A stretch of 64,000 nt of DNA. Origin: Cladopsammia gracilis. Its lineage: Eukaryota; Cnidaria; Anthozoa; Scleractinia; Dendrophylliidae. Below the pieces are notes generated by a model. It did not search any database, was not told where the DNA came from, and saw nothing but the letters and a program-made list of their open reading frames with translations. The stretch lies in NCBI GenBank assembly GCA_022457155.1, contig JAJGOT010000166.1:1264501-1328500 (forward strand), in the 5' to 3' direction. Shown here piece after piece: positions 1 to 64,000 of this stretch; the stretch's first letter is position 1, and each line of letters opens with the position of its first letter. A program made the position numbers and the translations under genes.

Positions 1-547
1 ACCGTGAACCTTAACTTTTTAGCAGTTTTTGAGTCTAGGCCAGTGAGATCACTAGTTGTACCAACGGAAAAAGTTGACATTCCATCGTGCATTGCCGTTC
101 AGCGCTATCCTTATGCGGATCATTACTTAAACTCAGTGAAAACTAGGGGCAGTACACAGCTCTTACAAGGTCTTCTCTGAATTGCTGAGAAAACAATAGA
201 ATAGATAACAACAATGGACCCTAGCCCTGAAAACAATAGAGCTGCGTGATATACAGGTCCAATGAAAATAGAGGTTCTAAAGAGCTGCATGGTATCTGGA
301 AAACTACATCAGTTCATGGTAACAATCAGTTACGCAATACCCGATTTCAAATAAACGCGGGTTCTCAAATAAACGCCGGAGGCGTTTATTTAAAATTCGT
401 CCTTGTCCACGCGATCGCGAGCAAGCGAAGGGGAATGAGCGAATCGGCATGAGCCAAGAAAGGATATAGCATTAACATTCCCTCGCTGGCGTAATGAAGC
501 TTCCGGCTGAAATTCTGAGGCTGAAATGATTATGGCCAGGAGCGTGC

Positions 548-2027
548 CTTAAGGTGATTCCTCAGTATTGCACTGCGCATCCTGTACTGCGCATAACACA
601 CGTAATAGTCCTTTCATGGCAGCCAGTTGATAACAACACTCTTTTTAGTGAACGGTTTTTAAAACATGCAGCTGGAAATTTAATTTTCTTACGAGTATTT
701 TTCGAAAGGAGAATTACCATAATTTATAAGCAATGAGCGTGCGCGGTTGAGCAAAATGAGCGCGCGCACATTTTGGAGGATGGAATGTTTCTTATCAAAG
801 GCCCGCAAGCTCTTTAGAAAATACGACTGTCTTTTTCTCTCTAACGAGCATGGTGACCTATATTTTTTATTGCATCATTTTGATGTTAAATTGATGCTTT
901 TTAAGTTAACAAAGTTAAAAAAAAATCCTCGACAGGAAAAAAAGATATCGCTAAAAACGTCCTCAAATCAGTTACTCGTGGGAGCAAATTGATGACCTTG
1001 AAAACATGGACGCGAGGAACGTTTTGAGTCCGTGTCATTTGAAGTTGTGTGACGTTTTTATAAATTTTATTTTAAAGTGTTCCCATATGGTGGAGACTTT
1101 AACCTATCAAGTTTTTTTGAAGAATTGTAAACTTTGCTTTCACGGGTTACCGGGAAAAGAAACATGAACCGATCAAATATGACGTGCGTGATCGGTATTG
1201 CTATAGGCATAAATGGGGCAGCATTGGTCCATCATATCTCTTTATCGAGCATGGTGACCTATCTTTTTTATTGAATTTTTCGAAACAACTTATGGTAGGG
1301 AGCTGTTAGGGAAAATTAAAAAAAAATCGTTCGACAACTTTTATTTTTGAGGAATCACCTTAAGGTGGCTCCATATTGTTCAGCCCTCTCGTCTTTTGCA
1401 TTACATTACAGCTAGCCCGATGGCGTTGCTAAAAATCTTTTACTTGAAACCAGTAAATCTTTTATCAGTCAACAAAGTGGTATCCAAATGACGTTATCAT
1501 TCGTTGCCATGGTAACGCGAAAAGAGGTCAAAAGTACGCCATTTTGGACCATTTGAGGCTAATAACTTATAAACTACACTGTGAAAGTTTCTGTTTTCGA
1601 TATATTTTTGTTTAATTGGCAAGAGAAACATTTTAACAATTTTTTAAAAAATTCTGTACATAGAGTTCAGAGCTACCTTAAATTTATGTAAAAATGACAT
1701 ATCTCTGAATCCTATGTACACATTTTTTTCAAAATTGGCACAAATGTTTGTTATGTTTATATGACGAAAATATATAACAATCAAAAAATTTCACCGAGCA
1801 GTTTTGAAGTTATTAGCCTCAAAAGGCTGAAAATGGGGTCTTTTTGGCCTCTTTTGACGTTGCCATGGTAACAGATTTTGATGTCGTACCCACCTAAATT
1901 TGTTCATTGGTTAAGTGTTTATAAACCTGTACTAAACGTTTTCTGTAAACTTTACTGGTGTAGCTGTGATTGAATATCATAGATGTATCTTGATTGGAAT
2001 GTTTAAACTATTAGGAGCCACCTTAAG
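548..2027. mobile_element. Two abutting inverted-repeat (MITE-like) elements
   Basis: The first element begins CTTAAGGTGATTCCTCA at about 548 and ends with the reverse complement at about 1349-1365. The second begins TTAAGGTGGCTCC at about 1360 and ends GGAGCCACCTTAA at 2014-2026. They share the CCTTAAGG junction. The interior is AT-rich and non-coding. Superfamily unknown. The preceding 1-547 holds no gene that I recognise; part of it (about 150-250) resembles 33430-33530. Confidence 0.5.
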
Positions 2028-2094
2028 CTTGTTTTATTATCTTGAAATAGAAAGGACATTGTTAGAAGAAATACATTGTATTAACTGAAGAAAC

Positions 2095-2345
2095 AAAGTA
2101 ACGACTAAGAAAGTGGAAATTCCACCAGAATGGAAACTTCTATTTCTTGACCGCCTGTCACAAAATCAAATTTGATAAACTGTAATCCACTTCAATCCTT
2201 GCAATCCTGCACTTTATCTCCAAACTACTGCTTTTGTTTTGCTCTATAAAATCCTTTTATCCAGTTTAGTTGTATATTTGGTGGCATTTGGCGATATAAC
2301 GTTGAAATAAGCTACGCGAAATTTTGCTGTTTCGGTGGGATTGTG
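2095..2345 (+). repeat. Dispersed repeat, full copy
   Basis: This segment recurs in the window at 14100-14600 (interrupted by a nested MITE), at 20940-21004 (partial) and at 38770-38960 (reverse strand). Shared landmarks are CTTGACCGCCTGTCAC, GTAATCCACTTC and GGCATTTGGCGATATAACG. No coding capacity was seen. Confidence 0.6.
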
Positions 2346-2423
2346 TCCCCTTTGATCTGGAAAGCTCCTACAACAGGACCAACAGAGACAGTCTGTATTG
2401 TTTGCAGTCCATTATCCTGCGTA

Positions 2424-2566
2424 GTCGTCTTCTTTTTCCTAAAGCCACAGAGGCGCGCGTTTAAAGGAACGGGGCCTGTGAAAAGAAGCAAAAAAAAGCA
2501 CTTTGCTTCTTTTCGCCGTTCCTTTACGCGCGCGCCTCCGTGGCTTTTAGAAAAGGAAACGACAAC
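2424..2566. mobile_element. Foldback element
   Basis: The left arm GCCACAGAGGCGCGCG pairs with the right arm CGCGCGCCTCCGTGGC, extended by outer GTCGT...ACGAC and inner AAAGGAACGG/CCGTTCCTTT. The result is a near-complete hairpin with a short A-rich loop. It is non-coding and the family is unknown. Confidence 0.55.
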
Positions 2567-2894
2567 TACACGGGCTGGCAGTCATTTTTGCAGGCAAAAC
2601 GCACGCCATACCCTATTAATTAACCCAAGGATACCACGTTATCACCGCAAGATCCGCAATCCCAGATAGCGATCTTGGGACGTAGACACTGTTAAATTAG
2701 CCTTTGTTTCCTCCTTTTTCGTTCCTTCACGATGTAAACTCTTAAAGCTCTGTTTACTCTTAAGTTGCTCTGTTTACGTGAAACATGTCTTTTTAAAACA
2801 AAAAGTATTTTATTATTGTATTTGTATCTTTGCCAATATTTTACACACAAGCTACCTTATAATGCTCCTAAAATCAAATTAAACTTCCAATCAT

Positions 2895-5512
2895 ATAGTG
2901 TGGTTCTAACTTTTGAGTCTGTGGATGAAATCTTAAGTGTAACCGTTCGTCAAATAAAAGCTATTGAGCTGCACTTTCCTGTGGAAGCTGTGGTGCTGTT
3001 TATTATGCTGTACAAGGTGGTTCTAACTTTTGAGTCTATGGATGAAATCCTAAAGTGTAACCATTCAAATGAAAGCTACTGAGCAGTACTTTCCTGTGGT
3101 GCTGTTTATTATGCTGTACAAGGTGGTTCGAACTTTTGAGTCTGTGGATGAAATCCTAAAGTGTGACCATTCAAATGAAAGCTACAGAGCAGTACTTTCC
3201 TGTGGTACTGTTTATTATGCTGTACAAGGTGGTTCTAACTTTTGAGTCTGTGGATGAAATCCTATAGTGTGACCATTCAAATGAAAGCTACTGAGCAGTA
3301 CTTTCCTGTGGTACTGTTTATTATGCTGTACAAGGTGGTTTTAACTTTTGAGTCTGTGGATGAAATCCTAAAGTGTGACCATTCAAATGAAAGCTATTGA
3401 GCAGTACTTTCCTGTGGTACTGTTTAATATGCTGTACAAGGTGGTTCTAACTTTTGAGTCTGTGGATGAAATCCTAAAGTGTGACCATTCAAATGAAAGC
3501 TACTGAGCAGTACTTTCCTGTGGTACTGTTTATTATGTTGTACAAGGTGGTTCTAACTTTTGAGTCTGTGGATGAAATCCTAAAGTGTGACCATTCAAAT
3601 GAAAGCTACTGAGCAGTACTTTCCTGTGGTACTGTTTATTATGCTGTACAAGGTGGTTCTAACTTTTGAGTCTGTGGATGAAATCCTAAAGTGTGACCAT
3701 TCAAATGAAAGCTACTGAGCAGTACTTTCCTGTGGTACTGTTTATTATGCTGTACAAGATGGTTCTAACTTTTGAGTCTGTGGATGAAATCCTAAAGTGT
3801 GACCATTCAAATGAAAGCTACTGAGCAGTACTTTCCTGTGGTACTGTTTATTATGCTGTACAAGGTGGTTCTAACTTTTAAGTCTGTGGATGAAATCCAC
3901 AAGTGTGACCATTCAAATGAAAGCTATTGAGCAGCACTTTCCTGTGGTACTGTTTATTATGTTGTACAAGGTGGTTCCAACTTTTGAGTCTGTGGATGAA
4001 ATCCTAAAGTGTGACCATTCAAATGAAAGCTACTGAGCAGTACTTTCCTGTGGTACTGTTTATTATGCTGTACAAGGTGGTTCTAACTCTTGAGTCTGTG
4101 GATGAAATCCTAAAGTGTGACCATTCAAGTGAAAGCTACTGAGCAGTACTTTCCTGTGGTGCTGTTTATTATGCTGTACAAGGTGGTTCTAACTTTTGAG
4201 TCTGTGGATGAAATCCTAAAGTGTGACCATTCAAATGAAAGCTACTGAGCAGTACTTTCCTGTGGTACTGTTTATTATGTTGTACAAGGTGGTTTTAACT
4301 TTTGAGTCTGTGGATGAAATCCTAAAGTGTGACCATTCAAATGAAAGCTATTGAGCAGTACTTTCCTGTGGTACTGTTTAATATGCTGTACAAGGTGGTT
4401 CTAACTTTTGAGTCTGTGGATGAAATCCTAAAGTGTGACCATTCAAATGAAAGCTATTGAGCAGTACTTTCCTGTGGTACTGTTTAATATGCTGTACAAG
4501 GTGGTTCTAACTTTTGAGTCTGTGGATGAAATCCTAAAGTGTGACCATTCAAATGAAAGCTACTGAGCAGTACTTTCCTGTGGTACTGTTTATTATGTTG
4601 TACAAGGTGGTTCTAACTTTTGAGTCTGTGGATGAAATCCTAAAGTGTGACCATTCAAATGAAAGCTACTGAGCAGTACTTTCCTGTGGTACTGTTTATT
4701 ATGCTGTACAAGGTGGTTCTAACTTTTGAGTCTGTGGATGAAATCCTAAAGTGTGACCATTCAAATGAAAGCTACTGAGCAGTACTTTCCTGTGGTACTG
4801 TTTATTATGCTGTACAAGATGGTTCTAACTTTTGAGTCTGTGGATGAAATCCTAAAGTGTGACCATTCAAATGAAAGCTACTGAGCAGTACTTTCCTGTG
4901 GTACTGTTTATTATGCTGTACAAGGTGGTTTTAACTTTTAAGTCTGTGGATGAAATCCTAAAGTGTGACCATTCAAATGAAAGCTATTGAGCAGCACTTT
5001 CCTGTGGTACTGTTTATTATGTTGTACAAGGTGGTTCCAACTTTTGAGTCTGTGGATGAAATCCTAAAGTGTGACCATTCAAATGAAAGCTACTGAGCAG
5101 TACTTTCCTGTGGTGCTGTTTATTATGCTGTACAAGGTGGTTCTAACTTTTGAGTCTGTGGATGAAATCCTAAAGTGTGACCATTCAAATGAAAGCTATT
5201 GAGCAGTATTTTCCTGTGGTGCTGTTTATTATGCTGTACAAGGTGGTTCTAACTTTTGAGTCTGTGGATGAAATCCTAAAGTGTGACCATTCAAATGAAA
5301 GCTACTGAGCAGTTCTTTCCTGTGGTGCTGTTTATTATGCTGTACAAGGTGGTTCTAACTTTTGAGTCTGTGGATGAAATCCTAAAGTGTGACCATTCAA
5401 ATGAAAGCTACTGAGCAGTTCTTTCCTGTGATACTGTTTATTATGCTGTACAAGGTGGTTCGAACTCTTGAGTCTGTGGATGAAATCCTAAAATGTCGCC
5501 ATTCAAATGAAA
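2895..5512 (+). repeat. 106-bp satellite array, about 24 copies
   Basis: The unit starts at GGTGGTTCTAACTTTTGAG and repeats every 106 bp (phase points 3122, 3228, 3334 and so on). Copies differ by single bases such as CTACTGAG/CTATTGAG, TACTG/TGCTG and TTATG/TAATATG. Sub-patterns repeat as blocks: the run around 3440-3990 is nearly copied at 4500-5040, a sign of higher-order duplication. There are no spacers, so it is not a CRISPR. The same unit occurs singly or in short runs elsewhere in the window. Confidence 0.95.
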
Positions 5513-6337
5513 GATCTTGAGATGTTCTTTCACTTGATATTGGTTGTTTCTAAATACTCTGCAAAATGAAATTTGGCATTTTTCCGGTTGTTGTGTCTAG
5601 TGGAGCTTGTCGCCAAAGGCAAGATAACGTACACTCCAACACGTGTTCAACACACCCAGACAATCAGACAGATTGAAATCTGCGACACACGCTCAACTAG
5701 ATTAATAACTTAGATAACAGCTTCAGCTTACGATAAGGAATAGACGATAAAATCATTACACAGTAATCAGTTAATTAAAACGACAACTAGGCAAATTTAA
5801 GACGAATGTAAACTACAAGATGTCTTGCAACTAGTTCAGGAAAAGTGACTGTTGTCATGACTGCGGTAAAGATGTTACAAAATGCGAGAAGTCTAGGACT
5901 TTTGAATCAGCATTTTCATTACCCCTTTTACTCCCAGAGTCAATTATGGAGACATATAATAAAGTGTCTGACCATTCAAATGAAAGCCACTGAGCATTAT
6001 TATTCAACTGCACTCGGTAGAGTACAAATAACACCCAAAAGGAGTACAAATATCTCACGGTATTTGTACTCCAGAAGACCGGTTTGACCGGTTTTTCACA
6101 AATGTCACTTCGAGCATTAATCTTACGTAAGCGGTGAAAAAATGGCTGAAATTGTTCCCAAACAAGAATGGACAAAACTGAGAAAAACTACTGAGAAAAA
6201 TTGACGGGATCTATTGACGTTTCGTGGGATATTTTTACTCGTCTCTTGTATTTTGACTCGCCCTACGGGCTCGCCAAAATACAGCGAGACTCGTAAAAAA
6301 TCCCACGATACTACACACTAAACCGTCCAACAAGATA

Positions 6338-6490
6338 TATGTACTTTCCTGTGGTGCAGTTTATTATATGCTGCACAGCACAAGGTGGTTCTAACTTTTG
6401 AGTCTGTGGACGAAATCTTACAGTGTGACCATTCAAATGAAACCTCTTCGTTAGTACTTTTGCATGGTACCATTTGTTTTTCAATAATTT
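6338..6490 (+). repeat. Satellite unit, hybrid of two forms
   Basis: The 5' part matches the array form (TACTTTCCTGTGGTGC, AAGGTGGTTCTAACTTTTG). The 3' part matches the dispersed MITE-core form (AAACCTCTTC...TTTTGCATGGTACCATTTG). It links the two families. Confidence 0.6.
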
Positions 6491-6999
6491 AGGGCCGTTT
6501 TCTGAGTCGTCCTCAGAGTGCCTAAAGTTTTAAAAAGCTGGCTTTTTATTATTTGCTCAGGTCGGTCCGGCCTTTGGGATCCTTTGCCGTCCGCATTAAA
6601 ATACGTTTTTTGTGTGTGTTTTAATTCTTGGTGCTTTTCTTCCTTATCGTAACTAAGTATTGTTATGGCGTTCTTACTGATTTGAAGAAAATTCTGTGCG
6701 CGGAAGAAAACGGAATAATTTCGTATGGCATGATTTAACCTTAAGGCTACAGTGTACCTTCGGGGGTGTCTCCAGTATATAACAGCTCTAGCGTCTTAAG
6801 ATTACACTTAATATACCTTTAACCCACATATCAAATTAAAGCTTATAGAGCTGGCTATCTAAATATGGAAACCATTTGGTAATAAAATGAATTGTCGAAT
6901 TTCGAACGTCCGAATCAGCTTTAAAACGCTATAACTCAAAGCGACTATTGTATTTTGCTAATTTGATTAATTTGTTCTCGGGTTTCCGGATACGAAGCG

Positions 7000-7057
7000 C
7001 TAAAAAAACGTGTCGGCGATTTCCCTTTCGGAAATAAGAAATTCGCCGACACGTTTT
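7000..7057. repeat. Perfect-stem hairpin
   Basis: AACGTGTCGGCGA at about 7008 pairs with TCGCCGACACGTT ending at about 7056. It is probably the centre of an old inverted-repeat element. The surrounding 6490-7350 has no recognisable gene. Confidence 0.4.
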
Positions 7058-7350
7058 GTTGATTATATGTTTGCCTAGCTTGTCCAAATTTGAGAAAAAT
7101 CGAACAAATTCCCTTTGAGTTGTAGCTTTTTATTGAAAGTGTCCCCAACAAGCGAAAAATTAACTTTGAGAAAACAGCGCTTAAAAAAACATATCGCTTC
7201 ATAAACAAACTCCGCCCACAAAAGTTATACCGTCATTTCTCCGTCAATTTTCACTATTTTTCGATAGTTTTTTTTTTTGGATGAAAGTTTATTCTGTAAA
7301 CTTTATTTTGACGCCAAAAAAAAAAAATTCAATAAATTTTCGATCTGAAG

Positions 7351-7645
7351 GAACTCTGTAACCTTAAACTCTAAAGAGTGCCAAACATCAAAATTCAAAA
7401 AAATCCCAAATTTTAATTTTGTAAAATATTGAAAAACAAATGGCACCATGCAAAAGTACCGCTGAAGACGTTTCATTTGAATGGTCACACCATAGGATTT
7501 CATCAATAGACTCAAAAGTTGGAACAAATGGTACCGTACAAAAGTATTGCCAAAGAGGTTTCATTTGGATTCCGTTAACAGACTCAAAAGTTAGAACTTC
7601 ATCACATGTCTCCATAATTGACTCTGGGAGTGAAAGGGTTCACCT
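7351..7645. mobile_element. MITE of the satellite-core family
   Basis: The right end is ACTCTGGGAGTGAAAGGGTT and the left end is a diverged version (CCTTAAACTCTAAAGAGTGCC). Inside is a tandem pair of satellite-like cores (GGTACCATGCAAAAGTAC-type, then TTTCATTTGAATGGTCACAC, then GACTCAAAAGTTAGAAC). Other copies lie at 15023-15224, 18184-18398, 34978-35517 and 46376-46566. Confidence 0.6.
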
Positions 7646-8161
7646 TGAAAACCGAGATGGTGGAAAAACGTTGCTACACTGCGCTGTTGTCACCCGTGAT
7701 AAAAGCCCGGCTAAATTTCTTTTTGTAAAGTACTGAACAATAACATAGGCTACACTGAAAACCCTTATTAATTTGAATGATCACAGCAGAATTTAAAGTC
7801 GACAAAATATAACGAAAACATAGTGCTGTATTGTATCTAGCCTGCGTGTAGACGTATCGATCCCATTTGCTTTGCTTCCGTGAAGCAACGAAATTGGATA
7901 CGTCTGCACGCAAATCAAAATAATATTTTATCCAGCTGGTTCAAGAGATATCCTGAAAATAAATTCTATATTTAACACCTTGTCCCAAAATACCCGTGAC
8001 GAAACGAAACATGCCCCAACGGAACCCACTCTGTTGGAGAGCTAGTGACGGTGGTTCGCGTATCGTTGTCCCTTTTAGGGGAAAAAATGCGAGAGTCCGT
8101 AGTATCCCGTAGGGTGTTTGATCTGAGCTTTGTCAATAGGTTAGGTCGTGTTTTGTTTTGA

Positions 8162-8240
8162 AATTGGCATACTTACCGGGCAATCATTTCGGGGGGGGGG
8201 GGGGGGGGGGAGAGATTCCCATATCGAAAGTGGACGGCGT
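8162..8240 (+). pseudogene. Possible U1 snRNA-like 5' fragment
   Basis: The sequence ATACTTACCGGGC differs by one base from the U1 5' end, which pairs with splice donors. After an expanded G tract comes GGGGAGATTCCCATATCGAA and GTGG, resembling the start of U1 stem-loop I. The rest of U1 (stem II, the Sm site) is not seen, and the G tract would break the fold. At best a pseudogene or snRNA-derived repeat; chance similarity is possible. Confidence 0.25.
8188..8210 (+). repeat. Poly-G tract
   Basis: An uninterrupted run of about 20 G. Comparable poly-G or poly-C runs occur near 35683-35702, 46901-46918, 58695-58713, 61622-61647 and 62507-62535. All are potential G-quadruplexes and likely length-variable or assembly-sensitive. 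Confidence 0.9.
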
Positions 8241-8490
8241 GATCGCAGTACTTGTTAGGGGTAAAAATTCGTGGTTTGGCACCGCTAAGGATTATTCCGA
8301 TATAACCTATAAAGGTATAAAGCCAGAAACTGCTGATAGGAACAAACTTTTAGAAAGAGTTGGTACCTCTTAGGGGTAAAAATTAATCAGAGCCACACTC
8401 ACAAAACAGATTTCTGGAACTTTTTAGTTTTTTTTTTTTTTTTTTCAAAATTCCGAGAATCACCCGCGTCAATTTGTTTGGGAGTCGAGT

Positions 8491-8569
8491 CCCCCCTCCC
8501 CACCCCCCCCTCCCCCCCTCCCCCCCCTCCCCCCCTCCCCCCCCTCCCCCCCTCCCCCCTCCCCCCCGG
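8491..8569. repeat. C6T-type minisatellite (G-rich on minus strand)
   Basis: Short runs of C5-C7 separated by single T bases. The minus strand is therefore a long series of G-runs with A spacers, well suited to G-quadruplex formation. A T tract at 8426-8447 precedes it. The stretch 8590-10300 holds no gene I can support. Confidence 0.85.
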
Positions 8570-10339
8570 GTAATCATGGTTCAGCGCAACCAAAGCAACA
8601 AGTGACTTTCTGTTTGTATCGATACACTGATTTATTTTCTTTCAAGAGCCACAATTCAAGACACATTTGTTGGGATAGATCTGATGTTCTCTCCCCTCTC
8701 AATGTTTGTTTTCAAGATTGGATCGCAGAATCACCAAATTCATCATTGGGAGGGGTAAATACGGACTATAAATCGGAATATGAGTGTCGCATGAGGTTTC
8801 CCAACTTAACGTGTCTGGGATTGCAGATACAAATTCAAGAAAAATCTCAAGCATCATTTTCTAAAAATACAAAAACAAACAAAACAATATAAAAGTACTG
8901 CAGAAGAGCTTACAGCCTTACATGAATGGTTGGTTACATCTTTGGACTCGAAAGTAAGAATTACAAAATACGCGACATAGGTACCTCGGAAGTGAAACCG
9001 GAAGTAAAAGAGCATGATTCAAAAAAGGCATAAAAAATAAAATCAAATACAGTTACAAAAGTACATAAATGTTCACGGTGTTTTGGAGCTTTTGAGTTCA
9101 TTGCCGCCATATACGGAACAAGGATTAGTTTTTCGAACTTTTATTTATAAGTGAAAAGAAGAAATATTTTACTTTTCATTAAATAAAAGAAAGGTTCGCA
9201 TTTAATCACTTTCCAACTCACTTTTACTTCCTACTTTTTTCACCGGATCAACAAGTCATCTTACATTCCAAGTCTATGTTTTTTTGGGCGTTCATTCTCT
9301 TATCAGAACATCTAACGCCTACACGATACGAAACTCCAACCTTTTTTAAATGAAATCTCGTTGTTTTAAAAGTCACGAAACTAACACGATTAGGCTTTAA
9401 TATATAAATCCAGTGGCGCTTATGTCAAATTATGTGGATTTTTTTAACAATTTGATGTTAGCTGTTTCTTGTACAACTAAATCTCTCAAGATGAGATTTT
9501 AAAACCAAACAAAATATATCACTTACATCATACACAAACATTTTAAAAAGACACAGTGGAATGATGATTGCATCTTGATTTCCTATTTCGTGCAGCTTGT
9601 GCGAGCATTTTCGAGACGATGTGACCTTTGTTGAACCGATGTCTGTCCGTGTCCCGACCATTTCTACGATAAGAAACGTTCCTAGAATTGATTGTTGATA
9701 ATTCGTTATGCAATTATACAGCTGAGATATTTGCGTTTATCCATATCAGTTTAAAACAATGATGGTGTAAACTGACATTTTTTACAATTCTAGTGAAGAT
9801 TATTATAAACACGTGAGTGTGGGTTTCCCGATCCAATTGGGTTGTCACCAAAAACATTACTTTCGATGATATCCGGAAACATCTTCACCACGTGCGTGAC
9901 GAAAGGACGATGTCACGCAAGGAACGTTCCAGAAACTTGCAGGTTCACAAGTTTTGGTGTCCAAAATAATTACCCGGAGTTTTTTACTTTAGTTTCACAG
10001 CTTCAAAATGTTTATTACAAGTCTATTTGGTTAGAAAATTACTCAAAGCTTCATATTGAAATGTGAAAAACTAAATGAGTTTCAATTTCTGACATTCTCG
10101 GGGTGGGGGCGAAAATCAGACGAAACATCTTCTCAAGTTTCCGGGAGTCAAACAACAAAGGCGTTTATAAAGGTTTTCCAACTGTAACCGCAAAACACTT
10201 AAGTAACAAATCCGATTTATGAGAGCACGTTCATTTTAGGCCAATAGAGTGGCATTTATGTTTGGTTTCTTACGAAGTCTATAACCACGCTTTTAATACA
10301 ATGAGTCGCCATTTTGCAATAGCGTTTCATCCGATCGAA

Positions 10340-13300
10340 ATGTCACAGAAATTTCTATATCTTTCTTTGCGATTTTTCGTACTTGCGGCCGTATTTCTCG
10401 CTGAAAGTGGAAGCAGTACGTTCAAAATTACAAGATACATGACAGGCGATGTGTTTCAGAACGCAAATTCGTCTAAAACTTGCATCGAAAGTGGGGCTGC
10501 GTGTCTTCTCAAGGTAGAGAATTCGCCATTTTGCGGCAAGAACTGCTGTAACTGTGTTTGCCCAAGTCACACGCCGACTTATCTTCTAAGAAACGGGAAT
10601 TGTAGCTCTGAAGATCACCTGATGTCGATTTTGAAAGCACAAAGTCAAATACAAGGTAAGTACGTTTTATTTCACTGGGAAACTAGCGAAATTTAAACTT
10701 TGAGTAAATAAATCGTAGAGAACGCCATTTTGGAATCGCGCGCCGACACGGCAACACGATAATGTGTTTCTTATGGCGACGAATCTTGGAAAAACCGGCT
10801 AGAAATGTTTATTACACCTTGCAATGTGTCATTCGTGTGTAGATGGTTGAAATGCTTTGAAAACTAAAAGCGTTGATAAGAAAACTTCGCGTCGTCAAAT
10901 CGTTATCTTCGACCTTGTTTTTTTCGGACCGTCTCGCGGATAGAGATCACGTTAGAAGTCAAAATGTTACCCTTCTTTCTTTCCCTAAAAGACACCTTTT
11001 ACTCGTGGAGGACAACCCTAGGACAAGAAAAACAATTTAAAACGCTTCGTAGGATGTTCAATTGGTTGATCTTCCTAAAACCTCTCGAAACAAAACAAAA
11101 ATAAAACACTGTAATATTTTCACTGTCGCTCAGACTTATAAGGTCACACGCTCTGCTATTTTGAGAAATATTAAACATATGCACGATGTCCCTTTTATTC
11201 ACTACTTCCTCGTTGTTTTTCAGATTTCTTTTAACTTTGAAGTCTTTACTGACTTTCCCCTTGTAGACTTAGTTCATTTATATTGTAGATAAATTTTTAC
11301 GAAATTCGTGATCATTATGGATTGATAATAAAGATTTGCGTCACGTCGCGTTCCAAGGTCATTAGATATTTTGAAACGACGGTAATATCTGTTTATTCAG
11401 CTAGATTTTGGTCATTTATTACCGGAACTAAGACAAGTAAAGCCGATAGAACGATTTTCCATCGTATTCAACGTACAGAAACTGAAGCAAATGTATCACA
11501 TTTGCAGCGGGGTTTTTATATCCACTTGAATTTTTCTCATCGCGGGTCTAGCCATCTTCGGAAGAATGGGAATTTTACACCCTCCCCTAATTTAAACACG
11601 CCGGATTTAAACCACGGAACTGACGAAGAAAATGGATACCTTACGATTATTTTTGTTATGACAAATGAAATTGTATTATGATGCGTAACGTCGGAAATTA
11701 GCTGAGAGCATGTGTTGGTAATCAACTGCGGATTTGCTGTAAACCAACAGGACAAGTTGGAAAACGACCGAATCGAGCGCTATCTCTTGTTGTTGTTCGT
11801 TTCTTCTGTGCGTCTTTAATGCGGTTAGAACGCGATCGATGTCCCGTGCGTGTGTGCCTGCGTTTGCCGGGCGCGAACGGTCACACCCTTCGTTCTTTTA
11901 CCCCTTGACCCGCAGCGCCCAAGGAGGCAAGGTGGTGCACGTTTGTAAATTATTGAAAAACAAATGGTGCCATGCAAAAGTACTGCCAAAGATGTTTCAC
12001 TTGAATGGTCACACCATATTATTTCATCTACAAACTAAAAAGTTAGAACTGCACGATATGTCTTCATAATTGACCCTCGGAATGAAAGTCTTAAAAATTG
12101 TTATGTTGATTTCGCGGACAATGATGTAATATATCACACGAGGAACGAGGAACAGTGTTTCATCAGATTTCCAAACACCGAGAAGTGGATTGGAAAAACG
12201 AGGCGCAGCCGAGTTTTTTTAAACCACTTCAAGGTGTTTGGAAATCTGATGAAACACTGTTTCGAGTGTTTGATATAGCTTCTCAAACTGATCGTTAAAT
12301 GCGGAGAAAACGAAGGAATAAAATCGCCAAAATCTATGCAAATTAAGAAACGATTTCAAAACCTCCTTCACGGTAGTGATTTCCTTTGTGTTCTCGTCAT
12401 GAATTATTAATGAGTTTGAGAACACTCGATCTAAACTGATGGTCATTAAAAATCTTGCAATTTTGTCCCATTTTTATCGAAAAACGAAACATTTGTACTG
12501 TGATATTCTTAGGTATGAGGTTATTTAATTGATCTGTGACAGCTACATTCTATACCGTCCTCTCCTCCTACGATATGTACACACACTCTCCCGCTCTCGC
12601 TTTCATTTTTCTTCCAAAAAAGGAAATTGGCCTATACAGAAGAAGGAGAAGCTCCAAAAAGAACTATGAACACCGTTGTGAAAGTGTAACGCCACCTTTT
12701 AGTGGAGTGAAATTTAACGTTGTGTGTCCTGGATTGAAACGATTTACAATGTGCCAATTTATTTCACACAAATTTTCAAGATAACGGAAGGAAGAGGATG
12801 AAAAATTATTAGTCAGTCCGAAAGCTTTTGGTTTTGACTGAGTTTTAGTTCATTGGCATTGTCATTTTTTCCCGATGCGCTAATGCTTGCTCGCTGTTTT
12901 TCAGTTTTGAACTATACAGGAAAGCTTGGGAACGGGGAACGTGCGGGGGTGGGGGGAGGGGCTAGGGCTGCCCAAACCCACCCTCCTTACTTATTATGCA
13001 TCGAAAACTAATTTACAGATGGAATGTTTCAATATTCCTTACCTAGATATTTCAACACTCCATGGTTTTTCCTAATCTCCCTTTTTTTATATGAAGTTGA
13101 GTTGCGCTGTCGTCTGTCTGCACGTATAATTGTATGTTTTAATTATATCCCGTTTAAAAATCTAAGCAGTTACCTTACTAACAAGGTAATAATCAATGAG
13201 CTCCTCGCGTAAATTCTGCAAAGAACATTTTCTGTGCAAATGCTTTTGCGTTGTTCATCGTTTATTTTTCAATATTTTCCAGCCCACTCACACTTTGTCG

Positions 13301-16300
13301 ATCAGTTCAGTTGTACTCCCCTCCCCTCCCCTCCCCTCCCCCCTCCCACTTAATAATAAGCTCCTGGGACCCTCGGGAAGGGAAGAGTTAGACTTTGTTT
13401 TACCAGTCATCGGTCTCAAACACGAAATCATGTGCCATAATATGCCAGGAAATAGAAGGGCACTGTCCCTGCTGATATGACAAGACAAGACAAGACATTT
13501 ATTATTATAATTATCGGCTAATTTATTATCAAAATACAGTGGAACCTCGATATAACGATATGCCAAGGGAGAAGTGAAATTATATCGGTATCGTTATATC
13601 GAGACTCCCGATATAACGATGTGGCCGTAAAATAGCCGAAAATATCGTTATATCGGGGTATTGAAATCCCGGCGATGTATACGTTTTGTCACAAGGAGTC
13701 AAAGATTCTAAAACTGAGAGAACTATTAAATTACAAGGAGGATAAAGAGGCATCGTAAACTGAAAGCTGTTGACTGAAACGTTATAGATTACTGTACTCG
13801 ATTACTGTAATGTTATTGTATTAAATCAGAAGCTCATAACAGATAAGCTTCTGATTAAATTCAATGTTTTTCTTAAATTGTAACCGTGCACTGATACTGT
13901 AATATCGTTATATCGGGGAGGATTTTACGCTCGGTGCGGTAAATTCTCATCGTTATATCGGGAATATCGTTATATCAAAGATCGTTATATCGGGGTTCTG
14001 TCCCATACATTTTACTGTAACTTTTGCCGGGACATAGTATATTCATCGTCATATCGGGGATATCGTTATATCGAGGATCGTTATATCGGGGTTCCACTGT
14101 AACGACTAAAAAACTCAGAATGGAAGCTTTGATTTCTTGACCGCCTGTCACGAAATCAAAATTGATGAACTGTAATCCACTTCCATCCTTGTAATCCTGG
14201 GGCCGGATTCACGAAGCCCTCCTAAGTTAAGACATATCCCAAGTATTGTTTCTTCACAATAGTCTATTGTTAAGAAACAATACTTAGGTTCCAGGCGTTC
14301 AGATAGTGGGAAAAGCGCGAATAGTTGGGGAAGGCGCGAAGGAAAGCGAGCGAAAAAAATGCGCTCTTCCTCTCCCCAATCTCCCCGCTTTTTTTTCGCT
14401 CCCTTTTCTTCGCGCCTTCCCCAACTATTCGCGCTTTCCCCACTATCTGAACGCCTGGAACAGGCTATCTTAACTTAGGAGGGCTTTCGTGAATCCGGCC
14501 CCTGCACTTTATCTCCAAACTACTGCTTTTGTTTTTCTCTATAGAATCTTTTTATCCAACTGAAGTTGTATATTTGGTGGCATTTGGCGATATAACGTGA
14601 AAATTATAAGTAAACACAATTTTGTAATTTCTGCGGAACAATGTCCCTTTAATAATTTACTTTATCTGATTTTTAGGTTGTGATCATCGCATGGTTGTAG
14701 CTGAGAAGCATCTTCAGTGTATAAACGAAGTTCTCACAACACTAGACACTAAAAATCCAGGAAACAAAAGCTTGTATCTTTGTCCTTGGAACGCTGAGCC
14801 GACGAACTCCCAAGCGATGATCCATTTCCAGCTTGTTAAAAATTTAAATAAGTGTGAAATTGTACCCGAAGAATCGCTTTTTCTCGTCAACGGGAGCTGG
14901 AAAAATCGTTCGCCTCACGGTTCCGTCTTCTCTGAACTAAATATTGAAATTAGACCAGATCCTGCTGTTTATAATGACAAGCTTTATCTCAAGGTGCGTA
15001 AAAGCTAAATATAAATATCTATATTAACCCTTTCACTCCCAAGAGTGCCAAAAATCACAAATTTCGTTTTGTAAAATATTGAAAAACAAATGGTACCATG
15101 CAAAAGTACTGCTGAAAAGGTTTCATTTGAATGGTCACACCATACGATTTCGTTAACAGACTCAAAAGTTAGAACTACCCTACATGTCTCCATAATTGAC
15201 TCTGGGAGAGAAATGGTAAATTAATGGACATCGTAACGATGACTAAGCAGTGTTTTACTTCTTTCTTGGTTCGTTAAATAGTGGAACGCTGACATTGGCA
15301 GGCAATACGATGGGCTCATTTTCTCCCTCAAATTGCGGTGTCATGGGAAGCAAGGAAAGAATTTAACTTCTTGTGTTCACTTCAAGAAATCTGGATCCTG
15401 TAAGTGCAGCGCTGTTTTTTTGTTTTTTGTTCTTTTTTTAGTAAGTCCAAGGAGTCCTTTAAATTGAACTGGAAAAAAACTCGATTTAAATACAAAAATT
15501 AGACAGTCTTCAGGTCTATATAGGTGCTCTATATCTGTCTTGTGTAGAATTTGATTGTATCCACAGCCGGAAAAGTTTCAACTACTTTGAACAGCATAAT
15601 AAACCAGGGCCGTAGCCAGAAAAAATAAGAACTGAGGCAATATCCATGGTTAAATTCCCTAAATTAGCTATTGTAGGGTCTTTATGATGACTACGTTTAA
15701 ACAAAACACTGGGATCATGACTGAGGCAAGTGCCTCGGTTTGCCTCATACTGGCTACGGCCCTGTAAACAGTACCATAGTAAAGTACTGCTCAATAGCTT
15801 TCAATTTAAAGGTCACACCTTAGTATTTCATCCACAGACTCAAAAGTTAGAACCACCTTGTACAGCATAATAAACAGCACCACAGGAAAGTACTGCTTAG
15901 TAGCTTTCATTTGAATGGTCACACTTTAGTATTTCATCCACAGACTCAAAAGTTAAAACCGCCTTGTACAGCTTAATAAACAGCAACACAGGAAAGTACT
16001 GTTCAATAGCATTCATTTGAATGGTCGCACTTTAGGATTTCATCCACAGACTCAAAAGTTAGAACCACCTTGTACAGCAAAATAAACAGTACCACAAGAA
16101 AGTACTGCTCAGTAGCTTTCATTTGAATGGTCACAATTTATCCACAGATCGGAGACCCCCAAACGTCGCAACCAGCTCGAACAGCATAATAAACAGTACC
16201 ACATGAAAGTATAACGTCCTCTTTGTGTTTCATTGTTTCCATAGTTACCGACATCATACCAACCTTAAAACCGGCATCATTGATAAGTACCCGCGACAGA

Positions 16301-19300
16301 ACTACTTCTGTCCAGCAAACAACAGCCGAAACAGTGAAAGCGACAACTTTGCCGTCAACTGAAAAACCTACTCCATCAACTGCACATGTGTCAAGTTCTA
16401 TAGTCCTTGATGACGTTCGCGCTACGTCATTGGCTGATCGGCCACAGACAAACATAGTACTTATTATTCTGGCTGCCCTGGCCGGGGCTCTGTTTGTTTT
16501 GCTGGCATGTTTTGCCGTGGTTTTCCTTCTCTGGAGACGAACAAGGTATATGTGAATCATTCGAACCGCCATGTACGACCACCTCTGATCTTCTAAGCGA
16601 CCACCCCTCCTAAGCGATCACCCCTCCTAAGCGACCACCCCTCCTAAGCGATCACCCTTCCTAAGCGATCACCCCTCCTAAGCGATCACCCCTCCTAAGC
16701 GACCACCTCTCCTAAGTGACCACCTCTCCCAAGCGACCACCTCCACTAAGCGACCACCCCTCCCAAGCGACCACCTCTCCGAAGCGACCACATCTCTTAC
16801 GCTACCACCTCTCCTAAGCGACAACCTCTCTTAAGCGACCTCCTCTCTTAAGCGACCACCTCTCGTAAACGACTACCTCTCCTAAGCGACCACCTCTCTT
16901 AAACGACCGGCCACCTCTCCAAAGCGACCACATCGCTTAAAGTGCCTATCACCCCTAAAAAGTTATTTTCAGAATCAACTCTATGTACATTGAATAGTTG
17001 AATGGTAAAATATTTCTTGTTTTGAACTTTGCGTTTGTGAGTTATAGAGATTTGAATTTACAAAATGCTAATTAGATGACGTCAACCCGGGAATTTGCCA
17101 TTATTTCTACGCCAATTTACAATGCGCAGTTTACAGCTTGTGGATAATTAATTTGCTAAATACTGAAAATAAACTGTGGATAGTCAATTGATTCGGAAAA
17201 AATATTACTCGGAGGTAAAAACAAATAGTTGTATAATAAATGACCAAATTATAGGTTTTCTAGAGAACGTGAACGCACGACGGTTAATTTTCCTTGCTGT
17301 ATTTGAACTTGAAAGCCGTCCCTATCAATTCAGTTCTTAAGCAATTCCAGTAACATTAGGCAAATTAAACAATTTGGAGTAATTTCAAAGTAGTTTAAAT
17401 GAGCGCAAATTCTTTACTCAATCACGTTTTCTTTGGCGTTGCCGTCATGGTTGCTAAAGCTCCCTAATAACCAGCGCCAAGTGCAGGAAAACGTGTAACC
17501 TTTCCAAGCGCGGGGAAACATGTAACGCTGCTAAACGTGGAAAACCTGTAACCATTGCAAGCGCAGGAAAACCTGTAACCGGTATACGTGAAAGGCCACC
17601 AAAGCTAAAACGTAAAGGGTCTTGGTTTTCAGCCTGAATTACTGAGACGCATCTATCTATCTATCTCAATGTCAAAAAAATCTGATAATTTTCATCCAAT
17701 TTTATTTTACAGAAGTTTTGAAGTGAAAAAAGGAGCTAACAACGGTAAGCTGAAGAAACATTTCAACAAACATGAAGTAGTTCAATTACATTCTCTTATA
17801 TTGTGCTATGTAAATTTATCACTTTTCTAGCATAAGTCAATCGGGTTTCTTTTATTTTCACCAGCAACTAACCCGGTATACGAGCGTGGTGCTTCAGATA
17901 CTCTCAAAATGTCAAAAATCTCAAACGGAAACGGACAGGCCGAGGAGGAATGGCCCGAGTATCAGCCATTGGTAGAGAACACGAAGCCACGTGAACGAGC
18001 AGACAGTTTGCCTGGTTACCGACTTCTCTCTATCGGGCAGAAACCGGCCAATGAGCAACCGACATCAGATGGATGCGTTCGCTCGTCCAATTATCTTAGT
18101 TTAATAAAGGACGACCCTGAGGAGAATAGAACGTATCAGACTTTGATAAAAGATGCTAATCCACAGGTAACGGTGTGGCACTGTTATCCCTTAAACTCCC
18201 AAGAGTGCCAAAGATCAAATTCAAGAAAAATCCCAAATTTCATTTTGTAAGATATTGAAAAACAAATTGTACCATGCAAAAGTACTACCGAAGAGGTTTC
18301 ATTTGAATCGTCAAACCATAGGATTTCATCCACAGACTCAAAAGTTAGAACTACATTACATGTCTCCATAATTAACTCTGGGAGTGAAAGGGTTATAGAT
18401 GTTTAGAAAGATCATTCCTTGATATCGGATTCAGGTTTTTTTTTTTACACAATTTGTCAGCATACCAAGGGCTTCAAGGGACTTACTGCGTTTTCGAATG
18501 AACAAGATATTTCACTCTGCGAATGATCGACCTCTTAACGTTTCAGTTGTTTCGTTTCACCATTTGTAAAACAGTTCTTTTTATCGCATTGTTATAGAAA
18601 TTGGAGATCGTCGATGAAGCGAACATCCCGGATTACGCGGAACTAGAAGAACGATCTGACAGCGAAGGTGAGTTACTGTTTACTTCTCTCACAAATTGGA
18701 TTTACCCTTTCGCTATATCACTGCTCAGAAGCTATCATTTGAATGGTCACACGTTAGGATTTCATCCACAGACTCAAAAATTAGAACCACCTTGTACAGC
18801 ATAATAAACAGTACCACAGGAAAGTACTGCTCAATACTGAGCTTTCATTTGAATAGTCACACTTTAGGATTTCATCCACAAACTCAAAAGTTAGAACCAC
18901 CTTTTCTCGTGGGTTAAGCAATAATAAGGTTTAAGGTATAATTCATTTACCGTCAGGTACACGAGGAGTGGTTGCCCAATCTCCCGAGCCAGAGGCTCAT
19001 GATAAAAGTGACTGATAATGATATATTTTATTCTTATTTTAGATTCATTTGAATCTTCGGATTCTAAAGATTATGAAGAACCCCCTGCTGAAGTATTTAT
19101 CACAAAAACAAAACCTTGTTCACCAGTAAAACGGCAGTTAAACGATTTATCTTCAGCTTTACACGACTATGACGAACCTGAAGGGATAATCGTGATATCG
19201 GATGATGAAAATGATCCGCACAAACAGACGATAAAAAAGGGTAATGACTTCCATGATTATGCAGATCCGGATGATACCGATGAAGACAATATAAACTGTC

Positions 19301-19356
19301 ACGTGACCCCCAAGGAAGATCTCTCGTGTTTCCATGACTACGATGATCCCGAATGA
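10340..19356 (+). CDS. Gene 1: tyrosine-tailed single-pass receptor-like protein, 8 exons
   Basis: Exons: 10340-10655, 14677-14993, 15282-15399, 16245-16545, 17713-17744, 17865-18166, 18598-18667 and 19043-19356. All have AG/GT borders and join in frame to 589 residues. I chose the ATG at 10340 because a typical signal peptide follows at once; ATG 10301 would add 13 residues. Residues 1-25 are the signal peptide. Residues 25-105 are a Cys-rich module with NCCNCVC then TPTYL. Residues 106-250 are a second extracellular domain (WNADIG... C ... SC). A Ser/Thr stalk precedes a transmembrane helix at about 321-346. The 243-residue tail has NPVY, five YxxL motifs (YQPL, YRLL, YLSL, YQTL, YAEL) and four YxxP motifs (YEEP, YDEP, YADP, YDDP), which suits SH2/PTB signalling. 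The ectodomain aligns with genes 3 and 4, and intron phases run 1-0-1-2-1-0-1. The ligand is unknown. Gene structure is predicted by eye only. Confidence 0.82.
11946..12085. repeat. Partial MITE/satellite-core copy in gene 1 intron 1
   Basis: It contains TTGAAAAACAAATGGTGCC, CAAAAGTACTGCC, TTTCACTTGAATGGTCACAC and AAAAGTTAGAAC. It ends in a decayed terminus (TAATTGACCCTCGGAATGAAAG). The rest of intron 1 (10656-14676) is non-coding apart from the elements listed. Confidence 0.55.
12140..12290. mobile_element. Foldback element in gene 1 intron 1
   Basis: CAGTGTTTCATCAGATTTCC at 12152-12171 is inverted as GGAAATCTGATGAAACACTG near 12239-12258. The inner arms AACACCGAGAAGTGG and CCACTTCAAGGTGTT continue the pairing. 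A relative lies at about 31670-31990. Confidence 0.55.
13308..13345. repeat. CT-rich (CCCCT)n tract
   Basis: Several CCCCTCCCCT repeats followed by C6. Low complexity inside gene 1 intron 1. Confidence 0.7.
13537..14099. mobile_element. Non-autonomous pogo/mariner-type MITE with TA target duplication
   Basis: The termini CAGTGGAACCTCGATATAAC and the inverted GTTATATCGGGGTTCCACTG are flanked by TA at 13535-13536 and 14100-14101. The interior holds many inverted ATATCGTTATATCGGG motifs and no transposase. CAGTGGAACCTC ends with TA duplications are typical of Tc1/mariner pogo-like elements. The element lies in gene 1 intron 1. Confidence 0.75.
14198..14503. mobile_element. MITE carrying a nested foldback element
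   Basis: The outer TIRs are GGGCCGGATTCACGAAGCCC and, inverted, GGGCTTTCGTGAATCCGGCCC, with CTG on both sides (a possible 3-bp duplication). It interrupts the dispersed repeat also seen at 2095-2345 (AATCCTG/CACTTTATC). Nested inside at about 14290-14465 is a copy of the CCAGGCGTTCAGATAGTGGG foldback family also found at 40674 and 48439. Confidence 0.7.
15023..15224. mobile_element. MITE of the satellite-core family in gene 1 intron 2
   Basis: The termini TTAACCCTTTCACTCCCAAG and ACTCTGGGAGAGAAATGGTAA are inverted repeats around one satellite-like core. It sits between exons 2 and 3. Confidence 0.75.
15575..16212 (-). repeat. Reverse-orientation satellite run (about 5 units) in gene 1 intron 3
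   Basis: Reverse complement of the 106-bp unit: CAGCATAATAAACAGTACCA, AAAGTACTGCTCAGTAGC and GACTCAAAAGTTAGAACCACC, repeated. It is broken at 15605 by a MITE and ends only about 35 bp before the exon 4 acceptor. Confidence 0.85.
15605..15764. mobile_element. 160-bp MITE with 5-bp duplication TAAAC
   Basis: Perfect 15-bp TIRs, CAGGGCCGTAGCCAG and CTGGCTACGGCCCTG. The host repeat ATAATAAACAGTACC is split with TAAAC on both sides. Same end style as 21791-21957 and 25248-25547. Confidence 0.8.
16580..16942. repeat. 17-bp minisatellite in gene 1 intron 4
   Basis: About 21 imperfect copies of CTAAGCGACCACCTCTC, starting about 35 bp after the TM exon donor. Copies diverge toward the 3' end. The rest of intron 4 (16943-17712) has short GCAGGAAAACCTGTAACC repeats at about 17480-17580 and nothing else recognised. 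Confidence 0.85.
17865..18166 (+). other. Gene 1 exon 6: ITAM-spaced YxxL motifs
   Basis: This in-frame part of the gene 1 tail carries YQPL, YRLL, YLSL and YQTL. The last pair is YLSL, then 10 residues, then YQTL. That fits the ITAM rule YxxL/I-x(6-12)-YxxL/I, with acidic residues around it. The exon ends in phase 0. Confidence 0.75.
18184..18398. mobile_element. MITE of the satellite-core family in gene 1 intron 6
   Basis: The termini TTATCCCTTAAACTCCCAAG and ACTCTGGGAGTGAAAGGGTT bound one satellite-like core. It starts 18 bp after the exon 6 donor. Confidence 0.8.
18714..18908 (-). repeat. Two satellite units in gene 1 intron 7
   Basis: Reverse-orientation copies (GGATTTCATCCACAGACTC, TTAGAACCACCTTGTACAGC). 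Reading through the exon 7 donor would enter this repeat. Confidence 0.8.
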
Positions 19357-19529
19357 ATGAGAATGACAGCACGAGTGAGAAGAGTGATTGTATTTGCAGT
19401 GTGGTTTGTGGTTCGTTCACTGTTAATAACGTCTATTGACGTGATTATCTGTCTTCCTGGTTTTATAAATTACGGGGATAAAGTTACATCCTGTCAATTA
19501 AAACAACACAAATGCTCGATGCGCAAAGC

Positions 19530-19990
19530 ATTCAGCCGATGCTAAGCTCGGGAAAATTTGCTGTCTGTGTTAATCGAAGAAATACACTCAACCGATGTAA
19601 ACGCGGTAAAACATGCAACCGATGCTAGACACGAAAAAAAAAAACTTGTGCCAATGGCGCGGCGCGGGAAAATATGCAACTGGTGCCAAGCGCGGGAAAC
19701 CAACAACTAGTGCAACTGGTGTAACATATATCCACCCTGACTGGTGCCAAGAGCGGGAAATCTGCAACTGGTGCCGAGAGCGGGAAACCTACAACTAGTG
19801 CCAAGCGCGGGAAAACATGAACTGGTGCCAAGCGCGGGAAAACATGCAACTGGTAAGCGCGGGAAACCTACAACTCGTGCAACTGGTGAAACATATATCC
19901 GCCCTGACTGGTGCCAAGGGCGGGAAACCTACAACTTCTGCCAAGCGCGGGAAAACATGAACTGGTGCCAAGCACACGAAATGCCAAGTC
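19530..19990 (+). repeat. About 25-bp minisatellite with GCGCGGGAAA motif
   Basis: The repeat unit is about GTGCCAAGCGCGGGAAAC plus ATGCAACTG or ACAACTA. It forms a larger block that recurs (AACATATATCCACCCTGACT near 19725 and AACATATATCCGCCCTGACT near 19890). Each unit contains GCGGGAAA, the E2F consensus core. It starts about 170 bp after the gene 1 stop, so it may be 3' UTR or flank. Confidence 0.85.
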
Positions 19991-20228
19991 CATTCACGAT
20001 TAGGAACAGCGCGTTTGATCCAAGCGTTTTTAGCATGGATATTATAGCGTTATTGACGAGAAAGAAGTAACAGACGTGTACTGGGCTATACAATTAAATA
20101 CTATAGTCCCAGGCCATCTCGTTATTCCAGGCCTTTCACTGGCTTAAAGAACGAAAAAAAACCTATATTCTCCTATTTAAAAAGACATCGTTTTAGATGT
20201 CAAGAGAACAATGTCGTTGTCCTCATTA

Positions 20229-20358
20229 CCGTAAAATTCTGAAATTAAGCCCCTCCGAAAATAAGCCCCTTAACACGTGATTCTATTATTCTTCTTTTGT
20301 TCTAAGACCAAAAATGTCCTTTGAAAAATATAAGCCAGGCGGATTATTTTCGGAATTT
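20229..20358. mobile_element. Short MITE
   Basis: The ends TACCGTAAAATTCTGAAATT and AATTTAACGGTA, with an inner CGGA, are inverted. The interior repeats AAGCCCC/AAATAAGCC. Non-coding. Confidence 0.5.
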
Positions 20359-20371
20359 AACGGTATTTTGA

Positions 20372-20537
20372 TTAAAGGTCCACCGGTCGTTTGTTTTTGT
20401 TTTGAAATGCTCCATTGTTCATACGCGTGATCTGATTGGTTGCACGCATTCAAGCTTGAATTTCGTGTTACACGAAATTCAGCACAGAAAGTGATCACGG
20501 CGCGCACAGCATTTTGGGTGAAGGTGGGCCTTTAAGC
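20372..20537. mobile_element. TTAA-flanked MITE
   Basis: TTAA then AGGTCCACC at the left, GGTGGGCCT then TTAA at the right. Inside are GTCGTTTGTTTTTGTTTT and a palindrome ATTTCGTGTTACACGAAAT. It is related to 51414-51560. TTAA duplications are typical of piggyBac and Kolobok elements. Confidence 0.7.
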
Positions 20538-21055
20538 TACTACTTTTATGTAGGTAATACAGTAGAAGTGTTTCTTGAAAATCCCGAGAATTATGCTGCC
20601 TGGTTTTCAAAACCCTGACCCCAGTTTCAGACCAATTAAGATTGTATGTACCCGTCCGAAACAATTTCACTTCCATAGCTTTTGGGGTTGGGCCGGGCGG
20701 CCCCCTCAGGCCCCCTGCTTCATAGGTTATCAATGTTATATACAGTTAAGTTGTACAGTGCAAATAAGTCCAAATCAAACATCGTTTTAGATGTTTGCAA
20801 TTTCGATACGTTATTATATATATGTATGGGCTAATGTAAAATCGAATGCCTATATCCTCAGAGCCTGTAGTTTAGTGTTATATACGGTCAAGTTGTACAG
20901 TGCAGTTAAGTTGCAGTGCAGTTGTACGTTTGCAATTTTGATGGCATTTGGCGATAAAACGTGGAAATAAGCTAAGTGAAATTTTGTTATTTCAGCGGGA
21001 CAATGTCTGCATTATAGAGATGTCCGTAAGGAGAGGTCCGACTGTAAGAGTCATA

Positions 21056-21347
21056 TTAGAGCAGTTTTCAATTGAGTGTGGTAAAACCAAAACCAAAGTA
21101 ATTACTCTGACCAATCACAGCAGTCGTAAACAATGCAATGAACCAATCAGAGCTCGAAGCAATTACATGTCTGCGGCGCCAAGCGCGGGAAAACGCGTGC
21201 GAGCAAGTCACGATTGGTTTTGGTTTTACCTCCGATTAGTTGAGAAAGTGGCGCGAGATTTTTAGCCAATCACAAAGCGTAGCAATGCAAAACCAATTTA
21301 AAGCAATTGTCAAATTACTTTTGACACTCAATTGAAAACTGCTCTAA
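21056..21347. mobile_element. MITE carrying CCAAT boxes and an E2F-like site
   Basis: TIRs TTAGAGCAGTTTTCAATTGA and TCAATTGAAAACTGCTCTAA. The interior has CCAATCA/GATTGG motifs in both orientations (ACCAATCACAG, ACCAATCAGAG, GATTGGTTTTGG, AGCCAATCAC) and GCGCGGGAAAACGCG. A partial copy lies at 37446-37600 in gene 3 intron 2. Intergenic between genes 1 and 2. No transposase. Confidence 0.8.
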
Positions 21348-21790
21348 AGACGATTCAATAAAGATTGTTAAATTTACCAGCTCGTGGAGGAGTAGAATAA
21401 ATTAAATTTTAATTTTAAAGAAATAAATACTATTGCGTTCGACGATAGGTGAATGCTTCCAAATCTCGTGAAGGCAGGTTTTTAAGACTTTTTTGGTCAA
21501 CGTCAATTTAGCCGCCCCGCACATTTTTCAGGGGTAACCTCTCTTCTGGAAACTGATACCCACTCCAGGCCTCGCTTTCGTTCTCGTGCCCAGAATCTCT
21601 TCGGCATCGAACTCACTCTTTTAATCTGTCAGTAACTACTGGTCATAACTACTATTAATTTCAGTATTTTTATGCAAAGAAATATTCGTTTCCGTGCAAA
21701 GAGAAGTCTCTCCCTTCCCCAGGTTCAGTGTCCATCCCCATCCAAATTCAACGTATTATGTTTCTACATTATACCCTCCGTATGGTAATA

Positions 21791-21957
21791 CAGGGGCGGA
21801 TCCAGGGGGGGTGAAATGGGTGAATTTTCACACCCCCCCCCCCTTTTTCTGAGACCCTTTCTTTCTTTTTTCTAAAGTATTTCTCAAATAAATAATATTT
21901 TGGTTCTATTGAATTTAAAATTTCACCCCCCATTTCAAAATCCTGGATCCGCCCCTG
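21791..21957. mobile_element. 167-bp MITE with 5-bp duplication TAATA
   Basis: The ends CAGGGGCGGATCCAGG and CCTGGATCCGCCCCTG are perfect inverted repeats flanked by TAATA on both sides. A hAT-like end style with 5-bp duplications (inference). The stretch 21960-23299 holds no gene that I can support. Confidence 0.85.
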
Positions 21958-23299
21958 TAATATGAATATAAGCTTAACAGTACAGCAATGCCAGGCTTAT
22001 TAATGGATCGACTCAGCTGCTACAGAATCCACGGCATTCATTGTTAATGAGACTTGAAAGGTCAGTCAAACGGATTTCACGCTTAAACGTGTCAGAGGAG
22101 TGAAGTTCTGAATTAACTACCAAGCTTTGTTCAAACGTAACAGATTAAATTTGTACAGAAAAGGAGGAAACATATCATAATCATGAATTCAAATGAACAA
22201 CTTCGAGTTCATGCACCGTGAACTGATAGATCTTTAATTTTTAACTTCAACATTGTATTGTCAAGCAGACAAATTGTCTTGTGCGTTTTATTGGCACAGG
22301 TCTAATATTAAAACTTTCTTCTTTTAAAGCAAACTTAGATATGCAAAACATTAGCAGCTAAATTAGCTTTTTTGATGTTAAAAATGTATTTCTCGAATGG
22401 ACCATTGCTTCTGTTCAAAATTAAACTGATCAAAGATTTGTTCTTTGATTCGCCATTTTGAGTTTTGCAGCTTTGATCCGCTGACCGCTTGTGACGTCAG
22501 ATATTGCTATATTAGTTACCAACCTTTTTCCCAAGGACACTGAAAACGGAGTGCGGGCAGCTTTGCACATGGAAAGTCTCTCTTTCTGTTCTTATTGCTG
22601 GGATCTGTGAATTAAGAAAATACTATTGTAAATGAGATCAAATTAGCAAAGAATGAACTTTCAGACATCGTGATTCCAGAACCAAATATAGCATTAAATG
22701 ATCAGCGTCAACTATCCATAATTGGCGATCAACATGGCTAACATGGCCTTGGCTATTGTAAAGCAGTGTTGGTTCCAGAGAAACAAGGTCTAATATGATT
22801 CGTTCCGTTGCAATATACCGCCAAAATTCTAAAAACAAAATGTCCGATTAAATTTCCGAGTTAAAACCGATAAAGTTAGAAAATGTTTTTGCTTACGAGA
22901 TATTAATCTCAGTCATTTTAATCACCGCTGTGAAAGTCTATGTTAGGAGTACAAAAGTGTAGAGAGTTTAGCAAAACAAAACTTAAGCGTGGATGGTTAA
23001 ATTGACGTTTTCAATCTAATAAGCATGGCCGGATATTTAATTCATGAGGTTTTGTCGCGTCAAAGTTCCCCTGTGTAAGTCCACTTTTAGATATGGTTTC
23101 TTGTAATCAAGGGCCATCGAATACAACGTCACGAAAAAAATATAACTCTGACAGTCAATCTTGCTCACATCTCGCCGGCCACTGGAGCTCGCTTCGCATC
23201 GCAGTCGTGGACGAAACAATAAGGACGAGCTACCTTCGATTTAGGGCAGAAAAACGATACTGGATAAGTTTAACTGCCTGTGAATGAAATCAGGGAACT

Positions 23300-26200
23300 A
23301 TGGAATTGAAACACATCCAACAAAGCTACCTGCTTATTTTAGTCTTAATCCATGGAGTAGCTGTTAGCTGCCAGAATGCGACCGAGCCTACGAGTAACTC
23401 TGGTGAGTGAAATGTACAAAGAAATTTACATCAGTGGAAGTTTGATTGGAATGCACACTACCTAGTTCGGCGCTCATTTCCCTGTGTCATTTATTCCTTC
23501 TTTTCTGAATGTGTGTGCAATTGCGCGTGAACTCCAAACTAGTACTTAAAATTCCGAAAGCAAAAACTAGGTGTTTCAAATATAATAACTTGGCCTTAAA
23601 CTGCCACGAATTTCAGCTGACATTTTCAATCACAGCGCTAAAACATTCATTTCTAAAGGTTTATTTTACTGAATACGATTTTAGCTTTGGTGTCAGGTCG
23701 TAAAGAGCCAATTTAACTTTTCATTTCAAGCCGTCCTTTTGAATATGAATATTGGTAGTACCATAGTATTGGCTGACTGAATTACTTTGCAAAGAGGCAT
23801 GCGTATGTAAATGACGTGAGCAATATTAGTCTAAAGTACATTCTTTTAAATTCAGAGTCGACTATTGGTGACTTTTGAACTGAGAAAAATAAACTGAAAT
23901 TGCTTAAAAGCGTACTTCATTTTATGTTAAAGAATTGTCATGCAGAAATATTTGACCTAAATCATTATCTTTCATCCTGATTTGTTTTGTAGTACAGTAT
24001 AACTAAAAACAATAAACTGCGTTTACTTTAAATCTCACGAAAACTAAAACAGTGATATAGTTTTTCATTTTGGATTATTGCAAACAAAAGTGAACAATAT
24101 TTATACTAAGTGCATTAATTTTCTATATTTCTTTGCATGTAACGTTAACAAAAAAATAGGCAAATTGTATGTAAACTGACTCAACGTAAGTTCAGTTTTG
24201 ATGGAAAAGTGCTGAATGAAACTTGTGATTGACGAAATTATCCGTTTGTTACTTTTATGCATGGACGCTAATATTTTTGGTGCGATTTGTTCAATACTCA
24301 AAATAGGGGTTTCTTTTAAGGAGCGCTAAGGGACTAAATAATTTAAAGCTTATTGCTCTATCAGGGCATTAGAGCATATCGACACGTCTTCGCCCCCACG
24401 GTCCATTTTCGTATTTACAGGAAATGGAAAATAAAACGGTTCTGACAAAATATCGTATTTTTAACAGTTATTGGTTTAAATTTAGAAATGGAGTTTCACG
24501 ATGGATAAATATGTAATAATAAATGCGTGTGCATTAACACGTGATCAGTGCATGGTAGTGAAGTCGCAATTAAATATATGAGAGAATATTACGTTATTTT
24601 TTATAGTACAATACTTTATATAAGTATTGTTAATCTGCATATATTCCTCAGAAATAAACCTACTGTCGAAAATTCAATATTATATACCATTATATGCTCA
24701 ATGCTAAACATCATTTTGTATATTTTATATATTTAGTTCTGTTCGCCACCCTGAAAACAGCCTACGGACTCTCTCCTCCGCAGAGGCTCCCATCAGTAAA
24801 GAACAGTAAAAGAGAAAAAAAAAAAAAGAGAAAATGGGAGCGCGGGGAACGATGGGAAGAGCGAAAGAGCGGGAGCGAGGTCTCCCTTCTTCTCCCTTCC
24901 CAGAGTTCCCCGCGCGCTTTACTTTTTACCTCTACCCAGCCTCCGCGCGTTTTTTGCCAAGCGTGGAGCGTGACTGGAAGGCCTCTGCGGAGTAGAGAGG
25001 CCTACGGAAAAAAACAAAAGCCTTTGTTAAGTGTAAACTTTTAAATGGAATTTTTGTGACTAAAATACGACTTGTCAGTACTACTGGCAAAAACAGGTTT
25101 CGCTATTGATCCTTTTTTATCTACTGTGGCATGTTTTTGTTAGTTTTTACTTGGCGAATTAAGCTGAATTAGAAAGCCTGAATTAAAGTGACGTAACTTT
25201 CACAAAAATCGTACAGACAGGTATCTCTGTATGTATACGTACGTATACAGTGGCGTAGCCAGCCTATAGGCCCTAAGGCCCAGGCCTACAAATTTTTCAG
25301 CCCACTTGTGTTACATTTTTAAGAATTGGAAATGAAAAATTCAAATCCATTCTCTTTTATTAAATATTATGATTTAGTTGCTGTCAAGATACATATAAAA
25401 TCACCAGAAAGTGAAGAATAAAGCATTTTCAAGGGCCAATATCGAAAGATTTTCCGGCGGGGGCATGCCCCCGGACCACCCTAGAAGCGGCCCTTGCGGG
25501 CCGGATGGCCAGGCCTACAACTCTTCTAAAAGCTGGCAACGCCCCTGGTATAACACGTAAAAATGACACTCCTATAAAAATTTACAACTGATAAAAACAT
25601 TAATTTAAACAGGTCAAAGTTTGGCTACCTAGGTAACGTGCAAACATTGTTAAATTATTGTTTTGCTTGTTCGAAAGGAGACAGAAAACGCTTTCAATAT
25701 TAGCTCTTTGTCATCATTTTAGGTGGTGAACTGTCGGTTCAACCATCGCTTGAAACAACATCAACATCATCGTCAACGTCAACAACAACAAAAACAACGG
25801 AAGAAAACACATCAACACCACCACCACCACCAACAACAACAACGTCACATCCAGCGGTGACGTTATCTCCAGGTATAGAGTTGTTGACGTCATCAGTACC
25901 AATTAAAGTTGTCGATATCGTGTCTGAATATGTGAAACAAGAGATGACACCTGAAGTCGAGTCCCCTGAAATGGCCACAACAACACCGATGTTGACGTCA
26001 CATCCAGTTTTTTCGTCATCTCGTTTTATGACGTCATCAAAACGAAAGGCGCAGATGTCTGTTACTGAAGATTTGGAGCAAGCGATAACACCTCAGGAGT
26101 CTATTCCTTTGAGATCAACAACGAAATCAATTATGATGTCAGATTCGGTTGTTACGTTTTCTTCTGTCAAAGAGTTGATGACGTCATCGAAATCGTTACC

Positions 26201-29200
26201 TCAATTCGAGGCTACTCCCTTGAGCTCAACAGAAAAGCCGATCGTGATGTCAAGTTCCGTTGTGACGTCATCGCCAATTATGGAACCGTTGAAATCATCG
26301 ACACCAGTGGCGATCGTTAATGTCGTCACCGAACAAGGTATGACGTCATCTTCGTCAGTGAATGACATGAGCTCCTCGGAGGCTTTGAACATCGAGCCAT
26401 CTACCATCCTCGAGAAACAAGAAACCTCTTCCTCAGAAATGCTGGAGCAAATTATGTCTTCTTCTTTGTCCTCTTTGTCAAAACAAAGCTTGTCTTCTGT
26501 GGGGGAAATGACATCATCTCAAGCATCGAAAATTGTTACGTCATTACAAATTTTGAGCAAAACTAACTCCCAAACCGAGGAAGAGATCACGTCATCTAAT
26601 GCTTTGGAAGCCGCCATGTTACCAACAATGGCAATGTTATCCTCAGATAAGGAAGAGATGACGCCATCACAAGCTTTAGAAATCTTGAGGTCATCCCAAA
26701 ATGAGAAAGCAGTTGCCACGTCAACGTATGAAGACATGAGATCGCCTACAACAACCTTAGCATCTGTTCAAATGACATCGTCCTCTCAAATTATGGAAGT
26801 TTTGACGTCCCAAACTGTTGATGTTTTAATGTCTGCCGGAACAACAGACGACATGACGACACCACAACCAACAAAAACTTTGATTTCATTTTCAATGTCT
26901 TCAACATCTTCGTCGCATATCATACATGCTGTGAAATCATCACAAGTGAAAACGGAAATAGATTATTCTTCACTTCACACGTCGACTGTTTCAACGCCCT
27001 TCCGGGCTACGTCTCTTCAACCTCTAAAAACAACAGTAGCTTTTACTGAGATTTCATCGTCTTATGAAGAAGTGAAGGCCTTTAAAACAACTCTAACTTT
27101 CTCTTCATCTCAACTTGCAGATGTGAAAGCGACCACAACAAAGAAAAACCATGGATCTTTACCCACACAACTCCCAACAGACACCTTGATGACGTCATCA
27201 CACAACAGTGCCCCAGTTGCCATAACAACGTCAAGCAAAAATGTCAGTGTTGAGCCTCCTGCAACAGCTTCAGGAACAGGACATCACCCTACCCACCCCA
27301 CTCATCATACTGAGCATGAAGATACACATACCACTCACACTCACCCCGACGAGCCACACACGCATGCCACGAACAAGACAAATGATGAACACGTGATATA
27401 CCACACCATGGACTATCCACATGAGCCCGATGTAGACGCCGCCACTGGAGGTAAAAATAAGAACGATAACAATTGGATGGTGTCAATTTTCGTCGTGATC
27501 GGGCTTCTTAGCGGCATGGTTTTATTTGTGGTGGTAATGGTAATAAAAGACAAGGCCAGAACCGGGTAAGTTGGTTAAGTATTTAAGTGTTAAGTATTTG
27601 TTAAAACAGAAGTAACATGAGAAACTTAAGTTGGCAAACTCCACAAAGTTCAAGGGCAATCTCGTGTTCTCGCGTGACAAACGTACACACACCTCGACCT
27701 CGTTCTCAGGTTCTTTCCTATCGATGGATGAGGAGAAACAACAACAACAACAATTTTATTTCATTATTAATATACATGTAACAATATTTTCAACATTGAC
27801 AACCCGAAGTTAGCATAGCTAATCGAGGCGAGTTGTCAAAAATAAGAACAAAAATTAACATTAGCTCCTAGTAATATGACTGAAAGGACTCTTGCTTATA
27901 CTTAAGCTGCAGCAAACATTTCCACGTCAAATGCGAGTTTGCCAACTAAAAAAAGTTGGCGTTAAACTGGGCAAAAATAAAGAACGTAGGTAAGATTTGT
28001 CGCCAACAGTTTGCCAGCGTGTTTGCCAACTAACTTTAGTTTGTCGTGTGAAGGCACTTAAAAGTAGTCTTCTAATCACATAGTATTCAATCACGACAAA
28101 CGAAAATCAATTAACGTAGTCAACCATTCAGAACTCCAAGCAAAAAAGGCGTACAACCGATGTAATTTGTATTATGAAAGATGCCGTAATAGGCGGAGGA
28201 AAACATGCGAGCGAAACCAAGCGTTTCATGGTAACTTTTCCATGTTGTAATCAATTTCCATTTTCTTCAATGTTGATCAACATTTTTTCAATTTGTGAAT
28301 TATGTTTTCTTCAATACTAATCTTTTATTAATGATCTACAATCTTGGCCAATGCCTTAAACATAAACTCCCCTTCCCTCTCCCCTGAGCAATGTTGAGAG
28401 TAAAAATAAGACATGCATCGTACGAATAGTGCAATAGTCCACTTTCGAATTCGCTATGGTCGCTGAATGAAAGCATTGAAGACGCATTTTTACAGGGTTA
28501 GCCTCAATCTTAGCCACTCACTGCGACTGTTGCCTTGTCGTGGCTGAGTGGCTTGTGCGTCCCAATGACTCCAAGAGCTATGCCGGCAGGGGTGTTTACA
28601 CCCCTGGTAGGGCCTCCCAAGCCGGAAAGGTCAAGGAGTAGGGTCCATACTAAAGTCATTCCCATGGCCCTCCAGACGTGGGGGTTAGGCTTGAGGCTAA
28701 CAACCTCATCCTGTAAAAAGAACTTGTTACGGAAACAGCAAAAAAAAAGCCTCAATCTGAAGTGATAAATCCACAAATTCAGGCGAGAAGATGACCTGTT
28801 TAGAGCTCTGTTTATTGTTTAATTTTCAAATTTCACGCACTTTCTGCCGGTATTTGTGAATATTTTACATCAGGTCGAGTCTAACCCTGTATCGATGTGT
28901 CATTGGTGTTTGAATTCAGCGGTAATTTTAAATACGAAAATGGCTTATTCCAATTTAAGGACTTTAACATTGTATAGGGGGTGAGGGTGGGGAGGACGAA
29001 CTTTCTAAGTTACATTTTAGTTACATTAATTATCGGCGACTTTTAATTAAATTATCCATCAAAAACGTCTGAAAAAGGTGAAGTGTCCCTATACCAATTG
29101 ACCAGGACGGTAGGTACAGTTCTAAAATAATATAAGGCTGTTTTTTTTTATTGCAGCGGGGCAAATTTAAAGGCCAAAAAACGTCCAGGTATTTCTAATA

Positions 29201-31004
29201 ATAAATATATAATGTTTATTCATCTATTTTAAGTTTAAAAATCGCTTAGATGATAAAGGTCTTCCTTTGCAGTTACCATTGGAAAGATCTGTCTGTCTGT
29301 CTGTTTCTCTGTTTCTCTGTTTCTCTGTCTGTCTGTCTGCATGTCTGTCTGTCTGTCTGTCTGCAGAAAAAACAGACAGATTCAAAAGTGAATCAATCAA
29401 TCAATCGTGTCTGTCTGTCTGTCTGCATGTCTGTCTGTTTCTCTGTCTGCATGTCTGTCTGTCTGTCTGTTTCTTGAATCAATCAATCAATTTGTCTGTC
29501 TGTCTGTTTCTCTTTCTGTCTGTACATATTTTTAGTGTAGTTGTACAGTATTTATGTAAAGAAGTTATGTAACGTGAAATTACCGTATTCAAATAAAAGT
29601 GAATCAATCAATCAATTGTCTGTCAGTTTCTCTGTCTGTCTGTCTGTCTGTCTGTTTCTCTGTCTGTCTGTCTGTCTGTCTGCGTGTCTGTCTGTCTGTT
29701 TTTTTAGAATGGTATCTTTTAGGGTTCAAATAAATCTTGATCCATCTTGAATTGGTCTCCTTTAGGGGTTTAATTCAAATTTTCCGATGAGCACATTACA
29801 CCAACACAAGGCTTAACTCAAAGTACCTAAGTACCTAAGGGAATGAGGAGTGTCCCCTTATTTTGATAGTGAATTGCATTATAACATCAACAAGGTACCG
29901 ACGATCCAACCTACAGGTTATGATAACGTTTATGTAAAGCTCGGACAAAATGTCTCAACACCGTCGGTCAACATTTGTTGGGCACGTGGCTGAAACATAA
30001 TTGGCTGTTGCTATGTTATTGTGTTAGAACGTTAAGCCTTGGCCTTAGAGAAGAGATGCATAAAAACGAACATTTCCTTTCTACAAAAACAGGATTAATT
30101 TTCAAGTGGTTGGGGCAGTGATAATTATGTAAGCGTGTGCAAGATTTCTAAAAGATTAATTATCTGTGGCACTGAGAAACTTTCGCTTCCTGGCCCCGGT
30201 TGTTCAAAAGGTGGATAGCGCGATCCACCGAATAAATCACTGTCCAGTGGATAGTCGCACTCGGGCCACGATGGCTCACACGGCCGGAGCTTAACCCGGT
30301 TTCCGTAGCATGAAGCAACTAGGAATATTGCTACTCCCCCCTGGATGGGATGCTAGTCCATCGCAGGGTTACCCCCAGGATTTTGTCGCCGGTACCCATT
30401 TATACACCTGGGTGGAGAGAGACAGTGTGGAGTAAGTTTCTTGTCTAAGGAAACAACACGACGGCAGAGACCAGGCTCGAACCACCGACCTTCAGGTTAA
30501 AAGTCCGACGCGCTAACCACTAGACCACGGTGCCGCCCACTATCCAGTGGATAAGTATTAACAAAATCCATTATGTTATCCGCTGGATAGTGATTTATCC
30601 GGTGGATAGTGCTATCCACCTTTTACAACTGGGCTCAGTTGTTCTTACCATTATTGCCAATATCTTTGTAAATTTGTTTCTTTTAAGCGATCGGTGATGA
30701 CAACGGTTTCATGCCCTTGAGAGAACTAAAAGTAGAAAAAGAACCAAAGATAACTCACGTGGAAAAGAGGCATAGCCAAAGATACAGTTACCATGGAAAC
30801 CCAGAAGACGCCATTCCTCTCCTGGAACTCCATATTAGGGATGGTGAGCCTCCTTTGCTGAACGCGCATGACGAGTTACAGGACACCCAGCCTGAGAAGC
30901 CAGAGAAGAAAGGAAAACCTCTTCTGGATGTATATGGAGACAGCAGCACATCAATGTCATCTGCAAAATCCAAGGAGAAAGTTTCTGAAGCCTCTTTTAT
31001 CTGA
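23300..31004 (+). CDS. Gene 2: mucin-like single-pass membrane protein, 4 exons
   Basis: Exons 23300-23402, 25723-27565, 29157-29188 and 30688-31004 join in frame to 764 residues. Exon 1 encodes only a signal peptide (hydrophobic LLILVLIHGVAV) and ends in phase 1. Exon 2 encodes about 580 residues dominated by Ser, Thr, Met and Pro, with recurring MTSS and E-E-M-T-S-S-x-A-L. These are probably heavily O-glycosylated. A His-rich stretch lies just outside the membrane at about 545-595, and a transmembrane helix at about 619-643. The tail (about 120 residues) has basic KDKAR and KAKKRP, PLRELK, YSYHGNP, and repeated PLLELH/PLLNAH/PLLDVY. The post-TM exon is 32 nt in phases 2/1, exactly as in gene 1, so I infer a paralogue that lost or never had the folded ectodomain. 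Function unknown; adhesion or signalling mucin is likely. Confidence 0.8.
24765..25010. mobile_element. Foldback-like element in gene 2 intron 1
   Basis: GCCTACGGACTCTCTCCTCCGCAGAGG at the left is mirrored by CCTCTGCGGAGTAGAGAGGCCTACGG at the right. The purine-rich left half and pyrimidine-rich right half (GCGCGGGGAAC / GTTCCCCGCGC) also pair. Confidence 0.6.
25248..25547. mobile_element. 300-bp MITE with 5-bp duplication GTATA
   Basis: The ends CAGTGGCGTAGCCAG and CTGGCAACGCCCCTG are flanked by GTATA at 25243-25247 and 25548-25552. Third member of the same end-class as 15605 and 21791. It sits in gene 2 intron 1; the rest of that intron (23403-25722) shows nothing else. Confidence 0.8.
27737..27850. 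repeat. LINE 3'-tail-like segment with CAA repeat
   Basis: (CAA)n followed by TTTTATTTCATTATTAATAT. It resembles the tail after the LINE fragment at 42060. No RT coding remains. It lies in gene 2 intron 2. Confidence 0.35.
28500..28765 (+). mobile_element. Retroelement-like fragment in gene 2 intron 2
   Basis: A discrete GC-richer block (TTGTCGTGGCTGAGTGGC ... GCCGGCAGGGGTGTTTACAC ... ACGTGGGGGTTAGGC ... CCTCATCCTGTAAAAAG), framed by GCCTCAATCT at 28501 and 28748. It looks like a retroposon 5' segment. I cannot name the family. Confidence 0.35.
29286..29703 (+). repeat. (TCTG)n and (AATC)n compound microsatellite in gene 2 intron 3
   Basis: Several long TCTG runs are separated by AAAGTGAATCAATCAATCAAT spacers and TTTCTC interruptions. 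Open frames here (Leu/Ser/Val/Cys repeats) are artefacts of the repeat. Confidence 0.95.
30192..30637. mobile_element. Foldback element split by a SINE
   Basis: The arms GGTTGTTCAAAAGGTGGATAG and CTATCCACCTTTTACAAC are inverted. Intact relatives lie at 50438-50580 and 57478-57617. The left arm is interrupted at 30256 by a SINE. Confidence 0.8.
30256..30540 (-). mobile_element. tRNA-derived SINE nested in a foldback element
   Basis: On the minus strand the head GGGCGGCACCGTGGTCTAGT (A box), CTTTTAA anticodon-like loop and GGTTCGAGCC (B box) read like a tRNA. After it comes a body with GATGGACTAGCATCCCATCC. A near-identical 16-bp duplication (CACTRTCCAGTGGATA) flanks it, as expected for LINE-driven insertion. 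Confidence 0.8.
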
Positions 31005-31404
31005 AGAGAATAAACGTTTAATCTGTCTCTACTTATATTCCTTAAACCTGTCTACAATGAAATTTCAGGAGCTCATTCAGCAGACAGAACATTTTAATGA
31101 ATGTCGTAACACGCATAACATCATTACGAAATTAACCACATCTGAGCAGTCATAACAAACGAAAATAATACAAGGAACCAATCAGAACTCAAGATAAAAT
31201 ATGCAATAATAAGTAAAAAGCGGTAAACTGATCCTTACGGCAACGAGAAGAGATTGAGACAGAAGTGAGATAAAAACAAACAGTTGAATATATTTGTCCT
31301 ACTTCGGTTAGCAAAACAAACCTTCGGGAGCTAGAAAAGAAAAATGAATTACAGATATACAAGGACCGTTAGATATTGAAATATGCAAAAAAGTAACTTT
31401 AAAA

Positions 31405-31500
31405 TATGTAATCGGTGCCAAGCACGGGAAAACGTGAAGCCGGTGCCAAGCGCGGGAAAACGCTAATCCAGTGCCAAGCGCGGGAAAACACCGTAAGCGT
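31405..31500 (+). repeat. Short GCCAAGCGCGGGAAAAC repeat
   Basis: Three copies of the same motif as the minisatellite at 19530-19990 (E2F-like GCGGGAAA). It lies about 400 bp after the gene 2 stop. In both genes the motif lies just downstream of the 3' end. Confidence 0.65.
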
Positions 31501-32045
31501 GATTCACGCAATTTGTTTCATTTTTGCTTCTGATTGGTTTAAAAAGCGCACGTTTGTTCTGATGGCCCAGAGCACGTTGCACCAGTGTTTTTCTCTTTCT
31601 ACAAAGCTCAGTATCTAAGAATTAATGCAAACACAATATTTTTTACCCACTGGACAAGGTATGGTTTTCGAAGGTGTTGCTGTCTTGACCTAAGCTTCAT
31701 TAATAATTCATAACGAGAACACAAAGGAAATCACTACTTAGGAGGTTTGGATACCTGGTCTTAATTAGCATAGATTTTGGCAATTTTATTCCTTCGTTTT
31801 TCCGTATTTAATGATTAGTTTGAGAAACAATACAATACAATATAGCTATATCAAGCTATATCAAACACTCGAAAGAGTGTTTCATAAGGTACCCAAACAC
31901 CAAACACCTCGAGTGGTTTAAAAAAACTCGGTTGTGCCTCGTTTTTCATCCCACTTTTCGGTGTCAGAATACTGATCTTGATGACACACTATTCCTCATG
32001 TTTGATTTATTACTTGATACCCATGGGCCAGTTTTGTTTAAAATT

Positions 32046-32470
32046 AAATGTTGAGCCATGTAGCACTGGTGATACAAACAAGGAATCAGAGAATTAACTC
32101 TGTGTGTAAATTATAGTGCTAAAGCGAACCTATAAATTTCCCTGAACTGAGCGTTAACCCTAGTATCACCAGTGCTCCGTGGCTCAACATTTATTTGTAC
32201 CCTTCACATTCTCATTGCCACGAATCACCACCTTATTACCGACGATCTGCTCCCGTACGGCCTCGTGGTTCAAGCGGTAGAGCGACGGAAGATCTAATCC
32301 GATCCGGAGGTCGTGGGTTCGAATCCCACCGAGGTCAAAGGTTTTTTTTTTCCCTCGTGTGGTCCCTCATTTCCTTACTATAGGGCTGACGCTCAGTACA
32401 GGGAAATTTATGGGTTTACCTTAGCACTGTAATTTACACACTGAGTTCATTTGTAATTCTCTGATTCCAT
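32046..32470. mobile_element. Long inverted repeat with tRNA-like core
   Basis: GGAATCAGAGAATTAACTC near 32081 and its partner GAATTCTCTGATTCC-type end near 32468 bound arms of about 80-95 bp (shared TAAATTTCCCTGAAC, GTGTGTAAATTA). The core at 32263-32338 is tRNA-like. A second palindrome, TTGAGCCATGTAGCACTGGT and ACCAGTGCTCCGTGGCTCAA, spans 32048-32188. Confidence 0.7.
32263..32338 (+). tRNA. tRNA-like sequence (probably not functional)
   Basis: Acceptor GGCCTCG pairs with CGAGGTC. The D-arm region is TGGTTCAAGCGGTAGAGC. The T arm GTGGG-TTCGAAT-CCCAC is perfect, followed by poly-T. The anticodon arm is irregular (CGGA/TCCG, 8-base loop AGATCTAA), so this is more likely a tRNA-derived core than a working tRNA. 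Confidence 0.45.
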
Positions 32471-33094
32471 GGTTAAAATTACTCTGCTAGTGCTCTAAGA
32501 GAAAACAAATAAGCGTCTTGGTTTGCAGATTGATTGGTTTTCAAGTTCTTTAGTCTCTCTTCTTCCTTGGAAAAATCACTAAAAACTGAATCATGGTTTT
32601 GTTCTGCCTTAAGAAATTTATTTATTATCTTCCACTTAGTGTTCTAGGAACTAAGGAAATATACTAAGTTTTAATTTAAGCACAGCCGTGATCCCGCAAA
32701 AACAGCTAAAACGTAAAAATCCCTATGACATAGACCCTCGGGAATCCTAGGGCATCCTCGGACATCATCGGACATTCCTCGGGACCACTCGATTTGTAAT
32801 AGAGAGAGTCCGCGATAGTGGGAGTTATTTTCAGTCATCATTTTTGCTGGGCATTCAGCTCCTGTCCGTTACAACGAGGTGTTTGTTATAGCGAGCTGAC
32901 CGCAAGGCGGGAGTTGACTTCGTTTAGTTTTACACAAAAATTGCTTCCCAAACGAAAATACATGCAGCGTTTGAAGCGAATAATCATAAAAATGTTTACA
33001 AGTAATCTCTTTTAGCTTTAATAAAATTAAAGTGTTGACAAGCAGGATAACATTAAAACTAATGCGTTAAGGATGGTGTTGCCTGTTCGCTCCT

Positions 33095-33134
<40 letters not shown>
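33095..33134 (+). repeat. (AAAT)n microsatellite
   Basis: About nine AAAT units. A second run with interruptions is at 34578-34635. Confidence 0.9.
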
Positions 33135-33135
<1 letters not shown>

Positions 33136-34093
33136 GTAAAGGTTATTGACCTGGAGCGAGGGGATACGTGATATATTCCCCCCGTGGCGTACCCGAGGGC
33201 GTAGCCCGAGGGAACGCCCCGAGGGACAGGTCAATAGCATGCTTATTTTTCACTTTGTGAGGTTTTCTAAAACCAAGAAACTATTGATTTTTCGGAGAGT
33301 AACATTTCGTTCAATTCAAATGCAAAAAAAGCATAATTCCGCAAGGCCGCATTGGGATCACGGCACATGACGAAGCGAGACGGTAAACATGTTTTGCTTT
33401 TGCCAAATTTGCAGGGTGTTGTTGCAGCTCTCGTAAGGTCTCGCACCATTGGTTTGCAACCCTTAGAGCTAACAATAGAACAAACAACACAACAATGGAC
33501 CCTAACCCTAAAAACAATAGCAGCTGTGTTTTACCGGGCCAATGGAAATAAAGGTTTCATTGAGCACGTTGCTTCGTTATGAGTAGAAGGAGGGAGAGAG
33601 AGAAGAAAATGTATGAACAGTAATCGTGGTCTCGCCATGGTCCAACTGCTCGCCTTCATCTTTCTAAGATCAGTGGAGTGGATGTCGGTGTGTTTTCCAA
33701 AAAAAATTCAGGTTCATGCGTAAACCGAGGCGTCATATACTATTGAAGAACCGAAACTAAATCGCGGTAAGATACCATCGAATAATATTATCAATATTTC
33801 GCTTTTTGGCCGCGACCCGGCAAGTTAATTATGTAGGAATAAGATTGATGAAGTTGTCTTTTTATGCAAACAAAAAATATTGACTGATGATAGTGTGTTT
33901 TCCTTGTTAAGCCCTATTTTGTCTTTCTGTTTGTGTTATTCCAGTTAGGGAACTAAGTCGAGGGGAATATGTCGGGGGGAATACGCTGAGGGGAATATAT
34001 TCCATTGTTTCGCTATTGTTATCAGCTTTTGTTTCAGCCCCGCACTCCCCTGTTTCAATGAAAGCTGCCGCCACCAGCTTTTCAGACAGTTAA

Positions 34094-34513
34094 AGGGAAC
34101 CTCCATTGTTATAACAAATTGACGTTAAATTGTTGGAAATAAAGTCTAAATTAAAAATTTTTAAAAAGCAGGTGCAAATATAATTTTAGTGTACAAAAAA
34201 GTGGATATGAATATCGCCTATTTTCGCTTTTAAATTTCCCGCGCGCCGCCATTTTGAATATTTATGACGTGTTACGGTTGTCTTATTGTTGCATACAAAA
34301 GAAATTCGATTCTTAACAATAGCGGCAACCGTAACACGTCCTAAATATTCAAAATGGCGGCGCGCGGAAAATTTAAAATCGAAAATAGGCGATATTTATA
34401 TCCATTTTATTTGTACACTAAAATTATATTTGCACCTGTTCTTTTAAAATTTTAAATTTCGACTTTATTTCCAACAATTTAGCGTCAATTTGTTCTGACA
34501 ATGGAGGTTCCCT
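34094..34513. mobile_element. 420-bp near-perfect palindrome flanked by TTAA
   Basis: AGGGAACCTCCATTGTTATA and TGACAATGGAGGTTCCCT are inverted ends, with TTAA at 34090-34093 and 34514-34517. Pairing continues almost to the centre through GCGCGCCGCCATTTTGAATA. It has no ORF. TTAA suggests a piggyBac or Kolobok relative (inference). Confidence 0.85.
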
Positions 34514-34735
34514 TTAATAATGGTCGTGGGCTATTGAATATATTCACCCGAAAAGAACAAAGAAAACCGAGCCAACTGAAAAATAAATAAAATAAATAAT
34601 AAATAAATAAATAATAAATAAATAATAAATAATTAAATGTTTAACGAGGGTAACACTTAACAGACTCTCGAGAGACTGACAAACCGGTGGTCCTCGATTA
34701 TTCCGGATTGAATTGGAATTTGGAAATGTTGGTTT

Positions 34736-34912
34736 TTATGGAGGGAGGAAAACCGGAGTACCCGGAGAAAAACCCTCGGAGAAAGGATGAGAACCAACAA
34801 CAAACTCAACCCACATATGATGCCGGGGTAGGGAATCAAACCCGGGCCACATTGGTTGGAGGCGAGTGCTCTTACCACTACACCACCCCTGCTCCCCTCC
34901 TGTTCGATCGGT
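34736..34912 (-). mobile_element. tRNA-derived SINE
   Basis: Minus strand: GGGGTGGTGTAGTGGTAAGA (A box), GGTTTGATTCC (B box), then a body with GGGTTGAGTTTGTTGTTGG and GGGTACTCCGGTTTTCCTCC. The latter resembles conserved SINE cores found in many animals. Confidence 0.75.
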
Positions 34913-34977
34913 TGGGAACACATAATACTTGACAACCAGCTAACACCTTGCAATACCGGTGTCTATATCTCGAACTT

Positions 34978-35517
34978 ACCCCTTGTAACTCTCTGGCGAT
35001 GCCAAATATCAAAATTCAAGAAAAATCCAAAATTTCATATTTTTTAAACATTGAAAAACAAATGGTACCATGCAAAAGTACTGCCGAAGAGGTTTCATTT
35101 GAATAATCACACCATAGGATTTCATCAACAGACTCAAAAGTTAGAACAAATGGTACCATGTAAAAGTACTACTGAAGAGGTTTCATTTGAAAGGTTGCAC
35201 CATATAGGATTTCATCGACAGACTCAAAAGTTAGAACAAATGGTACCATGCAAAAGTAATGCGGAAGAGGTTTCATTTGAATGGTCACACCATAGGATTT
35301 CATCAGCAGACCTCAACAGACTCAAAAGTTAGAACTACAGTACATGTAGATGAACGTATATTCATTTGTCTCACGATGGAGCCATTTTGAGGTGTTGATC
35401 TCGACATTTCGACTGCTATTACTGCTAGTCTTCATCAGGCGACAAGGTTGATTGTTTAATTCGATTTAGTTTTACATAACGTGTCTCCATAATTGGTTCT
35501 GGGATCAAGGGTTAACC
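34978..35517. mobile_element. Satellite-core MITE with three internal units and an insertion
   Basis: The left end is CTTGTAACTCTCTGGCGATG and the right end GGTTCTGGGATCAAGGGTTAA. Three tandem satellite-like cores lie at 35060-35335 (about 90 bp each). A foreign segment of about 135 bp sits at 35347-35482. It shows the step from a one-core MITE to a tandem array. Confidence 0.75.
35405..35445 (-). ncRNA. Hammerhead-like motif
   Basis: On the minus strand: CTGATGA, then A, a GACT/AGTC stem, then GAAATGTC. The GUC is a canonical hammerhead cleavage triplet. Helix I pairing is only partial, and the A after CTGATGA is extra. It lies inside the insertion at 35347-35482. Confidence 0.4.
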
Positions 35518-35925
35518 AAAAGTCGTCGCGACTAAAACCTCTTTCACAAATCTCCCTAAATTTAGTAAATTATAATGTTTCTTTTGTGTTATAATTTTAT
35601 TCTATTTTAGGGATTACCATCAGTTATATTTTTGAGAGGGGGAGGGGTGCGTAATTGCTTTGTAGTTGCCAAATTCTCTTGCCCCCCCCCCCCCCCCCCC
35701 CCTCAAAAATTTACTTCGCGTGAAGTCGTTGTAAGTCGCGTGACTTACAGTCGGGGGTCTTTTTCAGGGGAATATGACCCAACACGAGAAGGCGTGTTTC
35801 ACGTGAATTTCAAAACCAACGTCATTAGTTTTGATTTCAAACACTAGTTTCGCATAATGTTGCTTCTATAAACTGAAATCAATGAAAGAAGCCGCTGAGG
35901 CCGCAGGTTTTAAAGATAGCTTACC

Positions 35926-38900
35926 ATGAAGACCACCGTGGAAGGTTTACTTTTTCGCTTGGCAATCCTAGTGACTCTAGCAGTAGCTGAATCTATGTGC
36001 GGATTGTTGAGTACAAACGTAACCCGATTTCAGGACAAAGACAAATTTACAAATCCAAATCGAACAGCAGTAAAGGCCTGTCATGCAAGCGGTCGTGGGT
36101 CAGCGTCTCTCGACTCCTGTAAGAAGTTGAATTCATTAGACACCCGGGCGGTGTGTTCGCCTTTGAGTAGCTGCTGTGAATCTTGCCAGTGCGCAACAGG
36201 CTACCCAATATATCTCCCACATTTGGGTAAATGTGTGCGTCTATCAGAGCTAAACTTGGATGTCTTTGGACAAGGGTCAAACGGTGGGTCGTACAAGCTC
36301 TCTTACTTCTATAAATATACGCTTAGCTGTATTGAAAAAGGGATCACCAATTCACTAACTTTAAGTACTGCTGGTTTTGGAGAGTTTTTGGGTAACGCGA
36401 ACAAAATCATCAGTTGTTGAATTCGGCTGGACAAGATGTAAAATAAATTTTTACGCAAGTGTTGAAGGTTGAGGCCTGTCGCCAGGCGGCATCAGAGTTC
36501 ATCGGGAAAAATCGGGAAAACATGGAAACTCCCCTATCTTATCTCTCACCACGCTCCGCAATACATTTACTAATGCAAATGTGACATTAAAAAACGTACG
36601 CAGTAAAGGAATATTAGAATGAATTCCTGAACAAGCGGGCCTGTCATGCCCTGAATAAAAATACGTAGAGATTAAAATCAAATTTACTTTTGTAATATCG
36701 ATGCTTAATCAATCAGAGAGGTAATGACAACTAAGGATATGATCACCTTCGCTGTTTATTGCGCGGTACAACTTTTGCCGGAGTCTGTCGGTGAAATTCT
36801 AAAATGTGACTATAAGCAATACTTTTCTGTTTATGTTGTCTTTTAAATACTATAGCCTGTGTACATGTAGCTGAGCCGGTCTGTTTATTGGGCGAAATTA
36901 CGAGGACGCGCGCGGGAGGGGAACGCGCGCGTGAGGGGTACGCTGAGCAGTGGCTCTCCCTTTCGCGCGTTCACCTCTCGCGCGCGTCCTCGGAATTTCG
37001 CCCTATAAATGAACCAGCGTCTGGTACAGAGGCTATAAACATGAGTGCTTCACCTTTTTTCCATTTTGAACTTGGAAACTCCTCAAAGAGTAAAAGTGCT
37101 AAAGACTATTATTCTCTTAGGCTGTGGTCCACGTCTTGAACTAAAAGGAAAAGGTGGTGATGATGATGATGATGATGACGATGATGGAGGTGGCCGAAAA
37201 AAAGATAAAGACAAACCCAAAGATGTTTGTAAAGTGAATGCCTGGAATCCACCTGTCATTGACTTCCAGGGATCAGCTAAACCTAAACTTAAATTTTGTA
37301 CTAAGAAGGATGTGGAGTCATGTGATTTAGAAAGAGCGCGTTTTGCGGGATATAGTCGATGGCAAAACATCACCAATTTGAAGCAAACGTTTTTGGACAA
37401 GAACTGGAATAAGAAGGATATCGTCTTAGAGGTAAATTTATATGGAGCGGTTTTCAATGGAGTGTCATAAAACCAAAATCAAAGTAATTACTCTGGACAA
37501 TCACAACAAATACAGACAATCCAACGAACCAATCACAGCTCGAAGCAATTACATGAAACCGGGGCTAAGCGCGGGAAAACGCGTGCGAGTAAGTCATAAT
37601 CACGCAGCTCTATTGTTTTCAGGGCTGAAGACCTTGTAAGAGCTGCGTACTGCCCCAAACCGATGGTTACAGAGAATGCACGTTGCGGTTTTCTAGGATC
37701 ATTTATCCTTTTCATTCCCATTTTCAAACTTACAGTGTTACCATTCAACTTTAGGCTGCTATTGGACAGCACTTTCCTGTGGTGCTGTTTATTATGCTGT
37801 ACAAGGTGGTTCTAACTTTTGAGTCTGTGGATGAAATCCTAAAGTGTAACCATTCAAATGAAAGCTACTGAGCAGTACTTTTCTGTGGTACTGTTTATTA
37901 TGCTGTGCAAGGTGGTTTTAACTTTTGAGTCTGCGGATGAAATCCTAAAGTGTGACCATTCAAGTAAAAGCTATTGAGCAGTACTTTCCTGCGCATGATA
38001 ATAACGCTGTATTTCTAAATTAATAGATAAGTATACTAATATGGCTATAAAAAACAAACTGTACTAATTTGAAATTTAATTCTTGTTCGGTTATTATCTT
38101 TATTTAAAGTGGAACAAGGCCGCGACGTCAAATTTAACTGGAAGTATCATTGTCATCAACATGAAATGCAAACAAAAAAAGAAGAAAGGAAGGCGTAAAC
38201 GACATAAACCGACAGCGTTAGCCGATTTCCCAGCATGTTTCATTTTCAAGTCTGCGGGAATTCAAATAGGTAAATAGCCCGGGGGGGGGGGGTACTCCCG
38301 ACAATCTAGGATAGGTGTGTGCCGCCAAGGTTCTCAAACCCTGACCCTATTTAAAGGTAGAAAATCGAGATTTGGTACCCTTTCTAAGGCCCAATTCAGG
38401 CGTGTAGTACAGTTTTAACAGACCATATCTTTTTCGTTTTGCGCGTTGGGTGGATACTGCAATTTAGTGACCCTATCTAAGGAATATCGGTAGTTTCTTG
38501 GTGTTGCGGATGGTGTGATCACCAAATGACGTAAAACAAAAGATTCAAAAGACACTAAACAATACCCACACCACAACACAAGCTAACCAACAATAGCTTC
38601 CGCAACACCAAGAAACACCCGGAATATCTAAGGATCACAATACCAAAAATACCTAAAAGGATACCCTATTTAAGGACTGAGCACCTCAAAAACCCTACCC
38701 TATCGGGCGGCACATGCCTATATAGTGTATATAAGGGAGTACCCCCCTCCCCCCGGGGGTAAATAGAAACTTGATTTAACCGAAATAACAAAATTTCGTT
38801 TATCTTACTTGCATGTTATATCAGTAGATACCACCAAATATACAACTACGTAGATAAAAACATTGTACAAAGCAAAACAGAAGCATTAGTTTGAAGATAA

Positions 38901-41900
38901 AGTGCAGGATTGCAAGGACGGAAGTGGATTATAGTTCATTGAATTTGATTTCGTGACGACAAACGGTAAAGAAATTAAAATTGCCATTCTTGTCGAAAGT
39001 TGACTTTTTTAGCTGTTAGTTTGTCTTTTTAGTTCATATTTCTTTACTTTCATCGCGTTCGCTCCCGGAGAATTTCAGTTCTGTCAGGTCACATCAGCTG
39101 TCTATGCTAGAAGACGGACACCCTTCTAAGGCGGACAGTTCTCTGAGAGCTGGTCTCAAGGCTGTCTGCCTTAGAGAGAGCTCACTGTCTATTATTGGCA
39201 AATTGTCTTTTTTATTTAGTCTATTAATTCTTTGCCTATTGCTCCGGCATAGTCACGCACTGTGACGTTGGCCAATTGGCAAACATTGAGCTCCTCACCA
39301 CGTGCAATTTGATGGACAATTGGCGTTCGCGCTGGTTGTTCTACACCGTGCTGACGAGCCAACCAGGTCGAAACAGCTGTCCACGGTTGTATTTTGGCTT
39401 TCAGTTTGGGCTTTATCGTGTCGTTGTTGCGTTAAGTGTTCTACGTGGTATCAGCCTTGCTTACTTTATTTGTATTCACATTTTTTGCTGATTAGATCTT
39501 CTCTAGATCCTACGTACACCAGCAGCATCTTTGCCACTTATTAACTTTTTTTTGTTTTTGTGTTTTAGTCACTCCACCACCACAGTCAACAACCACAACA
39601 ACAACAACAACAACTACAATAGTGACCACACAACCGACAACGACAAAACCAAAAACAACAACTCAACCGAAAACAACAACAACATCGACGACGACAAAAC
39701 CAAAAACAACAACTCAACCGAAAACAACAACAACAACAACGACAAAACCAAAGACAACAGCGATTCCTACAACCATAAAATCAACGAAGATGACAACGAC
39801 CTCAATCATCCCTGATATTAAATCAACCACCACCCAAAAAGCGCGGGAAACCACCCCCCTGCCAGTGACGCAAACAACTAGTGACGTCACACCAACTGAG
39901 CCAATAGAACCCACGGAGCCAACTGAACCGGCGGAGCCTACAGAGCCTGTTGAACCGGGGGGCGCAGGAAAGCGGCTTTCAGAGCAATCAAATGATGACA
40001 GCGAGGGTGATACAACTATTACCATTGTTTCTGTGGTCTGTACACTTCTTGCAGTCGCCGCACTGTCTGTTGTTACAGTGTGTTACTTGAAAAAGAGGAA
40101 ACGGCAGTAAGTTAGATGGCTACGTAGCTGTCACTTGCTTCATAAGTTTTGTATTGCGTAAAGGCCCGTTTACACATGCGATTTGTAATGCGATTTTTGT
40201 CGCGTTCTCCAATGAAACTTTTGTCGAAAGTGTAAACTAGCGGCGATTTCCCGTGCGATTTCGCCAAGTTACATCATGTTTCGAACATGTTCAAAACTTC
40301 TGCGACATCGCGCGACAAATCGCGCCCAAATCGCACTGAAATCGCCGCCCGTTTACACATGCGATTTGAAGATGCAACTAGCGCGCGACAAAAATTGCAT
40401 CGACAAGTGCGATAAAATTGCACAAAAAATCACCTGAGTAAACGGGCCTTTAGATAGCAGTCTCGCAAAAAGACAAGACTCCAAAGGTCGAAAACATTTT
40501 CAGTCACTAAGTCTCTCAGGACATTGCTACATTCCGTAGTGGATGGACTTAGCTTTATTATAGGATTATATTGATCTAAAATTGTTAATGTTTGTGGATT
40601 AAATTTTTTTTCTCACCAGGAAAAAGTTATCGGCTTTCAGTGAAAGCACCATTCAGTGTAAGTATTAACCTAACCTATTCCAGGCGTTCAGATAGTGGGG
40701 AAAGTGCGAATAGTTGGGGAAGGCGCGAAGAAAAGCGAGCGAAAAAAAGCGGGGAGATTTTCTTCGCGCCTTCCCCAACCATTCGCGCTTTTCCCACTAT
40801 CTGAACGACTGGAACAGGCTAGTATTAACCCGTTAACACGTTCATATTAATAATCTAGTTGTTATAATCCAAATCTTAAAGCACCATTCCTGATTCCTGC
40901 ATTGTCCCTAATTATTCACACATTTTCACTAGCCGGAGTTACAATAATTATTACTGTTAGCTCTTTTATGCAAAAAAAAACCACATACTTTTCGGGTTTC
41001 CTATAATGTAGATATCCTTAAGAGCTTTACAAAATCATGCTATTTTCCGACATTATTTTTTATTTTAGTATCGGCTGCCGGGTGTGGTAGAATGTAAGTC
41101 TTCAAATGTAGTTATTACAGACCTACAACATTTTTCCTTATTTAGTCACGAAGCAAGGCACCGAACACGATAATCCAGACGAACACGTGTATCAAGGCCC
41201 AAACGATTTTTACCAACCGCTGAGGCATGCTGGGAAACCAACAGGGGGTTCTCACTGGGAACCACCCTCCTACCAGGGCCTCACAAAGGGGGCGACCGAG
41301 GAAGCATGGGGCGAGGGAGAGGTATATACCAACCCGTCAATGTATCAGGATCTTACAAAGAATAAAACAAACTCTAATGAGAACTTGCCAGCTTATCATC
41401 CACTTGTGAAACCAACCACGGTATGTAAGCTGTTGTTGACGTTGTCCTTAATTAGAAAAAAGCCATTTTGAACAGTAACTGGTTAAAAATCCTGTAATAT
41501 CTCACATTTGTTAATTCTAGCGTTATTTTATGTCATATTACCTAGAAGACACCGGAGGCTGCTGGATACGAGTATGGATACCTGGTATTGATTGGAGATC
41601 ATGACAAGATGGAGAAAACTGCTGACAATGAGGAAAACCCATATTATCACAAACTTGATCAGGAAGAAAAGGTGACGAAACTATCTACTGTATCTTACTT
41701 TATATAATTATCGCATTTTGTATTGGCACCTAAACATTCATGAGGCGCAAAATTTTATTCAAATATTATAAAGGCCTGGTTTATACCGACCTTCTCAGTC
41801 CTCTTCCGAGTGCCCGCCATCTTGGAAGTCCTTGAATATAAATCTCTACACTGCATGTCGCCTGCTTATCTGCTAACTAAATTTAAATACGCGCACGAAA

Positions 41901-44191
41901 TCCACGCTCATATTACCAGGCATTGTGACCTATTGCGCTTACTTTTAACTAAAACAGCCAAATATCAGGCCAGCTTTAGGTTCAATGGTGCGTGCGCCTT
42001 TAATGCTTTACTCTTTGACATAAGATCGGCGAATGAACTCAAGGAATCCTCTTCCAACAACAACAACAACAACAACAATATTTTATTCAACTCACACGAT
42101 CTTTACAGAAAAGGAAAAAAGAAAATAAATTTAAAAATAAAACTAGATTACAGATATAGAAAAGAAAAACCAAAGGAAAAAAAACATTCTCTTCCTGAAG
42201 TAAACAAGTAAAGTAAACAAGTAAACGAGTAAACATTCTCTTCCTGAAGTAAACATGGTAACAAGGACTACAATAACGGAAATATAATGAGAAATAAAAA
42301 TGTCACTTTGAACTATGAAACAGAAACGAAACGTCGAGGATCTAGTGAGCGCGGAAAATTAAGTTTGCAAGCATCTTGGTATGTTTTCACCTGCCCTCCG
42401 CAAAAAACAGCGGGGTAAAATATCCACATTCTCGAGCTCTGTTGAAAACATGAAGCCGCTGGTGAAACTAAAACATTTTCTTACAATATATATTCAGCTA
42501 CAACCATATTCAGCCGGGGTCGTTAGCTAAAGGTCAGCCTCGTTGCGTCCATGTCGCGAGTACCCACCATCTTGAAATGAAAATCCCAAAGGATTCTGGG
42601 AGTGAGGGTTTGTTGGCCTGCTCATGCGCGTGGCCATCCTCGTCCCCAGGGCCTTCTCCGCTTTGTTCAAATTCAAAATGGCGGGTGGGGCGGAGAAGAC
42701 CCTGGACAAGGTTGCAAAAATACTTCAAAAATCCCGGCGTGTTTTGTCGCGTAAAATATGATAAAAATGTCTTCGTTTTGTTTGAACAATGGTTTCAGAT
42801 TACCAGAAAACAAACACGGTTGGGTTGCCTGTGGTTTGAGATTACCAGAAAACAAACACGGCTGGGTTTCCTGTGGTTTCAGATACCAGAAAAAAAAACG
42901 GCTGTCAATCAATGAAAACAACCTCCGAAAACGCCATTTCATCGTGTGTCACGTGACATAATACTCCACGATTCTTGGTCAAGTCCAAATCATACCGTCC
43001 AGAAGGACGTTGGACACCTTATTGAGACTTATACAACGGAGTAGCTGGTTAGCTTTCAGTTGAGGTTGGGGGTAGCAGTTTATATAGTTAAATTTAGGAC
43101 TAAGCAACCCGAGAAGCTAGGTGGTACAGCGGTACGGTAGGCTATGTTAGCCTAAGTCTAGCTGAGGTCACAGGTTCAATCCTGAGTGGGGATTTTAGAT
43201 TTTCTTTTTTACACTTACAAATTCATTGAAAGTAAATGCTAAGTGTCGACATTACGTTATATAAGTCTCAATAAGGTGTCCGACGTCCTTCTGGACGGTA
43301 TGATTTAGGCACAACCACGATTCTTGTAGTATTTTGGAAGCCATGTCCAGAGATTTCCGCGCCCGCTCCGCCATTTTGAAAGCCGAGAGGTCCCTGGGCC
43401 TGGGGACAAGGTTGGCGCGTGACCTGGAAGCAAAGTCTGGACCGTGTTTAACCGCGGTCAAACGAGAGAAATTTGCGAAAGTTAAGCAAAGTACTTAAAA
43501 GTTAAGGTTGTCATTGACACTGTTCAAAGTTTAATATATTGCCAATACACTGTCAATTTACCAAACGTTTAGTTTACTAAAAAAGCTCTAAGCGTTTAAA
43601 AATTGTGAACTGCAGAATTGTCGGCGCCATTTGCCAACGTAATTTTGATCAGGTGCAAAGAGTTTTGGTCAGTTTTCAACGGAAAAAAAGTTCGTCATTT
43701 TGAGAAAAATTTAAAGATAGTGACGTCATCTAATATTTTTCATACATCCTTGCCCATATTTCCATTTAATATTAAATAAAATCCCACTAAATAAAACGAA
43801 AAACGCCTCGGACGTTTGACCGCGATGGAGGTCCGGACTGTGTGAATATGAAGAGTGAGACTGAGGAGAGATAAATAGGGAATATTTGCGGCATAAAATA
43901 TGATTTAATATTGTAATTTCTCTTTGTAATTCAATTCAGACATCAAAAGCTCCTGTATACGAGTGTGGGTACATGGCAACAACTGGAGCGCATGACAAGG
44001 TGGAGAAAACCGCTGACAAGGAGAACCCGTATTATTTCAAAGTTGAACAGCCTGACAAGATGGAAGAAACCGCTGACAAAGAGAACCCATATTATTTCAA
44101 AGTTGAACAGCCTGACAAGATAGAGGAAACCGCTGAAAAGGCCGAAAACCCATACTATTACCAAGTTGAACAGATAGCAGACAGTAAATAA
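35926..44191 (+). CDS. Gene 3: tyrosine-tailed single-pass receptor-like protein, 8 exons
   Basis: Exons 35926-36283, 37121-37431, 38110-38269, 39569-40106, 40620-40657, 41146-41420, 41546-41671 and 43940-44191 join in frame to 685 residues. The signal peptide is residues 1-22 or so (LLFRLAILVTLAVAES). The Cys-rich module contains TNPNRTAV, SSCCESCQC and YPIYL. The second domain starts CGPRLEL, contains a poly-Asp run and ends WNKAAT ... C ... FPACFIF, with a Lys/Arg-rich insert. A Thr/Pro/Lys stalk (KPKTTTQPK repeats, then TEP repeats) precedes a transmembrane helix at about 426-450. The 235-residue tail has YQPL, YQGL, YQDL, YHPL, YTNP and four NPYY motifs, three in 20-residue tandem units in the last exon. 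Phases 1-0-1-2-1-0-0 match gene 1 through exon 6. Closest paralogue is gene 4. Binding partner unknown. Confidence 0.85.
37446..37600. mobile_element. Partial CCAAT/E2F MITE in gene 3 intron 2
   Basis: It matches 21056-21220: GCGGTTTTCAATGGAGTGTC, AAAGTAATTACTCTG, CCAATCACAGCTCGAAGCAA and GCGCGGGAAAACGCGTGCGA. The right half is replaced by a block (AGCTCTATTGTTTTCAGGGC) that resembles 150-250 and 33430-33530 inverted. Confidence 0.7.
37745..37993 (+). repeat. Satellite units (about 2) in gene 3 intron 2
   Basis: AAGGTGGTTCTAACTTTTGA and CCATTCAAATGAAAGCTACT at the 106-bp spacing. They end about 115 bp before exon 3. Confidence 0.85.
38278..38759. mobile_element. GGGTACTCCC-ended inverted-repeat element
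   Basis: The ends are CCCGGGG...GGTACTCCC and GGGAGTACCCCCC...CCCCGGGG. The next layer is GTGTGCCGCC and GGGCGGCACATGCC. Inside is a second inversion, TTTCTTGGTGTTGCGGA and TCCGCAACACCAAGAAA. It begins 8 bp after the exon 3 donor. Confidence 0.75.
38770..38960 (-). repeat. Dispersed repeat, reverse copy
   Basis: Reverse-strand version of 2095-2345 (CACCAAATATACAACTA, AAGATAAAGTGCAGGATTGC, GAAGTGGATTA). The remainder of intron 3 to 39568 shows nothing else. Confidence 0.6.
40159..40452. mobile_element. MITE in gene 3 intron 4
   Basis: The ends TAAAGGCCCGTTTACACATG and GTAAACGGGCCTTTA are inverted. The interior is full of CGATTT/AAATCG palindromes (GCGATTTTTGTCGCG, GCGACAAATCGCG). Confidence 0.75.
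40673..40820. mobile_element. MULE-like foldback inserted next to a splice donor
   Basis: The ends CCTATTCCAGGCGTTCAGATAG and CTGAACGACTGGAACAGGCT are inverted. The duplication AGTATTAACC flanks both sides. The left copy is part of the exon 5 donor region (T then GTAAGTATTAACC). 9-10 bp duplications also flank the relatives at 47550 and 48439, typical of Mutator-like elements. Confidence 0.8.
41834..42049 (+). pseudogene. LINE reverse-transcriptase C-terminal fragment
   Basis: The translation has HEIHAHITRH, LLTKTAKYQASFRFNGA and DIRSANELKE. These match the usual end of CR1/jockey-type LINE ORF2 proteins (N-T-R-H ... S-F-x-x-x-G-A-x-x-W-N-S-L-P ... R). A (CAA)n and TATTTTATTCAA tail follows at 42055-42090. 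5'-truncated and dead, in gene 3 intron 7. Confidence 0.6.
42795..42905 (+). repeat. Short tandem repeat, 2.7 copies
   Basis: The unit AGATTACCAGAAAACAAACA, with CGGTTGGGTTGCCTGTGGTT, repeats at about 41-bp spacing in gene 3 intron 7. Confidence 0.7.
42977..43316 (+). mobile_element. TIR element with tRNA-like core and 9-bp duplication
   Basis: TIRs start GGTCAAGTCCAAATCATACC and end GGTATGATTTAGGCACAACC, and stay paired for about 60 bp. The direct duplication ACGATTCTT lies at 42968-42976 and 43317-43325. The core at about 43110-43200 is tRNA-like: TGGTACAGCGGTA (A-box-like), GGTTCAATCC (B box), then a T-rich terminator. Relatives: 46036-46306, 57640-57925 and 59516-59843. Confidence 0.8.
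43940..44191 (+). other. Gene 3 last exon: tandem NPYY units
   Basis: Three 20-residue units of the form DK-x-E-x-TADKENPYYFKVEQP repeat in frame before the stop. The preceding exon (41546-41671) carries one such unit (TADNEENPYYHKL), so the last exon looks like an internal duplication. NPxY binds PTB domains and also drives endocytosis. Confidence 0.8.
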
Positions 44192-45168
44192 CAAAAATAG
44201 TTGAATATGATTATATGAAGTGGTCGTTGGAATCCAGTAAGAACCTGGTTTCAGTAGTGTGGTGACGAGCTCAGAAACAAAGACATAACTGATTCTTCCT
44301 TCATTCAATAGAACAGCAAAAAAGGGAAACCCGACTTCCGTACATTTAATAACTATTCATCGCAGTGGAGGTGGCTAGTAACTGGCTAGTGGTAACTCGG
44401 ACCTTGGGCATTTCATATTACACACAATTATTTTTAATTTCAATATGACTTCATGTTTGACAGAATTGCTTGTATTTAGGTGAGAATTAGGTCTAGGGGA
44501 CACTTTATGATGTCTATCATAAAGAGCATGAATCTCATTAGCGTGCATTTCTGGACATACCTCGATATTTACCGAACCGCTTCCACCACTGGCCAGCGAT
44601 ACTGAGGCGAATAGTTGTTTTAGTTTATACTAAACCAGTGAGATGATATAGCCGGCACGAAAATTATGATTTTTAACTCATTTATTCCTGTCAACTATTA
44701 CAATTTTCGCGCGCAAAAGACCTAAATTTGCTTGGAGGTTTTACGACACTCAAATGAAAACCGCTGTATCCTAATTTAGATCACAATGACCAAAGTCAAC
44801 TATCTGTAGTCATGCTCCATTTTTGAGAAGTTCAAGCAAGAAGAAGGCTGGTTTGGCCAGCCGAAATATAGTACACCTTTAAAAATTGTACGCGAAACGG
44901 AAGAATGGCGGAATAAAAGCGCTCTCAAAATTCAGCCTGATCGCAGGTTAAAAGGGAAGAAATAAAAATCATTCCATTTGGCAAGCAATTAGCAGCCATG
45001 ACCGGTGCCGTTTGGTGCGAAATTGTGAGCATTGGTCATTTGAACCTGTACGCATGCGCTTAGGCTTGCTATACTTAAAATAAATAAATCTTTGTGTTTA
45101 TAGGGTAGACAATACAATTGTAAATATTTATCCAAGGAAGTCTGTATCCATGAAAATAACTGGAGATA

Positions 45169-45174
45169 AATAAA
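45169..45174 (+). terminator. Candidate poly(A) signal for gene 3
   Basis: AATAAA about 980 bp after the gene 3 stop; another AAATAAATAAATC lies near 45079. Placement is uncertain without transcripts. Otherwise 44192-47085 holds repeats only, including a hammerhead-like remnant (GGCTGGTTTGGCCAGCCGAA) at 44851. Confidence 0.3.
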
Positions 45175-46035
45175 GTATAAAGAGAGATGAAGTTGTTAAT
45201 CGGTCAACTGCAGTATATATATATATATAGCTAAATTTGATAAATAATTATAATACAACATTTCCATTGAATTTTGTAAGAACTTTTTATGTTAGTTACG
45301 TTTACAAATAGTTAGATTTCCAGTAAAAAGTGAAAACAAGGAACTGAGTCTTTTTGGACGTGGACAGACGGTCAAATTGTATTTGCGTTTTTTGTTATTT
45401 AATGAACAGATGAAAGGTTTGGTATCAACCAAGTGAAAATCGCAAAAAAAAAAAGATATATAAGTAATCGATCGAAAAGTTAACTGTGTAAAAACTAAAG
45501 ACAGTCGAGACACCCGGCCCGATCCGAGCCCAAGACTCGTTCCCAACTCTCCCACGGCCAAGCAGTACAAGCATGAGTGTAATCTGGGAACGAGATTATC
45601 AGTACGCGTATCTTTTGAGCGGAGACTACTAATAACGTCCGCCCAGATTCTAAAAATAGAATTGGCGCGCAGCATCATGGGATTGAAATGCGTACAAACA
45701 TTTAAGAACTATGCAGGTAGCTACGAAAAAACAGGTGCTACGAAGCACTGTTCTTGGGTACAACTCGACAATTATCCACAACATGTACAGGAATCGCAAA
45801 AACTGGTGTTTCCAAGGCAGTCATTTTGAAATATTTGTCCGCATTTCGATCCCACGATGCAATGCTGCCAAATATGACGTCACCTGGGCGGAACGCTATT
45901 ACAGGTTTCAAGATAAACTATAAAGAGGTATATCTGCGCGACTCAGAGATGCAATATAATGGAGCCCAATATTTTCCGAGCCGCATAAATTTTGATAGAA
46001 TGCATTTTACATCCTTTTGTAAGGTAGCATCACCT

Positions 46036-46306
46036 TATTAAGACTTAGATAACGTAATGTCGACACTTAGAATTTTATTTTCAATAAATTTTTAAGTGTA
46101 AAAAAGAAAATCTAAAATCCCCCACTCAGGATTGAACCTGTGATCTCAGCTAGGCTTAGGCTAGATAGCCTACCGTACCACCGGCCTAAATTTAACTATA
46201 TAAACTGCTACCCATAACATCAACTGAAAGCTAACCAGTTACTCCGTTATATAAGTTTTAATAAGGTGTCCGACGTCCTTCTGAACGGTATTCTTTAGGC
46301 TTAACC
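46036..46306 (-). mobile_element. TIR element with tRNA-like core, truncated left end
   Basis: The right end CGGACACC-type TIR and CGGTATTCTTTAGGCTTAACC are intact. The left end starts at CACCTTATTAAGAC and lacks its outer part. The tRNA-like core reads on the minus strand (GGTTCAATCCTGAGTGGGGG). Confidence 0.7.
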
Positions 46307-46375
46307 GCGCTCGCCTCAAAACGCAAAAAAATACGCCTGTTCTGTAGACTAATCATGCATACTGGACTAGAGCCG

Positions 46376-46566
46376 CCCTTACACTCCCAGACTTTATGGA
46401 GACATGCATATAGCTTAGTTCTAACAGTTCGAGTCTGTTGATAAAATCCTATGGTGTGACCATTCAAATGAAACCTCTTCAGCAGTTCTTTTGCATGGTA
46501 CCATTTGTGTTTCAATATTTTACAAAATGAAATTTGGGATATTTGGCACTCTTGCGAGATAAAGGA
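46376..46566 (-). mobile_element. Satellite-core MITE, reverse copy
   Basis: TTACACTCCCAGACTTTATG at one end, GCACTCTTGCGAGATAAAGG at the other, with one core (GTTCTAACAGTTCGAGTCTG ... GCATGGTACCATTTGTG) between them. Confidence 0.65.
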
Positions 46567-47549
46567 TTATAGGAATAGGGTATGGACATTGTTGGAAGAT
46601 TCCCACACGACAGAATCGGTGACAGCATCCCTTGACAAACATATCACTTGACATGGCGCGGACCTATTTTGATATAAGCACTTTAACCGTAACATGCTAA
46701 ATAAGGGATGGTCCATTCAATTTTTCCAGGTGAAGGTGTTGGGCAAATACAAAAAAAAAATCCCTGCACAGCAAAAGTAGAGAAAAAAATTCGTGCATAG
46801 CGAGCCAAAAAAAGAAAAGTATGGAACAATCTGGAAAAAATAAGTTGCACAGCCTCGAGACGAAAAAAAATAATGCTCAGAATAATTGCCCACCACACCA
46901 CCCCCCCCCCCCCCCCCCATCCATCCCTAAGGAATTGAAATCAATAGGAAACCAACATGACAAGAAGACGCGTATCAAATCACGTGAATATCAAAAGCGC
47001 CCGTGTTTATTTTCATTCTAAACTCAAGCTTGTTATGCAAATTGCAATCACACTAAGAAGACGGCGATTGCATATAGAATTTAACATGAAGTTAATATTA
47101 ATAATTCTAACGTTGGCGATCCTGCTAAGCGGAGCTGAAGATGTGACCTCCTTAAGTGTTAACGTGACCAGAATTCGGAAGAACGACAAATTTACAAATC
47201 CAAACAGAACAGCGGTGGTTAGCTGCACGACAGGTCACGCATCGACTAATCTCGACACATGCAAGACGTTTAATTCAAAAGATACTCGCGCACGGTGTTC
47301 CAGCGGCTGCTGTAAAACTTGTTCGTGTAAGTCAGATTACCCAACATATCTGACGCATTTGGGAATGTGTGAATGTGTGAAAGATGTGTGAGTTTATCGG
47401 AGCTCAACTCGGATGTTTTTGGGCAAGGATCAAACGGTAGGTCAAGCGTTAACCTGTTCCTTGGTGTAGGGGGGGGGAGGGGTAGGAAGAGAGGGAATGG
47501 GAGAGTGGTGGGAGAAGAGAAGGAAACGGAAGCATTGATACTTAGCCTG

Positions 47550-47723
47550 TTCCAGGTTCCGAGATAGTGGGGAACACGCGAAGTAAAGAAAAAGGAAAAA
47601 AATCGCGGGGGAACTGGGGAGAGGGCGGTCGGCGGACCTTCCCTCTCCCAGTTTCCTCGCGATTTTTCCCTTTTTTTTTTTTTTACTTCGCGCGTTCCAC
47701 ACTATCTCGAAGCCTGCAGCAGG
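47550..47723. mobile_element. MULE-like foldback in gene 4 intron 1
   Basis: AGCCTGTTCCAGGTTCCGAG and CTCGAAGCCTGCAGCAGGCT are inverted ends. ATTGATACT flanks both sides (9 bp). The arms contain GGGGAACACGCGAAGTAAAG and its inverse. Confidence 0.8.
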
Positions 47724-47774
47724 CTGATTGATACTCAGTGTATTGTGACATTTAACCGGGATTCCGGTTGTTTT

Positions 47775-48335
47775 TTTATGCTGTATAAGGTGGTTCTAAC
47801 TTTTAAGTCTTTAGATGAAATCCTAACGTGTGACCATTCAAATGAAAGCTACTGAGCAGTACTTTCCTGTGTGCTGTTTATTACGTCGTACAAGGCGGTT
47901 CCAACTTTTGAGTCTTTTGATGAAATCCTAAAGTGTGACCATTCAAATGAAAGTTACCAAACAGTTCTTTTCAGTGGTGCTGTTTATTATGCTGTACAAG
48001 GTGGTTCTAACTTTTGAGTCTGTGGATGAAATCCTAAAGTGTGACCATTCAAATGAAAGCTACTGAGCAGTACTTTCCTTTGGTGTTGTTTATTATGCTG
48101 TACAAGGTAGTTCTAACTTTTGAGTCTGTGGATGAAATCCTAAAGTGTGACGATTCAAATGAAAGCTACTGAGCAGTACTTTCCTGTGGTGTTGTTTATT
48201 ATGCTGTACAAGGCAGTTCTAACTTTTGAGTCTGTGGATGAAATCCTAAAGTGTGACCATTCAAATGAATGCTACTGAGCAGTACTTTCCTGTGGTACTG
48301 TTTATTTTTATAAAGTGGTTCTAACTTAAGTCTGT
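47775..48335 (+). repeat. Satellite run, about 5 units, in gene 4 intron 1
   Basis: 106-bp spaced copies of GGTTCTAACTTTTGAGTC and CCATTCAAATGAAAGCTACT, more diverged at both edges. Confidence 0.85.
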
Positions 48336-48438
48336 AGGTGTTCAATATCTTCAAGGGTAAGTGTACTTGAAGAGTACTGTCCTGTGGTAATGTTTTTTTT
48401 TTTCATTTAAACCAAGTCAAACCTGAGATTTGATAGCC

Positions 48439-48629
48439 TGTTCCAGGCGTTCAGATAGCGGGGAAAGCGCGAATAGTTGGGGAAGGCGCGAAGAAAAGCG
48501 AGCGAAAAAAAGCGGGGAGATTGGGGAGAGGAAGTTCCCTCGTCTCCCCGCATATTTTTCGCTCGCTTTTCTTCGCGCCTTCCTCATTTATTCGCGCTTT
48601 TCCCACTACCTTAACGCCTGGAACAGGCT
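48439..48629. mobile_element. MULE-like foldback in gene 4 intron 1
   Basis: AGCCTGTTCCAGGCGTTCAG and TTAACGCCTGGAACAGGCT are inverted. The flanks GAGATTTGAT and GGGATTTGAT form a 10-bp duplication with one mismatch. It ends about 45 bp before exon 2. Confidence 0.8.
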
Positions 48630-49382
48630 AGGGATTTGATGCAATATTTACACATTTAAAATTTATCTTCTAGGTTGTGCGCGCCTTGACGAGAACCGTA
48701 ATGACGTTTGTGACGATGACCCCTGGACACCACCCGTCGTTAACTTCTGGTCATCAAAATTTCCCCTCGTTCTATTTTGCCGCCACAATGACGATGGCGA
48801 TGATATCGCGTCATGTTCTGTAACTGCAGTGCGAAACTCGGGGTACGATCAATGGAAAAATATCAGTAACTTCAGGGAAAGCGTTTGGATCATGAAGAAA
48901 AGAGATGAATTCTACTTTCAGGTACATTATTATAATTTGTTATGTCCACTGAGCTGCGCTTGCACACGTAGACCCTATTTTAGAGTTATCAATAAAAAAA
49001 TTGATACCTTTTTAAGGCCCAAATTAAAACCGACAAATGAGACCCTATATAGGGAAAGACGATAACTTTGAATTCAGTTGTGTGTACAGGTCGTAATCGC
49101 TTCGTTCATACTTAAACGGGTATTTTAGTTTAAACAGACCATTTCATTTTTGTTAAGGCGGGGGTACACAATTACAATTACAATTTACATGTGAATGTTA
49201 ATGAAATATAAAGAGGTTTAAAGAAGGGAGAGAAGGAAGGAAATGATTTTTGGAACACCAACAGACAGTTGATACCCACGCAAGAGCAGCCCAGGTTGCT
49301 AGTGAACTAACTTGGTGCCCGTCCATAAATTATTAACTACAAATTCTAATTTTAAAACTTCACTAAATCTTCAATATTTCTT

Positions 49383-50142
49383 ATGCATGGTTCAATTCCT
49401 ACAGTTACCATCCCCCCCCCCCGGAAAACCCCCGGGACAAAGTCGGCACTTGTGGCCCGGGGGTGGGGAATTTTGTAAGTAGTCTTGTCCCGGGGGTAAG
49501 GGGTGGGGATAATCTAGGTGCGCAAGGAATTATGGGGCGAAAATTTTGTCGAAGCACATGGCGGACGACATGACTCAACAAGCGGACTCAGTTGCTGGGA
49601 AATACTTACAATTTGTTAGTAATTGGCTGGAAGAAAACAATTTGGCAAAGTTAAAGCCTGTATTTGAAGGAGTGTTGCCTGTCAGTTGATGATGTGAAGT
49701 GTTGGGAAGAACACATCCTCAGTACACGAAACAACCGCAAGAGAGGATCTTTAATTTAACAAGTCTTTAACAAATTACTCCTAAAACAGTGTAGAAAGAC
49801 TATGCCAGGAGAATTACAAATATGTAAAAGAGCGATGAAAGCCAAAGAAACGCAAGCAAGGAAGAAAAACAATGGGAGAGATGCTTCCTGTTCTTTTTAG
49901 CCATACGAGTCTAGTCCAGTCCGTGTCTATTTTGTAAACTGTTCGGTGGAGTTATATAATAAATATCCCTGTCTTCTTGGCAAACGGTGCAGCTTGCTGT
50001 CGAGTGTCCCGGGGGTGGGGAATTACCTCTTTCTTTGTGCCTGGGGGTGGGGAATGGCACGCCAAGTGAAGAAAAAATGGCAAATCCCCGGGGGTGTGCC
50101 CGGGGGGGGGGGGTGATCGGCTGTAGAAATTGAACCATGCAT
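49383..50142. mobile_element. 760-bp TIR element with captured coding fragment
   Basis: The ends ATGCATGGTTCAATTCCTAC and GTAGAAATTGAACCATGCAT are inverted. C/G-rich sub-ends (CCCCCGGAAAACCCCCGGG ... GCCCGGGGGGG) follow. The uninterrupted paralogous intron at 51.2 kb lacks it, and TATTTCT flanks it. Inside is a start-codon-bearing ORF fragment at 49558-49689. Confidence 0.75.
49558..49689 (+). pseudogene. Captured host-gene fragment
   Basis: It begins GCACATGGCGGACGAC, a start context seen in many animal genes, and encodes MADDMTQQADSVAGKYLQF, then NWLEENNLAKLKPVFEG, before a stop. Another frame continues DDVKCWEEHIL. It looks like the 5' coding end of a host gene with a helical, perhaps SAM-like, domain. 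The parent gene is not in the window. Confidence 0.4.
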
Positions 50143-50437
50143 TATTTCTCTTAATTTTATAAATCCTTTGAGAAAAACTATTTCTTCCAAACATACCCAA
50201 AAATCACCCATACATTTACAAAACACCCCATAACATAGATTCATGAGATGAGCATAGAGTTTTTGGATTGCAGTGAAACGTGAACGAGATATTTCCATTA
50301 AGGGCAGAAAAATGGTGTTCATGTGGACCCCGCGTTAATAATGGCAAGACCTGAATCACGCAAATACCTTTCCACATTTTCTACGGGCTATTAAAAATTC
50401 TACAAAAGCCGATACTTCGAACATTAAAACTTCAGGC

Positions 50438-50580
50438 CCCGGTTGTTCGAAAGGTGGATAGCGCTATCCATCGGATAAATCACTATCCAGCAGATAATAC
50501 AAAGGATATTGTTAATACTTATCCACTGGATAGTGATTTATTCGGTGGATAGCGCTATCCACCTTTTGAACAACCGGGGT
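50438..50580. mobile_element. Foldback element (CCGGTTGTTC family)
   Basis: GGCCCCGGTTGTTCGAAAGG and CCTTTTGAACAACCGGGGTC are near-perfect inverted arms with GGATAGCGCTATCCA inside each. Intact relative of the split copy at 30192. Confidence 0.85.
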
Positions 50581-51039
50581 CTGGACTTTTAAATATTTGT
50601 TCTTTGACGTAATATTAAAAAAAAAAAACATTGTAAAATTTTCATAAGGGCCGTGCGTGACAGCCGCGTGGGATAGGAATATCATGCTACCCACCAGTCG
50701 ACCAAGTATCGTTGCGAAATAGAGTTGGCGAAATTAATCTGACCAGCGCGTATCGTGGTTCCCAAAGCAACAGGGAAACGAGTCAGCCCGAATACGGGCC
50801 CCCGGGGAATACGGAAAGATTGTTTAATTTATTCTTTTGATTTTGCAGTGGAACAAGACTGCGATGTCGCACATCACTGGCAAAGTTATCGTGATCAACA
50901 TTCTATGCGAACAGAAGAAAGGAAAGTCTGACTACCCGGCATGCTTTGTGTTCATGTCTGAAGGCACCGATATAGGTGAACTAAATCTATACTTTTTATT
51001 ACTTCAGGCGGGACTCAATCTAAATTTGAATGAAATTGT

Positions 51040-51415
51040 AAGATAAAGAGGGGATAGAAGGAAGAAAATGATTTTCGGAACACCAACAAACAGTCATGAT
51101 ACCCACACAAGAACACCCCAGGTTACTAGTGGACTATTTTGGAACACCAACAGACAGTTGATACCCACACAAGAGTACCCCAGGTTGTTAGTGGACTATC
51201 TTGGTGTCAATCTATTAATTCTAATTACAAATTCTAACTTTAAAACTTCATTAAATATTTCTCATTTCTCTAAATTTTACAAATCCTTTGAGAAAAACTA
51301 TTTCCTCTCAAACATACCCAAAAATTTACAAAACACCACATAACAAATTCATGAGATGAGCATAGAGATTTTGGATTGCTTGAAACGTGAACGAGATATT
51401 TCCATTAAAGCCATG
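51040..51415 (+). repeat. Intronic duplicate segment B, gene 4 intron 3
   Basis: Uninterrupted copy of the segment in intron 2. It also contains a short internal duplication (GGAACACCAACARACAGT ... CCCCAGGTTRYTAGTGGACT twice). Confidence 0.8.
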
Positions 51416-51560
51416 TTAAAGGCCCACTGTCACCCAATCGGCTTTGCGGTCGTTTGTTTTTGTTTTCAAATGACGAGCTCGCTCGTGATTGGCTCTTTCG
51501 GGAATTTTCGACTGTGTTAAATTCGCAATGCATTTTGGGTGACAGTGGGCCTTTAAGTGA
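51414..51560. mobile_element. TTAA-flanked MITE in gene 4 intron 3
   Basis: TTAA AGGCCCACTGTCACCC at the left and GGGTGACAGTGGGCCT TTAA at the right. About 140 bp, related to 20372-20537. The remainder of intron 3 to 52142 has no recognised feature. Confidence 0.85.
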
Positions 51561-52529
51561 CGGGAAAATGACATTTGTAGGTGGAGTCCCGTCTTAATTA
51601 TGATAATTTGCATATCAAGAGAAGAAGAATTATAAGGAAGAGAGTTTACACAGAGAATTTTGCTTGACATAAATTTGAATTTAGAGGCTTTCATGTCTGT
51701 AATAACCCCGGGTAATTACCCTTCAGTCTAGCGACATGTTTTCGTGAGAAGTCGGGGCGAAAATATAAGAGAAATAAGAGACGTGTAATCTGAGAGAGAA
51801 GAGTTCACGAGAAAAGCCTCTGTATTCTATAAAAATACGAGGGAATCATTTCTTATTTGGTTTACAGAGCAGTAGTATATCGATAATTCGAATCACAAGA
51901 AACGTAAACGAAACATGACCTGTTGTTCTTAGCCGATAATGGACTGATTACTGAACCGGAAATATGATCATTGCTGTTAAACCAAAACCAACTAAGACTT
52001 GCAAGCAGTAGGCCTCTGCTTTCAAAGGCAAAGGCCGGACTGCCTTGTTTCATAGGTATATAGCACTGGACAGCTTTCATTTCAGCTGTTCATCACGGCG
52101 TCTGTTTTTGTCATAATTTCCTTTCTTTGTCATCACTGTCAGTTACACCACCACCACTACAATCAACAACAACAAGAACAACTACTACTACCAGTACAAC
52201 TACAGCAACAGCGATTCATTTAACAACAAAGAGACTAAAGACCTCATCTAACCGTGAGATATCTAAAACAACAAAGCCGAAAGGTCGAGAAACCACGTCA
52301 TTGACTGAGAATCCAGAAAAACCCAATGACATAACAAACACACCGAAGAAACCGAGTAGTCCTGGTAAGGGCAAGGTGTCGAACAAGTCACGTGATGGAG
52401 GTGGTACAACTGTCATCGTGGTTGCCATAATCTGTACACTTCTTATAGTTGTTCTGCTCTCTGTGGTGACAATATGCTTGTTGAAAAAGAGAAAAGAAGG
52501 TAAGTGTACCCTTTTATTCAAGGATCCCG

Positions 52530-52705
52530 GCGAGGAGTATTTCCCTTTCGTAAACGGACGATGCCATTTTAACGAATTATTTTTTCTATCAGAAAAAGAA
52601 AAAATGGAATATAATTACCTGGAATCGAACCCGGAACCTCTGCATGCTAACATCTCTCTTTTACCACTAGACCACTGGGTTCATCCGGCAAACCCAAGAA
52701 AAATT
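52530..52705 (-). mobile_element. tRNA-like SINE fragment in gene 4 intron 4
   Basis: Minus strand: CCAGTGGTCTAGTGGTAAAA (A box), TTAGCATGC anticodon-like loop and GGTTCCGGGTTCGATTCCAG (B box), then an AT-rich tail. It lies just after the TM exon donor. 52710-54160 has no recognised feature. Confidence 0.6.
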
Positions 52706-54184
52706 TAATTATAAAAGGTGCTTTTCTTAATATATATCAATAACGGGTCACCCTAACCCTAAATCTTACCTTACCGTGAATCTAGCTTAGATCTAATAAT
52801 CGCTTTACCTAGGCCCAATTTGATCTAATAATGATAGCCAATTTTCGTCCCAATCCAGGCATAAACTAGAGAGAACAAGACGCTGTGGTAGCGTATACTT
52901 GGGCGTCGTTGTATTAGGTGTATTGGAATGAAAATATCTTGGAAAATCTTCATGCACGTCAGTTTAGGGTTTGATGATAGTGAGTATTGGGATAGTTTTG
53001 TATGTCGTTGACTGTTGGTGCACATTTGTAAAGTGGAACACGTGAAGACTTACGTGAAGTGCGGGTGCAAGGATTATATTTAACGCTTGTAGAATTTGGA
53101 AAAGCTTATTAATTGTGGCCAGCGAAACTGCAAGGAAAACAGAGAATTCATGGCAGCGCATATTCTGTGTTTCAAATATGCAAATTCAGTGTACTTTTTC
53201 CTGACAACTACAACAAACTTAAAAGGGCTAAATTTGTTTTCTGTCTTTTCTGCTACGTACCTTTCCCCGCAGTATGACATCGATTATTATATTTAGTTTC
53301 ATTCAAGATTTATCTTCACAATTGGTAAACATGAAGTTCAGGAAGAATTTTAAACATGAATTTTGCGTGACGCTGGCACTTGGGGCCTTGTTTACATAAA
53401 GTGACCTATTTTGGTTTCGTTTGCTTTCTGACTGAAAACTCACTCCACTCGAAATTTTTCCATAGCCGTTCACAGCCAGCCATTCGAAATTTTTGTTCTG
53501 TTTCGGCCGTTCACTGCAAGCCGTTCAAAATAATTGTTCAGGCGTTCAAATGAAATTCTATCTGTTGGCAGATCTCGTTGCCTAGCACGTGATCAAAATC
53601 TGCCGTGAAGAAATTGTTCTTTCTTGTTGCACCTTTCTCGATGCGGTGCGAAAGTTATTTTATTGTTATATCTAGAAGAACGTTTGAAACTGTATTTTTG
53701 TAATAGACGATTTTATATAAGTGACGATTTGTCCGCCCGTTTTAGCTCCATTCTAAAGAGTCTAAAGATGTACATGTACCTTTGAGAATTCATAACTCGA
53801 ATAATATTCCATCGATTCAATTGAATTAAAGACTGGATAACGGCTAAAGAGTAAGCGATGAAGATATCAGAATTTATCTGCCACTAGAATTTAATTTTCG
53901 CCGGCGAACATATCAAGAAAGCGTTGAAGCTAGCCGAGACGCCAGCTGACCAGTATTCTTCTCCTCGTTACGCTTGACTGAGTTTAACGCACGCGCATTA
54001 GAGCCCAATTGCAAATTCGTGCACTACCAAACTGCATTTTATAACTTGGGCTCTCCGCCCAAGTAAATAGCATCGACCATTACAAAAGGCTTGGTTGCTA
54101 ATGAATGCTAATGATGGCATCGACCGATAAAAATGGCATCGACCGTTTACGAAAGGGAAATCAGCCCCGGCGAGTAACCCAGCA

Positions 54185-56192
54185 AGAATTCCGGCGGGAA
54201 TCCCGGCGGAAATCTTGGCGGGAATCCTGGCACAAATCTTGGCAGGAATCCTGGCGGAAATCTTGGCGGCAATCCAGACAATCCAGGAATCCCGGCGGGT
54301 ATCTTGGCGGAAATCCCGGCGGGTATCTTGGCGGGGATCTTGGCGGGTATCTTGGCGGGGATCTTGGCGGGGATCTTGGCGGGAATCTTGGCGGGAATCC
54401 CGGCGGGAATCCCGGCGGGGATCTTGGCGGGAATCCCGGCGGGGATCTTGGCGGGAATCCCGGCGGGGATCTTGGCGGGAATCCCGGCGGGAATCTTGGC
54501 GGGTATCCCGGCGGGGATCTTGGCGGGAATCCCGGCGGGGATCCCGGCGGGAATCTTGGCGGGAATCCCGGCGGGAATCCCGGCGGGGATCTTGGCGGGA
54601 ATCCCGGCGGGGATCTTAGCGGGAATCCCGGCGGGAATCCCGGCGGGGATCTTGGCGGGAATCCCGGCGGGGATCTTGGCAGGGATCCCGGCGGGAATCT
54701 TGGCGGGAATCCCGGCGGGAATCCCGGCGGGGATCTTGGCGGGAATCCCGGCGGGGATCTTGGCGGGAATCCCGGCGGGGATCCCGGCGGGAATCCCGGC
54801 GGGGATCCCGGCGGGAATCCCGGCGGGGATCCCGGCGGGAATCCCGGCGGGAATCTTGGCGGGGATCCCGGCGGGAATCCCGGCGGGGATCTTGGCGGGA
54901 ATCCCGGCGGGGATCTTGGCGGGAATCCCGGCGGGAATCTTGGCGGGGATCCCGGCGGGAATCCCGGCGGGGATCTTGGCGGGAATCCCGGCGGGGATCT
55001 TGGCGGGGATCCCGGCGGGGATCTTAGCGGGAATCCCGGCGGGAATCCCGGCGGGAATCTTGGCGGGAATCCCGGCGGGGATCTTGGCGGGAATCCCGGC
55101 GGGAATCTTGGCGGGGATCCCGGCGGGAATCCCGGCGGGGATCCCGGTGGGAATCCCGGCGGGGATCCCGGCGGGAATCCCGGCGGGAATCTTGGCGGGG
55201 ATCCCGGCGGGAATCCCGGCGGGGATCTTGGCGGGAATCCCGGCGGGGATCTTGGCGGGAATCCCGGCGGGGATCTTGGCGGGAATCCCGGCGGGGATCC
55301 CGGCGGGAATCTTGGCGGGAATCCCGGCGGGAATCCCGGCGGGGATCTTGGCGGGAATCCCGGCGGGGATCTTAGCGGGAATCCCGGCGGGAATCCCGGC
55401 GGGGATCTTGGCGGGAATCCCGGCGGGGATCTTGGCGGGAATCCCGGCGGGAATCTTGGCGGGGATCCCGGCGGGAATCCCGGCGGGGATCCCGGTGGGA
55501 ATCCCGGCGGGGATCCCGGCGGGAATCCCGGCGGGAATCTTGGCGGGGATCCCGGCGGGAATCCCGGCGGGGATCTTGGCGGGAATCCCGGCGGGGATCT
55601 TGGCGGGAATCCCGGCGGGAATCTTGGCGGGTATCCCGGCGGGGATCTTGGCGGGAATCCCGGCGGGGATCTTGGCGGGAATCCCGGCGGGGATCCCGGC
55701 GGGAATCTTGGCGGGAATCCCGGCGGGAATCCCGGCGGGGATCTTGGCGGGAATCCCGGCGGGAATCCCGGCGGGAATCCCGGCGGGGATCTTGGCGGGA
55801 ATCCCGGCGGGAATCTTGGCGGGGATCCCGGCGGGAATCCCGGCGGGGATCCCGGCGGGAATCCCGGCGGGAATCTTGGCGGGGATCCCGGCGGGAATCT
55901 TGGCGGGAATCCCGGCGGGGATCTTGGCGGGAATCCCGGCGGGAATCTTGGCGGGGATCCCGGCGGGAATCCCGGCGGGGATCTTGGCGGGAATCCCGGC
56001 GGGGATCTTGGCGGGGATCCCGGCGGGAATCCTGGCGGGAATCCCGGCGGGAATCCCGGCGGGGATCTTGGCGGGGATCCCGGCGGGAATCCTGGCGGGA
56101 ATCCCGGCGGAGATCTTGGCGGGAATCCCGGCGGGAATCTTGGCGGGAATCCCGGCGGGGATCTTGGCGGGAATCCCGGCGGGGATTTGTCC
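54185..56192. repeat. 2-kb minisatellite of 12-bp units in gene 4 intron 4
   Basis: Units follow GGCGGG[A/G/T]ATC[CC/TT], with a few single-base variants such as GGTGGG, TTAGCGGG and GGCAGG. At least 160 units. Because 12 is a multiple of 3 and no unit contains a stop, long frames stay open on both strands (GGNPGGDL, AGIPAGIL, PPGFPPRS and similar). It sits between two clean receptor exons, and I read it as non-coding. Confidence 0.93.
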
Positions 56193-56261
56193 TGAGAATT
56201 CTGAAACAATTTTCAAATTATCCTCTATTGCGATTTGGCTCTAAGTCACAATTTCTTCCCG

Positions 56262-56456
56262 TCTTTATCACATTTTTGGCCCGACTTGGTCATAATTTTG
56301 GCCCGATTTGGTCATACTTGTTGCCTCACTCGGTCACAAATTTGGTCCGAGTTTGTCACAATTTTGGCCGACATGGTCATAATTTTTGTCCGACTTGGTC
56401 ACAAATTTTGCCCGATTTAGTCACAATTTTTGCCCGACTTGATCAAAAATTTGACC
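56262..56456 (+). repeat. About 28-bp degenerate minisatellite
   Basis: About seven diverged copies of TTTTGGCCCGACTTGGTCA plus CAATTTTTG. It follows the 12-bp array after about 65 bp. The rest of intron 4 to 57338 has nothing recognised. Confidence 0.75.
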
Positions 56457-57477
56457 TAGGGGTGACAGCTTCGGAGATTATCGCCATTGATTGAAATTGC
56501 CGATACCGGCATTTCAGATATCACTTCTGCGAATGAAATGGAGAATTGTCAACTCATTGAGTCGTGCCTTGGCTTCGAACCAAGGCGACGACTATATAAA
56601 TTGGGCAGAAAAACAGTTGGGATTTTCAAGTGGTTTATAGCCTGAGGGGAAGTGTTAGTGACGTCATATCAGTTGATATAGCAACTTCAAGCTCATGGAT
56701 GATTGGATTTATTTACAACATAAGAAAAAGGAAAATGACGAAACGAAACATATCAAGTAAAAGGAACTTACATTATTGCCGGGTTTGGCGAGAGTTCCAT
56801 TCGATAACGATTTCGTTTTCTTTCTTTTCGAGCAACAGATAAATGGAAGTATTAAGTTGACCATCCATGCACGAGTGATTGCGAAAGACTGATATAAGGT
56901 TTCAGATGACGTACAGTGTAATAACATTCGTGACAGATCACCTAATGTGACCGGAAAAGCGACTGTACATGTAAAACAAATCATAACAATATATTGAATT
57001 AATTCTCGTACCTTCGGGGCACTTACAAGACCGTTAAAGCTTCTTAAAGCACGACTTCACTACTCGAAGAGTTGTTCTTGTTCAACATCAGGAGGCAGCG
57101 AATAAATTCGTTGGCGAGCGTATAATTGCTAGTGTGTGGCTGGTTTCATTCCTGCGTGGCCAGTCTACAGCTAGAATTATTTTTCCTTGATAACTTTATT
57201 TTTGTACTAGTGATATTTATAATAATTTGATAGTGAACTGAGACAAGAATACTTGATCTGGGGTTTTTAACATTAGAAAGAAAACTAAGAAATATATCAT
57301 TTTCTGTCTAACATTGACCAACTTTCTTTTTTCACCAGCAAAGACGCGGAAGCTACCAACCATACCAACATTCAGTTTAAGTAAATGTTATCTCTTATGT
57401 CTGGCCAGCTGATCTGAAATATTGTAAAAATCATAATATACGCTGTTTTCAGCTTTACTTTAAAGTAATACTTCTGG

Positions 57478-57617
57478 CCTCGGTTGTTCAAAAGATGGAC
57501 AGCGCAATCCACCGGATAAATGAGTATCCAGTGGATAACACAATTGGTTTTGTTAATGCTTATCCACTGGATAGTGATTTATCCGAAAGATAGCGCTATC
57601 CACCTTTTGAACAGTCA
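57478..57617. mobile_element. Foldback element (CCGGTTGTTC family)
   Basis: GGCCTCGGTTGTTCAAAAGA and TATCCACCTTTTGAACA pair, with ATCCAGTGGATAA in each arm. It lies in gene 4 intron 5. Confidence 0.8.
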
Positions 57618-57639
57618 GCATTAGATCCCATCCACCAAC

Positions 57640-57925
57640 ACTACCTCGGACACTTATTGAGAATTATATAACGTAATGTCGACATACAAAACTGAATGCA
57701 AGGCTGGCACTACGGCAAAGGGCAGATTTATTAATGGCCAATATTTCGACTAATTGTACTAGTCTTCCTCAGGGCCAGGGCTATACACTTAGAATTTTAT
57801 TTTCAATAAAATTTTAATTGTGAAACAATATAAACTGCTAACCCCAACCTGAACTGAAAGCTAACCAGTTACTCCGTAATATTATATAAGTCACAATAAG
57901 GTGTCCGAGTTGGTTTAGGCGGATG
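57640..57925. mobile_element. TIR element of the tRNA-core family, core deleted and disrupted
   Basis: CGGACACTTATTGAGAATTA and CACAATAAGGTGTCCGAG are its ends. GTCGACA is split from CTTAGAATTTTATTTTCAAT by an insertion of about 105 bp at 57684-57788. The tRNA-like core is missing. Confidence 0.65.
57730..57776 (-). ncRNA. Hammerhead-like motif
   Basis: Minus strand: TGGCC (helix I), CTGAGGA, A, GACTA/TAGTC (helix II), GAA, ATATT, GGCCA (helix I). The layout matches a type I hammerhead with a 2-bp helix III. The single extra A is the only deviation from the core. Confidence 0.45.
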
Positions 57926-58692
57926 GTATCTAATGCTAATCCTTTTAAACAGCCGGGGCCTGTTGTTAAACTTACAATTGTACGCATTGGGAACCTAGTT
58001 TAATTGTTTCTCATAGTATGCGAGGTGCAAAGCACCGAACAGAACACACCAGACGATCACGTGTATCAAGAACAAAATAGCTGTTACGTGCCCCTGAGGC
58101 ATGTTGGGAAAGCAACAGGAGGTGGTCAGTGGGAAGCACCCGCTTACCAGGGCCTCACAAAGGGGTTGACCGAGGGAGCGTGGGGACAAGGCGCGGTGTA
58201 TACTAGCCCGTCAATGTATCAGGCGCTTACAAAGAACGAAACTCGATCTGATGAGAGTTTGCCAGGTTATCACCCGCTTGTAAAACATCCCCGATCTACG
58301 GTATGTCAGCTATGTAAACATTAATTGATCAAAATAAAAACCTGTGACATCTCACATCTATTAATTCTAATGTCATTTTATGTCACATTACCCAGAAGAC
58401 ACCGGAGGCTGCTGAATATGATTGTGGATACCAGGTATTGATTGGAGATCATGACAAGATGGAGAAAACCGCTGACAACGAGGAAAACCCATATTATCAC
58501 AAACTTGAACAGGAAGAAAAGGTGACAAAAACTTTGGGAACTGAGAACCCGAACAGACGATAAAGTAAACAACAGAAAATAATTAAATCAGGAAGTTACT
58601 GGAATAATAACAGTGAAAACAACAACTACGGAACAATCACAGTTTATTACATTCTTTCAACAGAGGCGGCTGAGCGTTTTGAACCGTGTGTG

Positions 58693-58722
58693 TTGGGGGG
58701 GGGGGGGGGGGGTGGGGGGGCT
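58693..58722 (+). repeat. Poly-G tract downstream of gene 4
   Basis: A G-run of about 18, T, then G6. It is the only notable feature between the gene 4 stop and about 59515 apart from unannotated 3' flank. Confidence 0.85.
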
Positions 58723-59515
58723 CATCGTGCACCAAGCCAAGCGCATACCCCTACTCAAATTTCCCAAAATGTCCTTTGCGTAGTTCGTCGGCACAAGCAA
58801 ACCTCTTTGCAATCTTAACAGTGTCCAATATGTCCGTAATCGATTTGTGACAATGCATAAGTAGGCAGTTGTTCAGACGATCATGATTCATGGTGCTTCT
58901 TAGGTAGTTCTTAAGTCGTCGGAGGGCAGAATATGCTGCGCTAGCGATATTTTTGGAACCGAAACGTGGGGGTTGTACCCCTCCAAATTTTCGTTTGCCC
59001 CCCTTGCTCCGCCGCCTATGTTCAACGTTTATTGCCGAGTGATTGTTCACCAAGTTAATAATCTTCATTAGCCTCGTCTTCTACCTTAATCAAACTTTAA
59101 CTGCAAGGACTTGGTAATTGCACCATCCTCTCGATATGGCCTTTATATTACCTTGCATTGCGCATGATCTAATATGAGACCATTACGCCTGGCTCTGCCA
59201 TGCTGCTGTTGGAAGATCCATCCAGGTGTTATGATTGTGCGCATGCGTTTTAAAGGGTAACGCCAATTGTACCCGGGAGGGAAGAGGTGGTGGGGTGCAA
59301 TCCACCGTAGGAAAAAAGATGGCGACTGTTCATTTTACCACAATACCTTGCGGTCCTAACACAGCACATAAGGCACAAAGAAAGCCAAGTTTTTACAATA
59401 TTTGTTCCAGTACTAAGGACAATGTTTAGGTTTTTGTGCGCTAAGAATTATGGGTAAATGTACCAGTCGCCATCTTTTTTCCTACCGAGGATTCGCGGGG
59501 TTGTGCCTAAAGAAT

Positions 59516-59843
59516 ACCGTTTAGAGGGACGTCGGACACCTTATTAAGACTTATATAACGTAATGTCGACACTTACAATTTTATTTTCAATAAATGTTTA
59601 AGTGTAAAAAAGAAAATCTAAAATCCCCCACTCAGGATTGAACCTGTGATCTCAGCTAGGCTTAGGCTTAGATAGCATACCGTACCACTGTACCACTGTA
59701 CCACCGAGCTTCTCGGGTTTTTCAGGCCTAAATTTAACTATATAAACTGCTACCCATAACATCAACTGAAAGCTAACCAGTTACTCCGTTATATAAGTTT
59801 CAATAAGGTGTCCGACGTCCTTCTGAACGGTATTCTTTAGGCT
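59516..59843 (-). mobile_element. TIR element with tRNA-like core
   Basis: GTGCCTAAAGAATACCG and CGGTATTCTTTAGGCTTAACC are the ends. CGTCGGACACCTTATTAAGA and its inverse follow. The core on the minus strand has a triplicated TGGTACAG run and GGTTCAATCCTGAGTGGGG. It is fused directly to the duplicated gene 4 exon fragment. Confidence 0.8.
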
Positions 59844-59849
59844 TAACCG

Positions 59850-60120
59850 ATTGGCGGTGGTGAGGAAAACCCATATTATCACAAACTTGAACAGGAAGCT
59901 GCGAAAATTGCGGGCACTGAGAACCTGAGCAAATAATAGAATAGACAACAGAAAATAATGAAGTCAAGAAGTTGTTGGAGCGATAACAGTGAAAACAACA
60001 ACTACGGAAAAACAACAGTGTAAAATTGGCAAGCGGGGACTGATTCGGAAGATCGCACATTTATCCTCGATGATTGTTCACCAAGTTGATAATTTTTATT
60101 ATTTGTATTATCTACCTTAG
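59850..60120 (+). pseudogene. Duplicated tail of gene 4 last exon plus 3' flank
   Basis: GAGGAAAACCCATATTATCA and ACAAACTTGAACAGGAAG match the gene 4 last exon, with the same NPYYHKLEQE, then diverge and stop at about 59936. The following flank (AACAGTGAAAACAACAACTA; TTGTTCACCAAGTTGATAAT) matches 58609 and 59046. The 5' part is replaced by the TIR element at 59516-59843. Confidence 0.8.
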
Positions 60121-60129
60121 TGCCCGGGA

Positions 60130-60490
60130 GGGGAGAGTGGTGAATTGAGGATACCCAGTAATGTTTGTTGGTTCAGCAATGTTGGAATGTTTAGCACCAT
60201 AACGTTGGATGACGTTTCACCAACAATTTTTGGTCGATGAATGTTGGACGATGTTTTGTTCTCGATCAAACATTTTGTCATTTTGCCCGTTTGCCGGTCT
60301 TTCCAACACAACATTTTTAGCAACAGCCAATCGTGTTTCAGCCACATGTGCAACAAATATTGATCAACAATGTTGGGACGTTTATCTGCGCGTCCAACAT
60401 TGCCATTCAACAGATGTTGACCAACAACGTTGTGGCGTCTAGCCGCGTGTCCAACACTGCCATCCAGCAAATATTGTCTAGCAATTTTCG
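60130..60490. repeat. CCAACATTG/CAATGTTGG palindrome-rich block
   Basis: Many short inverted motifs (GTTGGTTCAGCAATGTTGGA, CCAACATTGCC, CAACAATGTTGG). Probably an old MITE. No gene seen. Confidence 0.5.
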
Positions 60491-60538
60491 GAGCTTTTAG
60501 TCAAATTTTATCGATTTGCTCATAACATTGACAACGAT

Positions 60539-60735
60539 TAAGGCCCCGTCCACACGTATCCGGATATTTTTGAATCCGCGACTTTTTTGTTGCGGTTGGC
60601 CTTCCGTCCGCACGTATCCGGCGAATTCGGGAAAATACGATTCGAATACGCCACGTGTGGACGCGAATATTTTCAAATCCGTAACAAAAAAGTTGCGGAT
60701 TCAAAAATATCCGGATACGTGTGGACGGGGCCTAA
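60539..60735. mobile_element. 197-bp foldback element
   Basis: AGGCCCCGTCCACACGTATC and GATACGTGTGGACGGGGCCT are perfect ends. Inner arms (ATATTTTTGAATCCGC / GCGGATTCAAAAATAT) also pair. The ORF across it is a by-product. 60740-61270 shows nothing I recognise. Confidence 0.85.
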
Positions 60736-61275
60736 TTTTGATAGCAATTATAGACGTGTTTATGCGGCTTCTTAATCGCGTGCGCACGTGCATCCCTCAT
60801 ACCTGCACCTCATGTTTATTGTCAGAAATCCGGCGTCAACAACAGCGCTTGTTTTTCTGCGCTAGCAGGCAACATTTACCTTCATTTTTTTTGCGAACGA
60901 CCAATTTCATTTCAGCATCAATTTATTCTGGGCGAATAAGCATTACATTTCCACATAATTTTGTTAATGGGCTACGAAAAGGAAGCTTTTTGGATACCCG
61001 AAGCAAAGCAACTGGTCTGAGGCAACATTTGCAGGTGAGAAAAGTAGGCTGTTGTTCTTTGGCAGTATATTAAATTTGGTATTCGTGCATAGACATTATT
61101 AAGCTTCACGTCGTTTCTAGCAAAAGAAGTTGTCCGGACTGAATCTCTTACTGATTCAGGCGGCTGCCAACTGTTCACTACTCGGTGTCGTCCACTTTTA
61201 TTCAGAATGAAACAAAGCTATGACAAATTAAGTTTTAAATCTTGAAATATTTATTGCTTTCGCTATAAAGTTTAC

Positions 61276-61465
61276 AATAGGCCATTTGCACGATGACGTC
61301 ATTTAACTACTACTACCAGAATCCTTCAGTTTTTTATTTTGTAGTGCAAATTAGGGCTATTGTTATTTAAACCGCACTGGGATTACAAAATTTCAATAAG
61401 AAAGGAAAAACAAAATGAATTCTGGTAGTAGTAGTCAAATGACGTCATCGTGCAAATGGCCTATT
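61276..61465. mobile_element. 190-bp MITE with TGACGTCA in each arm
   Basis: AATAGGCCATTTGCACGATG and CATCGTGCAAATGGCCTATT are perfect, with arms of about 48 bp. Each arm includes a palindromic TGACGTCA (a CRE-type site) and ACTACTACTACCAGAAT. Confidence 0.85.
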
Positions 61466-61621
61466 CTGCGAATTGTAGCTTTAGCTACTAATAAAGCGCT
61501 GGCAAGACGACCCATATTATCCCCGCGGTTTTTTCCAATTCATTTCATAATACATTTTTTGCTCCAAAAAAGGGGCGCTTATTAGAGAGGGGGCTCATTT
61601 GAGAAGTGGGGTGGGGGGTTT

Positions 61622-61648
61622 GGTGGGGGGGGGGGGGGGGGGGGGGGT
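61622..61648 (+). repeat. Poly-G tract
   Basis: About 23 consecutive G after GGTGGGGGGTTTGGT. Likely length-variable. Confidence 0.85.
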
Positions 61649-61808
61649 GAAAAGAGGATTTACGGTAGGTTACAAAAATATAGTTATTACAAAATGGTTA
61701 CACGTCATAGAACTTCTTTATTGTTTTTTACTTTCTAAGTGTATTTTCTAGCTTCTCGCGCCTTTTGTATCATAGAATCCAGAATGTTGTAATTCTACAT
61801 GATTTAAT

Positions 61809-62093
61809 GTAACCGCTGTAATTTACAATATATTGGAGAGACTAAACGACGTTTAAAAGACAGATTTAATGAACACCGCCGTACTATAGATAATCCCAAC
61901 ACCAAGTCTAAACCTACTGCAGCCGCCGAACATTTTCACACTGCTAATGACATGCAACTTATCCCCATTGAAATAATTTTCTCTAACCGAGACTCAATAC
62001 GTAAGGCCGAAGAAGCTTTTTTAATTTCTAAAGGCAGAACACTTTTTCCTCACGGCCTTAACATTCGCGAAGAAATATACTAATTATTCACTT
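61809..62093 (+). pseudogene. Penelope-like element, GIY-YIG endonuclease end
   Basis: The frame reads CNRCNLQYIGETKRRLKDRF, then NEHRRTI, AAEHFHTAND, IFSNRDSIRKAEEAFLI and GLNIREEIY before a stop. The order Y-I-G-E-T, R-x-R-F-x-x-H, E-H-F, R-x-x-E is that of the C-terminal GIY-YIG domain of Penelope-like retroelements. An in-frame stop lies just upstream and no RT is visible, so it is a 5'-truncated dead copy. Confidence 0.75.
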
Positions 62094-62245
62094 TTGTATT
62101 AGTTTCCTTTTATTGTTTTCTGTATATTTTTCGTTTTCAGCTAGTTTTATTTCTACCATTGTTATTTTTCTAGGCGTAGCCCTACGTATTTCCGTAGTTA
62201 CGTATACATGTCAACTATATATAAAAAGCCAATGTAAATTTTATC

Positions 62246-62294
62246 TCATTGTACCTGAAGAAGGCTGGTTTGGCCAGCCGAAATATAGTACACC
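62246..62294 (+). ncRNA. Hammerhead-like motif 3' of the PLE fragment
   Basis: TGTAC (helix I), CTGAAGA, A, GGCTGG-TTTGG-CCAGCC (helix II), GAA, ATATA, GTACA (helix I). Penelope-like elements are known to carry minimal type I hammerheads in their terminal repeats. A second copy is at 63348-63396 (one helix II base changed), and a decayed one at 44845-44883. Confidence 0.5.
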
Positions 62295-62836
62295 TTTTTA
62301 AATTTGAGTCTACGTTGTATCGGTCCTTGCTTTTTTGGTGTTAATCAAACCGCATTTCTCAAGGGATGAAAAAAGTAGCTTCTTCTAAAACCCATACCCA
62401 ATTACAGACCAGAGTGCGCAAATCATACCCTATTTCAGACCGAAACGTCTTAAAAACCATACCCTTTAAGGCTGCACATATCGTTATAGCTTATATAAAG
62501 GAATAATGCCCCCCCCCCCGCCCCCCCCCCCCCCTCGGGGGTTTAAAGCAAAGAATCGATCGATTTTCGGAAATTGTAGTTTATTTGTCAGTTTCCATTT
62601 TTTGCCATCTTATCCAGTTATCAATAATTAAAGCCATATTTTTCGCTTTGAGAGTTTTCAATAAGCAGGGTTTTGAAATTAAAAGTTACTTCGTTTATAC
62701 TTTTTTGTCTGTTTCCAAGATATTTTGGTCTAATTTCTCTGTACAGTGTAAATACATTGTCAAGCTGACAGGTGATGAGAATACAGAAAATGATCAGTAT
62801 TCAGTGAATTTTCATACTGTCTCTTGTCTCTTACAG

Positions 62837-62947
62837 TTTGATTTACTGTGGTGATTGTACAGAAAAAAATGCGCCACTCACGTCGAGCAAGAAACCTGTA
62901 CGAGTGTGTGACAAGTGTTTGATGATGTCACGTCAGGAACAGCTAGG
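62837..62947 (+). pseudogene. FYVE-domain exon, copy 1, frameshifted
   Basis: After TTACAG the frame reads IYCGDCTEKNAPLTSS, KKPVRVCDKC, then loses one T (AAGTGTTTGATG versus AAGTGTTTTGATG in copy 2) and runs out of frame. The GTGAGT donor is kept. Confidence 0.75.
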
Positions 62948-63855
62948 GTGAGTTTAAGGATTGCGCTACATTACACCTAACAGAAAAGTTGCATTACAAC
63001 TCATATAACCGCAATTTGCGTTACTTAAAACCTTAATTAGCAGCGATCGTGTTCCTTTATACTCCATATAGTGATGCCGAGACTGTGTTTGATAGCAAAT
63101 TACAACCCATGTGTATAACGGCGATTGTGTTACATGAGACTTTACTTAGCGGCAATTGTAACCCCATGTAGCGATGTACTAATTATTCACTTTTGTATTA
63201 GTTTCCTTTCATTGTTTTCTGTATATTTTTCGTTTTCAGCTAGTTTTATTTCTGTCTATCATTGTTATTTTTCTAGGCGTAGCCCTACGTATTTCCGTAG
63301 TTACGTATACATGTCAACTATATATAAAAAGCCAATGTCAATTTTATCTCATTGTACCTGAAGAAAGCTGGTTTGGCCAGCCGAAATATAGTACACCTTT
63401 TTAAATTTGAGTCTACGTTGTATCGGTCCTTGCTTTTTAAGTGTTAATCAAACCGCATTTCTCAAGGGATGAAAAAAGTAGCTTCTTCTAAAACCCATAC
63501 CCAATTACAGACCAGAGTGCGCAAATCAAAACCCCTCGGGGGTTTAAGGCTACGAATCGATCGATTTTCGGAAATTGTAGTTTATTTGTCAGTTTCCATT
63601 TTTTACCATCTTATCCAGACCTATCCAGTTATCCAGTTATCAATAATTAAAGCCATCTTTTTCTGTTTGAGAGTTTTCAATAAGCAGGGTTTTGAAATTA
63701 ACAGTTAATTCGTTTATACTTTTTTGTCTGTTTCCAAGATGTTTTGGTCTAATTTCTCTGTACAGTGTAAATACATTGTCAAGATGACACGTGATGAGAA
63801 TACAGAAAATGATCAGTATTCAGTGAATGTTCATACTGTCTCTTGTCTCTTGCAG

Positions 63856-63967
63856 TTTGATTTACTGTGGTGATTGTACAGCAAAAAATGCGCCACTCAC
63901 GTCGAGCAAGAAACCTGTACGTGTGTGTGACAAGTGTTTTGATGATGTCACGTCAGGAACAGCTAGG
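63856..63967 (+). CDS. FYVE zinc-finger exon (EEA1-like), internal exon, partial gene
   Basis: Acceptor TTGCAG, donor GTGAGT, 112 nt. It encodes LIYCGDCTAKNAPLTSSKK, PVRVCDKC and FDDVTSGTAR. This is the second half of a FYVE domain: C-x-x-C, then the C-D-x-C pair that binds the second zinc. The text AKNA-x-x-SSKKPVRVCD-x-CF resembles EEA1. FYVE domains bind PI3P on endosomes. The first half (WxxD, RHHCR) and other exons are not found upstream in this window, so either the upstream exon is far away or this is a transposed exon. The gene would continue past 64000. Confidence 0.75.
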
Positions 63968-64000
63968 GTGAGTTTAAGGATTGCGCTACATTACACCTAA

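Follow-up and report, generated by a model that had tools for sequence, protein, structure and literature searches.

A same-strand cluster of tyrosine-tailed, single-pass membrane proteins with a Shavenoid-B N-terminal module in the stony coral Cladopsammia gracilis

The window analyzed here, 64,000 nucleotides of the forward strand of Cladopsammia gracilis contig JAJGOT010000166.1 (referred to as C310; window positions are used below), carries a cluster of genes on its plus strand (Table 1). Gene 1 (10340-19356) has eight exons, is open throughout, and encodes a protein of 589 amino acids (aa); gene 3 (35926-44191) yields an intact eight-exon model of 685 aa. All 14 introns of these two genes are bounded by GT and AG, introns 1 to 6 agree in phase between them (1, 0, 1, 2, 1, and 0), and both genes encode the same order of parts: a signal-peptide-like start, a cysteine module (module 1), a second domain spread over two exons (module 2, or D2), a stalk, a transmembrane (TM) helix, an exon of 32 or 38 nucleotides, and a tyrosine-rich tail. 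The way in which these exons are joined is supported by five full-length relatives (P0001, P0003, P0008, P0009, and P0010), in which the same modules run uninterrupted, without introns, on contigs of which the longest measure 1,847 to 2,984 nucleotides; since the coding span of gene 1 is 9,017 bp, contigs this short cannot hold the introns. From their label ("lgn"), we take these contigs to be assembled sequencing reads, probably transcripts. The exons, motifs, and order that a first-pass annotation had proposed for genes 1 and 3 are thus real, and its description of membrane proteins with a single pass and a tyrosine-bearing tail, encoded in a cluster on one strand, is supported.

Table 1. 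Coordinates of the genes, exons, and related features of the cluster (window positions unless a contig is named)
Feature	Position	Strand	Remarks
Gene 1 exon 1	10340..10655	+	Signal peptide and module 1 (Sha_B_N, PF23328); 33.4 bits, cut-off 24.4
Gene 1 exon 2	14677..14993	+	D2 first part; D2 profile E = 1.3e-49 (profile includes gene 1 itself); P0003 identity 88.7%
Gene 1 exon 3	15282..15399	+	D2 second part (WN...C...SC..F); supported by splice sites; P0003 identity 94.9%
Gene 1 exon 4	16245..16545	+	Stalk and TM helix; hydrophobic peak, P0003 match
Gene 1 exon 5	17713..17744	+	32-nucleotide post-TM exon with GT-AG introns; entered in phase 2 and left in phase 1, same in gene 3
Gene 1 exon 6	17865..18166	+	NPVY, YQPL, YRLL, ITAM YLSL-x10-YQTL
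Gene 1 exon 7	18598..18667	+	Tail segment with YAEL
Gene 1 exon 8	19043..19356	+	YEEP, YDEP, YADP, YDDP sites, then stop
Gene 2	23300..31004	+	Ser/Thr-rich, mucin-like single-pass TM protein within the cluster; lacks the Cys modules
Gene 3 exon 1	35926..36283	+	Signal peptide and Sha_B_N; 29.9 bits; P0011 84.7%
Gene 3 exon 2	37121..37431	+	D2 part 1 with acidic insert; P0039 72.7%
Gene 3 exon 3	38110..38269	+	D2 part 2; D2 profile E = 3.3e-14 (profile includes gene 3)
Gene 3 exon 4	39569..40106	+	Thr/Pro stalk and TM
Gene 3 exon 5	40620..40657	+	38-nucleotide post-TM exon
Gene 3 exon 6	41146..41420	+	Tail with YQPL, YQGL, YTNP, YQDL, YHPL; P0012 95%
Gene 3 exon 7	41546..41671	+	Tail
Gene 3 exon 8	43940..44191	+	Three NPYY-type 60-bp repeats, then stop
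Shared tail block	41153..41680	+	77% identity to 58027-58530 across 534 bp that include an intron; probably young or converted
Gene 4 exon 1	47086..47436	+	Signal peptide and Sha_B_N, frame break near 3' end; 16.6 bits, below cut-off 24.4
Gene 4 exon 2	48674..48921	+	D2 part 1; D2 profile only E = 0.027 (profile without gene 4)
Gene 4 exon 3	50849..50975	+	D2 part 2; D2 profile E = 5.1e-11 (profile without gene 4)
Gene 4 exon 4	52143..52499	+	Stalk and TM; phase 1 on leaving, not 2
Gene 4 tiny post-TM exon, remnant	57339..57376	+	Next bases TT, not GT
Gene 4 exon 6	58017..58300	+	Tail; P0012 63.7%
Gene 4 exon 7	58396..58563	+	Tail, then stop
Further relative (L016:2287 to L017)	C310 ~1360787-1373760	same as cluster	~32 kb downstream of the window

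Gene 4 (47086-58563) had been counted as a working third member of the family. It is a paralogue, yet it appears to be broken in three places. Relative to gene 3, exon 1 contains a net insertion of 17 nucleotides near its 3' end, after which the reading frame meets a stop; P0023 is open across this break, and its alignment to gene 4 takes two frames. Exon 4 is entered and left in phase 1, where its counterparts in genes 1 and 3 are left in phase 2, and the remnant of the tiny post-TM exon lacks a GT donor. Given these three faults and the GC-rich minisatellite of 2 kb (54186-56186; about 83 copies of a 24-bp unit) between its TM and tail exons, gene 4 is probably a recent pseudogene, with an assembly error as a possible alternative source of the faults. 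In the gene 4 tail, YTSP stands where gene 3-type tails have YxNP.

Gene 2 is not a paralogue, since the Cys modules are absent from it; its joined exons 1 and 2 gave no match to the module 1 family (Sha_B_N) at E ≤ 0.1. Beyond the three genes that had been listed, the cluster evidently extends further, since another relative lies downstream of the window and extra tail-exon fragments occur at 59861-59898 (gene 3/4 type, 97% identity over 38 bp), L009:9286-9417, and L010:1131-1232. In the downstream relative, a module 1 exon that narrowly misses the cut-off (22.1 bits) is accompanied by weak module 2-like exons (E values of 0.09 and 0.07) and a TM exon; the tail contains NPTYERG and YQPIVENTRP as well as five YxxL/I motifs. 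This tail shares NPxYERG and YQP(L/I)VENT(K/R)P with that of gene 1, to which it aligns with a score of 91 (shuffle maximum, 83 in 500); with the gene 3 tail, no alignment above shuffles was obtained (z = 0.7).

Several other elements were observed in the window. A 106-bp tandem repeat family was found at 2988-5513 (23.8 copies), 15765-16140, 37767-37991, and 47772-48327, and repeats of this family occur, in both orientations, in introns of genes 1, 3, and 4. Two copies of a FYVE-finger-like exon are present (~62838-62947 and ~63857-63967), the first being one base shorter than the second, which scored 26.8 bits, just below the cut-off of 27.8. A GIY-YIG-like open frame (61808-62083; 25.4 bits against a cut-off of 22.6) may come from a Penelope-type retroelement.

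The first-pass annotation had recognized no named family in the ectodomain. By its profile matches, however, module 1 is the N-terminal domain of Shavenoid isoform B (Sha_B_N; Pfam PF23328). Genes 1 and 3 scored above the curated cut-off for this 62-position domain model in a Pfam scan (Table 1); gene 4, P0001 (20.8 bits), P0002 (14.3 bits, a partial match), and the downstream relative scored below it, and all 15 sequences of the module 1 alignment matched PF23328 at E ≤ 0.1. Since none of 10 cysteine-preserving shuffles of module 1 matched, the assignment rests on the sequence and not on Cys spacing alone. The same annotation is already attached to coral proteins in databases, both as a precomputed entry (PF23328.2) and in the UniRef name of P0005. 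A PF23328 profile search of the coral's own genome (878 Mb) returned five places and matched exon 1 of gene 1 there. The module 1 of gene 1 has a single match in that genome, namely, itself. Divergent Sha_B_N exons with signal-peptide-like starts lie on minus strands at C1005:6828-7016 (L001), C310:45071-45229 (L003), and C310:18479-18670 (L004), two of them thus about 1.2 Mb away on the window's own contig. Comparisons with PDB sequences gave one match for the module 1 profile (E = 6.7) and eight lines for the gene 3 ectodomain as a single sequence (best E = 0.086, PF6, followed by SPARC), all of which were taken as chance. A passage of a 2022 paper describes sha as specific to insects and arthropods (PMC9375228). 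By title, none of the papers listed for "shavenoid" was on cnidarians, and none of those listed in related literature searches was on this coral receptor family; no paper in the collection searched named PF23328.

For module 2, no Pfam family was found at E ≤ 1 in any of 10 members, and a profile search returned no PDB sequence at E ≤ 10. Among eight type 1 proteins (gene 1, P0003, and P0005 to P0010), all six D2 cysteines of gene 1 are invariant, as are all eight cysteines of its module 1. At loci elsewhere in the genome that were picked for their adjacent Sha_B_N exons, module 2-like exons with marginal scores were found 3' of divergent Sha_B_N exons (L012, E = 0.005; L018, E = 0.02), a third candidate (L015, E = 0.45) scoring within the range of chance matches from that search. 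Because such weak module 2-like exons follow divergent Sha_B_N exons, the pairing of the two modules may be general in coral Sha_B_N genes.

A word-limited homologue search yielded 56 homologous proteins, 6 of them with a species name (P0002, P0004, P0005, P0006, P0007, and P0022). All six are from stony corals, the species being Acropora muricata, Oculina patagonica, Desmophyllum pertusum, and Porites harrisoni; Acropora, Oculina, Desmophyllum, and Porites are scleractinian genera. Orthologues of gene 1 thus occur in further stony corals. In a module 1 tree of 49 of the 59 rows (10 proteins lacking the full module were dropped), type 1 (20 rows) and type 3/4 (29 rows) split at 100/100; gene 3 groups with P0011 (99/89), and gene 4 groups with a set that includes P0004 from Oculina (88/83). 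Because the tree places them apart, and in agreement with an ectodomain dS of 1.46, genes 3 and 4 seem to be old duplicates. Their tails, at a dS of 0.43, are closer than their ectodomains at least partly because the tail is younger or converted: this low dS, together with the 77% identity of a tail block that includes an intron, suggests conversion. A tail tree placed gene 4 without resolution. Stronger constraint found no support as the cause of the likeness, since dS is lower in the tail too and the intron is similar. In four cases, the longest contigs of type 1 and type 3/4 relatives are equal in size (447645, 864863, 1290244, and 23458249), a coincidence which implies, without proving, that both types lie on common contigs and that the clustering has been retained.

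The claim that the ectodomains diverge far more than the architecture and intron phases, which the first-pass annotation had linked to the variable outside and signaling inside of immune or self-recognition receptors, holds between paralogues but not among gene 1 orthologues. Mean identity among type 1 proteins is 73% in D1, 62% in D2, 45% in the stalk, and 69% in the tail; the gene 1 ectodomain is about as conserved as the tail, with no marked excess of ectodomain divergence. Between genes 3 and 4, dN/dS was 0.30 (0.16 to 0.50) outside and 0.37 (0.23 to 0.63) inside, with overlapping intervals, and values per exon ran from 0.31 to 0.59 (the highest in D2 part 1) where dS was finite; these are pairwise counts, with ectodomain dS near saturation and exon 3 not computable by itself. 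The pair thus gives no sign of an arms race, and the search for positive selection on its ectodomain, a weak one at such saturation, found none. Gene 1 looks like the constant component of the cluster; the diversified one would be the branch of gene 3, which is represented here by two or more copies.

The tails carry the clearest regularities. All 10 tyrosines of the gene 1 tail are invariant in the eight type 1 proteins, whereas of the 229 remaining tail residues 94 are (p = 1.9e-4 by Fisher's test, without correction for phylogeny), and this invariance makes a signaling role for the tail likely. An ITAM, YxSL-x10-YQTL, is present in 8/8 type 1 tails, always with a spacer of 10 (shuffle p = 0.026 to 0.047 each for the pattern YxxL/I-x6-12-YxxL/I in the tail); among five gene 3-type tails (gene 3, P0001, P0002, P0004, and P0022), only that of P0022 has ITAM spacing. 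The initial impression of tails loaded with YxxL, NPxY, and YxxP stands in part. In each of the 13 proteins examined, including all five of the gene 3 type, YxxL/I was more frequent than in shuffles of the tail (p ≤ 0.011), and YxxP was so in all eight type 1 tails (p ≤ 0.007; four or five sites each) but not in gene 3-type tails (p = 0.09 to 0.59). NPxY is enriched in gene 3 (four sites, p = 0.001), which is joined only by P0002 (one site) among gene 3-type tails; it occurs as a single site in 8/8 type 1 tails, not a strong signal by count (p = 0.03 to 0.08). Beyond these motifs, the tails of genes 1 and 3 are weakly related at best (z = 4.0 for a global alignment and 2.1 for a local one that used a portion of the gene 3 tail). 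Three of the four YxxP sites of gene 1 (YEEP, YDEP, and YDDP) agree with the pY-D/E-D/E portion of the SH2 consensus of Nck, given in a passage of PMC3308951 as pY-D/E-D/E-V, with P rather than V as the +3 residue.

We put at roughly two in three the probability that the cluster encodes type I single-pass receptors of stony corals that signal through phosphotyrosine, with actin remodeling or uptake as the probable output. The sequence itself gives the receptor topology and a probable signaling tail; the kinase, the adaptors, and the actin or uptake output would follow from motif knowledge and from the analogues CED-1 and CEACAM3, a ligand is presumed, and an immune role is conceivable. The predicted outer part consists of the Shavenoid-B N-terminal Cys module, the second Cys-rich domain without known match, and a glycosylation-type stalk. 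Engagement of a ligand or clustering on the outside would lead to tail phosphorylation, putatively by Src-type kinases. In gene 1, a kinase with tandem SH2 domains, such as Syk or Shark, would then bind the paired YxSL-x10-YQTL; NPxY would recruit an adaptor with a PTB domain, and the YDEP, YEEP, and YDDP sites would recruit Nck- or Crk-type SH2 adaptors. The bound kinase and adaptors would promote actin remodeling, adhesion, or uptake. Gene 3-type members, as a separate branch, carry YxxL, YxNP (presumably a Grb2-type site), and, in part, NPxY; the absence of a correctly spaced ITAM from four of five gene 3-type tails counts against this reading.

Alternatively, these proteins might be Shavenoid-like actin organizers that shape microvilli or sensory hairs, with a tail that recruits actin adaptors constitutively, and not recognition receptors. 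We consider this rather unlikely: module 1 does match the Shavenoid-B domain and the YDEP-type sites do resemble Nck sites, but the likeness to Drosophila Shavenoid (sha/kojak) is known for the 62-position N-terminal Cys module, the coral D2, stalk, TM helix, and tail being outside the comparison. A polymorphic array of immune or allorecognition receptors, with variable ectodomains recognizing self or microbes, would account for the same-strand cluster, the old subfamilies with at least two gene 3-type copies, and the ITAM in type 1; ITAM/ITIM motifs are mentioned for candidate allorecognition genes of Hydractinia in part of PMC12065747, and a section of PMC10236652 describes coral-amplified, largely tandem families, the vast majority of them transmembrane receptors or involved in adhesion and signal transduction. 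The conserved ectodomain of gene 1, the overlapping dN/dS intervals of genes 3 and 4, and the absence of Ig, lectin, TIR, or LRR domains in Pfam scans nevertheless make this explanation unlikely. Endocytic or scavenger receptors without kinase signaling are less likely still. YxxL and NPxY can act as sorting signals for AP2/PTB clathrin adaptors, a point that also counts against the phosphotyrosine reading, and YxxL/I is enriched in all gene 3-type tails and NPxY in gene 3; sorting signals, however, do not account for the constant ITAM spacer of 10 residues or for the series of YxxP sites preserved in type 1. A bolder form of the phosphotyrosine-receptor reading, which we regard as improbable, holds that these are ancient, clustered non-Ig coral receptors in which Shavenoid-B and the new Cys domain would read a symbiont, microbe, or neighbor ligand and a single-chain ITAM/PTB/Nck/Crk tail would drive engulfment, the fly hair gene having branched off from this extracellular module.

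For phosphotyrosine-signaling receptors of this kind, partial precedents exist. The Alr proteins of Hydractinia have a clustered, single-pass layout and Ig-like ectodomains. They resemble the coral proteins in being candidate receptors for recognition in a cnidarian and in having tails of the ITAM/ITIM type (PMC12065747, in part) but differ in that no Ig-like domain was found in the coral proteins and in that Hydractinia belongs to a different class of Cnidaria. Pfam scans of gene 1, gene 3, P0001, and P0002 gave no Ig family at E up to 10, although a very divergent Ig fold could escape such scans. CED-1, Draper, and MEGF10 have ectodomains of EMI and EGF repeats, neither of which was found in the coral proteins by Pfam scans, and the Draper tail has an ITAM. 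The likeness lies in the combination of NPxY with ITAM/YxxL in the tail, the NPXY of CED-1 being bound by the PTB domain of CED-6 according to a passage of PMC6242819. In CEACAM3, a phagocytic receptor with an Ig ectodomain, for which the coral proteins gave no match, an ITAM-like sequence recruits Nck, linking such a receptor to Nck-WAVE uptake (PMC3308951, in part). TIR/LRR, lectin, SRCR, and NACHT domains of known cnidarian pattern receptors were likewise not found in Pfam scans of the coral proteins.

To our knowledge, few receptors are known for symbiont uptake, immunity, or colony recognition in corals. With the present analysis, a domain of a protein called arthropod-specific in a passage of PMC9375228 is tied to a coral membrane-protein family with strikingly conserved tail tyrosines. 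Should the tail prove to signal, this family would give corals a set of ITAM-type receptors without Ig domains that may bear on symbiont uptake, immunity, or colony recognition.
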